A stretch of 64,000 nt of DNA from Arenicola marina (Eukaryota > Annelida > Polychaeta > Arenicolidae): NCBI GenBank assembly GCA_964019135.1, contig OZ025263.1, positions 32,776,133 through 32,840,132 of the forward strand. The letters are read 5' to 3'. A model generated the notes under the pieces. That model saw nothing but the letters and a program-made list of their open reading frames with translations, did no database searches and was not told the DNA's origin. Positions within the stretch are counted from its first letter, which is position 1. Every line of letters starts with the position of its first letter. Of the stretch, positions 1 through 64,000 are shown in pieces. The translations under genes were made by a program, and so were the position numbers.

Positions 1-212
1 TGATACAACTTTATCATTTTATGTTTAAAGGAAACGTATTGTCTAGGAGGAGACGGGCGTAAAACAAACTCTAGCTTTTTTAACGTCACTTTATAAGCGG
101 CATCGGCGATAACATATCGATTCTCAGCAGCTCAAAGTAGGATTGTAAAGCTGTATGCTGATTCTTTTGATAAGCACGTATGGTGCAGCGTTGTATTCTC
201 TTTCCACCATAG
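1..212 (+). other. array-1 intron, 5' donor just outside the window
   Basis: The window begins with TGATACAAC, which follows GTCAG in every other unit, so the donor of the preceding exon lies about five bases left of position 1. The acceptor is at 211-212. No open gene is seen in it. Confidence 0.8.
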
Positions 213-371
213 TGGCGAGTACGACTAGCGCAACCAGCGCCAGCACCACTGCGGAGAGCACCATCAGCTTGACAACCCCAACGACAGTCTCGGAAACCAC
301 AAGCACCGGAACCAGTGGGACGACGACGAATCCCACCACTGTCACCCCGACCACCAGTGAGTCCACAACAG
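213..371 (+). CDS. array-1 mucin exon 1
   Basis: Class-3 intron upstream, acceptor CATAG, donor CAG|GTCAGT. Changes: T18I, T40N (Asn is followed by Pro, so it is not an N-glycosylation site). Confidence 0.85.
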
Positions 372-589
372 GTCAGTGATGCAACTTTATCATTTTATGT
401 TTAAAGGAAACGTATTGTCTAGAAGGAAACGGGCGTAAAACAAACTCTAACTTCTTAAACGTCACTTTATAAGCGACATCGGCGATAATATATCGATTCT
501 CAGCCGCTCAAAAATAGGATTGTTAGTCTGTATGCTGATTCTTTTGATAAGCACGTATGGTGCAGCTTTGTATTCTCTTTCCACTGAAG
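372..589 (+). other. representative array-1 intron
   Basis: This intron of 218 bp starts GTCAGT and ends TCCACTGAAG. A CTGAT about 50 bases before the acceptor is a plausible branch point, followed by the pyrimidine-rich TATTCTCTTTCC. A second AG (TGCAG) lies 24 bases upstream of the acceptor in the same phase; six units have TAA between the two AGs, so the downstream AG is the likelier site. No RNA gene or mobile element is seen. Confidence 0.75.
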
Positions 590-748
590 TGGCGAGTACG
601 ACTAGCGCAACCAGCGCCAGCACCACTGCGGAGAGCACCACCAGCTTGACAACCCCAACGACAGTCTCGGAAACCACAAGCACCGGAACCAGTGGGACGA
701 CGACAACTCCCACCACTGTCACCCCGACCACCAGTGAGTCCACAACAG
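590..748 (+). CDS. array-1 mucin exon 2
   Basis: Class-1 intron, acceptor TGAAG. Consensus protein. Confidence 0.85.
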
Positions 749-965
749 GTCAGTGATACAACTTTATCATTTTATGTTTAAAGGAAACGCATTGTCTAGA
801 TGGAAACGGGCGTAAAACAAACCCTAACTTCTTAAACGTCACTTTATAAGCGACATCGGTGATAATATATCGATTCTCAGTAGCTCAATGTATGATTGTA
901 TGTCTGTATGTTGATTCTTTTGATAAGCACGTATGTTGCAGCGTTGTATTCTCTTTCCACCATAG

Positions 966-1124
966 TGGCGAGTACGACTAGCGCAACCAGCGCCAGCACC
1001 ACTGCGGAGAGCACCACCAGCTTGACAACCCCAACGACAGTCTCGGAAACCACAAGCACCGGAACCAGTGGGACGACGACAACTCCCACCACTGTCACCC
1101 CGACCACCAGTGAGTCCACAACAG
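966..1124 (+). CDS. array-1 mucin exon 3
   Basis: Class-4 intron, acceptor CATAG. Consensus protein. Confidence 0.85.
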
Positions 1125-1342
1125 GTCAGTGATGCAACTTTATCATTTTATGTTTAAAGGAAACGTATTGTCTAGAAGGAAACGGGCGTAAAACAAACTC
1201 TAACTTCTTAAACGTCACTTTATAAGCGACATCGGCGATAATATATCGATTCTCAGCAGCTCAAAAATAGGATTGTAAGTCTGTATGCTGATTCTTTTGA
1301 TAAGCACGTATGGTGCAGCTTTGTATTCTCTTTCCACCGAAG

Positions 1343-1501
1343 TGGCGAATACGACTAGCGCAACCAGCGCCAGCACCACTGCGGAGAGCACCACCAGCTT
1401 GACAACCCCAACGACAGTCTCGGAAACCACAAGCACCGGAACCAGTGGGACGACGACAACTCCCACCACTGTCACCCCGACCACCAGTGAGTCCACAACA
1501 G
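1343..1501 (+). CDS. array-1 mucin exon 4
   Basis: Class-1 intron, acceptor CGAAG. S3N creates an Asn-Thr-Thr sequon, one of only two in array 1. Confidence 0.85.
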
Positions 1502-1719
1502 GTCAGTGATGCAACTTTATCATTTTATGTTTAAAGGAAACGTATTGTCTAGAAGGAAACGGGCGTAAAACAAACTCTAACTTCTTAAACGTCACTTTAT
1601 AAGCGACATCGGCGATAATATATCGATTCTCAGCAGCTCAAAAATAGGATTGTAAGTCTGTATGCTGATTCTTTTGATAAGCACGTATGGTGCAGCGTTG
1701 TATTCTCTTTCCACCATAG

Positions 1720-1878
1720 TGGCGAGTACGACTAGCGCAACCAGCGCCAGCACCACTGCGGAGAGCACCACCAGCTTGACAACCCCAACGACAGTCTCGG
1801 AAACCACAAGCACCGGAACCAGTGGGACGACGACAACTCCCACCACTGTCACCCGGACCACCAGTGAGTCCACAACAG
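1720..1878 (+). CDS. array-1 mucin exon 5
   Basis: Class-1 intron, acceptor CATAG. P46R adds a rare basic residue. Confidence 0.85.
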
Positions 1879-2095
1879 GTCAGTGATACAACTTTATCAT
1901 TTTATGTTTAAAGGAAACGCATTGTCTAGATGGAAACGGGCGTAAAACAAACTCAAACTTCTTAAACGTCACTTTATAAGCGACATCGGCGATAATATAT
2001 CTATTCTCAGTAGCTCACTTTTTGATCGTAAGTCTGTATGCTGATTCTTTTGATAAGCACGTATGGTGCAGCGTTGTATTCTCTTTCCACCATAG

Positions 2096-2254
2096 TGGCG
2101 AGTACGACTAGCCCAACCAGCGCCAGCACCACTGCGGAGAGCACCACCAGCTTGACAACCCCAACGACAGTCTCGGAAACCACAAGCACCGGAACCAGTG
2201 GGACGACGACAACTCCCACCACTGTCACCCCGACCACCAGTGAGTCCACAACAG
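2096..2254 (+). CDS. array-1 mucin exon 6
   Basis: Class-2 intron, acceptor CATAG. A7P. Confidence 0.85.
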
Positions 2255-2470
2255 GTCAGTGATACAACTTTATCATTTTATGTTTAAAGGAAACGTATTG
2301 TCTAGGAGGAGTCGGGCGTAAAACAAACTCTAACTTTTTTAACGTCACTTTATAAGCGGCATCGGCGATAACATATCGATTCTCACAGCTCAAAGTAGGA
2401 TTGTAAAGCTGTATGCTGATTCTTTTGATAAGCACGTATGGTGCAGCGTTGTATTCTCTTTCCACCATAG

Positions 2471-2629
2471 TGGCGAGTACGACTAGCGCAACCAGCGCCA
2501 GCACCACTGCGGAGAGCACCACCAGCTTGACAACCCCAACGACAGTCTCGGAAACCACAAGCACCGGAACCAGTGGGACGACGACAACTCCCGCCACTGT
2601 CACCCCGACCACCAGTGAGTCCACAACAG
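2471..2629 (+). CDS. array-1 mucin exon 7
   Basis: Class-3 intron, acceptor CATAG. T42A. Confidence 0.85.
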
Positions 2630-2847
2630 GTCAGTGATGCAACTTTATCATTTTATGTTTAACGGAAACGTATTGTCTAGAAGGAAACGGGCGTAAAACA
2701 AACTCTAACTTCTTAAACGTCACTTTATAAGCGACATCGGCGATAATATATCGATTCTCAGCAGCTCAAAAATAGGATTGTAAGTCTGTATGCTGATTCT
2801 TTTGATAAGCACTTATGGTGCAGCTTTGTATTCTCTTTCCACCGAAG

Positions 2848-3006
2848 TGGCGAGTACGACTAGCGCAACCAGCGCCAGCACCACTGCGGAGAGCACCACC
2901 AGCTTGACAACCCCAACGACAGTCTCGGAAACCACAAGCACCGGAACCAGTGGGACGACGACAACTCCCACCACTGTCACCCCGACCACCAGTGAGTCCA
3001 CAACAG
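2848..3006 (+). CDS. array-1 mucin exon 8
   Basis: Class-1 intron, acceptor CGAAG. Consensus protein. Confidence 0.85.
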
Positions 3007-3224
3007 GTCAGTGATGCAACTTTATCATTTTATGTTTAAAGGAAACGTATTGTCTAGAAGGAAACGGGCGTAAAACAAACTCTAACTTCTTAAACGTCAC
3101 TTTATAAGCGACATCGGCGATAATATATCGATTCTCAGCAGCTCAAAAATAGGATTGTAAGTCTGTATGCTGATTCTTTTGATAAGCACTTATGGTGCAG
3201 CTTTGTATTCTCTTTCCACCGAAG

Positions 3225-3383
3225 TGGCGAGTACGACTAGCGCAACCAGCGCCAGCACCACTGCGGAGAGCACCACCAGCTTGACAACCCCAACGACAGT
3301 CTCGGAAACCACAAGCACCGGAACCAGTGGGACGACGACAACTCCCACCACTGTCACCCCGACCACCAGTGAGTCCACAACAG
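3225..3383 (+). CDS. array-1 mucin exon 9
   Basis: Class-1 intron, acceptor CGAAG. Consensus protein; exons 8 and 9 and their introns look like a recent single-unit duplication. Confidence 0.85.
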
Positions 3384-3601
3384 GTCAGTGATGCAACTTT
3401 ATCATTTTATGTTTAAAGGAAACGTATTGTCTAGAAGGAAACGGGCGTAAAACAAACTCTAACTTCTTAAACGTCACTTTATAAGCGAAATCGGCGATAT
3501 AATATCGATTCTCAGTAGCTCAAAAATAGGATTGTAAGTCTGTATGCTGATTCTTTTGATAAGCACGTATGGTGCAGCGTTGTATTCTCTTTCCACCATA
3601 G

Positions 3602-3760
3602 TGGCGAGTACGACTAGCGCAACCAGCGCCAGCACCACTGCGGAGAGCACCACCAGCTTGACAACCCCAACGACAGTCTCGGAAACCACAAGCACCGGAA
3701 CCAGTGGGACGACGACAACTCCCACCACTGTCACCCCGACCACCAGTGAGTCCACAACAG
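3602..3760 (+). CDS. array-1 mucin exon 10
   Basis: Class-1 intron, acceptor CATAG. Consensus protein. Confidence 0.85.
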
Positions 3761-3978
3761 GTCAGTGATACAACTTTATCATTTTATGTTTAACGGAAAC
3801 GTATTGTCTAGAAGGAAACGGGCGTAAAACAAACTCTAACTTCTTAAACGTCACTTTATAAGCGACATCGGCGATAATATATCGATTCTCAGCAGCTCAA
3901 AAATAGGATTGTAAGTCTGTATGCTGATTCTTTTGATAAGCACGTATGGTGCAGCGTTGTATTCTCTTTCCACCATAG

Positions 3979-4137
3979 TGGCGAGTACGACTAGGGCAAC
4001 CAGCGCCAGCACCACTGCGGAGAGCACCACCAGCTCGACAACCCCAACGACAGTCTCGGAAAACACAAGCACCGGAACCAGTGGGACGACGACAACTCCC
4101 ACCACTGTCACCCCGACCACCAGTGAGTCCACAACAG
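3979..4137 (+). CDS. array-1 mucin exon 11
   Basis: Class-1 intron, acceptor CATAG. S6R, L20S, T29N; T29N creates an Asn-Thr-Ser sequon. This is the most altered exon in the array interior. Confidence 0.85.
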
Positions 4138-4354
4138 GTCAGTGATACAACTTTATCATTTTATGTTTAAAGGAAACGCATTGTCTAGATGAAAACGGGC
4201 GTGAAACAAACTCTAACTTCTTAAACGTCACTTTATAAGCGACATCGGCGATAATATATCGATTCTCAGTAGCTCACTTTTTGATTGTAAGTCTGTATGC
4301 TGATTCTTTTGATAAGCACGTATGGTGCAGCGTTGTATTCTCTTTCCACCATAG

Positions 4355-4513
4355 TGGCGAGTACGACTAGCGCAACCAGCGCCAGCACCACTGCGGAGAG
4401 CACCACCAGCTCGACAACCCCAACGACAGTCTCGGAAACCACAAGCACCGGAACCAGTGGGACGACGACAACTCCCACCACTGTCACCCCGACCACCAGT
4501 GAGTCCACAACAG
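4355..4513 (+). CDS. array-1 mucin exon 12
   Basis: Class-2 intron, acceptor CATAG. L20S. Confidence 0.85.
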
Positions 4514-4730
4514 GTCAGTGATACAACTTTATCATTTTATGTTTAAAGGAAACGCATTGTCTAGATGAAAACGGGCGTGAAACAAACTCTAACTTCTTAA
4601 ACGTCACTTTATAAGCGACATCGGCGATAATATATCGATTCTCAGTAGCTCACTTTTTGATTGTAAGTCTGTATGCTGATTCTTTTGATAAGCACGTATG
4701 GTGCAGCGTTGTATTCTCTTTCCACCATAG

Positions 4731-4889
4731 TGGCGAGTACGACTAGCGCAACCAGCGCCAGCACCACTGCGGAGAGCACCACCAGCTTGACAACCCCAAC
4801 GACAGTCTCGGAAACCACAAGCACCGGAACCAGTGGGACGACGACAACTCCCACCACTGTCACCCCGACCACCAGTGAGTCCACAACAG
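4731..4889 (+). CDS. array-1 mucin exon 13
   Basis: Class-2 intron, acceptor CATAG. Consensus protein. Confidence 0.85.
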
Positions 4890-5105
4890 GTCAGTGATAC
4901 AACTTTATCATTTTATGTTTAAAGGAAACGTATTGTCTAGGAGGAGTCGGGCGTAAAACAAACTCTAACTTTTTTAACGTCACTTTATAAGCGGCATCGG
5001 CGATAACATATCGATTCTCACAGCTCAAAGTAGGATTGTAAAGCTGTATGCTGATTCTTTTGATAAGCACGTATGGTGCAGCGTTGTATTCTCTTTCCAC
5101 CATAG

Positions 5106-5264
5106 TGGCGAGTACGACTAGCGCAACCAGCGCCAGCACCACTGCGGAGAGCACCACCAGCTTGACAACCCCAACGACAGTCTCGGAAACCACAAGCACC
5201 GGAACCAGTGGGACGACGACAACTCCCACCACTGTCACCCCGACCACCAGTGAGTCCACAACAG
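5106..5264 (+). CDS. array-1 mucin exon 14
   Basis: Class-3 intron, acceptor CATAG. Consensus protein. Confidence 0.85.
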
Positions 5265-5480
5265 GTCAGTGATGCAACTTTATCATTTTATGTTTAACGG
5301 AAACGTATTGTCTAGAAGGAAACGGGCGTAAAACAAACTCTAACTTTTTTAACGTCACTTTATAAGCGGCATCGGCGATAACATATCGATTCTCACAGCT
5401 CAAAGTAGGATTGTAAAGCTGTATGCTGATTCTTTTGATAAGCACGTATGGTGCAGCGTTGTATTCTCTTTCCACCATAG

Positions 5481-5639
5481 TGGCGAGTACGACTAGCGCA
5501 ACCAGCGCCAGCACCACTGCGGAGAGCACCACCAGCTTGACAACCCCAACGACAGTCTCGGAAACCACAAGCACCGGAACCAGTGGGACGACGACAACTC
5601 CCACCACTGTCACCCCGACCACCAGTGAGTCCACAACAG
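5481..5639 (+). CDS. array-1 mucin exon 15
   Basis: Class-3 intron, acceptor CATAG. Consensus protein. Confidence 0.85.
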
Positions 5640-5857
5640 GTCAGTGATGCAACTTTATCATTTTATGTTTAACGGAAACGTATTGTCTAGAAGGAAACGG
5701 GCGTAAAACAAACTCTAACTTCTTAAACGTCACTTTATAAGCGACATCGGCGATAATATATCGATTCTCAGCAGCTCAAAAATAGGATTGTAAGTCTGTA
5801 TGCTGATTCTTTTGATAAGCACTTATGGTGCAGCTTTGTATTCTCTTTTCACCGAAG

Positions 5858-6016
5858 TGGCGAGTACGACTAGCGCAACCAGCGCCAGCACCACTGCGGA
5901 GAGCACCACCAGCTTGACAACCCCAACGACAGTCTCGGAAACCACAAGCACCGGAACCAGTGGGACGACGACAACTCCCATCACTGTCACCCCGACCACC
6001 AGTGAGTCCACAACAG
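5858..6016 (+). CDS. array-1 mucin exon 16
   Basis: Class-1 intron, acceptor CGAAG with the tract changed to CTTTTCACC. T42I. Confidence 0.85.
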
Positions 6017-6234
6017 GTCAGTGATGCAACTTTATCATTTTATGTTTAAAGGAAACGTATTGTCTAGAAGGAAACGGGCGTAAAACAAACTCTAACTTCT
6101 TAAACGTCACTTTATAAGCGACATCGGCGATAATATATCGATTCTCAGCAGCTCAAAAATAGGATTGTAAGTCTGTATGCTGATTCTTTTGATAAGCACT
6201 TATGGTGCAGCTTTGTATTCTCTTTCCACCGAAG

Positions 6235-6393
6235 TGGCGAGTACGACTAGCGCAACCAGCGCCAGCACCACTGCGGAGAGCACCACCAGCTTGACAACCC
6301 CAACGACAGTCTCGGAAACCACAAGCACCGGAACCAGTGGGACGACGACAACTCCCACCACTGTCACCCCGACCACCAGTGAGTCCACAACAG
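6235..6393 (+). CDS. array-1 mucin exon 17
   Basis: Class-1 intron, acceptor CGAAG. Consensus protein. Confidence 0.85.
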
Positions 6394-6611
6394 GTCAGTG
6401 ATGCAACTTTATCATTTTATGTTTAAAGGAAACGTATTGTCTAGAAGGAAACGGGCGTAAAACAAACTCTAACTTCTTAAACGTCACTTTATAAGCGAAA
6501 TCGGCGATAATATATCGATTCTCAGTAGCTCAAAAATAGGATTGTAAGTCTGTATGCTGATTCTTTTGATAAGCACGTATGGTGCAGCGTTGTATTCTCT
6601 TTCCACCATAG

Positions 6612-6770
6612 TGGCGAGTACGACTAGCGCAACCAGCGCCAGCACCACTGCGGAGAGCACCACCAGCTCGACAACCCCAACGACAGTCTCGGAAACCACA
6701 AGCACCGGAACCAGTGGGACGACGACAACTCCCACCACTGTCACCCCGACCACCAGTGAGTCCACAACAG
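6612..6770 (+). CDS. array-1 mucin exon 18
   Basis: Class-1 intron, acceptor CATAG. L20S. Confidence 0.85.
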
Positions 6771-6987
6771 GTCAGTGATACAACTTTATCATTTTATGTT
6801 TAAAGGAAACGCATTGTCTAGATGAAAACGGGCGTGAAACAAACTCTAACTTCTTAAACGTCACTTTATAAGCGACATCGGCGATAATATATCGATTCTC
6901 AGTAGCTCACTTTTTGATTGTAAGTCTGTATGCTGATTCTTTTGATAAGCACGTATGGTGCAGCGTTGTATTCTCTTTCCACCATAG

Positions 6988-7146
6988 TGGCGAGTACGAC
7001 TAGCGCAACCAGCGCCAGCACCACTGCGGAGAGCACCACCAGTTTGACAACCCCAACGACAATCTCGGAAACCACAAGCACCGGAACCAGTGGGACGACG
7101 ACAACTCCCACCACTGTCACCCCGACCACCAGTGAGTCCACAACAG
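6988..7146 (+). CDS. array-1 mucin exon 19
   Basis: Class-2 intron, acceptor CATAG. V26I. Confidence 0.85.
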
Positions 7147-7363
7147 GTCAGTGATACAACTTTATCATTTTATGTTTAAAGGAAACGTATTGTCTAGGAG
7201 GAGACGGGCGTAAAACAAACTCTAACTTTTTTAACGTCACTTTATAAGCGGCATCGGCGATAACATATCGATTCTCAGCAGGCCAAAGTAGGATTGTAAA
7301 GCTGTATGCTGATTCTTTTGATAAGCACGTATGGTGCAGCGTTGTATTCTCTTTCCACCATAG

Positions 7364-7522
7364 TGGCGAGTACGACTAGCGCAACCAGCGCCAGCACCAC
7401 TGCGGAGAGCACCACCAGCTTGACAACCCCAACGACAGTCTCGGAAACCACAAGCACCGGAACCAGTGGGACGACGACAACTCCCACCACTGTCACCCCG
7501 ACCACCAGTGAGTCCACAACAG
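7364..7522 (+). CDS. array-1 mucin exon 20
   Basis: Class-3 intron (variant GCCAAAGTAGG), acceptor CATAG. Consensus protein. Confidence 0.85.
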
Positions 7523-7739
7523 GTCAGTGATGCAACTTTATCATTTTATGTTTAAAGGAAACATATTGTCGAGAAGGAAACGGGCGTAAAGCAAACTCTA
7601 ACTTCTTAAACGTCACTTTATAAGCGACATCGGCGATAATATATCGATTCTCAGTAGCTCACTTTTTGATTGTAAGTCTGTATGCTGATTCTTTTGATAA
7701 GCACGTATGGTGCAGCGTTGTATTCTCTTTCCACCATAG

Positions 7740-7898
7740 TGGCGAGTACGACTAGCGCAACCAGCGCCAGCACCACTGCGGAGAGCACCACCGGCTTGAC
7801 AACCCCAACGACAGTCTCGGAAACCACAAGCACCGGAACCAGTGGGACGACGACAACTCCCACCACTGTCACCCCGACCACCAGTGAGTCCACAACAG
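7740..7898 (+). CDS. array-1 mucin exon 21
   Basis: Class-2 intron, acceptor CATAG. S19G. Confidence 0.85.
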
Positions 7899-8115
7899 GT
7901 CAGTGATACAACTTTATCATTTTATGTTTAAAGGAAACGCATTGTCTAGATGGAAACGGGCGTAAAACAAACTCTAACTTCTTAAACGTTACTTTATAAG
8001 CGACATCGGCGATAATATATCGATTCTCAGTAGCTCACTTTTTGATTGTAAGTCTGTATGCTGATTCTTTTGATAAGCACTTATGGTGCAGCTTTGTATT
8101 CTCTTTCCACCGAAG

Positions 8116-8274
8116 TGGCGAGTACGACTAGCGCAACCAGCGCCAGCACCACTGCGGAGAGCACCACCAGCTTGACAACCCCAACGACAGTCTCGGAAAC
8201 CACAAGCACCGGAACCAGTGGGACGACGACAACTCCCACCACTGTCACCCCGACCACCAGTGAGTCCACAACAA
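8116..8274 (+). CDS. array-1 mucin exon 22
   Basis: Class-2 intron, acceptor CGAAG. The last exon base is A instead of G, so the donor reads CAA|GTCAGT and the junction codon becomes ATG (Met) instead of GTG (Val). Confidence 0.83.
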
Positions 8275-8492
8275 GTCAGTGATGCAACTTTATCATTTTA
8301 TGTTTAAAGGAAACGTATTGTCTAGAAGGAAACGGGCGTAAAACAAACTCTAACTTCTTAAACGTCACTTTATAAGCGACATCGGCGATAATATATCGAT
8401 TCTCAGCAGCTCAAAAATAGGATTGTAAGTCTGTATGCTGATTCTTTTGATAAGCACGTATGGTGCAGCGTTGTATTCTCTTTCCACCATAG

Positions 8493-8651
8493 TGGCGAGT
8501 ACGACTAGCGCAACCAGCGCCAGCACCACTGCGGAGAGCACCACCAGCTTGACAACCCCAACGACAGTCTCGGAAACCACAAGCACCGGAACCAGTGGGA
8601 CGACGACAACTCCCACCACTGTCACCCCGACCACCAGTGAGTCCACAACAG
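8493..8651 (+). CDS. array-1 mucin exon 23
   Basis: Class-1 intron, acceptor CATAG. Consensus protein. Confidence 0.85.
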
Positions 8652-8869
8652 GTCAGTGATGCAACTTTATCATTTTATGTTTAACGGAAACGTATTGTCT
8701 AGAAGGAAACGGGCGTAAAACAAACTCTAACTTCTTAAACGTCACTTTATAAGCGACATCGGCGATAATATATCGATTCTCAGCAGCTCAAAAATAGGAT
8801 TGTAAGTCTGTATGCTGATTCTTTTGATAAGCACGTATGGTGCAGCGTTGTATTCTCTTTCCACCATAG

Positions 8870-9028
8870 TGGCGAGTACGACTAGCGCAACCAGCGCCAG
8901 CACCACTGCGGAGAGCACCACCAGCTCGACAACCCCAACGACAGTCTCGGAAACCACAAGCACCGGAACCAGTGGGACGACGACAACTCCCACCACTGTC
9001 ACCCCGACCACCAGTGAGTCCACAACAG
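8870..9028 (+). CDS. array-1 mucin exon 24
   Basis: Class-1 intron, acceptor CATAG. L20S. Confidence 0.85.
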
Positions 9029-9245
9029 GTCAGTGATACAACTTTATCATTTTATGTTTAAAGGAAACGCATTGTCTAGATGAAAACGGGCGTGAAACAA
9101 ACTCTAACTTCTTAAACGTCACTTTATAAGCGACATCGGCGATAATATCTCGATTCTCAGTAGCTCACTTTTTGATTGTAAGTCTGTATGCTGATTCTTT
9201 TGATAAGCACGTATGGTGCAGCGTTGTATTCTCTTTCCACCATAG

Positions 9246-9404
9246 TGGCGAGTACGACTAGCGTAACCAGCGCCAGCACCACTGCGGAGAGCACCACCAG
9301 CTCGACAACCCCAACGACAGTCTCGGAAACCACAAGCACCGGAACCAGTGGGACGACGACAACTCCCACCACTGTCACCCCGACCACCAGTGAGTCCACA
9401 ACAG
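9246..9404 (+). CDS. array-1 mucin exon 25
   Basis: Class-2 intron, acceptor CATAG. A7V, L20S. Confidence 0.85.
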
Positions 9405-9621
9405 GTCAGTGATACAACTTTATCATTTTATGTTTAAAGGAAACGCATTGTCTAGATGAAAACGGGCGTGAAACAAACTCTAACTTCTTAAACGTCACTT
9501 TATAAGCGACATCGGCGATAATATATCGATTCTCAGTAGCTCACTTTTTGATTGTAAGTCTGTATGCTGATTCTTTTGATAAGCACGTATGGTGCAGCGT
9601 TGTATTCTCTTTCCACCATAG

Positions 9622-9780
9622 TGGCGAGTACGACTAGCGCAACCAGCGCCAGCACCACTGCGGAGAGCACCACCAGTTTGACAACCCCAACGACAGTCTC
9701 GGAAACCACCATCACCGGAACCAGTGGGACGACGACAACTCCCACCACTGTCACCCCGACCACCAGTGAGTCCACAACAG
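9622..9780 (+). CDS. array-1 mucin exon 26
   Basis: Class-2 intron, acceptor CATAG. S31I. Confidence 0.85.
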
Positions 9781-9995
9781 GTCAGTGATACAACTTTATC
9801 ATTTTATGTTTAAAGGAAACGTATTGTCTAGGAGGAGACGGGCGTAAAACAAACTAACTTTTTTAACGTCACTTTATAAGCGGCATCGGCGATAACATAT
9901 CGATTCTCAGCAGCCCAAAGTAGGATTGTAAAGCTGTATGCTGATTCTTTTGATAAGCACGTATGGTGCAGCGTTGTATTCTCTTTCCACCATAG

Positions 9996-10154
9996 TGGCG
10001 AGTACGACTAGCGCAACCAGCGCCAGCACCACTGCGGAGAGCACCATCAGCTTGACAACCCCAACGACAGTCTCGGAAACCACAAGCACCGGAACCAGTG
10101 GGACGACGACAAATCCCACCACTGTCACCCCGACCACCAGTGAGTCCACAACAG
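9996..10154 (+). CDS. array-1 mucin exon 27
   Basis: Class-3 intron, acceptor CATAG. T18I, T40N, as in exons 1, 36 and 54. Confidence 0.85.
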
Positions 10155-10372
10155 GTCAGTGATGCAACTTTATCATTTTATGTTTAAAGGAAACGTATTG
10201 TCTAGAAGGAAACGGGCGTAAAACAAACTCTAACTTCTTAAACGTCACTTTATAAGCGACATCGGCGATAATATATCGATTCTCAGCAGCTCAAAAATAG
10301 GATTGTTAGTCTGTATGCTGATTCTTTTGATAAGCACGTATGGTGCAGCTTTGTATTCTCTTTCCACTGAAG

Positions 10373-10531
10373 TGGCGAGTACGACTAGCGCAACCAGCGC
10401 CAGCACCACTGCGGAGAGCACCACCAGCTTGACAACCCCAACGACAGTCTCGGAAACCACAAGCACCGGAACCAGTGGGACGACGACAACTCCCACCACT
10501 GTCACCCCGACCACCAGTGAGTCCACAACAG
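10373..10531 (+). CDS. array-1 mucin exon 28
   Basis: Class-1 intron, acceptor TGAAG. Consensus protein; exons 27-29 repeat exons 1-3 at an offset of 9783 bp. Confidence 0.85.
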
Positions 10532-10748
10532 GTCAGTGATACAACTTTATCATTTTATGTTTAAAGGAAACGCATTGTCTAGATGGAAACGGGCGTAAAA
10601 CAAACTCTAACTTCTTAAACGTCACTTTATAAGCGACATCGGCGATAATATATCGATTCTTAGTAGCTCAATGTATGATTGTATGTCTGTATGCTGATTC
10701 TTTTGATAAGCACGTATGGTGCAGCGTTGTATTCTCTTTCCACCATAG

Positions 10749-10907
10749 TGGCGAGTACGACTAGCGCAACCAGCGCCAGCACCACTGCGGAGAGCACCAC
10801 CAGCTTGACAACCCCAACGACAGTCTCGGAAACCACAAGCACCGGAACCAGTGGGACGACGACAACTCCCACCACTGTCACCCCGACCACCAGTGAGTCC
10901 ACAACAG
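10749..10907 (+). CDS. array-1 mucin exon 29
   Basis: Class-4 intron, acceptor CATAG. Consensus protein. Confidence 0.85.
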
Positions 10908-11126
10908 GTCAGTGATACAACTTGATCATTTTATGTTTAAAGGAAACGTATTGTCTAGGAGGAAACGGGCGTAAAACAAAAACTCTAACTTCTTTAACGT
11001 CACTTTATAAGCGGCATCGGCGATAACATATCGATTCTCAGCAGCTCAAAGTAGGATTGTAAAGCTGTATGCTGATTCTTTTGATAAACACGTATGGTGC
11101 AGCGTTGCATTCTCTTTCCACCATAG

Positions 11127-11285
11127 TGGCGAGTACGACTAGCGCAACCAGCGCCAGCACCACTGCGGAGAGCACCACCAGCTTGACAACCCCAACGACA
11201 GTCTCGGAAACCACAAGCACCGGAACCAGTGGGACGACGACAACTCCCACCACTGTCACCCCGACCACCAGTGAGTCCACAACAG
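11127..11285 (+). CDS. array-1 mucin exon 30
   Basis: Class-3 intron with two extra A near 10980, acceptor CATAG. Consensus protein. Confidence 0.85.
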
Positions 11286-11502
11286 GTCAGTGATACAACT
11301 TTATCATTTTATGTTTAAAGGAAACGCATTGTCTAGATGGAAACGGGCGTAAAACAAACTCTAACTTCTTAAACGTTACTTTATAAGCGACATCGGCGAT
11401 AATATATCGATTCTCAGTAGCTCACTTTTTGATTGTAAGTCTGTATGCTGATTCTTTTGATAAGCACGTATGGTGCAGCGTTGTATTCTCTTTCCACCAT
11501 AG

Positions 11503-11661
11503 TGGCGAGTACGACTAGCGCAACCAGCGCCAGCACCACTGCGGAGAGCACCACCAGCTTGACAACCCCAACGACAGTCTCGGAAACCACAAGCACCGGA
11601 ACCAGTGGGACGACGACAACTCCCACCACTGTCACCCCGACCACCAGTGAGTCCACAACAG
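11503..11661 (+). CDS. array-1 mucin exon 31
   Basis: Class-2 intron, acceptor CATAG. Consensus protein. Confidence 0.85.
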
Positions 11662-11878
11662 GTCAGTGATACAACTTTATCATTTTATGTTTAAAGGAAA
11701 CGCATTGTCTAGATGGAAACGGGCGTAAAACAAACTCTAACTTCTTAAACGTTACTTTATAAGCGACATCGGCGATAATATATCGATTCTCAGTAGCTCA
11801 CTTTTTGATTGTAAGTCTGTATGCTGATTCTTTTGATAAGCACTTATGGTGCAGCTTTGTATTCTCTTTCCACCGAAG

Positions 11879-12037
11879 TGGCGAGTACGACTAGCGCAAC
11901 CAGCGCCAGCACCACTGCGGAGAGCACCACCAGCTTGACAACCCCAACGACAGTCTCGGAAACCACAAGCACCGGAACCAGTGGGACGACGACAACTCCC
12001 ACCACTGTCACCCCGACCACCAGTGAGTCCACAACAG
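11879..12037 (+). CDS. array-1 mucin exon 32
   Basis: Class-2 intron, acceptor CGAAG. Consensus protein. Confidence 0.85.
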
Positions 12038-12255
12038 GTCAGTGATGCAACTTTATCATTTTATGTTTAAAGGAAACGTATTGTCTAGAAGGAAACGGGC
12101 GTAAAACAAACTCTAACTTCTTAAACGTCACTTTATAAGCGACATCGGCGATAATATATCGATTCTCAGTAGCTCAAAAATAGGATTGTAAGTCTGTATG
12201 CTGATTCTTTTGATAAGCACGTATGGTGCAGCGTTGTATTCTCTTTCCACCATAG

Positions 12256-12414
12256 TGGCGAGTACGACTAGCGCAACCAGCGCCAGCACCACTGCGGAGA
12301 GCACCACCAGCTTGACAACCCCAACGACAGTCTCGGAAACCACAAGCACCGGAACCAGTGGGACGACGACAACTCCCACCACTGTCACCCCGACCACCAG
12401 TGAGTCCACAACAG
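12256..12414 (+). CDS. array-1 mucin exon 33
   Basis: Class-1 intron, acceptor CATAG. Consensus protein. Confidence 0.85.
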
Positions 12415-12632
12415 GTCAGTGATGCAACTTTATCATTTTATGTTTAACGGAAACGTATTGTCTAGAAGGAAACGGGCGTAAAACAAACTCTAACTTCTTA
12501 AACGTCACTTTATAAGCGACATCGGCGATAATATATCGATTCTCAGCAGCTCAAAAATAGGATTGTAAGTCTGTATGCTGATTCTTTTGATAAGCACGTA
12601 TGGTGCAGCGTTGTATTCTCTTTCCACCATAG

Positions 12633-12791
12633 TGGCGAGTACGACTAGCGCAACCAGCGCCAGCACCACTGCGGAGAGCACCACCAGCTCGACAACCCCA
12701 ACGACAGTCTCGGAAACCACAAGCACCGGAACCAGTGGGACGACGACAACTCCCACCACTGTCACCCCGACCACCAGTGAGTCCACAACAG
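12633..12791 (+). CDS. array-1 mucin exon 34
   Basis: Class-1 intron, acceptor CATAG. L20S. Confidence 0.85.
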
Positions 12792-13008
12792 GTCAGTGAT
12801 ACAACTTTATCATTTTATGTTTAAAGGAAACGCATTGTCTAGATGAAAACGGGCGTGAAACAAACTCTAACTTCTTAAACGTCACTTTATAAGCGACATC
12901 GGCGATAATATATCGATTCTCAGTAGCTCACTTTTTGATTGTAAGTCTGTATGCTGATTCTTTTGATAAGCACGTATGGTGCAGCGTTGTATTCTCTTTC
13001 CACCATAG

Positions 13009-13167
13009 TGGCGAGTACGACTAGCGCAACCAGCGCCAGCACCACTGCGGAGAGCACCACCAGTTTGACAACCCCAACGACAGTCTCGGAAACCACAAGC
13101 ACCGGAACCAGTGGGACGACGACAACTCCCACCACTGTCACCCCGACCACCAGTGAGTCCACAACAG
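13009..13167 (+). CDS. array-1 mucin exon 35
   Basis: Class-2 intron, acceptor CATAG. Consensus protein. Confidence 0.85.
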
Positions 13168-13384
13168 GTCAGTGATACAACTTTATCATTTTATGTTTAA
13201 AGGAAACGTATTGTCTAGGAGGAGACGGGCGTAAAACAAACTCTAACTTTTTTAACGTCACTTTATAAGCGGCATCGGCGATAACATATCGATTCTCAGC
13301 AGCCCAAAGTAGGATTGTAAAGCTGTATGCTGATTCTTTTGATAAGCACGTATGGTGCAGCGTTGTATTCTCTTTCCACCATAG

Positions 13385-13543
13385 TGGCGAGTACGACTAG
13401 CGCAACCAGCGCCAGCACCACTGCGGAGAGCACCATCAGCTTGACAACCCCAACGACAGTCTCGGAAACCACAAGCACCGGAACCAGTGGGACGACGACA
13501 AATCCCACCACTGTCACCCCGACCACCAGTGAGTCCACAACAG
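13385..13543 (+). CDS. array-1 mucin exon 36
   Basis: Class-3 intron, acceptor CATAG. T18I, T40N. Confidence 0.85.
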
Positions 13544-13761
13544 GTCAGTGATGCAACTTTATCATTTTATGTTTAAAGGAAACGTATTGTCTAGAAGGAA
13601 ACGGGCGTAAAACAAACTCTAACTTCTTAAACGTCACTTTATAAGCGACATCGGCGATAATATATCGATTCTCAGCAGCTCAAAAATAGGATTGTTAGTC
13701 TGTATGCTGATTCTTTTGATAAGCACGTATGGTGCAGCTTTGTATTCTCTTTCCACTGAAG

Positions 13762-13920
13762 TGGCGAGTACGACTAGCGCAACCAGCGCCAGCACCACTG
13801 CGGAGAGCACCACCAGCTTGACAACCCCAACGACAGTCTCGGAAACCACAAGCACCGGAACCAGTGGGACGACGACAACTCTCACCACTGTCACCCCGAC
13901 CACCAGTGAGTCCACAACAG
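13762..13920 (+). CDS. array-1 mucin exon 37
   Basis: Class-1 intron, acceptor TGAAG. P41L. Confidence 0.85.
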
Positions 13921-14137
13921 GTCAGTGATACAACTTTATCATTTTATGTTTAAAGGAAACGCATTGTCTAGATGGAAACGGGCGTAAAACAAACTCTAAC
14001 TTCTTAAACGTCACTTTATAAGCGACATCGGCGATAATATATCGATTCTCAGTAGCTCAATGTATGATTGTATGTCTGTATGCTGATTCTTTTGATAAGC
14101 ACGTATGGTGCAGCGTTGTATTCTCTTTCCACCATAG

Positions 14138-14296
14138 TGGCGAGTACGACTAGCGCAACCAGCGCCAGCACCACTGCGGAGAGCACCACCAGCTTGACAA
14201 CCCCAACGACAGTCTCGGAAACCACAAGCACCGGAACCAGTGGGACGACGACAACTCCCACCACTGTCACCCCGACCACCAGTGAGTCCACAACAG
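14138..14296 (+). CDS. array-1 mucin exon 38
   Basis: Class-4 intron, acceptor CATAG. Consensus protein. Confidence 0.85.
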
Positions 14297-14511
14297 GTCA
14301 GTGATACAACTTTATCATTTTATGTTTAAAGGAAACGTATTGTCTAGGAGGAAACGGGCGTAAAACAAACTAACTTCTTTAACGTCACTTTATAAGCGGC
14401 ATCGGCGATAACATTTCGATTCTCAGCAGCTCAAAGTAGGATTGTAAAGCTGTATGCTGATTCTTTTGATAAGCACGTATGGTGCAGCGTGGCATTCTCT
14501 TTCCACCATAG

Positions 14512-14670
14512 TGGCGAGTACGACTAGCGCAACCAGCGCCAGCACCACTGCGGAGAGCACCACCAGCTTGACAACCCCAACGACAGTCTCGGAAACCACA
14601 AGCACCGGAACCAGTGGGACGACGACAACTCCCACCACTGTCACCCCGACCACCAGTGAGTCCACAACAG
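14512..14670 (+). CDS. array-1 mucin exon 39
   Basis: Class-3 intron, acceptor CATAG. Consensus protein. Confidence 0.85.
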
Positions 14671-14888
14671 GTCAGTGATGCAACTTTATCATTTTATGTT
14701 TAAAGGAAACATATTGTCGAGAAGGAAACGGGCGTAAAACAAACTCTAACTTCTTAAACGTCACTTTATAAGCGACATCGGCGATAATATATCGATTCTC
14801 AGCAGCTCAAAAATAGGATTGTAAGTCTGTATGCTGATTCTTTTGATAAGCACGTATGGTGCAGCGTTGTAATCTCTTTCCACCATAG

Positions 14889-15047
14889 TGGCGAGTACGA
14901 CTAGCGCAACCAGCGCCAGCACCACTGCGGAGAGCACCACCAGCTTGACAACCCCAACGACAGTCTCGGAAACCACAAGCACCGGAACCAGTGGGACGAC
15001 GACAACTCCCACCACTGTCACCCCGACCACCAGTGAGTCCACAACAG
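14889..15047 (+). CDS. array-1 mucin exon 40
   Basis: Class-1 intron, acceptor CATAG. Consensus protein. The tract has TTGTAATCTC, a TAA in phase with the exon, so reading in from the upstream TGCAG would stop. Confidence 0.85.
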
Positions 15048-15264
15048 GTCAGTGATACAACTTTATCATTTTATGTTTAAAGGAAACGCATTGTCTAGAT
15101 GGAAACGGGCGTAAAACAAACTCTAACTTCTTAAACGTTACTTTATAAGCGACATCGGCGATAATATATCGATTCTCAGTAGCTCACTTTTTGATTGTAA
15201 GTCTGTATGCTGATTCTTTTGATAAGCACGTATGGTGCAGCGTTGTATTCTCTTTCCACCATAG

Positions 15265-15423
15265 TGGCGAGTACGACTAGCGCAACCAGCGCCAGCACCA
15301 CTGCGGAGAGCACCACCAGCTTGACAACCCCAACGACAGTCTCGGAAACCACAAGCACCGGAACCAGTGGGACGACGACAACTCCCACCACTGTCACCCC
15401 GACCACCAGTGAGTCCACAACAG
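15265..15423 (+). CDS. array-1 mucin exon 41
   Basis: Class-2 intron, acceptor CATAG. Consensus protein. Confidence 0.85.
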
Positions 15424-15640
15424 GTCAGTGATACAACTTTATCATTTTATGTTTAAAGGAAACGTATTGTCTAGGAGGAGACGGGCGTAAAACAAACTCT
15501 AACTTTTTTAACGTCACTTTATAAGCGGCATCGGCGATAACATATCGATTCTCAGCAGCTCAAAGTAGGATTGTAAAGCTGTATGCTGATTCGTTTGATA
15601 AGCACTTATGGTGCAGCGTTGAATTCTCTTTCCACCATAG

Positions 15641-15799
15641 TGGCGAGTACGACTAGCGCAACCAGCGCCAGCACCACTGCGGAGAGCACCACCAGCTTGA
15701 CAACCCCAACGACAGTCTCGGAAACCACAAGCACCGGAACCAGTGGGACGACGACAACTCCCACCACTGTCACCCCGACCACCAGTGAGTCCACAACAG
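15641..15799 (+). CDS. array-1 mucin exon 42
   Basis: Class-3 intron with the TGATTCGTTTG variant, acceptor CATAG. Consensus protein. Confidence 0.85.
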
Positions 15800-16014
15800 G
15801 TCAGTGATACAACTTTATCATTTTATGTTTAAAGGAAACGTATTGTCTAGGAGGAAACGGGCGTAAAACAAACTAACTTCTTTAACGTCACTTTATAAGC
15901 GGCATCGGCGATAACATTTCGATTCTCAGCAGCTCAAAGTAGGATTGTAAAGCTGTATGCTGATTCTTTTGATAAGCACGTATGGTGCAGCGTTGCATTC
16001 TCTTTCCACCATAG

Positions 16015-16173
16015 TGGCGAGTACGACTAGCGCAACCAGCGCCAGCACCACTGCGGAGAGCACCACCAGCTTGACAACCCCAACGACAGTCTCGGAAACC
16101 ACAAGCACCGGAACCAGTGGGACGACGACAACTCCCACCACTGTCACCCCGACCACCAGTGAGTCCACAACAG
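16015..16173 (+). CDS. array-1 mucin exon 43
   Basis: Class-3 intron, acceptor CATAG. Consensus protein. Confidence 0.85.
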
Positions 16174-16391
16174 GTCAGTGATGCAACTTTATCATTTTAT
16201 GTTTAAAGGAAACATATTGTCGAGAAGGAAACGGGCGTAAAACAAACTCTAACTTCTTAAACGTCACTTTATAAGCGACATCGGCGATAATATATCGATT
16301 CTCAGCAGCTCAAAAATAGGATTGTAAGTCTGTATGCTGATTCTTTTGATAAGCACGTATGGTGCAGCGTTGTAATCTCTTTCCACCATAG

Positions 16392-16550
16392 TGGCGAGTA
16401 CGACTAGCGCAACCAGCGCCAGCACCACTGCGGAGAGCACCACCAGCTTGACAACCCCAACGACAGTCTCGGAAACCACAAGCACCGGAACCAGTGGGAC
16501 GACGACAACTCCCACCACTGTCACCCCGACCACCAGTGAGTCCACAACAG
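16392..16550 (+). CDS. array-1 mucin exon 44
   Basis: Class-1 intron, acceptor CATAG, TAA in the tract. Consensus protein. Confidence 0.85.
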
Positions 16551-16767
16551 GTCAGTGATACAACTTTATCATTTTATGTTTAAAGGAAACGCATTGTCTA
16601 GATGGAAACGGGCGTAAAACAAACTCTAACTTCTTAAACGTTACTTTATAAGCGACATCGGCGATAATATATCGATTCTCAGTAGCTCACTTTTTGATTG
16701 TAAGTCTGTATGCTGATTCTTTTGATAAGCACGTATGGTGCAGCGTTGTATTCTCTTTCCACCATAG

Positions 16768-16926
16768 TGGCGAGTACGACTAGCGCAACCAGCGCCAGCA
16801 CCACTGCGGAGAGCACCACCAGCTTGACAACCCCAACGACAGTCTCGGAAACCACAAGCACCGGAACCAGTGGGACGACGACAACTCCCACCACTGTCAC
16901 CCCGACCACCAGTGAGTCCACAACAG
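16768..16926 (+). CDS. array-1 mucin exon 45
   Basis: Class-2 intron, acceptor CATAG. Consensus protein. Confidence 0.85.
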
Positions 16927-17143
16927 GTCAGTGATACAACTTTATCATTTTATGTTTAAAGGAAACGCATTGTCTAGATGGAAACGGGCGTAAAACAAAC
17001 TCTAACTTCTTAAACGTTACTTTATAAGCGACATCGGCGATAATATATCGATTCTCAGTAGCTCACTTTTTGATTGTAAGTCTGTATGCTGATTCTTTTG
17101 ATAAGCACTTATGGTGCAGCTTTGTATTCTCTTTCCACTGAAG

Positions 17144-17302
17144 TGGCGAGTACGACTAGCGCAACCAGCGCCAGCACCACTGCGGAGAGCACCACCAGCT
17201 TGACAACCCCAACGACAGTCTCGGAAACCACAAGCACCGGAACCAGTGGGACGACGACAACTCCCACCACTGTCACCCCGACCACCAGTGAGTCCACAAC
17301 AG
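17144..17302 (+). CDS. array-1 mucin exon 46
   Basis: Class-2 intron joined to a TGAAG acceptor, a combination otherwise linked to class 1; a likely recombinant unit. Consensus protein. Confidence 0.85.
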
Positions 17303-17519
17303 GTCAGTGATACAACTTTATCATTTTATGTTTAAAGGAAACGCATTGTCTAGATGGAAACGGGCGTAAAACAAACTCTAACTTCTTAAACGTCACTTTA
17401 TAAGCGACATCGGCGATAATATATCGATTCTTAGTAGCTCAATGTATGATTGTATGTCTGTATGCTGATTCTTTTGATAAGCACGTATGGTGCAGCGTTG
17501 TATTCTCTTTCCACCATAG

Positions 17520-17678
17520 TGGCGAGTACGACTAGCGCAACCAGCGCCAGCACCACTGCGGAGAGCACCACCAGCTTGACAACCCCAACGACAGTCTCGG
17601 AAACCACAAGCACCGGAACCAGTGGGACGACGACAACTCCCACCACTGTCACCCCGACCACCAGTGAGTCCACAACAG
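17520..17678 (+). CDS. array-1 mucin exon 47
   Basis: Class-4 intron, acceptor CATAG. Consensus protein; copy of exon 29. Confidence 0.85.
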
Positions 17679-17897
17679 GTCAGTGATACAACTTGATCAT
17701 TTTATGTTTAAAGGAAACGTATTGTCTAGGAGGAAACGGGCGTAAAACAAAAACTCTAACTTCTTTAACGTCACTTTATAAGCGGCATCGGCGATAACAT
17801 ATCGATTCTCAGCAGCTCAAAGTAGGATTGTAAAGCTGTATGCTGATTCTTTTGATAAACACGTATGGTGCAGCGTTGCATTCTCTTTCCACCATAG

Positions 17898-18056
17898 TGG
17901 CGAGTACGACTAGCGCAACCAGCGCCAGCACCACTGCGGAGAGCACCACCAGCTTGACAACCCCAACGACAGTCTCGGAAACCACAAGCACCGGAACCAG
18001 TGGGACGACGACAACTCCCACCACTGTCACCCCGACCACCAGTGAGTCCACAACAG
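17898..18056 (+). CDS. array-1 mucin exon 48
   Basis: Class-3 intron, acceptor CATAG. Consensus protein; copy of exon 30. Confidence 0.85.
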
Positions 18057-18273
18057 GTCAGTGATACAACTTTATCATTTTATGTTTAAAGGAAACGCAT
18101 TGTCTAGATGGAAACGGGCGTAAAACAAACTCTAACTTCTTAAACGTTACTTTATAAGCGACATCGGCGATAATATATCGATTCTCAGTAGCTCACTTTT
18201 TGATTGTAAGTCTGTATGCTGATTCTTTTGATAAGCACGTATGGTGCAGCGTTGTATTCTCTTTCCACCATAG

Positions 18274-18432
18274 TGGCGAGTACGACTAGCGCAACCAGCG
18301 CCAGCACCACTGCGGAGAGCACCACCAGCTTGACAACCCCAACGACAGTCTCGGAAACCACAAGCACCGGAACCAGTGGGACGACGACAACTCCCACCAC
18401 TGTCACCCCGACCACCAGTGAGTCCACAACAG
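18274..18432 (+). CDS. array-1 mucin exon 49
   Basis: Class-2 intron, acceptor CATAG. Consensus protein; copy of exon 31. Confidence 0.85.
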
Positions 18433-18649
18433 GTCAGTGATACAACTTTATCATTTTATGTTTAAAGGAAACGCATTGTCTAGATGGAAACGGGCGTAAA
18501 ACAAACTCTAACTTCTTAAACGTTACTTTATAAGCGACATCGGCGATAATATATCGATTCTCAGTAGCTCACTTTTTGATTGTAAGTCTGTATGCTGATT
18601 CTTTTGATAAGCACTTATGGTGCAGCTTTGTATTCTCTTTCCACCGAAG

Positions 18650-18808
18650 TGGCGAGTACGACTAGCGCAACCAGCGCCAGCACCACTGCGGAGAGCACCA
18701 CCAGCTTGACAACCCCAACGACAGTCTCGGAAACCACAAGCACCGGAACCAGTGGGACGACGACAACTCCCACCACTGTCACCCCGACCACCAGTGAGTC
18801 CACAACAG
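18650..18808 (+). CDS. array-1 mucin exon 50
   Basis: Class-2 intron, acceptor CGAAG. Consensus protein; copy of exon 32. Confidence 0.85.
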
Positions 18809-19026
18809 GTCAGTGATGCAACTTTATCATTTTATGTTTAAAGGAAACGTATTGTCTAGAAGGAAACGGGCGTAAAACAAACTCTAACTTCTTAAACGTC
18901 ACTTTATAAGCGACATCGGCGATAATATATCGATTCTCAGTAGCTCAAAAATAGGATTGTAAGTCTGTATGCTGATTCTTTTGATAAGCACGTATGGTGC
19001 AGCGTTGTATTCTCTTTCCACCATAG

Positions 19027-19185
19027 TGGCGAGTACGACTAGCGCAACCAGCGCCAGCACCACTGCGGAGAGCACCACCAGCTTGACAACCCCAACGACA
19101 GTCTCGGAAACCACAAGCACCGGAACCAGTGGGACGACGACAACTCCCACCACTGTCACCCCGACCACCAGTGAGTCCACAACAG
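19027..19185 (+). CDS. array-1 mucin exon 51
   Basis: Class-1 intron, acceptor CATAG. Consensus protein; copy of exon 33. Confidence 0.85.
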
Positions 19186-19403
19186 GTCAGTGATGCAACT
19201 TTATCATTTTATGTTTAACGGAAACGTATTGTCTAGAAGGAAACGGGCGTAAAACAAACTCTAACTTCTTAAACGTCACTTTATAAGCGACATCGGCGAT
19301 AATATATCGATTCTCAGCAGCTCAAAAATAGGATTGTAAGTCTGTATGCTGATTCTTTTGATAAGCACGTATGGTGCAGCGTTGTATTCTCTTTCCACCA
19401 TAG

Positions 19404-19562
19404 TGGCGAGTACGACTAGCGCAACCAGCGCCAGCACCACTGCGGAGAGCACCACCAGCTCGACAACCCCAACGACAGTCTCGGAAACCACAAGCACCGG
19501 AACCAGTGGGACGACGACAACTCCCACCACTGTCACCCCGACCACCAGTGAGTCCACAACAG
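19404..19562 (+). CDS. array-1 mucin exon 52
   Basis: Class-1 intron, acceptor CATAG. L20S; copy of exon 34. Confidence 0.85.
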
Positions 19563-19779
19563 GTCAGTGATACAACTTTATCATTTTATGTTTAAAGGAA
19601 ACGCATTGTCTAGATGAAAACGGGCGTGAAACAAACTCTAACTTCTTAAACGTCACTTTATAAGCGACATCGGCGATAATATATCGATTCTCAGTAGCTC
19701 ACTTTTTGATTGTAAGTCTGTATGCTGATTCTTTTGATAAGCACGTATGGTGCAGCGTTGTATTCTCTTTCCACCATAG

Positions 19780-19938
19780 TGGCGAGTACGACTAGCGCAA
19801 CCAGCGCCAGCACCACTGCGGAGAGCACCACCAGTTTGACAACCCCAACGACAGTCTCGGAAACCACAAGCACCGGAACCAGTGGGACGACGACAACTCC
19901 CACCACTGTCACCCCGACCACCAGTGAGTCCACAACAG
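19780..19938 (+). CDS. array-1 mucin exon 53
   Basis: Class-2 intron, acceptor CATAG. Consensus protein; copy of exon 35. Confidence 0.85.
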
Positions 19939-20155
19939 GTCAGTGATACAACTTTATCATTTTATGTTTAAAGGAAACGTATTGTCTAGGAGGAGACGGG
20001 CGTAAAACAAACTCTAACTTTTTTAACGTCACTTTATAAGCGGCATCGGCGATAACATATCGATTCTCAGCAGCCCAAAGTAGGATTGTAAAGCTGTATG
20101 CTGATTCTTTTGATTAGCACGTATGGTGCAGCGTTGTATTCTCTTTCCACCATAG

Positions 20156-20314
20156 TGGCGAGTACGACTAGCGCAACCAGCGCCAGCACCACTGCGGAGA
20201 GCACCATCAGCTTGACAACCCCAACGACAGTCTCGGAAACCACAAGCACCGGAACCAGTGGGACGACGACAAATCCCACCACTGTCACCCCGACCACCAG
20301 TGAGTCCACAACAG
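20156..20314 (+). CDS. array-1 mucin exon 54
   Basis: Class-3 intron, acceptor CATAG. T18I, T40N; copy of exon 36 with one intron change (TGATTAGC). Confidence 0.85.
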
Positions 20315-20532
20315 GTCAGTGATGCAACTTTATCATTTTATGTTTAAAGGAAACGTATTGTCTAGAAGGAAACGGGCGTAAAACAAACTCTAACTTCTTA
20401 AACGTCACTTTATAAGCGACATCGGCGATAATATATCGATTCTCAGCAGCTCAAAAATAGGATTGTTAGTCTGTATGCTGATTCTTTTGATAAGCACGTA
20501 TGGTGCAGCTTTGTATTCTCTTTCCACTGAAG

Positions 20533-20691
20533 TGGCGAGTACGACTAGCGCAACCAGCGCCAGCACCACTGCGGAGAGCACCACCAGCTTGACAACCCCA
20601 ACGACAGTCTCGGAAACCACAAGCACCGGAACCAGTGGGACGACGACAACTCTCACCACTGTCACCCCGACCACCAGTGAGTCCACAACAG
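20533..20691 (+). CDS. array-1 mucin exon 55
   Basis: Class-1 intron, acceptor TGAAG. P41L; copy of exon 37. Confidence 0.85.
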
Positions 20692-20908
20692 GTCAGTGAT
20701 ACAACTTTATCATTTTATGTTTAAAGGAAACGCATTGTCTAGATGGAAACGGGTGTAAAACAAACTCTAACTTCTTAAACGTCACTTTATAAGCGACATC
20801 GGCGATAATATATCGATTCTCAGTAGCTCAATGTATGATTGTATGTCTGTATGCTGATTCTTTTGATAAGCACGTATGGTGCAGCGTTGTATTCTCTTTC
20901 CACCATAG

Positions 20909-21067
20909 TGGCGAGTACGACTAGCGCAACCAGCGCCAGCACCACTGCGGAGAGCACCACCAGCTTGACAACCCCAACGACAGTCTCGGAAACCACAAGC
21001 ACCGGAACCAGTGGGACGACGACAACTCCCACCACTGTCACCCCGACCACCAGTGAGTCCACAACAG
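20909..21067 (+). CDS. array-1 mucin exon 56
   Basis: Class-4 intron, acceptor CATAG. Consensus protein; copy of exon 38. Confidence 0.85.
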
Positions 21068-21286
21068 GTCAGTGATACAACTTGACCATTTTATGTTTAA
21101 AGGAAACGTATTGTCTAGGAGGAAACGGGCGTAAAACAAAAACTCTAACTTCTTTAACGTCACTTTATAAGCGGCATCGGCGATAACATATCGATTCTCA
21201 GCAGCTCAAAGTAGGATTGTAAAGCTGTATGCTGATTCTTTTGATAAACACGTATGGTGCAGCGTTGCATTCTCTTTCCACCATAG

Positions 21287-21445
21287 TGGCGAGTACGACT
21301 AGCGCAACCAGCGCCAGCACCACTGCGGAGAGCACCACCAGCTTGACAACCCCAACGACAGTCTCGGAAACCACAAGCACCGGAACCAGTGGGACGACGA
21401 CAACTCCCACCACTGTCACCCCGACCACCAGTGAGTCCACAACAG
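21287..21445 (+). CDS. array-1 mucin exon 57
   Basis: Class-3 intron, acceptor CATAG. Consensus protein. This unit is the extra one relative to the 10.7-16.9 kb copy and resembles exons 30 and 48. Confidence 0.85.
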
Positions 21446-21660
21446 GTCAGTGATACAACTTTATCATTTTATGTTTAAAGGAAACGTATTGTCTAGGAGG
21501 AAACGGGCGTAAAACAAACTAACTTCTTTAACGTCACTTTATAAGCGGCATCGGCGATAACATTTCGATTCTCAGCAGCTCAAAGTAGGATTGTAAAGCT
21601 GTATGCTGATTCTTTTGATAAGCACGTATGGTGCAGCGTGGCATTCTCTTTCCACCATAG

Positions 21661-21819
21661 TGGCGAGTACGACTAGCGCAACCAGCGCCAGCACCACTGC
21701 GGAGAGCATCACCAGCTTGACAACCCCAACGACAGTCTCGGAAACCACAAGCACCGGAACCAGTGGGACGACGACAACTCCCACCACTGTCACCCCGACC
21801 ACCAGTGAGTCCACAACAG
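21661..21819 (+). CDS. array-1 mucin exon 58
   Basis: Class-3 intron, acceptor CATAG. T17I; copy of exon 39. Confidence 0.85.
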
Positions 21820-22037
21820 GTCAGTGATGCAACTTTATCAATTTATGTTTAAAGGAAACATATTGTCGAGAAGGAAACGGGCGTAAAACAAACTCTAACT
21901 TCTTAAACGTCACTTTATAAGCGACATCGGCGATAATATATCGATTCTCAGCAGCTCAAAAATAGGATTGTAAGTCTGTATGCTGATTCTTTTGATAAGC
22001 ACGTATGGTGCAGCGTTGTAATCTCTTTCCACCATAG

Positions 22038-22196
22038 TGGCGAGTACGACTAGCGCAACCAGCGCCAGCACCACTGCGGAGAGCACCACCAGCTTGACAA
22101 CCCCAACGACAGTCTCGGAAACCACAAGCACCGGAACCAGTGGGACGACGACAACTCCCACCACTGTCACCCCGACCACCAGTGAGTCCACAACAG
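22038..22196 (+). CDS. array-1 mucin exon 59
   Basis: Class-1 intron, acceptor CATAG, TAA in the tract. Consensus protein. Confidence 0.85.
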
Positions 22197-22413
22197 GTCA
22201 GTGATACAACTTTATCATTTTATGTTTAAAGGAAACGCATTGTCTAGATGGAAACGGGCGTAAAACAAACTCTAACTTCTTAAACGTTACTTTATAAGCG
22301 ACATCGGCGATAATATATCGATTCTCAGTAGCTCACTTTTTGATTGTAAGTCTGTATGCTGATTCTTTTGATAAGCACGTATGGTGCAGCGTTGTATTCT
22401 CTTTCCACCATAG

Positions 22414-22572
22414 TGGCGAGTACGACTAGCGCAACCAGCGCCAGCACCACTGCGGAGAGCACCACCAGCTTGACAACCCCAACGACAGTCTCGGAAACCA
22501 CAAGCACCGGAACCAGTGGGACGACGACAACTCCCACCACTGTCACCCCGACCACCAGTGAGTCCACAACAG
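22414..22572 (+). CDS. array-1 mucin exon 60
   Basis: Class-2 intron, acceptor CATAG. Consensus protein. Confidence 0.85.
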
Positions 22573-22789
22573 GTCAGTGATACAACTTTATCATTTTATG
22601 TTTAAAGGAAACGTATTGTCTAGGAGGAGACGGGCGTAAAACAAACTCTAACTTTTTTAACGTCACTTTATAAGCGGCATCGGCGATAACATATCGATTC
22701 TCAGCAGCTCAAAGTAGGATTGTAAAGCTGTATGCTGATTCGTTTGATAAGCACTTATGGTGCAGCGTTGAATTCTCTTTCCACCATAG

Positions 22790-22948
22790 TGGCGAGTACG
22801 ACTAGCGCAACCAGCGCCAGCACCACTGCGGAGAGCACCACCAGCTTGACAACCCCAACGACAGTCTCGGAAACCACAAGCACCGGAACCAGTGGGACGA
22901 CGACAACTCCCACCACTGTCACCCCGACCACCAGTGAGTCCACAACAG
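22790..22948 (+). CDS. array-1 mucin exon 61
   Basis: Class-3 intron with the TGATTCGTTTG variant, acceptor CATAG. Consensus protein. Confidence 0.85.
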
Positions 22949-23163
22949 GTCAGTGATACAACTTTATCATTTTATGTTTAAAGGAAACGTATTGTCTAGG
23001 AGGAAACGGGCGTAAAACAAACTAACTTCTTTAACGTCACTTTATAAGCGGCATCGGCGATAACATTTCGATTCTCAGCAGCTCAAAGTAGGATTGTAAA
23101 GCTGTATGCTGATTCTTTTGATAAGCACGTATGGTGCAGCGTTGCATTCTCTTTCCACCATAG

Positions 23164-23322
23164 TGGCGAGTACGACTAGCGCAACCAGCGCCAGCACCAC
23201 TGCGGAGAGCACCACCAGCTTGACAACCCCAACGACAGTCTCGGAAACCACAAGCACCGGAACCAGTGGGACGACGACAACTCCCACCACTGTCACCCCG
23301 ACCACCAGTGAGTCCACAACAG
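23164..23322 (+). CDS. array-1 mucin exon 62
   Basis: Class-3 intron, acceptor CATAG. Consensus protein. Confidence 0.85.
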
Positions 23323-23540
23323 GTCAGTGATGCAACTTTATCATTTTATGTTTAAAGGAAACATATTGTCGAGAAGGAAACGGGCGTAAAACAAACTCTA
23401 ACTTCTTAAACGTCACTTTATAAGCGACATCGGCGATAATATATCGATTCTCAGCAGCTCAAAAATAGGATTGTAAGTCTGTATGCTGATTCTTTTGATA
23501 AGCACGTATGGTGCAGCGTTGTAATCTCTTTCCACCATAG

Positions 23541-23699
23541 TGGCGAGTACGACTAGCGCAACCAGCGCCAGCACCACTGCGGAGAGCACCACCAGCTTGA
23601 CAACCCCAACGACAGTCTCGGAAACCACAAGCACCGGAACCAGTGGGACGACGACAACTCCCACCACTGTCACCCCGACCACCAGTGAGTCCACAACAG
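23541..23699 (+). CDS. array-1 mucin exon 63
   Basis: Class-1 intron, acceptor CATAG, TAA in the tract. Consensus protein. Confidence 0.85.
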
Positions 23700-23916
23700 G
23701 TCAGTGATACAACTTTATCATTTTATGTTTAAAGGAAACGCATTGTCTAGATGGAAACGGGCGTAAAACAAACTCTAACTTCTTAAACGTTACTTTATAA
23801 GCGACATCGGCGATAATATATCGATTCTCAGTAGCTCACTTTTTGATTGTAAGTCTGTATGCTGATTCTTTTGATAAGCACGTATGGTGCAGCGTTGTAT
23901 TCTCTTTCCACCATAG

Positions 23917-24075
23917 TGGCGAGTACGACTAGCGCAACCAGCGCCAGCACCACTGCGGAGAGCACCACCAGCTTGACAACCCCAACGACAGTCTCGGAAA
24001 CCACAAGCACCGGAACCAGTGGGACGACGACAACTCCCACCACTGTCACCCCGACCACCAGTGAGTCCACAACAG
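23917..24075 (+). CDS. array-1 mucin exon 64
   Basis: Class-2 intron, acceptor CATAG. Consensus protein. Confidence 0.85.
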
Positions 24076-24292
24076 GTCAGTGATACAACTTTATCATTTT
24101 ATGTTTAAAGGAAACGTATTGTCTAGGAGGAGACGGGCGTAAAACAAACTCTAACTTTTTTAACGTCACTTTATAAGCGGCATCGGCGATAACATATCGA
24201 TTCTCAGCAGCTCAAAGTAGGATTGTAAAGCTGTATGCTGATTCGTTTGATAAGCACTTATGGTGCAGCGTTGAATTCTCTTTCCACCATAG

Positions 24293-24451
24293 TGGCGAGT
24301 ACGACTAGCGCAACCAGCGCCAGCACCACTGCGGAGAGCACCACCAGCTTGACAACCCCAACGACAGTCTCGGAAACCACAAGCACCGGAACCAGTGGGA
24401 CGACGACAACTCCCACCACTGTCACCCCGACCACCAGTGAGTCCACAACAG
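24293..24451 (+). CDS. array-1 mucin exon 65
   Basis: Class-3 intron with TGATTCGTTTG, acceptor CATAG. Consensus protein. Confidence 0.85.
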
Positions 24452-24669
24452 GTCAGTGATGCAACTTTATCATTTTATGTTTAAAGGAAACGTATTGTCT
24501 AGAAGGAAACGGGCGTAAAACAAACTCTAACTTCTTAAACGTCACTTTATAAGCGACATCGGCGATAATATATCGATTCTCAGCAGTTCCAAAATAGGAT
24601 TGTAAAGCTGTATGCTGATTCTTTTGATAAACACGTATGGTGCAGCGTTGCATTCTCTTTCCACCATAG

Positions 24670-24828
24670 TGGCGAGTACGACTAGCGCAACCAGCGCCAG
24701 CACCACTGCGGAGAGCACCACCAGCTTGACAACCCCAACGACAGTCTCGGAAACCACAAGCACCGGAACCAGTGGGACGACGACAACTCCCACCACTGTC
24801 ACCCCGACCACCAGTGAGTCCACAACAG
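24670..24828 (+). CDS. array-1 mucin exon 66
   Basis: First class-5 intron in the array, acceptor CATAG. Consensus protein. Class 5 looks like a class-1 start joined to a class-3 end. Confidence 0.85.
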
Positions 24829-25045
24829 GTCAGTGATACAACTTTATCATTTTATGTTTAAAGGAAACGTATTGTCTAGGAGGAGACGGGCGTAAAACAA
24901 ACTCTAACTTTTTTAACGTCACTTTATAAGCGGCATCGGCGATAACATATCGATTCTCAGCAGCTCAAAGTAGGATTGTAAAGCTGTATGCTGATTCGTT
25001 TGATAAGCACTTATGGTGCAGCGTTGAATTCTCTTTCCACCATAG

Positions 25046-25204
25046 TGGCGAGTACGACTAGCGCAACCAGCGCCAGCACCACTGCGGAGAGCACCACCAG
25101 CTTGACAACCCCAACGACAGTCTCGGAAACCACAAGCACCGGAACCAGTGGGACGACGACAACTCCCACCACTGTCACCCCGACCACCAGTGAGTCCACA
25201 ACAG
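25046..25204 (+). CDS. array-1 mucin exon 67
   Basis: Class-3 intron with TGATTCGTTTG, acceptor CATAG. Consensus protein; copy of exon 61. Confidence 0.85.
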
Positions 25205-25419
25205 GTCAGTGATACAACTTTATCATTTTATGTTTAAAGGAAACGTATTTTCTAGGAGGAAACGGGCGTAAAACAAACTAACTTCTTTAACGTCACTTTA
25301 TAAGCGGCATCGGCGATAACATTTCGATTCTCAGCAGCTCAAAGTAGGATTGTAAAGCTGTATGCTGATTCTTTTGATAAGCACGTATGGTGCAGCGTTG
25401 CATTCTCTTTCCACCATAG

Positions 25420-25578
25420 TGGCGAGTACGACTAGCGCAACCAGCGCCAGCACCACTGCGGAGAGCACCACCAGCTTGACAACCCCAACGACAGTCTCGG
25501 AAACCACAAGCACCGGAACCAGTGGGACGACGACAACTCCCACCACTGTCACCCCGACCACCAGTGAGTCCACAACAG
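25420..25578 (+). CDS. array-1 mucin exon 68
   Basis: Class-3 intron, acceptor CATAG. Consensus protein; copy of exon 62. Confidence 0.85.
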
Positions 25579-25796
25579 GTCAGTGATGCAACTTTATCAT
25601 TTTATGTTTAAAGGAAACATATTGTCGAGAAGGAAACGGGCGTAAAACAAACTCTAACTTCTTAAACGTCACTTTATAAGCGACATCGGCGATAATATAT
25701 CGATTCTCAGCAGCTCAAAAATAGGATTGTAAGTCTGTATGCTGATTCTTTTGATAAGCACGTATGGTGCAGCGTTGTAATCTCTTTCCACCATAG

Positions 25797-25955
25797 TGGC
25801 GAGTACGACTAGCGCAACCAGCGCCAGCACCACTGCGGAGAGCACCACCAGCTTGACAACCCCAACGACAGTCTCGGAAACCACAAGCACCGGAACCAGT
25901 GGGACGACGACAACTCCCACCACTGTCACCCCGACCACCAGTGAGTCCACAACAG
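25797..25955 (+). CDS. array-1 mucin exon 69
   Basis: Class-1 intron, acceptor CATAG, TAA in the tract. Consensus protein. Confidence 0.85.
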
Positions 25956-26172
25956 GTCAGTGATACAACTTTATCATTTTATGTTTAAAGGAAACGCATT
26001 GTCTAGATGGAAACGGGCGTAAAACAAACTCTAACTTCTTAAACGTTACTTTATAAGCGACATCGGCGATAATATATCGATTCTCAGTAGCTCACTTTTT
26101 GATTGTAAGTCTGTATGCTGATTCTTTTGATAAGCACGTATGGTGCAGCGTTGTATTCTCTTTCCACCATAG

Positions 26173-26331
26173 TGGCGAGTACGACTAGCGCAACCAGCGC
26201 CAGCACCACTGCGGAGAGCACCACCAGCTTGACAACCCCAACGACAGTCTCGGAAACCACAAGCACCGGAACCAGTGGGACGACGACAACTCCCACCACT
26301 GTCACCCCGACCACCAGTGAGTCCACAACAG
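26173..26331 (+). CDS. array-1 mucin exon 70
   Basis: Class-2 intron, acceptor CATAG. Consensus protein. Confidence 0.85.
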
Positions 26332-26548
26332 GTCAGTGATACAACTTTATCATTTTATGTTTAAAGGAAACGTATTGTCTAGGAGGAGACGGGCGTAAAA
26401 CAAACTCTAACTTTTTTAACGTCACTTTATAAGCGGCATCGGCGATAACATATCGATTCTCAGCAGCTCAAAGTAGGATTGTAAAGCTGTATGCTGATTC
26501 GTTTGATAAGCACTTATGGTGCAGCGTTGAATTCTCTTTCCACCATAG

Positions 26549-26707
26549 TGGCGAGTACGACTAGCGCAACCAGCGCCAGCACCACTGCGGAGAGCACCAC
26601 CAGCTTGACAACCCCAACGACAGTCTCGGAAACCACAAGCACCGGAACCAGTGGGACGACGACAACTCCCACCACTGTCACCCCGACCACCAGTGAGTCC
26701 ACAACAG
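26549..26707 (+). CDS. array-1 mucin exon 71
   Basis: Class-3 intron with TGATTCGTTTG, acceptor CATAG. Consensus protein. Confidence 0.85.
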
Positions 26708-26925
26708 GTCAGTGATGCAACTTTATCATTTTATGTTTAAAGGAAACGTATTGTCTAGAAGGAAACGGGCGTAAAACAAACTCTAACTTCTTAAACGTCA
26801 CTTTATAAGCGACATCGGCGATAATATATCGATTCTCAGCAGTTCCAAAATAGGATTGTAAAGCTGTATGCTGATTCTTTTGATAAACACGTATGGTGCA
26901 GCGTTGCATTCTCTTTCCACCATAG

Positions 26926-27084
26926 TGGCGAGTACGACTAGCGCAACCAGCGCCAGCACCACTGCGGAGAGCACCACCAGCTTGACAACCCCAACGACAG
27001 TCTCGGAAACCACAAGCACTGGAACCAGTGAGACGACGACAACTCCCACCACTGTCACCCCGACCACCAGTGAGTCCACAACAG
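26926..27084 (+). CDS. array-1 mucin exon 72
   Basis: Class-5 intron, acceptor CATAG. G36E. Confidence 0.85.
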
Positions 27085-27302
27085 GTCAGTGATGCAACTT
27101 TATCATTTTACGTTTAAAGGAAACGTATTGTCTAGAAGGAAACGGGCGTAAAACAAACTCTAACTTCTTAAACGTCACTTTATAAGCGACATCGGCGATA
27201 ATATATCGATTCTCAGCAGCTCAAAAATAGGATTGTAAGTCTGTATGCTGATTCTTTTGATAAGCACGTATGGTGCAGCTTTGTATTCTCTTTCCACCGA
27301 AG

Positions 27303-27461
27303 TGGCGAGTACGACTAGCGCAACCAGCGCCAGCACCACTGCGGAGAGCACCACCAGCTTGACAACCCCAACGACAGTCTCGGAAACCACAAGCACCGGA
27401 ACCAGTGGGACGACGACAACTCCCACCACTGTCACCCCGACCACCAGTGAGTCCACAACAG
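27303..27461 (+). CDS. array-1 mucin exon 73
   Basis: Class-1 intron, acceptor CGAAG, donor changed to CAG|GTTAGT. Consensus protein. Confidence 0.84.
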
Positions 27462-27679
27462 GTTAGTGATACAACTTTATCATTTTATGTTTAAAGGAAA
27501 CGTATTGTCTAGAAGTAAACGGACGTAAAACAAACTCTAACTTCTTAAACGTCACTTTATAAGCGACATCGGCGATAATATATCGATTCTCAGCCGCTCA
27601 AAAATAGGATTGTAAGTCTGTATGCTGATTCTTTTGATAAGCACGTATGGTGCAGCTTTGTATTCTCTTTCCACCATAG

Positions 27680-27838
27680 TGGCGAGTAAGACTAGCGCAA
27701 CCAGCGCCAGCACCACTGCGGAGAGCACCACCAGCTTGACAACCCCAACGACAGTCTCGGAAACCACAAGCACCGGAACCAGTGGGACGACGACAACTCC
27801 CACCACTGTCACCCCGACCACCAGTGAGTCCACAACAG
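27680..27838 (+). CDS. array-1 mucin exon 74
   Basis: Class-1 intron, acceptor CATAG. T4K. Confidence 0.85.
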
Positions 27839-28053
27839 GTCAGTGATGCAACTTTATCATTTTATGTTTAAAAGAAAACATATTGTCTAGAAGGGAACGG
27901 GCGTAAAACTCTGACTTCTTAAACGTCACTTTATAAGCGACATCGGCGATAATATATCGATTCTCAGCAGTTCCAAAATAGGATTGTAAAGCTGTATGCT
28001 GATTCTTTTGATAAACACGTATGGTGCAGCGTTGCATTCTCTTTCCACCATAG

Positions 28054-28212
28054 TGGCGAGTACGACTAGCGCAACCAGCGCCAGCACCACTGCGGAGAGC
28101 ACCACCAGCTTGACAACCCCAACGACAGTCTCGGAAACCACAAGCACTGGAACCAGTGAGACGACGACAACTCCCACCACTGTCACCCCGACCACCAGTG
28201 AGTCCACAACAG
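28054..28212 (+). CDS. array-1 mucin exon 75
   Basis: Class-5 intron with a short deletion (GTAAAACTCTGAC), acceptor CATAG. G36E. Confidence 0.85.
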
Positions 28213-28430
28213 GTCAGTGATGCAACTTTATCATTTTACGTTTAAAGGAAACGTATTGTCTAGAAGGAAACGGGCGTAAAACAAACTCTAACTTCTTAAA
28301 CGTCACTTTATAAGCGACATCGGCGATAATATATCGATTCTCAGCAGCTCAAAAATAGGATTGTAAGTCTGTATGCTGATTCTTTTGATAAGCACGTATG
28401 GTGCAGCTTTGTATTCTCTTTCCACCGAAG

Positions 28431-28589
28431 TGGCGAGTACGACTAGCGCAACCAGCGCCAGCACCACTGCGGAGAGCACCACCAGCTTGGCAACCCCAAC
28501 GACAGTCTCGGAAACCACAAGCACCGGAACCAGTGGGACGACGACAACTCCCACCACTGTCACCCCGACCACCAGTGAGTCCACAACAG
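28431..28589 (+). CDS. array-1 mucin exon 76
   Basis: Class-1 intron, acceptor CGAAG. T21A. Confidence 0.85.
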
Positions 28590-28806
28590 GTCAGTGATAC
28601 AACTTTATCATTTTATGTTTAAAGGAAACGCATTGTCTTGATGGAAACGGGCGTAAAACAAACTCTAACTTCTTAAAAGTCACTTTATAAGCGACATCGG
28701 CGATAATATATCGATTCTCAGTAGCTCAATGTATGATTGTAAGTCTGTATGTTGATTCTTTTGATAAGCACGTATGGTGCAGCGTTGTATTCTCTTTCCA
28801 CCATAG

Positions 28807-28965
28807 TGGCGAGTACGACTAGCGCAACCAGCGCCAGCACCACTGCGGAGAGCACCACCAGCTTGACAACCCCAACGACAGTCTCGGAAACCACAAGCAC
28901 CGGAACCAGTGGGACGACGACAACTCCCACCACTGTCACCCCGACCACCAGTGAGTCCACAACAG
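28807..28965 (+). CDS. array-1 mucin exon 77
   Basis: Class-4 intron, acceptor CATAG. Consensus protein. Confidence 0.85.
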
Positions 28966-29182
28966 GTCAGTGATACAACTTTATCATTTTATGTTTAAAG
29001 GAAACGTATTGTCTAGGAGGAGACGGGCGTAAAACAAACTCTAACTTTTTTAACGTCACTTTATAAGCGGCATCGGCGATAACATATCGATTCTCAGCAG
29101 CTCAAAGTAGGATTGTAAAGCTGTATGCTGATTCGTTTGATAAGCACTTATGGTGCAGCGTTGAATTCTCTTTCCACCATAG

Positions 29183-29341
29183 TGGCGAGTACGACTAGCG
29201 CAACCAGCGCCAGCACCACTGCGGAGAGCACCACCAGCTTGACAACCCCAACGACAGTCTCGGAAACCACAAGCACCGGAACCAGTGGGACGACGACAAC
29301 TCCCACCACTGTCACCCCGACCACCAGTGAGTCCACAACAG
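29183..29341 (+). CDS. array-1 mucin exon 78
   Basis: Class-3 intron with TGATTCGTTTG, acceptor CATAG. Consensus protein; copy of exon 67. Confidence 0.85.
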
Positions 29342-29556
29342 GTCAGTGATACAACTTTATCATTTTATGTTTAAAGGAAACGTATTGTCTAGGAGGAAAC
29401 GGGCGTAAAACAAACTAACTTCTTTAACGTCACTTTATAAGCGGCATCGGCGATAACATTTCGATTCTCAGCAGCTCAAAGTAGGATTGTAAAGCTGTAT
29501 GCTGATTCTTTTGATAAGCACGTATGGTGCAGCGTTGCATTCTCTTTCCACCATAG

Positions 29557-29715
29557 TGGCGAGTACGACTAGCGCAACCAGCGCCAGCACCACTGCGGAG
29601 AGCACCACCAGCTTGACAACCCCAACGACAGTCTCGGAAACCACAAGCACCGGAACCAGTGGGACGACGACAACTCCCACCACTGTCACCCCGACCACCA
29701 GTGAGTCCACAACAG
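29557..29715 (+). CDS. array-1 mucin exon 79
   Basis: Class-3 intron, acceptor CATAG. Consensus protein; copy of exon 68. Confidence 0.85.
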
Positions 29716-29933
29716 GTCAGTGATGCAACTTTATCATTTTATGTTTAAAGGAAACATATTGTCGAGAAGGAAACGGGCGTAAAACAAACTCTAACTTCTT
29801 AAACGTCACTTTATAAGCGACATCGGCGATAATATATCGATTCTCAGCAGCTCAAAAATAGGATTGTAAGTCTGTATGCTGATTCTTTTGATAAGCACGT
29901 ATGGTGCAGCGTTGTAATCTCTTTCCACCATAG

Positions 29934-30092
29934 TGGCGAGTACGACTAGCGCAACCAGCGCCAGCACCACTGCGGAGAGCACCACCAGCTTGACAACCCC
30001 AACGACAGTCTCGGAAACCACAAGCACCGGAACCAGTGGGACGACGACAACTCCCACCACTGTCACCCCGACCACCAGTGAGTCCACAACAG
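29934..30092 (+). CDS. array-1 mucin exon 80
   Basis: Class-1 intron, acceptor CATAG, TAA in the tract. Consensus protein; copy of exon 69. Confidence 0.85.
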
Positions 30093-30309
30093 GTCAGTGA
30101 TACAACTTTATCATTTTATGTTTAAAGGAAACGCATTGTCTAGATGGAAACGGGCGTAAAACAAACTCTAACTTCTTAAACGTTACTTTATAAGCGACAT
30201 CGGCGATAATATATCGATTCTCAGTAGCTCACTTTTTGATTGTAAGTCTGTATGCTGATTCTTTTGATAAGCACGTATGGTGCAGCGTTGTATTCTCTTT
30301 CCACCATAG

Positions 30310-30468
30310 TGGCGAGTACGACTAGCGCAACCAGCGCCAGCACCACTGCGGAGAGCACCACCAGCTTGACAACCCCAACGACAGTCTCGGAAACCACAAG
30401 CACCGGAACCAGTGGGACGACGACAACTCCCACCACTGTCACCCCGACCACCAGTGAGTCCACAACAG
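30310..30468 (+). CDS. array-1 mucin exon 81
   Basis: Class-2 intron, acceptor CATAG. Consensus protein; copy of exon 70. Confidence 0.85.
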
Positions 30469-30685
30469 GTCAGTGATACAACTTTATCATTTTATGTTTA
30501 AAGGAAACGTATTGTCTAGGAGGAGACGGGCGTAAAACAAACTCTAACTTTTTTAACGTCACTTTATAAGCGGCATCGGCGATAACATATCGATTCTCAG
30601 CAGCTCAAAGTAGGATTGTAAAGCTGTATGCTGATTCGTTTGATAAGCACTTATGGTGCAGCGTTGAATTCTCTTTCCACCATAG

Positions 30686-30844
30686 TGGCGAGTACGACTA
30701 GCGCAACCAGCGCCAGCACCACTGCGGAGAGCACCACCAGCTTGACAACCCCAACGACAGTCTCGGAAACCACAAGCACCGGAACCAGTGGGACGACGAC
30801 AACTCCCACCACTGTCACCCCGACCACCAGTGAGTCCACAACAG
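30686..30844 (+). CDS. array-1 mucin exon 82
   Basis: Class-3 intron with TGATTCGTTTG, acceptor CATAG. Consensus protein; copy of exon 71. Confidence 0.85.
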
Positions 30845-31062
30845 GTCAGTGATGCAACTTTATCATTTTATGTTTAAAGGAAACGTATTGTCTAGAAGGA
30901 AACGGGCGTAAAACAAACTCTAACTTCTTAAACGTCACTTTATAAGCGACATCGGCGATAATATATCGATTCTCAGCAGTTCCAAAATAGGATTGTAAAG
31001 CTGTATGCTGATTCTTTTGATAAACACGTATGGTGCAGCGTTGCATTCTCTTTCCACCATAG

Positions 31063-31221
31063 TGGCGAGTACGACTAGCGCAACCAGCGCCAGCACCACT
31101 GCGGAGAGCACCACCAGCTTGACAACCCCAACGACAGTCTCGGAAACCACAAGCACTGGAACCAGTGAGACGACGACAACTCCCACCACTGTCACCCCGA
31201 CCACCAGTGAGTCCACAACAG
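31063..31221 (+). CDS. array-1 mucin exon 83
   Basis: Class-5 intron, acceptor CATAG. G36E; copy of exon 72. Confidence 0.85.
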
Positions 31222-31439
31222 GTCAGTGATGCAACTTTATCATTTTACGTTTAAAGGAAACGTATTGTCTAGAAGGAAACGGGCGTAAAACAAACTCTAA
31301 CTTCTTAAACGTCACTTTATAAGCGACATCGGCGATAATATATCGATTCTCAGCAGCTCAAAAATAGGATTGTAAGTCTGTATGCTGATTCTTTTGATAA
31401 GCACGTATGGTGCAGCTTTGTATTCTCTTTCCACCGAAG

Positions 31440-31598
31440 TGGCGAGTACGACTAGCGCAACCAGCGCCAGCACCACTGCGGAGAGCACCACCAGCTTGAC
31501 AACCCCAACGACAGTCTCGGAAACCACAAGCACCGGAACCAGTGGGACGACGACAACTCCCACCACTGTCACCCCGACCACCAGTGAGTCCACAACAG
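31440..31598 (+). CDS. array-1 mucin exon 84
   Basis: Class-1 intron, acceptor CGAAG, donor CAG|GTTAGT. Consensus protein; copy of exon 73. Confidence 0.84.
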
Positions 31599-31816
31599 GT
31601 TAGTGATACAACTTTATCATTTTATGTTTAAAGGAAACGTATTGTCTAGAAGTAAACGGACGTAAAACAAACTCTAACTTCTTAAACGTCACTTTATAAG
31701 CGACATCGGCGATAATATATCGATTCTCAGCCGCTCAAAAATAGGATTGTAAGTCTGTATGCTGATTCTTTTGATAAGCACGTATGGTGCAGCTTTGTAT
31801 TCTCTTTCCACCATAG

Positions 31817-31975
31817 TGGCGAGTAAGACTAGCGCAACCAGCGCCAGCACCACTGCGGAGAGCACCACCAGCTTGACAACCCCAACGACAGTCTCGGAAA
31901 CCACAAGCACCGGAACCAGTGGGACGACGACAACTCCCACCACTGTCACCCCGACCACCAGTGAGTCCACAACAG
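31817..31975 (+). CDS. array-1 mucin exon 85
   Basis: Class-1 intron, acceptor CATAG. T4K; copy of exon 74. Confidence 0.85.
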
Positions 31976-32190
31976 GTCAGTGATGCAACTTTATCATTTT
32001 ATGTTTAAAAGAAAACATATTGTCTAGAAGGAAACGGGCGTAAAACTCTGACTTCTTAAACGTCACTTTATAAGCGACATCGGCGATAATATATCGATTC
32101 TCAGCAGTTCCAAAATAGGATTGTAAAGCTGTATGCTGATTCTTTTGATAAACACGTATGGTGCAGCGTTGCATTCTCTTTCCACCATAG

Positions 32191-32349
32191 TGGCGAGTAC
32201 GACTAGCGCAACCAGCGCCAGCACCACTGCGGAGAGCACCACCAGCTTGACAACCCCAACGACAGTCTCGGAAACCACAAGCACTGGAACCAGTGAGACG
32301 ACGACAACTCCCACCACTGTCACCCCGACCACCAGTGAGTCCACAACAG
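32191..32349 (+). CDS. array-1 mucin exon 86
   Basis: Class-5 intron with the short deletion, acceptor CATAG. G36E; copy of exon 75. Confidence 0.85.
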
Positions 32350-32567
32350 GTCAGTGATGCAACTTTATCATTTTACGTTTAAAGGAAACGTATTGTCTAG
32401 AAGGAAACGGGCGTAAAACAAACTCTAACTTCTTAAACGTCACTTTATAAGCGACATCGGCGATAATATATCGATTCTCAGCAGCTCAAAAATAGGATTG
32501 TAAGTCTGTATGCTGATTCTTTTGATAAGCACGTATGGTGCAGCTTTGTATTCTCTTTCCACCGAAG

Positions 32568-32726
32568 TGGCGAGTACGACTAGCGCAACCAGCGCCAGCA
32601 CCACTGCGGAGAGCACCACCAGCTTGGCAACCCCAACGACAGTCTCGGAAACCACAAGCACCGGAACCATTGGGACGACGACAACTCCCACCACTGTCAC
32701 CCCGACCACCAGTGAGTCCACAACAG
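32568..32726 (+). CDS. array-1 mucin exon 87
   Basis: Class-1 intron, acceptor CGAAG. T21A as in exon 76, plus a private S35I. Confidence 0.85.
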
Positions 32727-32943
32727 GTCAGTGATACAACTTTATCATTTTATGTTTAAAGGAAACGCATTGTCTTGATGGAAACGGGCGTAAAACAAAC
32801 TCTAACTTCTTAAAAGTCACTTTATAAGCGACATCGGCGATAATATATCGATTCTCAGTAGCTCAATGTATGATTGTAAGTCTGTATGTTGATTCTTTTG
32901 ATAAGCACGTATGGTGCAGCGTTGTATTCTCTTTCCACCATAG

Positions 32944-33102
32944 TGGCGAGTACGACTAGCGCAACCAGCGCCAGCACCACTGCGGAGAGCACCACCAGCT
33001 TGACAACCCCAACGACAGTCTCGGAAACCACAAGCACCGGAACCAGTGGGACGACGACAACTCCCACCACTGTCACCCCGACCACCAGTGAGTCCACAAC
33101 AG
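32944..33102 (+). CDS. array-1 mucin exon 88
   Basis: Class-4 intron, acceptor CATAG. Consensus protein; copy of exon 77. Confidence 0.85.
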
Positions 33103-33319
33103 GTCAGTGATACAACTTTATCATTTTATGTTTAAAGGAAACGCATTGTCTTGATGGAAACGGGCGTAAAACAAACTCTAACTTCTTAAACGTCACTTTA
33201 TAAGCGACATCGGCGATAATATATCGATTCTCAGTAGCTCAATGTATGATTGTAAGTCTGTATGTTGATTCTTTTGATAAGCACGTATGGTGCAGCGTTG
33301 TATTCTCTTTCCACCATAG

Positions 33320-33478
33320 TGGCGAGTACGACTAGCGCAACCAGCGCCAGCACCACTGCGGAGAGCACCACCAGCTTGACAACCCCAACGACAGTCTCGG
33401 AAACCACAAGCACCGGAACCAGTGGGACGACGACAACTCCCACCACTGTCACCCCGACCACCAGTGAGTCCACAACAG
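33320..33478 (+). CDS. array-1 mucin exon 89
   Basis: Class-4 intron, acceptor CATAG. Consensus protein; single-unit duplicate of exon 88. Confidence 0.85.
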
Positions 33479-33695
33479 GTCAGTGATACAACTTTATCAT
33501 TTTATGTTTAAAGGAAACGTATTGTTTAGAAGGAAACGGGCGTAAAACTAACTCTAACTTCTTTAACGTCACTTTATTAGCGGCATCGGCGATAATATAT
33601 CGATTCTCAGTAGCTCAAAGTAGGATTGTAAAGCTGTATGCTGATTCTTTTGATAAACACGTATGGTGCAGCGTTGAATTCTCTTTCCACCATAG

Positions 33696-33854
33696 TGGCG
33701 AGTACGACTAGCGCAACCAGCGCCAGCACCACTGCGGAGAGCACCACCAGCTTGACAACCCCAACGACAGTCTCGGAAACCACAAGCACCGGAACCAGTG
33801 GGACGACGACAACTCCCACCACTGTCACCCCGACCACCAGTGAGTCCACAACAG
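33696..33854 (+). CDS. array-1 mucin exon 90
   Basis: Class-3 intron with private changes (ATTGTTTAG, TTATTAGCGG), acceptor CATAG. Consensus protein. Confidence 0.85.
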
Positions 33855-34072
33855 GTCAGTGATGCAACTTTATCATTTTACGTTTAAAGGAAACGTATTG
33901 TCTAGAAGGAAACGGGCGTAAAACAAACTCTAACTTCTTAAACGTCACTTTATAAGCGACATCGGCGATAATATATCGATTCTCAGCAGCTCAAAAATAG
34001 GATTGTAAGTCTGTATGCTGATTCTTTTGATAAGCACGTATGGTGCAGCTTTGTATTCTGTTTCCACCGAAG

Positions 34073-34231
34073 TGGCGAGTACGACTAGCGCAACCAGCGC
34101 CAGCACCACTGCGGAGAGCACCACCAGCTTGACAACCCCAACGACAGTCTCGGAAACCACAAGCACCGGAACCAGTGGGACGACGACAACTCCCACCACT
34201 GTCACCCCGACCACCAGTGAGTCCACAACAG
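34073..34231 (+). CDS. array-1 mucin exon 91
   Basis: Class-1 intron, acceptor CGAAG with the tract interrupted by G (TTCTGTTTCC). Consensus protein. Confidence 0.84.
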
Positions 34232-34448
34232 GTCAGTGATACAACTTTATCATTTTATGTTTAAAGGAAACGTATTGTCTAGAAGGAAACGGACGTAAAA
34301 CAAACTCTAACTTCTTAAACGTCACTTTATGAGGGACATCGGCGATGATATATCGATTCTCAGCAGCTCAAAGTAGGATTGTAAGTCTGTATGCTGATTC
34401 TTTTGATAAGCACGTATGATGCAGCGTTGTATTCTCTTTCCACCATAG

Positions 34449-34607
34449 TGGCGAGTACGACTAGCGCAACCAGCGCCAGCACCACTGCGGAGAGCACCAC
34501 CAGCTTGACAACCCCAACGACAGTCTCGGAAACCACAAGCACTGGAACCAGTGGGACGACGACAACTCCCACCACTGTCACCCCGACCACCAGTGAGTCC
34601 ACAACAG
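34449..34607 (+). CDS. array-1 mucin exon 92
   Basis: Class-3 intron with GAGGGACATC, acceptor CATAG. Consensus protein. Confidence 0.84.
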
Positions 34608-34824
34608 GTCAGTGATGCAACTTCATCATTTTATGTTTAAAGGAAACGCATTGTCTAGATGGAAACGGGCGTAAAACAAACTCTAACTTCTTAAACGTCA
34701 CTTTATAAGCGACATCGGCGATAATATATCGATTCTCAGTAGCTCAATGTATGATTGTAAGTCTGTATGCTGGTTCTTTTGATAAGCACGTATAGTGCAG
34801 CGTTGTATTCTCTTTCCACCATAG

Positions 34825-34983
34825 TGGCGAGTACGACTAGCGCAACCAGCGCCAGCACCACTGCGGAGAGCACCACCAGCTTGACAACCCCAACGACAGT
34901 CTCGGAAACCACAAGCACCGGAACCAGTGGGACGACGACAACTCCCACCACTGTCACCCCGACCACCAGTGAGTCCACAACAG
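34825..34983 (+). CDS. array-1 mucin exon 93
   Basis: Class-4 intron, acceptor CATAG. Consensus protein. Confidence 0.84.
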
Positions 34984-35201
34984 GTCAGTGATGCAACTTT
35001 ATCATTTTATGTTGAAAGGAAACGTATTGTCTAGAAGGAAACGGGCGTAAAACAAACTCTAACCGCTTAAACGTCACTTTACGAGGGACATCGGCGATAA
35101 TATATCGATTCTCAGCAGCTCAAAAATAGGATTGTAAGTCCGTATGCTGATTCTTTTGATAAGCACGTATGGTGCAGCGTTGCATTCTCTTTCCACCATA
35201 G

Positions 35202-35360
35202 TGGCGAGTACGACTAGCGCAACCAGCGCCAGCACCACTGCGGAGAGCACCACCAGCTTGACAGCCCCAACGACAGTCTCGGAAACCACAAGCACCGGAA
35301 CCAGTGGGACGACGACAACTCCCACCACTGTCACCCCGACCACCAGTGAGTCCACAACAG
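35202..35360 (+). CDS. array-1 mucin exon 94
   Basis: Class-1 intron with several private changes, acceptor CATAG. T22A. Confidence 0.84.
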
Positions 35361-35575
35361 GTCAGTGATGCAACTTTATCATTTTATGTTTAAAAGAAAA
35401 CATATTGTCTAGAAGGAAACGGGCGTAAAACTCTGACTTCTTAAACGTCACTTTATAAGCGACATCGGCGATAATATATCGATTCTCAGCAGTTCCAAAA
35501 TAGGATTGTAAAGCTGTATGCTGATTCTTTTGATAAGCACGTATGGTGCAGCGTTGTATTCTCTTTCCACCATAG

Positions 35576-35734
35576 TGGCGAGTACGACTAGCGCAACCAG
35601 CGCCAGCACCACTGCGGAGAGCACCGCCAGCTTGACAACCCCAACGAGAGTCTCGGAAACCACAAGCACCGGGACCAGTGGGACGACGACAACTCCCACC
35701 ACTGTCACCCCGACCACCAGTGAGTCCACAACAG
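35576..35734 (+). CDS. array-1 mucin exon 95
   Basis: Class-5 intron, acceptor CATAG. T18A, T25R. Confidence 0.84.
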
Positions 35735-35948
35735 GTCAGTGATACAACTTCATCCCTTTATGTTTAAAAGAAAACGTATTGTCTAGAAGGAAACGGGCGT
35801 AAAACTCTGACTTCTTAAACGTCACTTTATAAGCGACATCGGCGATAATATATCGACTCTCAGCAGCTCAAAGTAGGATTGTAAGTCTGTATGCTGATTC
35901 TTTTGATAAGCACGTATGGTGCAGCGTTGTATTCTCTTTCCACCATAG

Positions 35949-36107
35949 TGGCGAGTACGACTAGCGCAACCAGCGCCAGCACCACTGCGGAGAGCACAAC
36001 CCGCTTGACAACCCCAACGACAGTCTCGGAAACCACAAGCACCGGAACCAGTGGGACGACGACAACTCCCACCACTGTCACCCCGACCACCAGTGAGTCC
36101 ACAACAG
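35949..36107 (+). CDS. array-1 mucin exon 96
   Basis: Class-3 intron, acceptor CATAG. S19R. Confidence 0.84.
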
Positions 36108-36324
36108 GTCAGTGATACAACTTTATCATTTTATGTTTAAAGGAAACGTATTGTCTAGACGGAAACGGGCGTAAAACAAACTCTAACTTCTTAAACGTCA
36201 CTTTATGAGGGACATCCGCGATAATATATCGATTCTTAGCAGTTCAAAGTACTATTGTAAGTCTGTATGCTGATTCTTTTGATAAGCACGTATGGTGCAG
36301 TGTTGTATTCTCGTTCCACCATAG

Positions 36325-36483
36325 TGGCGAGTACGACTAGCACAACCAGCGCCAGCACCACTGCGGAGAGCACCACCAGCTTGACAACTCCAACGACAGT
36401 CTCGGAAACCACAAGCACCGGAACCAGTGGGACGACAACAACTCCCACCACTGTCACCCCGACCACCAGTGAGTCCACAACAG
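36325..36483 (+). CDS. array-1 mucin exon 97
   Basis: Class-3-like intron (CAAAGTACTA), tract TCTCGTTCC, acceptor CATAG. A7T; last pure array-1 exon. Confidence 0.84.
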
Positions 36484-36696
36484 GTCAGTGATACAACTTT
36501 ATCATTTTATGCTGAAAGGAAACGTATTGTCTTGAAGGAAACGGGCGTAAAACTCTAACTTCTTAAACGTCACTTTATAAGCGACATCGGCGATAATATA
36601 TCGATTCTTAGCAGCTCAAAGTAGGATTGTAAGTCTGTATGCTGACTCTTTTGATAAGCACGCATGGTGCAGCGTTGTATTTTCTCTCTACCATAG

Positions 36697-36855
36697 TGGC
36701 GATTACGACTAGCGCAACCAGCGCCAGCACCACTGCGGAGAGCACCACAAGTGTAACTACTCCAACAACACTCTCTGAATCTACGAGCACGGTGACGAGT
36801 CAGACCACAACAACACCGACAACTGTGACGGCCACAACCAGTGAGTCGAGCACAA
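36697..36855 (+). CDS. chimeric exon joining array 1 to array 2
   Basis: The upstream intron, the acceptor (CATAG) and residues 1-18 are array-1 type, with S3I. From about 36749 the bases switch to exon-A type (AGTGTAACTACTCC onward), with TLSEST and TSQTTTT, and the donor is GTAAGTACATG. Length stays 159 bp with phase 1 at both ends. An in-register crossover inside homologous exons explains it best. The downstream intron is the ordinary A-to-B intron. Confidence 0.85.
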
Positions 36856-37045
36856 GTAAGTACATGTCTATTGATATCCGTTGACTTTATTTATATGCAA
36901 ACAACTATACGCGCGTTCAATCATTTTTGATGAATTCTACCAGTCTTTGCTTATACATTTTTCATCGCATTATACTCTTATTTTCATTACTTTCGGTGAC
37001 TGTTTTCTTGATGGTCGTAACGAAATAACTTTCTCCCCGTGGTAG

Positions 37046-37204
37046 TACCAAGTACCACCAGTGTGAGCAGTGCAAGTACCATCTCGGAGAGCACAACAAG
37101 TGTGACCACTCCAACAACGGTATCTGAATCAACGAGCACCGTTACCAGTCAGACCACAACAACACCAACAACTGTGACGTCCACAACCAGTGAGTCGAGC
37201 ACAA
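37046..37204 (+). CDS. array-2 exon B, unit 1
   Basis: Acceptor CCCCGTGGTAG, donor CAA|GTAAGTATGG. The product starts with a split Ile/Val codon then PSTTSVSSAST. P46S relative to the B consensus. Confidence 0.85.
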
Positions 37205-37796
37205 GTAAGTATGGTCCTAATGGTTTTGGTTGCCTTATAGTTGATGTACGTACGATAATGCTGAACAATGTAAGCAATCCCTTAGAAATTAAACCATTCA
37301 CTGTCTATAACCTGTTATGTGTACATGTGTGCAATATGTCGATATGAATGTGTCGTTAATGATATTAACGTTTCCTTCTGCATCGTTACAGAGACAAGAA
37401 GGACCCTTTTGAAAATTCCACACAAGTATATTGCGTGCCGATTGTGGAATCGTTAATTGCATCGTGTTCTCTTTATGTATTGATGTGGGGTGATTCTCCG
37501 GTAATGTTGACACTTATTTTATCCTCTGTGATAGGGTCAAGAAGCGGAAATTGGTGTATTCCGCCCGTGCCGATTTCCTTTCCCCTGTTATTGTGTTTAT
37601 TGTGTTATGTGCTATGTGTTAGTGATCTTTGATGTTTACGTGAACATGTTAACGTTTGCTCCCATCCAGTATTGGCGCCAAGTCCCGTCGGAGTGAGTGT
37701 AACGCACTAAAACCGGTGATGCCCGGGATAATGCTCTATGTTGATTGTCCGTGGCTTTTTACATGACGATATTAACATTCAATTTTTCCTCCACAG

Positions 37797-37912
37797 AACG
37801 TACCATGGACCATGAGTTTGGGCATTCCAGTTCAACACGCACAATGTCGGCAGTAGCCACTTTGATCGTACTGTATTTCTTTCTCCTGATGTTTGATCTA
37901 CTGTTTCATTGA
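37797..37912 (+). CDS. candidate terminal exon C3, module 1
   Basis: The acceptor CCTCCACAG is followed in phase 1 by Lys then RTMDHEFGHSSS, a TRTM spacer, about 21 mostly hydrophobic residues and TGA. A small-residue triplet, short spacer and hydrophobic segment ending at the C terminus is the usual layout of a GPI-attachment signal; a C-terminal membrane helix is the alternative. C1 is 37392-37425 (no stop, donor GTATAT) and C2 is 37670-37692 (donor GTGAGT), so the module is intact. This copy has private changes (AACGTACC; T for I in the hydrophobic part). Direct B-to-C3 splicing is also in frame. Confidence 0.5.
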
Positions 37913-37945
37913 TGACGTTATTTTCTCCTTATCTCACCATTATAG

Positions 37946-38104
37946 TACCAAGTACCACCAGTGTGAGCAGTGCAAGCACCATCTCGGAGAGCACCACAAG
38001 TGTAACTACTCCAACAACACTCTCTGAATCTACGAGCACGGTGACCAGTCAGACCACAACAACACCGACAACTGTGACGGCCACAACCAGTGATTCGAGC
38101 ACAA
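37946..38104 (+). CDS. array-2 exon A, unit 2
   Basis: Acceptor CACCATTATAG, donor CAA|GTAAGTACATG. A exons differ from B by Leu at residue 26 and Ala at 46. E50D here. Confidence 0.85.
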
Positions 38105-38294
38105 GTAAGTACATGTCTATTGATATCCGTTAACTTTATTTATATGCAAACAACTATACACGCGTTCGACCATTTTTGATGAATTGTACCAGTCTTTGCT
38201 TGTACAATTTTCATCGCATTATACTCTTATTTTCATCACTTTCGGTGACTGGTTTCTTGATGGTCGTAACGAAATAATTTTTTCCCCGTGGTAG
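38105..38294 (+). other. representative A-to-B intron (190 bp)
   Basis: Starts GTAAGT and ends CCCCGTGGTAG. No extra acceptor/donor pair or open frame of note is seen inside. The other A-to-B introns match it closely, except 47740-47951. Confidence 0.8.
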
Positions 38295-38453
38295 TACCAA
38301 GTACCACCAGTGTGAGCAGTGCAAGTACCATCTCGGAGAGCACAACAAGTGTGACCACTCCAACAACGGTATCTGAATCCACGAGCACCGTGACCAGTCA
38401 GACCACAACAACACCAAAAACTGTGACGCCCACAACCAGTGAGTCGAGCACAA
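38295..38453 (+). CDS. array-2 exon B, unit 2
   Basis: Acceptor GTGGTAG. T42K. Confidence 0.85.
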
Positions 38454-39045
38454 GTAAGTATCGTCCTAATGGTTTGGGTTGCCTTATAGTTGATGTACGT
38501 ACGATAATGCTGAACAATGTAAGCAATCCCTTAGAAATTAAACCATTCACTGTCTATAACCTGTTATGTGTACATGTGTGCAATATGTTTATATGAATGT
38601 GTCGTTAATGATATCAACGTTTCCTTCTGCATCGTTCCAGAGACATAAAGGACCCATTTGAAAATTCCACTCAAGCATATTACGTGCCGATTGTGGAATC
38701 GTTAATTGCATCGTGTTCTCTTTATGTATTGATGTGGGGTGTTTCTCCGGTAATGTTGACACTTATTTTATCCTCTGTGATAGGGTCAAGAAGCGGAAAT
38801 TGGTGTATTCCGCCCGTGCCGATTTCCTTTGGCCTATTATTGTGTTTATTGTGTTATGTACTATGTGTTAGTGATCATCGATGTTTACGTGAACATGTTA
38901 ACGTTTGCTCCCATCCAGTATTGGCGCCAAGTCCCGTCGGAGTGAGTGTAACGCACTAAAACCGGTGATGCCCGGGATAATGCTCTATGTTGATTGTCCG
39001 TGGCTTTTTACATGACGATATTAACATTCAATTTTTCCTCCACAG

Positions 39046-39161
39046 AAAGTACCATGGACCATGAGTTTGGGCATTCCAGTTCAACACGCACAATGTCGGC
39101 AGTAGCCATTTTGATCGCACTGTATTTCTTTCCCCTGATGTTTGATCTACTGTTTCATTGA
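39046..39161 (+). CDS. candidate terminal exon C3, module 2
   Basis: Full-length hydrophobic tail. C1 (38641-38674) is damaged: it reads AGACATAA (stop in phase 1) and its donor is GCATAT. C2 is 38919-38941. Only direct B-to-C3 splicing would reach the tail. Confidence 0.45.
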
Positions 39162-39194
39162 TGACGTTAATTTCTCCTTATCTCACCATTATAG

Positions 39195-39353
39195 TACCAA
39201 GTACCACCAGTGTGAGCAGTGCAAGCACCATCTCGGAGAGCACCACAAGTGTAACTACTCCAACAACACTCTCTGAATCTACGAGCACGGTGACGAGTCA
39301 GACCACAACAACACCGACAACTGTGACGGCCACAACCAGTGAGTCGAGCACAA
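39195..39353 (+). CDS. A/B fusion exon, unit 3
   Basis: The acceptor side and all 53 codons are A type (Leu26, Ala46), but the donor runs into the B-type intron (GTAAGTATGGTCC) and straight on to a C module. One mucin exon and one A-to-B intron are missing, giving a 902-bp unit. Unequal exchange between A and B near their shared 3' ends is the simplest origin; the frame is kept. Confidence 0.85.
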
Positions 39354-39947
39354 GTAAGTATGGTCCTAATGGTTTGGGTTGCCTTATAGTTGATGTACGT
39401 ACGATAATGCTGAACAATGTAAGCAATCCCTTAGAAATTAAACCATTCACTGTCTATAACCTGTTATGTGTACAGGTGTGCAATATGTCGATATGAAGGT
39501 GTCGTTAATGATATTAACGTTTCCTTCTGCATCGTTACAGAGACATAAAGGACCCATTTGAAAATTCCACTCAAGCATATTACGTGCCGATTGTGGAATC
39601 GTTAATTGCATCGTGTTCTCTTTATGTATTGATGTGGGGTGTTTCTCCGGTAATGTTGACACTTATTTTATCCTCTGTGATAGGGTCAAGAAGCGGAAAT
39701 TGGTGTATTCCGCCCGTGCCGATTTCCTTTCCCCTATTATTGTGTATATTGTGTTATGTGCTATGTGTTAGTGATCTTCGACGTTTACGTGAACATGTTA
39801 ACGTTTGCTCCCATCCAGTATTGGCGCCACGTCCCGTCGGAGTGAGTGTAACGCACTAAAACCGGTGATGCCCGGGATAATGCTCTATGTTGATAATGTT
39901 CCGTGGCTTTTTACATGACGATATTAACATTCATTTTTCCTCCACAG

Positions 39948-40063
39948 AAAGTACCATGGACCATGAGTTTGGGCATTCCAGTTCAACACGCACAATGTCG
40001 GCAGTAGCCATTTTGATCGCACTGTATTTCTTTCCCCTGATGTTTGATATACTGTTTCATTGA
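39948..40063 (+). CDS. candidate terminal exon C3, module 3
   Basis: Full-length tail, following the A/B fusion exon. C1 (39541-39574) has the same stop and GC donor as module 2; C2 is 39819-39841. Confidence 0.45.
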
Positions 40064-40096
40064 TGACGCTAATTTCTCCTTATCTCACCATTATAG

Positions 40097-40255
40097 TACC
40101 AAGTACCACCAGTGTGAGCAGTGCAAGCACCATCTCGGAGAGCACCACAAGTGTAACTACTCCAACAACACTTTCTGAATCTACGAGCACGGTGACCAGT
40201 CAGACCACAACAACACCGACAACTGTGACGGCCACAACCAGTGAGTCGAGCACAA
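40097..40255 (+). CDS. array-2 exon A, unit 4
   Basis: A consensus protein; one silent change (ACTTTCTG). Confidence 0.85.
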
Positions 40256-40445
40256 GTAAGTACATGTCTATTGATATTCGTTGACTTTATTTATATGCAA
40301 ACAACTATAGGCGCGTTCAATCATTTCTGATGAATTCTACCAGTCTTTGCTTGTACATTTTTCATCGTATTATACTCTTATTTTCATTACTACCGGTGAC
40401 TGTTTTCTTGATGGTCGTAACGAAATAACTTTCTTCCCGTGGTAG

Positions 40446-40604
40446 TACCAAGTACCACCAGTGTGAGCAGTGCAAGTACCATCTCGGAGAGCACAACAAG
40501 TGTGACCACTCCAACAACGGTATCTGAATCCACGAGCACCGTGACCAGTCAGACCACAACAACACCAACAACTGTGACGCCCACAACCAGTGAGTCGAGC
40601 ACAA
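40446..40604 (+). CDS. array-2 exon B, unit 4
   Basis: B consensus protein. Confidence 0.85.
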
Positions 40605-41344
40605 GTAAGTATCGTTCTAATGGTTTTGGTTGCCTTATAGTTGATGTACGTACGATAATGCTGAACAATGTAAGCAATCCCTTAGAAATTAAACCATTCA
40701 CTGTCTATAACCTGTTATGTGTACATGTGTGCAATATGTCGATATGAATGTGTCGTTAATGATATTAACGTTTCCTTCTGCATCGTTACAGAGACAAGAA
40801 GGACCTATTTGAAAATTCCACCCAAGTATATTACGTGCCGATTGTGGAATCGTTAATTGCATCGTGTTCTCTTTATGTATTGATGTGGGGTGTTTCCCCG
40901 GTAATGTTGACACTTATTTTATCCTCTGTGATAGGATCAAGAAGCGGAAATTGGTGTATTCCGCCCGTGCCGATTTCCTTTCCCCTATTATTGTGTTTAT
41001 TACGTTATGTGCTATGTGTTAGTGATCTTTGATGTTTACGTGAACATGTTAACGTTTGCTCCCATCCAGTATTGGCGCCAAGTCCCGTCGGAGTGAGTGC
41101 AACGCACTAAAACCGATGATGCCCGGGATAATGCTATATGTTGATTGTCCGTGGCTTTTTACATGACGATATTAACATTCATTTTTCCTCCACAGAAAGT
41201 ACCATGGACCATGAGTTTGGGCATTCCAGTTCAACACGCACAATGTCGGCAGTAGCCATTTTGATCGCACTGTATTTCTTTCCCCTGATGTTTGATATAC
41301 TGTTTCATTGATGACGCTAATTTCTCCTTATCTCACCATTATAG
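40605..41344 (+). other. representative B-to-A interval (740 bp) with the C1-C2-C3 module
   Basis: If C exons are used it divides into a 187-bp intron, C1 40792-40825, a 244-bp intron, C2 41070-41092, a 103-bp intron, C3 41196-41311 and 33 bp before exon A. Each C acceptor has TTAAC upstream (ATATTAACG, ATGTTAACG, ATATTAACA) and a pyrimidine tract. C1 and C2 add 34 and 23 bp, together 57 bp, so the pair keeps the frame. If unused, the whole interval is an ordinary intron from GTAAGT to ATTATAG. No mobile element or RNA gene is seen. Confidence 0.6.
41196..41311 (+). CDS. candidate terminal exon C3, module 4
   Basis: Full-length tail. C1 40792-40825 and C2 41070-41092 are both intact. Confidence 0.5.
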
Positions 41345-41503
41345 TACCAAGTACCACCAGTGTGAGCAGTGCAAGCACCATCTCGGAGAGCACCACAAGT
41401 GTAACTACTCCAACAACACTCTCTGAATCTACGAGCACGGTGACCAGTCAGACCACAACAACACCGACAACTGTGACGGCCACAACCAGTGAGTCGAGCA
41501 CAA
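41345..41503 (+). CDS. array-2 exon A, unit 5
   Basis: A consensus protein. Confidence 0.85.
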
Positions 41504-41693
41504 GTAAGTACATGTCTATTGATATTCGTTGACTTTATTTATATGCAAACAACTATAGGCGCGTTCAATCATTTCTGATGAATTCTACCAGTCTTTGCTT
41601 GTACATTTTTCATCGTATTATACTCTTATTTTCATTACTACCGGTGACTGTTTTCTTGATGGTCGTAACGAAATAACTTTCCCCCCGTGGTAG

Positions 41694-41852
41694 TACCAAG
41701 TACCACCAGTGTGAGCAGTGCAAGTACCATCTCGGAGAGCACAACAAGTGTGACCACTCCAACAACGGTATCTGAATCCACGAGCACCGTGACCAGTCAG
41801 ACCACAACAACACCAACAACTGTGACGCCCACAACCAGTGAGTCGAGCACAA
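41694..41852 (+). CDS. array-2 exon B, unit 5
   Basis: B consensus protein; tract CCCCCCGTGGTAG. Confidence 0.85.
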
Positions 41853-42443
41853 GTAAGTATCGTTCTAATGGTTTTGGTTGGCTTATAGTTGATGTACGTA
41901 CGATAATGCTGAACAATGTAAGCAATCCCTTAGAAATTAAACCATTCACTGTCTATAACCTGTTATGTGTACATGTGTGCAATATGTCGATATGAATGTG
42001 TCGTTAATGATATTAACGTTTCCTTCTGCATCGTTACAGAGACAAGAAGGACCTATTTGAAAATTCCACCCAAGTATATTACGTGCCGATTGTGGAATCG
42101 TTAATTGCATCGTGTTCTCTTTATGTATTGATGTGGGGTGTTTCCCCGGTAATGTTGACACTTGTTTTATCCTCTGTGATAGGATCAAGAAGCGGAAATT
42201 GGTGTATTCCGCCCGTGCCGATTTCCTTTCCCCTATTATTGTGTTTATTACGTTATGTGCTATGTGTTAGTGATCTTTGATGTCTAAGTGAACATGTTAA
42301 CGTTTGCTCCCATCCAGTATTGGCGCGAAGTCACGTTGGAGCGCGTGTAACGCACTAAAACCGGTGATGCCCGGGATAATGCTCTATGTTGATTGTCCGT
42401 GGCTTTTTACATGACGATATTAACATTCATTTTTCCTCCACAG

Positions 42444-42559
42444 AAAGTATCATGGCCCATGAGTTTGGGCATTCCCGTTCAACACGCACAATGTCGGCAG
42501 TAGCCATTTTGATCGCACTGTATTTCTTTCCCCTGATGTTTGATCTACTGTTTTATTGA
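42444..42559 (+). CDS. candidate terminal exon C3, module 5
   Basis: Full-length tail with private changes (MAHEFGHSRS; last residue Tyr). C1 42040-42073 is intact; C2 42318-42340 has several changes and its donor is GCGCGT, so the C1-C2 route looks broken. Confidence 0.45.
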
Positions 42560-42592
42560 TGACGTTAATTTCTCCTTATCTCACCATTATAG

Positions 42593-42751
42593 TACCAAGT
42601 ACCACCAGTGTGAGCAGTGCAAGCACCATCTCGGAGAGCACCACCAGTGTAACTACTCCAACAACACTCTCTGAATCTACGAGCACGGTGACCACTCAGA
42701 CCACAACAACACCGACAACTGTGACGGCCACAACCAGTGAGTCGAGCACAA
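42593..42751 (+). CDS. array-2 exon A, unit 6
   Basis: S35T. Confidence 0.85.
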
Positions 42752-42941
42752 GTAAGTACATGTCTGTTGATATTCGTTGACTTTATTTATAGGCAAACAA
42801 CTATACGCGCGTTCAATCATTTCTGATGAATTCTACCAGTCTTTGCTTGTACATTTTTCATCGTATTATACTCTTATTTTCATTACTACCGGTGACTGTT
42901 TTCTTGATGGTCGTAACGAAATAACTTTCTCCCCGTGGTAG

Positions 42942-43100
42942 TACCAAGTACCACCAGTGTGAGCAGTGCAAGTACCATCTCGGAGAGCACAACAAGTGTG
43001 ACCACTCCAACAACGGTATCTGATTCCACGAGCACCGTGACCAGTCAGACCACAACAACACCAACAACTGTGACGCCCACAACCAGTGAGTCGAGCACAA
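42942..43100 (+). CDS. array-2 exon B, unit 6
   Basis: E28D. The downstream intron carries several private changes (TTGAGTACAG near 43130). Confidence 0.85.
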
Positions 43101-43690
43101 GTAAGTATCGTCCTAATTGTTTTGGTTGAGTACAGTTGATGTACGTACGATAATGCTGAACAATGGAAGCTACCCCTTAGAAATTAAACTAATCACTGTC
43201 TATAACCTGGTATGTGTACATGTGTGCAATATGTCGATATGAATGTGTCGTTAATGATATTAACGTTTCCTTCTGCATCGTTACAGAGACAAGAAGGACC
43301 TATTTGAAAATTCCACCCAAGTATATTACGTGCCGATTGTGGAATCGTTAATTGCATCGTGTTCTCTTGATGTATTGATGTGGGGTGTTTCCCCGGTAAT
43401 GTTGACACTTGTTTTATCCTCTGTGATAGGATCAAGAAGCGGAAATTGGTGTATTCCGCCCGTGCCGATTTCCTTTCCCCTATTATTGTGTTTATTACGT
43501 TATGTGCTATGTGTTAGTGATCTTTGATGTTTACGTGAACATGTTAACGTTTGCTCCCATCCAGTATTGGCGCCAAGTCCCGTCGGAGTGAGCGCAACGC
43601 ACTAAAACCGGTGATGCCCGGGATAATGCTATATGTTGATTGTCCGTGGCTTTTTACATGACGATATTAACATTCATTTTTCCTCCACAG

Positions 43691-43806
43691 AAAGTACCAT
43701 GGACCATGAGTTTGGGCATTCCAGTTCAACACGCACAATGTCGGCAGTAGCCATTTTGATCGCACTGTATTTCTTTCCCCTGATGTTTGATATACTGTTT
43801 CATTGA
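43691..43806 (+). CDS. candidate terminal exon C3, module 6
   Basis: Full-length tail. C1 43287-43320 intact; C2 43565-43587 with donor GTGAGC. Confidence 0.5.
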
Positions 43807-43839
43807 TGACGCTAATTTCTCCTTATCTCACCATTATAG

Positions 43840-43998
43840 TACCAAGTACCACCAGTGTGAGCAGTGCAAGCACCATCTCGGAGAGCACCACAAGTGTAAC
43901 TACTCCAACAACACTCTCTGAATCTACGAGCACGGTGACCAGTCAGACCACAACAACACCGACAACTGTGACGGCCACAACCAGTGAGTCGAGCACAA
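43840..43998 (+). CDS. array-2 exon A, unit 7
   Basis: A consensus protein. Confidence 0.85.
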
Positions 43999-44188
43999 GT
44001 AAGTACATGTCTATTGATATTCGTTGACTTTATTTATATGCAAACAACTATAGGCGCGTTCAATCATTTCTGATGAATTCTACCAGTCTTTGCTTGTACA
44101 TTTTTCATCGTATTATACTCTTATTTTCATTACTACCGGTGACTGTTTTCTTGATGGTCGTAACGAAATAACTTTCCCCCCGTGGTAG

Positions 44189-44347
44189 TACCAAGTACCA
44201 CCAGTGTGAGCAGTGCAAGTACCATCTCGGAGAGCACAACAAGTGTGACCACTCCAACAACGGTATCTGAATCCACGAGCACCGTGACCAGTCAGACCAC
44301 AACAACACCAACAACTGTGACGCCCACAACCAGTGAGTCGAGCACAA
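44189..44347 (+). CDS. array-2 exon B, unit 7
   Basis: B consensus protein. Confidence 0.85.
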
Positions 44348-44938
44348 GTAAGTATCGTTCTAATGGTTTTGGTTGCCTTATAGTTGATGTACGTACGATA
44401 ATGCTGAACAATGTAAGCACTCCCTTAGAAATTAAACCATTCACTGTCTATAACCTGTTATGTGTACATGTGTGCAATATGTCGATATGAATGTGTCGTT
44501 AATGATATTAACGTTTCCTTCTGCATCGTTACAGAGACAAGAAGGACCTATTTGAAAATTCCACCCAAGTATATTACGTGCCGATTGTGGAATCGTTAAT
44601 TGCATCGTGTTCTCTTTATGTATTGATGTGGGGTGTTTCCCCGGTAATGTTGACACTTGTTTTATCCTCTGTGATAGGATCAAGAAGCGGAAATTGGTGT
44701 ATTCCGCCCGTGCCGATTTCCTTTCCCCTATTATTGTGTTTATTACGTTATGTGCTATGTGTTAGTGATCTTTGATGTTTACGTGAACATGTTAACGTTT
44801 GCTCCCATCCAGTATTGGCGCCCAGTCCCGTCGGAGTGAGTGCAACGCACTAAAACCGGTGATGCCCGGGATAATGCTATATGTTGATTGTCCGTGGCTT
44901 TTTACATGACGATATTAACATTCATTTTTCCTCCACAG

Positions 44939-45054
44939 AAAGTACCATGGACCATGAGTTTGGGCATTCCAGTTCAACACGCACAATGTCGGCAGTAGCC
45001 ATTTTGATCGCCCTGTATTTCTTTCCCCTGATGTTTGATATACTGTTTCATTGA
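44939..45054 (+). CDS. candidate terminal exon C3, module 7
   Basis: Full-length tail. C1 44535-44568 and C2 44813-44835 (one Lys-to-Gln change) have intact splice sites. Confidence 0.5.
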
Positions 45055-45087
45055 TGACGCTAATTTCTCCTTATCTCACCATTATAG

Positions 45088-45246
45088 TACCAAGTACCAC
45101 CAGTGTGAGCAGTGCAAGCACCATCTCGGAGAGCACCACAAGTGTAACTACTCCAACAACACTCTCTGAATCTACGAGCACGGTGACCAGTCAGACCACA
45201 ACAACACCGACAACTGTGACGGCCACAACCAGTGAGTCGAGCACAA
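45088..45246 (+). CDS. array-2 exon A, unit 8
   Basis: A consensus protein. Confidence 0.85.
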
Positions 45247-45436
45247 GTAAGTACATGTCTATTGATATTCGTTGACTTTATTTATATGCAAACAACTATA
45301 GGCGCGTTCAATCATTTCTGATGAATTCTACCAGTCTTTGCTTGTACATTTTTCATCGTATTGTACTCTTATTTTCATTACTACCGGTGACTGTTTTCTT
45401 GATGGTCGTAACGAAATAACTTTCCCCCCGTGGTAG

Positions 45437-45595
45437 TACCAAGTACCACCAGTGTGAGCAGTGCAAGTACCATCTCGGAGAGCACAACAAGTGTGACCAC
45501 TCCAACAACGGTATCTGAATCCACGAGCACCGTGACCAGTCAGACCACAACAACACCAACAACTGTGACGCCCACAACCAGTGAGTCGAGCACAA
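45437..45595 (+). CDS. array-2 exon B, unit 8
   Basis: B consensus protein. Confidence 0.85.
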
Positions 45596-46186
45596 GTAAG
45601 TATCGTTCTAATGGTTTTGGTTGCCTTATAGTTGATGTACGTACGATAATGCTGAACAATGTAAGCAATCCCTTAGAAATTAAACCATTCACTGTCTATA
45701 ACCTGTTATGTGTACATGTGTGCAATATGTCGATATGAATGTGTCGTTAATGATATTAACGTTTCCTTCTGCATCGTTACAGAGACAAGAAGGACCTATT
45801 TGAAAATTCCACCCAAGTATATTACGTGCCGATTGTGGAATCGTTAATTGCATCGTGCTCTCTTTATGTATTGATGTGGGGTGTTTCCCCGGTAATGTTG
45901 ACACTTGTTTTATCCTCTGTGATAGGATCAAGAAGCGGAAATTGGTGTATTCCGCCCGTGCCGATTTCCTTTCCCCTAGTATTGTGTTTATTGCGTTATG
46001 TGCTATGTGTTAGTGATCTTTGATGTTTACGTGAACATGTTAACGTTTGCTCCCATCCAGTATTGGCGCCAAGTCCCGTCGGAGTGAGTGCAACGCACTA
46101 AAACCGGTGATGCCCGGGATAATGCTATACGTTGATTGTCCGTGGCTTTTTACATAACGATATAAACATTCATTTTTCCTCCACAG

Positions 46187-46302
46187 AAAGTACCATGGAC
46201 CATGAGTTTGGGCATTCCAGTTCAACACGCACAATGTCGGCAGTAGCCATTTTGATCGCACTGTATTTCTTTCCCCTGATGTTTGATATACTGTTTCATT
46301 GA
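46187..46302 (+). CDS. candidate terminal exon C3, module 8
   Basis: Full-length tail. C1 45783-45816 and C2 46061-46083 intact; the C3 branch motif is altered to ATATAAACA. Confidence 0.48.
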
Positions 46303-46335
46303 TGACGCTAATTTCTCCTTATCTCACCATTATAG

Positions 46336-46494
46336 TACCAAGTACCACCAGTGTGAGCAGTGCAAGCACCATCTCGGAGAGCACCACAAGTGTAACTACT
46401 CCAACAACACTCTCTGAATCTACGAGCACGGTGACCAGTCAGACCACAACAACACCGACAACTGTGACGGCCACAACCAGTGAGTCGAGCACAA
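46336..46494 (+). CDS. array-2 exon A, unit 9
   Basis: A consensus protein. Confidence 0.85.
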
Positions 46495-46684
46495 GTAAGT
46501 ACATGTCTATTGATATTCGTTGATTTTATTTATATGCAAACAACTATACGCGCGTTCAATCATTTCTGATGAATTCTACCAGTCTTTGCTTGTACATTTT
46601 TCATCGTATTATACAGTTATTTTCATTACTACCGGTGACTGTTTTCTTGATGGTCGTAACGAAATAACTTTCTCCCCGTGGTAG

Positions 46685-46843
46685 TACCAAGTACCACCAG
46701 TGTGAGCAGTGCAAGTACCATCTCGGAGAGCACAACAAGTGTGACCACTCCAACAACGGTATCTGAATCCACGAGCACCGTGACCAGTCAGACCACAACA
46801 ACACCAACAACTGTGACGCCCACAACCAGTGAGTCGAGCACAA
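46685..46843 (+). CDS. array-2 exon B, unit 9
   Basis: B consensus protein. Confidence 0.85.
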
Positions 46844-47434
46844 GTAAGTATCGTTCTAATGGTTTTGGTTGCCTTATAGTTGATGTACGTACGATAATGC
46901 TGAACAATGTAAGCAATCCCTTAGAAATTAAACCATTCACTGTCTATAACCGGGTATGTGTGCATGTGTGCAATATGTCGATATGAATGTGTCGTTAATG
47001 ATATTAACGTTTCCTTCTGCATCGTTACAGAGACAAGAAGGACCTATTTGAAAATTCCACTCAAGTATATTACGTGCCGATTGTGGAATCGTTAATTGCA
47101 TCGTGTTCTCTTTATGCATTGATGTGGGGTGTTTCCCCGGTAATGTTGACACTTGTTTTATCCTCTGTGATAGGATCAAGAAGCGGAAATTGGTGTATTC
47201 CGCCCGTGCCGATTTCCTTTCCCCTATTATTGTGTTTATTGCGTTATGTGCTATGTGTTAGTGATCTTCGATGTTTACGTGAACATGTTAACGTTTGCTC
47301 CCATCCAGTATTGGCGCCAAGTCCCGTCGGAGTGAGTGCAACGCACTAAAACCGGTGATGCCCGGGATAATGCTATATGTTGATTGTCCGTGGCCATTTA
47401 CATGACGATATTAACATTCATTTTTCCTTCACAG

Positions 47435-47550
47435 AAAGTATCATGGACCATGAGTTTGGGCATTCCAGTTCAACACGCACAATGTCGGCAGTAGCCATTT
47501 TGATCGCCCTGTATTTCTTTCCCCTGATGTTTGATATACTGTTTCATTGA
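47435..47550 (+). CDS. candidate terminal exon C3, module 9
   Basis: Full-length tail, acceptor CCTTCACAG. C1 47031-47064 and C2 47309-47331 intact. Confidence 0.5.
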
Positions 47551-47583
47551 TGACGCTAATTTCTCCTTATCTCACCATTATAG

Positions 47584-47739
47584 TACCAAGTACCACCAGT
47601 GTGAGCAGTGCAAGCACCATCTCGGAGAGCACCACAAGTGTAACTATTCCAACAACACTCTCTGAATCTACGAGCACGGTGACCAGTCAGACCACAACAC
47701 CGACAACTGTGACGGCCACAACCAGTGAGTCGAGCACAA
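47584..47739 (+). CDS. array-2 exon A, unit 10 (156 bp, one codon lost)
   Basis: One ACA codon of the Thr run at residues 37-40 is deleted, the only length change among the 141 mucin exons, and it is in frame. Also T22I. Confidence 0.85.
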
Positions 47740-47882
47740 GTAAGTACATGTCTATTGATATTCGTTGACTTTATTTATATGCAAACAACTATACGCGCGT
47801 TCAATCATTTCTGATGAATTCCACCAGTCTTTGCTTGTACATTTTTCATCGTATTATACTCTTATTTTCATTACTACCGGTG

Positions 47883-47926
47883 ACTGTTTTCTTGATGGTC
47901 GTAAACTGTTTTCTTGATGGTCGTAA
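47883..47926 (+). repeat. 22-bp tandem duplication in an A-to-B intron
   Basis: Two perfect copies, each starting ACTGTTTTCTTGATGG, occur only here; every other A-to-B intron has one. It lengthens this intron from 190 to 212 bp without touching the splice sites. Confidence 0.9.
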
Positions 47927-47951
47927 CGAAATAACTTTATCCCCGTGGTAG

Positions 47952-48110
47952 TACCAAGTACCACCAGTGTGAGCAGTGCAAGTACCATTTCGGAGAGCAC
48001 AACAAGTGTGACCACTCCAACAACGGTATCTGAATCCACGAGCACCGTGACCAGTCAGACCACAACAACGCCAACAACTTTGACGCCCACAACCAGTGAG
48101 TCGAGCACAA
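47952..48110 (+). CDS. array-2 exon B, unit 10
   Basis: V44L. The intron before it is 22 bp longer than usual owing to a tandem duplication at 47883-47926. Confidence 0.85.
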
Positions 48111-48697
48111 GTAAGTATCGTCCTAGTGGTTTTTGCCTTATAGTTGATGTACGTACGATAATGCTGAACAATGTAAGCAACCCCTTAGAAATTAAACCAT
48201 TCACTGTCTATAACCTATTATGTGTACATGTGTGCAATATGTCGATATGAATGTGTCGTTAATGATATTAACGTTTCCTTCTGCATCGTTACAGAGACAA
48301 GAAGGACCTATTTGAAAATTCCACCCAAGTATATTACGTGCCGATTGTGGAATCGTTAATTGCATCGTGTTCTCTTTATGTATTGATGTGGGGTGTTTCC
48401 CCGGTAATGTTGACACTTATTTTATCCTCTGTGATAGGATCAAGAAGCGGAAATTGGTGTATTTCACCCGTGCCGATTTCCTTTATCCTAATATTGTGTT
48501 TATTGCGTTATGTGCTATGTGTTAGTGATCTTCGATGTTTACGTGAACATGTTAACGTTTGCTCCCATCTAGTATTGGCGCCAAGTCCCGTCGGAGTGAG
48601 TGTAACGCAATAAAACCGGTTATGCCCGGGATAATGCTATATGTTGATTTCCGTGGCTTTTCACATGACCTTATTAACACTCATTTTTCCTCCACAG

Positions 48698-48813
48698 AAA
48701 GTATCATGGACCATGAGTTTGGGCATTCCAGTTCAACACGCACAATGTCGGCAGTAGCCATTTTGATCGCACTGTATTTCTTTCCCCTGATGTTTGATCT
48801 ACTGTTTCATTGA
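48698..48813 (+). CDS. candidate terminal exon C3, module 10
   Basis: Full-length tail. C1 48295-48328 intact; C2 48573-48595 has acceptor CATCTAG. The C2-C3 gap is 102 bp and open in frame, so it could also be retained. Confidence 0.5.
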
Positions 48814-48846
48814 TGACGCTAATTTCTCCTTATCTCACCATTATAG

Positions 48847-49005
48847 TACCAAGTACCACCAGTGTGAGCAGTGCAAGCACCATCTCGGAGAGCACCACAA
48901 GTGTAACTACTCCAACAACACTCTCTGAATCTACGAGCACGGTGACCAGTCAGACCACAACAACACCGACAACTGTGACGGCCACAACCAGTGAGTCGAG
49001 CACAA
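48847..49005 (+). CDS. array-2 exon A, unit 11
   Basis: A consensus protein; first unit of the higher-order repeat. Confidence 0.85.
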
Positions 49006-49195
49006 GTAAGTACATGTCTATTGATATTCGTTGACTTTATTTATATGCAAACAACTATACGCGCGTTCAATCATTTCTGATGAATTCTACCAGTCTTTGC
49101 TTGTACGTTTTTCATCGTATTATACTCTTATTTTCATTACTACCGGTGACTGTTTTCTTGATGGTCGTAACGAAATAACTTTCTCCCCGTGGTAG

Positions 49196-49354
49196 TACCA
49201 AGTACCACCAGTGTGAGCAGTGCAAGTACCATCTCGGAGAGCACAACAAGTGTGACCACTCCAACAACGGTATCTGAATCCACGAGCACCGTGACCAGTC
49301 AGACCACAACAACACCAACAACTGTGACGCCCACAACCAGTGAGTCGAGCACAA
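49196..49354 (+). CDS. array-2 exon B, unit 11
   Basis: B consensus protein. Confidence 0.85.
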
Positions 49355-49944
49355 GTAAGTATCGTCCTAATGGTTTTGGTTGCCTTATAGTTGATGTACG
49401 TACGATAATGCTGAACAATGTAAGCAATCCCTTAGAAATTAAACCATTCACTGTCTATAACCTGTTATGTGTACATGTGTGCAATATGTCGATATGAATG
49501 TGTCGTTAATGATATTAACGTTTCCTTCTGCATCGTTACAGAGACAAGAAGGACCCATTTGAAAATTCCACCCAAGTATATTACGTGCCGATTGTGGAAT
49601 CGTTAATTGCATCGTGTTCTCTTTACGTATTGATGTGGGGTGTTTCCCCGGTAATGTTGACACTTGTTTTATCCTCTGTGATAGGATCAAGAAGCGGAAA
49701 TTGGTGTATTCCGCCCGTGCCGATTTCCTTTCCCCTAATATTGTGTTTATTGCGTTATGGGCTATGTGTTAGTGATCTTCGATGTTTACGTGAACATGTT
49801 AACGTTTGCTCCCATCTAGTATTGGCGCCAAGGCCCGTCGGAGTGAGTGTAACGCAATAAAACCGGTGATGCCCGGGATAATGCTATATGTTGATTTCCG
49901 TGGCTTTTCACATGACGATATTAACATTCATTTTTCCTCCACAG

Positions 49945-50060
49945 AATGTATCATGGACCATGAGTTTGGGCATTCCAGTTCAACACGCACAATGTCGGCA
50001 GTAGCCATTTTGATCGCACTGTATTTCTTTCCCCTGATGTTTGATCTACTGTTTCATTGA
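49945..50060 (+). CDS. candidate terminal exon C3, module 11
   Basis: Full-length tail starting AATGTATC (Cys instead of Ser). C1 49542-49575 and C2 49820-49842 intact; the C2-C3 gap is open in frame. Confidence 0.5.
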
Positions 50061-50093
50061 TGACGTTAATTTCTCCTTATCTCACCATTATAG

Positions 50094-50252
50094 TACCAAG
50101 TACCACCAGTGTGAGCAGTGCAAGCACCATCTCGGAGAGCACCACAAGTGTAACTACTCCAACAACACTCTCTGAATCTACGAGCACGGTGACCAGTCAG
50201 ACCACAACAACACCGACAACTGTGACGGCCACAACCAGTGAGTCGAGCACAA
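50094..50252 (+). CDS. array-2 exon A, unit 12
   Basis: A consensus protein. Confidence 0.85.
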
Positions 50253-50442
50253 GTAAGTACATGTCTATTGATATTCGTTGACTTTATTTATATGCAAACA
50301 ACTATACGCGCGTTCAATCATTTCTGATGAATTCTACCAGTCTATGCTTGTACATTTTTCATCGTATTATACTCTTATTTTCATTACTCCCGGTGACTGT
50401 TTTCTTGATGGTGGTAACGAAATAACTTTCTCCCCGTGGTAG

Positions 50443-50601
50443 TACCAAGTACCACCAGTGTGAGCAGTGCAAGTACCATCTCGGAGAGCACAACAAGTGT
50501 GACCACTCCAACAACGGTATCTGAATCCACGAGCACCGTGACCAGTCAGACCACAACAACACCAACAACTGTGACGCCCACAACCAGTGAGTCGAGCACA
50601 A
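50443..50601 (+). CDS. array-2 exon B, unit 12
   Basis: B consensus protein; upstream intron marker GATGGTGGTAACG. Confidence 0.85.
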
Positions 50602-51192
50602 GTAAGTATCGTCCTAATGATTTTGGTTGCCTTATAGTTGATGTACGTACGATAATGCTGAACAATGTAAGCAATCCCTTAGAAATTAAACCATTCATTG
50701 TCTATAACCTGTTATGTGTACATGTGTGCAATATGTCGATATGAATGTGTCGTTAATGATATTAACGTTTCCTTCTGCATCGTTACAGAGACAAGAAGGA
50801 CCCATTTGAAAATTCCACCCAAGTATATTACGTGCCGATTGTGGAATCGTTAATTGCATCGTGTTCTCTTTATGTATTGTTGTGACGTTTTTCCCCGGTC
50901 ATGTTGACACTTGTCTTATCCTCTGTGATAGGATCAAGAAGCGCAAATTGGTGTATTCCGCCCGTGCCGATTTCCTTTCCCCTATTATTGTGTTTATTGT
51001 GTTATGTGCTATGTGTTAGTGATCTTTGATGTTTACGTGAACATATTAACGTTTCCTCCTATGCAGTATTGGCGCCAAGTCCCGTCGGAGTGAGTGTAAC
51101 GCACTAAAACCGGTGATGCCCGGGATAATGCTATATTTTGATTGTCCGTGGCTTTTTACATGACGATATTAACATTCGTTTTTCCTCCACAG

Positions 51193-51308
51193 AAAGTACC
51201 ATGGACCATGAGTTTGGCCATTCCAGTTCAACACGCACAATATCAGCAGTAGCCATTTTGATCGCACTGTATTTCTTTCCCCTGATGTTTGATCTACTGT
51301 TTCATTGA
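51193..51308 (+). CDS. candidate terminal exon C3, module 12
   Basis: Full-length tail (Ile replaces Met before the hydrophobic part). C1 50789-50822 intact; C2 51067-51089 uses acceptor CTATGCAG. Confidence 0.5.
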
Positions 51309-51341
51309 TGACGTTAATTTCTCCTTATCTCACCATTATAG

Positions 51342-51500
51342 TACCAAGTACCACCAGTGTGAGCAGTGCAAGCACCATCTCGGAGAGCACCACAAGTGTA
51401 ACTACTCCAACAACACTCTCTGAATCTACGAGCACGGTGACAAGTCAGACCACAACAACACCGACAACTGTGACGGCCACAACCAGTGAGTCGAGCACAA
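51342..51500 (+). CDS. array-2 exon A, unit 13
   Basis: A consensus protein; silent change GTGACAAGTCAG. Confidence 0.85.
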
Positions 51501-51690
51501 GTAAGTACATGTCTATTGATATTCGTTGACTTTATTTATATGCAAACAACTATACGCGCGTTCAATCATTTCTGATGAATTCTATCAGTCTTTGCTTGTA
51601 CATTTTTCATCGTATTATACTCTTATTTTCATTACTACCGGTGACTGTTTTCTTGATGGTCGTAACGAAATAACTTTCTCCCCGTGGTAG

Positions 51691-51849
51691 TACCAAGTAC
51701 CACCAGTGTGAGCAGTGCAAGTACCATCTCGGAGAGCACAACAAGTGTGACCACTCCAACGACGGTATCTGAATCCACGAGCACCGTGACCAGTCAGACC
51801 ACAACAACACCAACAACTGTGACGCCCACAACCAGTGAGTCGAGCGCAA
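51691..51849 (+). CDS. array-2 exon B, unit 13
   Basis: T53A; silent ACGACGGTATC. Confidence 0.85.
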
Positions 51850-52439
51850 GTAAGTATCATCCGAATGGTTTTGGTTGCCTTATAGTTGATGTACGTACGA
51901 TAATGCTGAACAATGTAAGCTACCCCTTAGAAATTAAACTAATCACTGTCTATCACCTGGTATGTGTACATGTGTGCAATATGTCGATATGAATGTGTCG
52001 TTAATGATATTAACGTTTCCTTCTGCATCGTTACAGAGACAAGAAGGACCTAGTTGAAAATTCCACCCAAGCATATTACGTGCCGATTGTGGAATCGTTA
52101 AATGCATCGTATTCTCTTTATGTATTGATGTGGGGTGTTTCCCCGGTAATGTTGACACTTATTTTATCCTCTGTGATAAGGTCAAAAAGCGGAAATTGGT
52201 GTATTCCGCCCGTGCCGATTTCCTTTCCCCTATTATTGTGTTCATTGTGTTATGTGCTATGTGTTAGTGATCTTTGATGTTTACGTGAACATGTTAACGT
52301 TTGCTCCCATCTAGTATTGGCGCCAAGTCCCGTCGGAGTGAGTGTAACGCAATAAAACCGGTGATGCCCGGGATAATGCTATATGTTGATTTCCGTGGCT
52401 TTTCACATGACCATATTAACACTCATTTTTCCTCCACAG

Positions 52440-52555
52440 AAAGTATCATGGACCATGAGTTTGGGCATTCCAGTTCAACACGCACAATGTCGGCAGTAGC
52501 CATTTTGATCGCACTGTATTTCTTTCCCCTGATGTTTGATCTACTGTTTCATTGA
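52440..52555 (+). CDS. candidate terminal exon C3, module 13
   Basis: Full-length tail. C1 (52037-52070) has TAG in phase 1 and donor GCATAT; C2 is 52315-52337. Confidence 0.45.
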
Positions 52556-52588
52556 TGACGCTAATTTCTCCTTATCTCACCATTATAG

Positions 52589-52747
52589 TACCAAGTACCA
52601 CCAGTGTGAGCAGTGCAAGCACCATCTCGGAGAGCACCACAAGTGTAACTACTCCAACAACACTCTCTGAATCTACGAGCACGGTGACCAGTCAGACCAC
52701 AACAACACCGACAACTGTGACGGCCACAACCAGTGAGTCGAGCACAA
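52589..52747 (+). CDS. array-2 exon A, unit 14
   Basis: A consensus protein; copy of unit 11. Confidence 0.85.
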
Positions 52748-52937
52748 GTAAGTACATGTCTATTGATATTCGTTGACTTTATTTATATGCAAACAACTAT
52801 ACGCGCGTTCAATCATTTCTGATGAATTCTACCAGTCTTTGCTTGTACGTTTTTCATCGTATTATACTCTTATTTTCATTACTACCGGTGACTGTTTTCT
52901 TGATGGTCGTAACGAAATAACTTTCTCCCCGTGGTAG

Positions 52938-53096
52938 TACCAAGTACCACCAGTGTGAGCAGTGCAAGTACCATCTCGGAGAGCACAACAAGTGTGACCA
53001 CTCCAACAACGGTATCTGAATCCACGAGCACCGTGACCAGTCAGACCACAACAACACCAACAACTGTGACGCCCACAACCAGTGAGTCGAGCACAA
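52938..53096 (+). CDS. array-2 exon B, unit 14
   Basis: B consensus protein; copy of unit 11. Confidence 0.85.
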
Positions 53097-53686
53097 GTAA
53101 GTATCGTCCTAATGGTTTTGGTTGCCTTATAGTTGATGTACGTACGATAATGCTGAACAATGTAAGCAATCCCTTAGAAATTAAACCATTCACTGTCTAT
53201 AACCTGTTATGTGTACATGTGTGCAATATGTCGATATGAATGTGTCGTTAATGATATTAACGTTTCCTTCTGCATCGTTACAGAGACAAGAAGGACCCAT
53301 TTGAAAATTCCACCCAAGTATATTACGTGCCGATTGTGGAATCGTTAATTGCATCGTGTTCTCTTTACGTATTGATGTGGGGTGTTTCCCCGGTAATGTT
53401 GACACTTGTTTTATCCTCTGTGATAGGATCAAGAAGCGGAAATTGGTGTATTCCGCCCGTGCCGATTTCCTTTCCCCTAATATTGTGTTTATTGCGTTAT
53501 GGGCTATGTGTTAGTGATCTTCGATGTTTACGTGAACATGTTAACGTTTGCTCCCATCTAGTATTGGCGCCAAGGCCCGTCGGAGTGAGTGTAACGCAAT
53601 AAAACCGGTGATGCCCGGGATAATGCTATATGTTGATTTCCGTGGCTTTTCACATGACGATATTAACATTCATTTTTCCTCCACAG

Positions 53687-53802
53687 AATGTATCATGGAC
53701 CATGAGTTTGGGCATTCCAGTTCAACACGCACAATGTCGGCAGTAGCCATTTTGATCGCACTGTATTTCTTTCCCCTGATGTTTGATCTACTGTTTCATT
53801 GA
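53687..53802 (+). CDS. candidate terminal exon C3, module 14
   Basis: Copy of module 11. C1 53284-53317 and C2 53562-53584 intact. Confidence 0.5.
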
Positions 53803-53835
53803 TGACGTTAATTTCTCCTTATCTCACCATTATAG

Positions 53836-53994
53836 TACCAAGTACCACCAGTGTGAGCAGTGCAAGCACCATCTCGGAGAGCACCACAAGTGTAACTACT
53901 CCAACAACACTCTCTGAATCTACGAGCACGGTGACCAGTCAGACCACAACAACACCGACAACTGTGACGGCCACAACCAGTGAGTCGAGCACAA
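53836..53994 (+). CDS. array-2 exon A, unit 15
   Basis: A consensus protein; copy of unit 12. Confidence 0.85.
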
Positions 53995-54184
53995 GTAAGT
54001 ACATGTCTATTGATATTCGTTGACTTTATTTATATGCAAACAACTATACGCGCGTTCAATCATTTCTGATGAATTCTACCAGTCTATGCTTGTACATTTT
54101 TCATCGTATTATACTCTTATTTTCATTACTACCGGTGACTGTTTTCTTGATGGTGGTAACGAAATAACTTTCTCCCCGTGGTAG

Positions 54185-54343
54185 TACCAAGTACCACCAG
54201 TGTGAGCAGTGCAAGTACCATCTCGGAGAGCACAACAAGTGTGACCACTCCAACAACGGTATCTGAATCCACGAGCACCGTGACCAGTCAGACCACAACA
54301 ACACCAACAACTGTGACGCCCACAACCAGTGAGTCGAGCACAA
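54185..54343 (+). CDS. array-2 exon B, unit 15
   Basis: B consensus protein; copy of unit 12. Confidence 0.85.
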
Positions 54344-54934
54344 GTAAGTATCGTCCTAATGATTTTGGTTGCCTTATAGTTGATGTACGTACGATAATGC
54401 TGAACAATGTAAGCAATCCCTTAGAAATTAAACCATTCATTGTCTATAACCTGTTATGTGTACATGTGTGCAATATGTCGATATGAATGTGTCGTTAATG
54501 ATATTAACGTTTCCTTCTGCATCGTTACAGAGACAAGAAGGACCCATTTGAAAATTCCACCCAAGTATATTACGTGCCGATTGTGGAATCGTTAATTGCA
54601 TCGTGTTCTCTTTATGTATTGTTGTGACGTTTTTCCCCGGTCATGTTGACACTTGTCTTATCCTCTGTGATAGGATCAAGAAGCGCAAATTGGTGTATTC
54701 CGCCCGTGCCGATTTCCTTTCCCCTATTATTGTGTTTATTGTGTTATGTGCTATGTGTTAGTGATCTTTGATGTTTACGTGAACATATTAACGTTTCCTC
54801 CTATGCAGTATTGGCGCCAAGTCCCGTCGGAGTGAGTGTAACGCACTAAAACCGGTGATGCCCGGGATAATGCTATATTTTGATTGTCCGTGGCTTTTTA
54901 CATGACGATATTAACATTCGTTTTTCCTCCACAG

Positions 54935-55050
54935 AAAGTACCATGGACCATGAGTTTGGCCATTCCAGTTCAACACGCACAATATCAGCAGTAGCCATTT
55001 TGATCGCACTGTATTTCTTTCCCCTGATGTTTGATCTACTGTTTCATTGA
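54935..55050 (+). CDS. candidate terminal exon C3, module 15
   Basis: Copy of module 12. C1 54531-54564 and C2 54809-54831 intact. Confidence 0.5.
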
Positions 55051-55083
55051 TGACGTTAATTTCTCCTTATCTCACCATTATAG

Positions 55084-55242
55084 TACCAAGTACCACCAGT
55101 GTGAGCAGTGCAAGCACCATCTCGGAGAGCACCACAAGTGTAACTACTCCAACAACACTCTCTGAATCTACGAGCACGGTGACAAGTCAGACCACAACAA
55201 CACCGACAACTGTGACGGCCACAACCAGTGAGTCGAGCACAA
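55084..55242 (+). CDS. array-2 exon A, unit 16
   Basis: A consensus protein with the GTGACAAGTCAG marker; copy of unit 13. Confidence 0.85.
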
Positions 55243-55432
55243 GTAAGTACATGTCTATTGATATTCGTTGACTTTATTTATATGCAAACAACTATACGCG
55301 CGTTCAATCATTTCTGATGAATTCTATCAGTCTTTGCTTGTACATTTTTCATCGTATTATACTCTTATTTTCATTACTACCGGTGACTGTTTTCTTGATG
55401 GTCGTAACGAAATAACTTTCTCCCCGTGGTAG

Positions 55433-55591
55433 TACCAAGTACCACCAGTGTGAGCAGTGCAAGTACCATCTCGGAGAGCACAACAAGTGTGACCACTCCA
55501 ACGACGGTATCTGAATCCACGAGCACCGTGACCAGTCAGACCACAACAACACCAACAACTGTGACGCCCACAACCAGTGAGTCGAGCGCAA
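55433..55591 (+). CDS. array-2 exon B, unit 16
   Basis: T53A; copy of unit 13. Confidence 0.85.
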
Positions 55592-56181
55592 GTAAGTATC
55601 ATCCGAATGGTTTTGGTTGCCTTATAGTTGATGTACGTACGATAATGCTGAACAATGTAAGCTACCCCTTAGAAATTAAACTAATCACTGTCTATCACCT
55701 GGTATGTGTACATGTGTGCAATATGTCGATATGAATGTGTCGTTAATGATATTAACGTTTCCTTCTGCATCGTTACAGAGACAAGAAGGACCTAGTTGAA
55801 AATTCCACCCAAGCATATTACGTGCCGATTGTGGAATCGTTAAATGCATCGTATTCTCTTTATGTATTGATGTGGGGTGTTTCCCCGGTAATGTTGACAC
55901 TTATTTTATCCTCTGTGATAAGGTCAAAAAGCGGAAATTGGTGTATTCCGCCCGTGCCGATTTCCTTTCCCCTATTATTGTGTTCATTGTGTTATGTGCT
56001 ATGTGTTAGTGATCTTTGATGTTTACGTGAACATGTTAACGTTTGCTCCCATCTAGTATTGGCGCCAAGTCCCGTCGGAGTGAGTGTAACGCAATAAAAC
56101 CGGTTATGCCCGGGATAATGCTATATGTTGATTTCCGTGGCTTTTCACATGACCATATTAACATTCATTTTTCCTCCACAG

Positions 56182-56297
56182 AAAGTATCATGGACCATGA
56201 GTTTGGGCATTCCAGTTCAACACGCACAATGTCGGCAGTAGCCATTTTGATCGCACTGTATTTCTTTCCCCTGATGTTTGATCTACTGTTTCATTGA
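56182..56297 (+). CDS. candidate terminal exon C3, module 16
   Basis: Copy of module 13: full-length tail, C1 (55779-55812) with TAG and GC donor, C2 56057-56079. Confidence 0.45.
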
Positions 56298-56330
56298 TGA
56301 CGCTAATTTCTCCTTATCTCACCATTATAG

Positions 56331-56489
56331 TACCAAGTACCACCAGTGTGAGCAGTGCAAGCACCATCTCGGAGAGCACCACAAGTGTAACTACTCCAAC
56401 AACACTCTCTGAATCTACGAGCACGGTGACCAGTCAGACCACAACAACACCGACAACTGTGACGGCCACAACCAGTGAGTCGAGCACAA
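56331..56489 (+). CDS. array-2 exon A, unit 17
   Basis: A consensus protein. Confidence 0.85.
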
Positions 56490-56679
56490 GTAAGTACATG
56501 TCTATTGATATTCGTTGACTTTATTTATATGCAAACAACTATACGCGCGTTCAATCATTTCTGATGAATTCTACCAGTCTTTGCTTGTACGTTTTTCATC
56601 GTATTATACTCTTATTTTCATTACTACCGGTGACTGTTTTCTTGATGGTCGTAACGAAATAACTTTCTCCCCGTGGTAG

Positions 56680-56838
56680 TACCAAGTACCACCAGTGTGA
56701 GCAGTGCAAGTACCATCTCGGAGAGCACAACAAGTGTGACCACTCCAACAACGGTATCTGAATCCACGAGCACCGTGACCAGTCAGACCACAACAACACC
56801 AACAACTGTGACGCCCACAACCAGTGAGTCGAGCACAA
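56680..56838 (+). CDS. array-2 exon B, unit 17
   Basis: B consensus protein. Confidence 0.85.
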
Positions 56839-57428
56839 GTAAGTATCGTCCTAATGGTTTTGGTTGCCTTATAGTTGATGTACGTACGATAATGCTGAAC
56901 AATGTAAGCAATCCCTTAGAAATTAAACCATTCACTGTCTATAACCTGTTATGTGTACATGTGTGCAATATGTCGATATGAATGTGTCGTTAATGATATT
57001 AACGTTTCCTTCTGCATCGTTACAGAGACAAGAAGGACCCATTTGAAAATTCCACCCAAGTATATTACGTGCCGATTGTGGAATCGTTAATTGCATCGTG
57101 TTCTCTTTACGTATTGATGTGGGGTGTTTCCCCGGTAATGTTGACACTTGTTTTATCCTCTGTGATAGGATCAAGAAGCGGAAATTGGTGTATTCCGCCC
57201 GTGCCGATTTCCTTTCCCCTAATATTGTGTTTATTGCGTTATGGGCTATGTGTTAGTGATCTTCGATGTTTACGTGAACATGTTAACGTTTGCTCCCATC
57301 CAGTATTGGCGCCAAGTCCCGTCGGAGTGAGTGTAACGCAATAAAACCGGTGATGCCCGGGATAATGCTATATGTTGATTTCCGTGGCTTTTCACATGAC
57401 GATATTAACATTCATTTTTCCTCCACAG

Positions 57429-57544
57429 AATGTATCATGGACCATGAGTTTGGGCATTCCAGCTCAACACGCACAATGTCGGCAGTAGCCATTTTGATCG
57501 CACTGTATTTCTTTCCCCTGATGTTTGATCTACTGTTTCATTGA
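57429..57544 (+). CDS. candidate terminal exon C3, module 17
   Basis: Copy of module 11 or 14 with the CCATCCAG form of the C2 acceptor. C1 57026-57059, C2 57304-57326, all intact. Confidence 0.5.
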
Positions 57545-57577
57545 TGACGTTAATTTCTCCTTATCTCACCATTATAG

Positions 57578-57736
57578 TACCAAGTACCACCAGTGTGAGC
57601 AGTGCAAGCACCATCTCGGAGAGCACCACAAGTGTAACTACTCCAACAACACTCTCTGAATCTACGAGCACGGTGACCAGTCAGACCACAACAACACCGA
57701 CAACTGTGACGGCCACAACCAGTGAGTCGAGCACAA
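57578..57736 (+). CDS. array-2 exon A, unit 18
   Basis: A consensus protein. Confidence 0.85.
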
Positions 57737-57926
57737 GTAAGTACATGTCTATTGATATTCGTTGACTTTATTTATATGCAAACAACTATACGCGCGTTCA
57801 ATCATTTCTGATGAATTCTACCAGTCTATGCTTGTACATTTTTCATCGTATTATACTCTTATTTTCATTACTACCGGTGACTGTTTTCTTGATGGTGGTA
57901 ACGAAATAACTTTCTCCCCGTGGTAG

Positions 57927-58085
57927 TACCAAGTACCACCAGTGTGAGCAGTGCAAGTACCATCTCGGAGAGCACAACAAGTGTGACCACTCCAACAACG
58001 GTATCTGAATCCACGAGCACCGTGACCAGTCAGACCACAACAACACCAACAACTGTGACGCCCACAACCAGTGAGTCGAGCACAA
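57927..58085 (+). CDS. array-2 exon B, unit 18
   Basis: B consensus protein. Confidence 0.85.
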
Positions 58086-58676
58086 GTAAGTATCGTCCTA
58101 ATGATTTTGGTTGCCTTATAGTTGATGTACGTACGATAATGCTGAACAATGTAAGCAATCCCTTAGAAATTAAACCATTCATTGTCTATAACCTGTTATG
58201 TGTACATGTGTGCAATATGTCGATATGAATGTGTCGTTAATGATATTAACGTTTCCTTCTGCATCGTTACAGAGACAAGAAGGACCCATTTGAAAATTCC
58301 ACCCAAGCATATTACGTGCCGATTGTGGAATCGTTAAATGCATCGTATTCTCTTTATGTATTGATGTGGGGTGTTTCCCCGGTAATGTTGACACTTATTT
58401 TATCCTCTGTGATAAGGTCAAAAAGCGGAAATTGGTGTATTCCGCCCGTGCCGATTTCCTTTCCCCTATTATTGTGTTCATTGTGTTATGTGCTATGTGT
58501 TAGTGATCTTTGATGTTTACGTGAACGTGTTAACGTTTGCTCCCATCCAGTATTGGCGCCAAGTCCCGTCGGAGCGAGTGTAACGCACTAAAACCGGTGA
58601 TGCCCGGGATAATGCTATATGTTGATTGTCCGTGGCATTTTACATGACGATATTAACATTCATTTTTCCTCCACAG

Positions 58677-58756
58677 AAAGTATCATGGACCATGTGTTTG
58701 GGCATTCCAGTTCAACACGCACAATGTCGGCAGTAGCCATTTTGATCGCACTGTGA
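58677..58756 (+). pseudogene. truncated terminal exon C3, module 18
   Basis: GCACTGTGATTC puts TGA in frame after SAVAILIAL, removing the last 12 residues of the usual tail. The C1 (58273-58306) donor is GCATAT and the C2 (58551-58573) donor is GCGAGT, so all three parts are weakened together. Confidence 0.6.
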
Positions 58757-58825
58757 TTCTTTCCCCTGATGTTTGATCTACTGTTTCATTGATGACGTTA
58801 ATTTCTCCTTATCTCACCATTATAG

Positions 58826-58984
58826 TACCAAGTACCACCAGTGTGAGCAGTGCAAGCACCATCTCGGAGAGCACCACAAGTGTAACTACTCCAACAACAC
58901 TCTCTGAATCTACGAGCACGGTGACCAGTCAGACCACAACAACACCGACAACTGTGACGGCCACAACCAGTGAGTCGAGCACAA
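58826..58984 (+). CDS. array-2 exon A, unit 19
   Basis: A consensus protein. Confidence 0.85.
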
Positions 58985-59174
58985 GTAAGTACATGTCTAT
59001 TGATATTCGTTGACTTTATTTATATGCAAACAACTATACGCGCGTTCAATCATTTCTGATGAATTCTACCAGTCTATGCTTGTACATTTTTCATCGTATT
59101 ATACTCTTTTTTTCATTACTACCGGTGACTGTTTTCTTGATGGTGGTAACGAAATAACTTTCTCCCCGTGGTAG

Positions 59175-59333
59175 TACCAAGTACCACCAGTGTGAGCAGT
59201 GCAAGTACCATCTCGGAGAGCACAACAAGTGTGACCACTCCAACAACGGTATCTGAATCCACGAGCACCGTGACCAGTCAGACCACAACAACACCAACAA
59301 CTGTGACGCCCACAACCAGTGAGTCGAGCACAA
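59175..59333 (+). CDS. array-2 exon B, unit 19
   Basis: B consensus protein. Confidence 0.85.
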
Positions 59334-59924
59334 GTAAGTATCGTCCTAATGATTTTGGTGGCCTTATAGTTGATGTACGTACGATAATGCTGAACAATGT
59401 AAGCAATCCCTTAGGAATTAAACCATTCATTGTCTATAACCTGTTATGTGTACATGTGTGCAATATGTCGATATGAATGTGTCGTTAATGATATTAACGT
59501 TTCCTTCTGCATCGTTACAGAGACAAGAAGGACCCATTTGAAAATTCCACCCAAGTATATTACGTGCCGATTGTGGAATCGTTAATTGCATCGTGTTCTC
59601 TTTACGTATTGTTGTGACGTTTTTCCCCGGTCATGTTGACACTTGTCTTATCCTCTGTGATAGGATCAAGAAGCGGAAATTGGTGTATTCCGCCCGTGCC
59701 GATTTTCTTTCCCCTATTATTGTGTTTATTGTGTTATGTGCTATGTGTTAGTGATCTTCGATGTTTACGTGAACATGTTAACGTTTGCTCCTATGCAGTA
59801 TTGGCGCCAAGTCCCGTCGGAGTGAGTGTAACGCACTAAAACCGGTGATGCCCGGGATAATGCTATATTTTGATTGTCCGTGGCTTTTTACATGACGATA
59901 TTAACATTCGTTTTTCCTCCACAG

Positions 59925-60040
59925 AAAGTACCATGGACCATGAGTTTGGCCATTCCAGTTCAACACGCCCAATGTCAGCAGTAGCCATTTTGATCGCACT
60001 GTATTTCTTTCCCCTGATGTTTGATCTACTGTTTCATTGA
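59925..60040 (+). CDS. candidate terminal exon C3, module 19
   Basis: Full-length tail (Pro replaces Thr in the spacer). C1 59521-59554 and C2 59799-59821 intact. Confidence 0.5.
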
Positions 60041-60073
60041 TGACGTTAATTTCTCCTTATCTCACCATTATAG

Positions 60074-60232
60074 TACCAAGTACCACCAGTGTGAGCAGTG
60101 CAAGCACCATCTCGGAGAGCACCACAAGTGTAACTACTCCAACAACACTCTCTGAATCTACGAGCACGGTGACCAGTCAGACCACAACAACACCGACAAC
60201 TGTGACGGCCACAACCAGTGAGTCGAGCACAA
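60074..60232 (+). CDS. array-2 exon A, unit 20
   Basis: A consensus protein; lacks the GTGACAAGTCAG marker of its unit-13 and unit-16 counterparts, a sign of local conversion. Confidence 0.85.
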
Positions 60233-60422
60233 GTAAGTACATGTCTATTGATATTCGTTGACTTTATTTATATGCAAACAACTATACGCGCGTTCAATCA
60301 TTTCTGATGAATTCTATCAGTCTTTGCTTGTACATTTTTCATCGTATTATACTCTTATTTTCATTACTACCGGTGACTGTTTTCTTGATGGTCGTAACGA
60401 AATAACTTTCTCCCCGTGGTAG

Positions 60423-60581
60423 TACCAAGTACCACCAGTGTGAGCAGTGCAAGTACCATCTCGGAGAGCACAACAAGTGTGACCACTCCAACGACGGTAT
60501 CTGAATCCACGAGCACCGTGACCAGTCAGACCACAACAACACCAACAACTGTGACGCCCACAACCAGTGAGTCGAGCGCAA
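60423..60581 (+). CDS. array-2 exon B, unit 20
   Basis: T53A. Confidence 0.85.
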
Positions 60582-61171
60582 GTAAGTATCATCCGAATGG
60601 TTTTGGTTGCCTTATAGTTGATGTACGTACGATAATGCTGAACAATGTAAGCTACCCCTTAGAAATTAAACTAATCACTGTCTATCACCTGGTATGTGTA
60701 CATGTGTGCAATATGTCGATATGAATGTGTCGTTAATGATATTAACGTTTCCTTCTGCATCGTTACAGAGACAAGAAGGACCTAGTTGAAAATTCCACCC
60801 AAGCATATTACGTGCCGATTGTGGAATCGTTAAATGCATCGTATTCTCTTTATGTATTGATGTGGGGTGTTTCCCCGGTAATGTTGACACTTATTTTATC
60901 CTCTGTGATAAGGTCAAAAAGCGGAAATTGGTGTATTCCGCCCGTGCCGATTTCCTTTCCCCTATTATTGTGTTCATTGTGTTATGTGCTATGTGTTAGT
61001 GATCTTTGATGTTTACGTGAACATGTTAACGTTTGCTCCCATCTAGTATTGGCGCCAAGTCCCGTCGGAGTGAGTGTAACGCAATAAAACCGGTTATGCC
61101 CGGGATAATGCTATATGTTGATTTCCGTGGCTTTTCACATGACCATATTAACATTCATTTTTCCTCCACAG

Positions 61172-61287
61172 AAAGTATCATGGACCATGAGTTTGGGCAT
61201 TCCAGTTCAACACGCACAATGTCGGCAGTAGCCATTTTGATCGCACTGTATTTCTTTCCCCTGATGTTTGATCTACTGTTTCATTGA
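61172..61287 (+). CDS. candidate terminal exon C3, module 20
   Basis: Copy of module 16: full-length tail, C1 (60769-60802) with TAG and GC donor, C2 61047-61069. Confidence 0.45.
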
Positions 61288-61320
61288 TGACGCTAATTTC
61301 TCCTTATCTCACCATTATAG

Positions 61321-61479
61321 TACCAAGTACCACCAGTGTGAGCAGTGCAAGCACCATCTCGGAGAGCACCACAAGTGTAACTACTCCAACAACACTCTCT
61401 GAATCTACGAGCACGGTGACCAGTCAGACCACAACAACACCGACAACTGTGACGGCCACAACCAGTGAGTCGAGCACAA
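61321..61479 (+). CDS. array-2 exon A, unit 21
   Basis: A consensus protein. Confidence 0.85.
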
Positions 61480-61669
61480 GTAAGTACATGTCTATTGATA
61501 TTCGTTGACTTTATTCATATGCAAACAACTATACGCGCGTTCAATCATTTCTGATGAATTCTACCAGTCTTTGCTTGTACGTTTTTCATCGTATTATACT
61601 CTTATTTTCATTACTACCGGTGACTGTTTTCTTGATGGTCGTAACGAAATAACTTTCTCCCCGTGGTAG

Positions 61670-61828
61670 TACCAAGTACCACCAGTGTGAGCAGTGCAAG
61701 TACCATCTCGGAGAGCACAACAAGTGTGACCACTCCAACAACGGTATCTGAATCCACGAGCACCGTGACCAGTCAGACCACAACAACACCAACAACTGTG
61801 ACGCCCACAACCAGTGAGTCGAGCACAA
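61670..61828 (+). CDS. array-2 exon B, unit 21
   Basis: B consensus protein. Confidence 0.85.
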
Positions 61829-62418
61829 GTAAGTATCGTCCTAATGGTTTTGGTTGCCTTATAGTTGATGTACGTACGATAATGCTGAACAATGTAAGCA
61901 ATCCCTTAGAAATTAAACCATTCACTGTCTATAACCTGTTATGTGTACATGTGTGCAATATGTCGATATGAATGTGTCGTTAATGATATTAACGTTTCCT
62001 TCTGCATCGTTACAGAGACAAGAAGGACCCATTTGAAAATTCCACCCAAGTATATTACGTGCCGATTGTGGAATCGTTAATTGCATCGTGTTCTCTTTAC
62101 GTATTGATGTGGGGTGTTTCCCCGGTAATGTTGACACTTGTTTTATCCTCTGTGATAGGATCAAGAAGCGGAAATTGGTGTATTCCGCCCGTGCCGATTT
62201 CCTTTCCCCTAATATTGTGTTTATTGCGTTATGGGCTATGTGTTAGTGATCTTCGATGTTTACGTGAACATGTTAACGTTTGCTCCCATCCAGTATTGGC
62301 GCCAAGTCCCGTCGGAGTGAGTGTAACGCAATAAAACCGGTGATGCCCGGGATAATGCTATATGTTGATTTCCGTGGCTTTTCACATGACGATATTAACA
62401 TTCATTTTTCCTCCACAG

Positions 62419-62534
62419 AATGTATCATGGACCATGAGTTTGGGCATTCCAGCTCAACACGCACAATGTCGGCAGTAGCCATTTTGATCGCACTGTATTT
62501 CTTTCCCCTGATGTTTGATCTACTGTTTCATTGA
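62419..62534 (+). CDS. candidate terminal exon C3, module 21
   Basis: Copy of module 17. C1 62016-62049 and C2 62294-62316 intact. Confidence 0.5.
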
Positions 62535-62567
62535 TGACGTTAATTTCTCCTTATCTCACCATTATAG

Positions 62568-62726
62568 TACCAAGTACCACCAGTGTGAGCAGTGCAAGCA
62601 CCATCTCGGAGAGCACCACAAGTGTAACTACTCCAACAACACTCTCTGAATCTACGAGCACGGTGACCAGTCAGACCACAACAACACCGACAACTGTGAC
62701 GGCCACAACCAGTGAGTCGAGCACAA
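62568..62726 (+). CDS. array-2 exon A, unit 22
   Basis: A consensus protein. Confidence 0.85.
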
Positions 62727-62916
62727 GTAAGTACATGTCTATTGATATTCGTTGACTTTATTTATATGCAAGCAACTATACGCGCGTTCAATCATTTCTG
62801 ATGAATTCTACCAGTCTATGCTTGTACATTTTTCATCGTATTATACTCTTATTTTCATTACTACCGGTGACTGTTTTCTTGATGGTGGTAACGAAATAAC
62901 TTTCTCCCCGTGGTAG

Positions 62917-63075
62917 TACCAAGTACCACCAGTGTGAGCAGTGCAAGTACCATCTCGGAGAGCACAACAAGTGTGACCACTCCAACAACGGTATCTGAAT
63001 CCACGAGCACCGTGACCAGTCAGACCACAACAACACCAACAACTGTGACGCCCACAACCAGTGAGTCGAGCACAA
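62917..63075 (+). CDS. array-2 exon B, unit 22
   Basis: B consensus protein. Confidence 0.85.
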
Positions 63076-63666
63076 GTAAGTATCGTCCTAATGATTTTGG
63101 TTGCCTTATAGTTGATGTACGTACGATAATGCTGAACAATGTAAGCAATCCCTTAGAAATTAAACCATTCATTGTCTATAACCTGTTATGTGTACATGTG
63201 TGCAATATGTCGATATGAATGTGTCGTTAATGATATTAACGTTTCCTTCTGCATCGTTACAGAGACAAGAAGGACCCATTTGAAAATTCCACCCAAGCAT
63301 ATTACGTGCCGATTGTGGAATCGTTAAATGCATCGTATTCTCTTTATGTATTGATGTGGAGTGTTTCCCCGGTAATGTTGACACTTATTTTATCCTCTGT
63401 GATAAGGTCAAAAAGCGGAAATTGGTGTATTCCGCCCGTGCCGATTTCCTTTCCCCTATTATTGTGTTCATTGTGTTATGTGCTATGTGTTAGTGATCTT
63501 TGATGTTTACGTGAACGTGTTAACGTTTGCTCCCATCCAGTATTGGCGCCAAGTCCCGTCGGAGCGAGTGTAACGCACTAAAACCGGTGATGCCCGGGAT
63601 AATGCTATATGTTGATTGTCCGTGGCATTTTACATGACGATATTAACATTCATTTTTCCTCCACAG

Positions 63667-63746
63667 AAAGTATCATGGACCATGTGTTTGGGCATTCCAG
63701 TTCAACACGCACAATGTCGGCAGTAGCCATTTTGATCGCACTGTGA
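63667..63746 (+). pseudogene. truncated terminal exon C3, module 22
   Basis: Copy of module 18 at 4990 bp: same TGA inside the hydrophobic tail, C1 (63263-63296) with a GC donor, C2 (63541-63563) with a GC donor. Confidence 0.6.
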
Positions 63747-63815
63747 TTCTTTCCCCTGATGTTTGATCTACTGTTTCATTGATGACGTTAATTTCTCCTT
63801 ATCTCACCATTATAG

Positions 63816-63974
63816 TACCAAGTACCACCAGTGTGAGCAGTGCAAGCACCATCTCGGAGAGCACCACAAGTGTAACTACTCCAACAACACTCTCTGAATC
63901 TACGAGCACGGTGACCAGTCAGACCACAACAACACCGACAACTGTGACGGCCACAACCAGTGAGTCGAGCACAA
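63816..63974 (+). CDS. array-2 exon A, unit 23 (last in the window)
   Basis: A consensus protein; the donor GTAAGTACATG follows at 63975 and the window ends 26 bases into the intron. Confidence 0.85.
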
Positions 63975-64000
63975 GTAAGTACATGTCTATTGATATTCGT
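63975..64000 (+). other. start of an A-to-B intron cut by the window edge
   Basis: Begins GTAAGTACATG as after every exon A; the matching exon B would start about 164 bases beyond the window. Confidence 0.85.

Follow-up and report, generated by a model that had tools for sequence, protein, structure and literature searches.

The stop-bearing frame C3, which recurs behind exon B through a long tandem array, is most probably an unselected pseudo-exon. Judging from the sequence, it would lie in the B-to-A intron of a giant transmembrane mucin gene, have been copied together with that intron, and be skipped in nearly all transcripts. The B-to-A intron, with whatever open frames it contained, would have been duplicated along with exons A and B, and unequal crossing-over would have expanded the unit into an array, where the stop-ending frame of 38 codons recurs about 116 times. 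Exon B would be spliced to the next exon A, bypassing C3 in nearly all transcripts, and the transcript would proceed to a genuine end that encodes SEA, EGF-like and transmembrane parts. The skipping of C3 in RNA is what we infer from these features. In a tandem array, an intronic open frame can recur so often that it comes to resemble a designed module, and two tests separate a pseudo-exon from such a module: comparison of its allele spectrum with those of introns, and the arithmetic of serial terminators.

The sequence-only reading had offered three possibilities for C3, namely a membrane-anchored stop producing a ladder of proteins, a poison exon, and a duplicate of the gene end that splicing invariably passes over. 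Skipping is the best supported of these, because the C3 alleles are intron-like and exons A and B are constrained. The idea of a duplicated gene end is not supported, since the real end consists of a SEA domain, an EGF-like motif, a transmembrane helix and a cytoplasmic tail.

Layout of the array and of the C modules

The window is the whole 64,000-nt stretch of DNA analyzed (C18:32,776,133-32,840,132), and the genome searched comprises 867 Mb in 762 contigs. The features of the window are as follows.

1..36847, forward strand: 98 copies of a 376-bp tandem unit, each with one 159-nt Ser/Thr-rich exon, phase 1 in and out
36848..64000, forward strand: array of the unit of about 1,248 bp (exons A and B and the 740-nt B-to-A intron with C1, C2 and C3)
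37797..37912, forward strand: first C3 copy in the window
40446..40604, forward strand: exon B of the example unit, 159 nt, phase 1 in and out
40792..40825, forward strand: C1 of the example unit, a candidate micro-exon of 34 nt, phase 1 to 2, with a conserved acceptor flank
41070..41092, forward strand: C2 of the example unit, a candidate micro-exon of 23 nt, phase 2 to 1
41196..41311, forward strand: C3 of the example unit, a frame of 38 codons whose hydrophobic end is followed by a stop
41345..41503, forward strand: exon A following the example C3, starting 33 nt past the C3 stop
58677..58792, forward strand: C3 copy stopping at 26 codons
63667..63782, forward strand: last C3 copy in the window, likewise stopping at 26 codons

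In the long unit, exon A (159 nt), an intron of 190 nt, exon B (159 nt) and an intron of 740 nt leading to the next exon A follow one another, and the last of these contains C1, C2 and C3. The array of the long units extends about 119 kb beyond the window to around C18:32,958,934, and has about five times the length visible in the window. Within it, the 33 kb of C18:32,910,133-32,943,132 were sampled at two 500-base points and were fully covered by the pattern search for C3. Some units are longer or shorter by one 349-bp step (ABB three times, AAB once, one mixed and one fused). Such units are compatible with unequal crossing-over, from which we infer that the array originated.

The 22 C modules expected from the first inspection are all present in the window. 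C3 was counted 22 times, every copy has the AG acceptor with the matching phase 1, and 20 copies are full-length, with 38 residues, a hydrophobic end and a stop; the copies at 58677 and 63667 stop at 26 residues. The proposal that a C module follows every exon B is valid within the window. Beyond it, five units carry an extra A- or B-type exon that lacks a C module of its own. In the wider sample, which consists of the window and further stretches of the array, C3 has 38 codons in 83 of 89 copies and an AG acceptor in 87; the version stopping at 26 codons has multiplied to the other 6 of the 89 copies examined. A pattern search with the C3 core gave 116 matches genome-wide, all on the forward strand and none on the reverse strand, and the reversed-pattern control gave none.

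Because C1 leads from phase 1 to phase 2 and C2 from phase 2 back to phase 1, both the B-C3 path and the B-C1-C2-C3 path would be in frame. Among 81 aligned units, the donor is GT in all 81 for exon A and in all 81 for exon B. The C1 donor is GT in 68 units and non-GT in 13, and the C2 donor is GT in 65 and non-GT in 16; for this reason, many units have an interrupted C1-C2-C3 path. The C3 acceptor is retained in 79 of the 81 units, with no significant difference from exons A and B (P = 0.11).

Allele spectrum and hydrophobic tail of C3

The alignment of 81 units used for the constraint analysis omits 7 of the 88 C1-to-C1 intervals (lengths of 900, 1598 three times, 1600 twice and 1226). The copies in the array are not independent, so the allele counts given here capture recent change only. 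The number of distinct alleles per base is 0.14 in exon A and 0.13 in exon B. For C3 it is 0.38, across the four long introns it ranges over 0.37-0.49, and in the 33 nt separating C3 from exon A it is 0.21. C3 has 44 alleles in total versus a neutral expectation of 46.7, and these comprise 31 nonsynonymous, 12 synonymous and 1 stop alleles, compared with 32.5, 12.5 and 0.8 expected from the intron spectrum. They are distributed over codon positions 1, 2 and 3 as 14, 16 and 14, and counting in frames offset by one or two bases yields similar numbers. Exons A and B have 22 and 20 alleles, respectively, about a third of the approximately 65 expected for each. The nonsynonymous and synonymous alleles number 12 and 10 in A and 13 and 7 in B, versus about 46 and 18 expected. 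Since the synonymous alleles are also below expectation, the low counts in A and B are not attributable to protein selection alone.

No protein-level constraint on the C3 tail was detected in the 81 aligned units relative to the intron expectation. The sequence-only reading had anticipated that an unused C3 would evolve at the intron rate and show random frames across the units. The first expectation is largely borne out by the allele counts, the nonsynonymous/synonymous split and the codon positions, with frequency-weighted diversity as the exception. The second is not, as the C3 frames are non-random; copies of the unit of about 1,248 bp, C3 included, are mostly 96-100% alike, and recent common descent explains this. 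The frequency-weighted diversity of C3 (0.0259) is below those of all 400 overlapping comparison windows, which include C1 and C2 (minimum 0.0323), and its allele count is at the 23rd percentile of the same windows. Diversity declines toward exon A. The low diversity of C3 may reflect constraint on the branch point or acceptor of exon A, or linkage to exon A. It counts against the pseudo-exon reading, as do the retained C3 acceptor, the quiet flank before C1 and the unusual hydrophobicity of the C3 tail, the last two being described below.

The acceptor flanks should also be noted. The numbers of alleles in the 40 nt before the acceptor are 6 for C1, 9 for A, 14 for B, 18 for C2 and 21 for C3. 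No other 48-nt window of the intron is as quiet as the C1 flank (scan P = 0.019), and the same scan with windows of 25, 73 and 116 nt gives P values of 0.044, 0.018 and 0.31. This quiet flank would suit a role of C1, C3 or both as poison exons or as decoys for splicing, which would adjust output or help to maintain the order of the near-identical exons and for which an acceptor suffices and no protein frame is required. We regard such a role as improbable, since the quietness of C1 was noticed post hoc, the C1 and C2 donors are decaying, and C3 has the most variable of the five flanks. The layout of a cassette poison exon, in which an acceptor and a donor surround the stop, fails for C3 on the GTRAGT donor: a donor of this form, the only one considered, is found inside C3 or within 34 nt beyond it in 2 of 89 copies.

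The hydrophobic tail of C3 was compared with chance by dinucleotide shuffling of the 740-nt intron. A phase-1 tail as hydrophobic as that of C3 follows an acceptor in 27 of 1,000 shuffles, and the real intron itself carries a second, comparably hydrophobic tail in the C1 region. The C3 tail also satisfies a simple GPI-like rule (a hydrophobic tail with omega-like residues), as do 8 of 1,000 shuffles, where the omega rule and the hydrophobicity cut are ad hoc heuristics of this analysis.

A hydrophobic end rarer than chance, together with the compatible phases of C1, C2 and C3 and the similar TTAAC-type branch-point candidates at the three acceptors (by eye, in the consensus), could be taken as traces of an earlier gene terminus, belonging to this gene or a different one, which was trapped in the intron as a dead relic and then amplified. 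This origin is possible but rather unlikely. No match to the real 3' part of the gene was found in the stretches searched, none of the A-B intron, the intron of the 376-bp unit and the related 349-bp units matched, and the 100 matches of the C3 core that were listed among the 116, as well as 13 more that were read, are all in this array. The relic differs from the unselected pseudo-exon on origin only, and the odds of the two overlap. The peptides of C3 and of the long version of C1 gave no convincing match to the searched stretches outside the array (best E = 0.45). C3 as a copy of the true end of the gene was rejected on this comparison, and derivation of the C module from a different intron was rejected on the comparison with the introns and 349-bp units.

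Termination signals and the end of the gene

Neither AATAAA nor ATTAAA occurs within 60 nt past the C3 stop in any of the 89 copies, and other variants of the poly(A) signal are absent in the consensus unit. The first ATTAAA lies 622-624 nt beyond the C3 stop, past exons A and B, in 75 of the 89 copies, and AATAAA is found within 1,100 nt of the stop in 8. These positions bear on whether C3 might be a rarely used alternative last exon, which would give a ladder of shorter mucins, either anchored in the membrane or shed. The AG acceptor in 87 of 89 copies, the fitting phase, the tail satisfying a GPI-like rule that few shuffles satisfy, and the diversity under that of the comparison windows are consistent with such an exon. 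It is nevertheless quite improbable, because C3 is without protein-level constraint, its version with the early stop has multiplied, its stop has no poly(A) signal within 60 nt, and exon A starts only 33 nt beyond that stop.

With 116 copies in series, use of each at 1% would leave 31% full-length product, and use of each at 5% would leave 0.3%. Full-length product is therefore obtained only if each of the 116 serial terminators is used at about 1% or less. The exons past the array are intact, which means that use of C3 must be rare. The C modules could still be weak terminators in a mucin of about 1,500 exons and about 80,000 residues, each acting in less than about 1% of transcripts to produce a graded ladder, with the exact tail unselected; we consider this highly improbable.

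The last C3 was matched at C18:32,958,817-32,958,934. It is followed by exon A, exon B, a Thr-rich exon of 2,769 nt and 27 more exons, the edges of all these having been picked by eye. From the last exon B onward, 29 exons are in phase and give 2,249 codons with a single stop at the end; all of them have AG acceptors, and all except the last have GT donors. The end of the product consists of a Cys-rich stretch, a SEA domain, an EGF-like motif, a hydrophobic helix and a charged cytoplasmic tail. The SEA domain (PF01390) was matched with an E-value of 1e-05 and 26.1 bits or with 2.3e-05 and 24.9 bits, both just below the cut-off of 26.4, and the EGF-like motif (PF00008) with 0.0055 and 17.4 bits, below the cut-off of 21.5. 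The predicted transmembrane segment has 20 residues with a mean hydropathy of 2.46. Searches with the Cys-rich part (604 residues) found neither a Pfam family at E = 1 nor a homologue at E = 0.001, and its assignment to a known family was rejected. The predicted domain plan (Ser/Thr-rich region, SEA, EGF and transmembrane helix) fits a transmembrane mucin.

The 376-bp units in the window are part of an array of about 485 kb reaching upstream. It starts near C18:32,328,000, and all seven samples taken within C18 32.40-32.69 Mb are array sequence. Upstream of it is a Thr-rich repeat stretch of more than 5 kb, seen as sequence only. The exon pattern of the 376-bp unit has 1,420 forward and 26 reverse matches genome-wide; each of the 100 listed matches falls either within C18:28.60-28.65 Mb or at 32.328 Mb and onward. 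By its length, the former stretch would hold about 150 matches, leaving at most about 1,270 at this locus, in agreement with the array length. AG, GT and an open frame are present in all 286 exons of this type in the window and further stretches. By eye, the copies at the very start of the 376-bp array appear broken.

The same three features are found in 182 of 183 exons of the A/B type, and the remaining one is shifted, which we read as an in-frame 3-nt deletion. The total of these exons is about 236, of which 183 were seen and the others were estimated from spacing. If it is one transcript, the gene is estimated to have about 1,500 tandem exons and about 80,000 predicted residues, which would be extreme for both splicing fidelity and the size of an animal protein. 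Two other interpretations of the locus were rejected. The first, a satellite or RNA-gene array, disagrees with the preserved frame and splice sites of the exons, and an Rfam search at gathering scores found no hit. As to the second, 116 tandem small genes, the longest stop-to-stop frames in the consensus unit are 108 codons on the forward strand and 103 on the reverse strand, and no start exon was noticed in a non-systematic look.

Comparison with known repeat-exon genes

Known poison exons usually occur singly and are strongly conserved. C3 shares with them, and with intronic pseudo-exons, its location in an intron, a usable acceptor and a frame that contains a stop. Unlike known poison exons, it is repeated 116 times and is without conservation as protein.

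Chicken Muc13, in the cited part of its description, is a transmembrane mucin with SEA and EGF domains and a Ser/Thr/Pro-rich domain encoded by multiple exons with one repeat per exon, and control of its length through alternative splicing was proposed there (PMC1552070). The present gene shares the SEA, EGF and transmembrane plan and the one repeat per exon. What sets it apart from Muc13 as described (PMC1552070) is the number of repeat exons, about 1,500, the presence of two types of unit, the Cys-rich region that precedes SEA, and the frames with a stop in the repeated intron. The SmPoMuc mucin genes of Schistosoma mansoni, according to the cited part of their description, contain tandem repeats of exon plus intron of about 1 kb under concerted evolution, with a 27-bp exon present in up to 20 genomic copies and premature stops resulting from aberrant splicing in the 3' region (PMC2576457). 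Tandem repetition of exon plus intron is likewise found at the present locus. A stop-bearing frame in each repeat does not figure in the cited parts of either description (PMC1552070, PMC2576457). As far as these parts extend, the present gene, Muc13 and SmPoMuc have in common that the repeat exons, by their number, determine how long the mucin is.

Predicted mucin gene and its 3′ part

The window falls within a predicted giant mucin gene on contig OZ025263.1 (hereafter C18). The gene and the Cys-rich exons preceding its SEA domain are positioned as follows.

C18:32,328,000-32,991,792, predicted giant mucin gene
C18:32,969,297-32,986,986, Cys-rich exons (examined stretches L044, L045, and L057)

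The gene is estimated to contain up to approximately 1,270 exons of 159 nt, which belong to the 376-bp array, and approximately 236 A/B exons besides. Together with the SEA, EGF-like, and transmembrane end, these exons predict, at the sequence level, a single mucin of approximately 80,000 residues, which would be larger than any animal protein known to us. An RG motif (NKRG, DKRG) repeats across the Cys-rich exons, which are perhaps Ly6/uPAR-like, judging by eye from their sequences. A Pfam search with these exons gave no match, and a homologue search found none.

Second 376-bp array

C18:28.60-28.66 Mb, second 376-bp array and downstream 349-bp units (examined stretches L021, L018, and L019)

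In this array, all 60 exons examined have the acceptor AG and an open frame, and 59 of the 60 have a GT donor. The 349-bp units that come next contain A/B-like exons, and sequence comparison found no match to the C module in them.

Features of the B-to-A intron and its repeat unit

Window 40744-40791 (consensus unit 1202-1248 plus 1), quiet 48-nt C1 acceptor flank
Window 40794-41032, C1-region hydrophobic frame, phase 1
C18:32,834,856-32,852,361 and 32,921,489, stop-bearing C3 version

The 48 nt upstream of the C1 acceptor are much less variable than the remainder of the B-to-A intron, despite the decaying C1 donor. Besides C3, the intron carries another phase-1 hydrophobic frame, which is 79 codons long in 57 of the 81 units and whose allele counts are intron-like. 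The C3 version that stops at 26 codons accounts for seven among the 100 C3-core matches listed. Its copies recur at irregular steps, a sign of spread between units. An exact 22-bp duplication is found at window 47883-47926, in a unit with a spacing of 1,264 bp to the one that follows.
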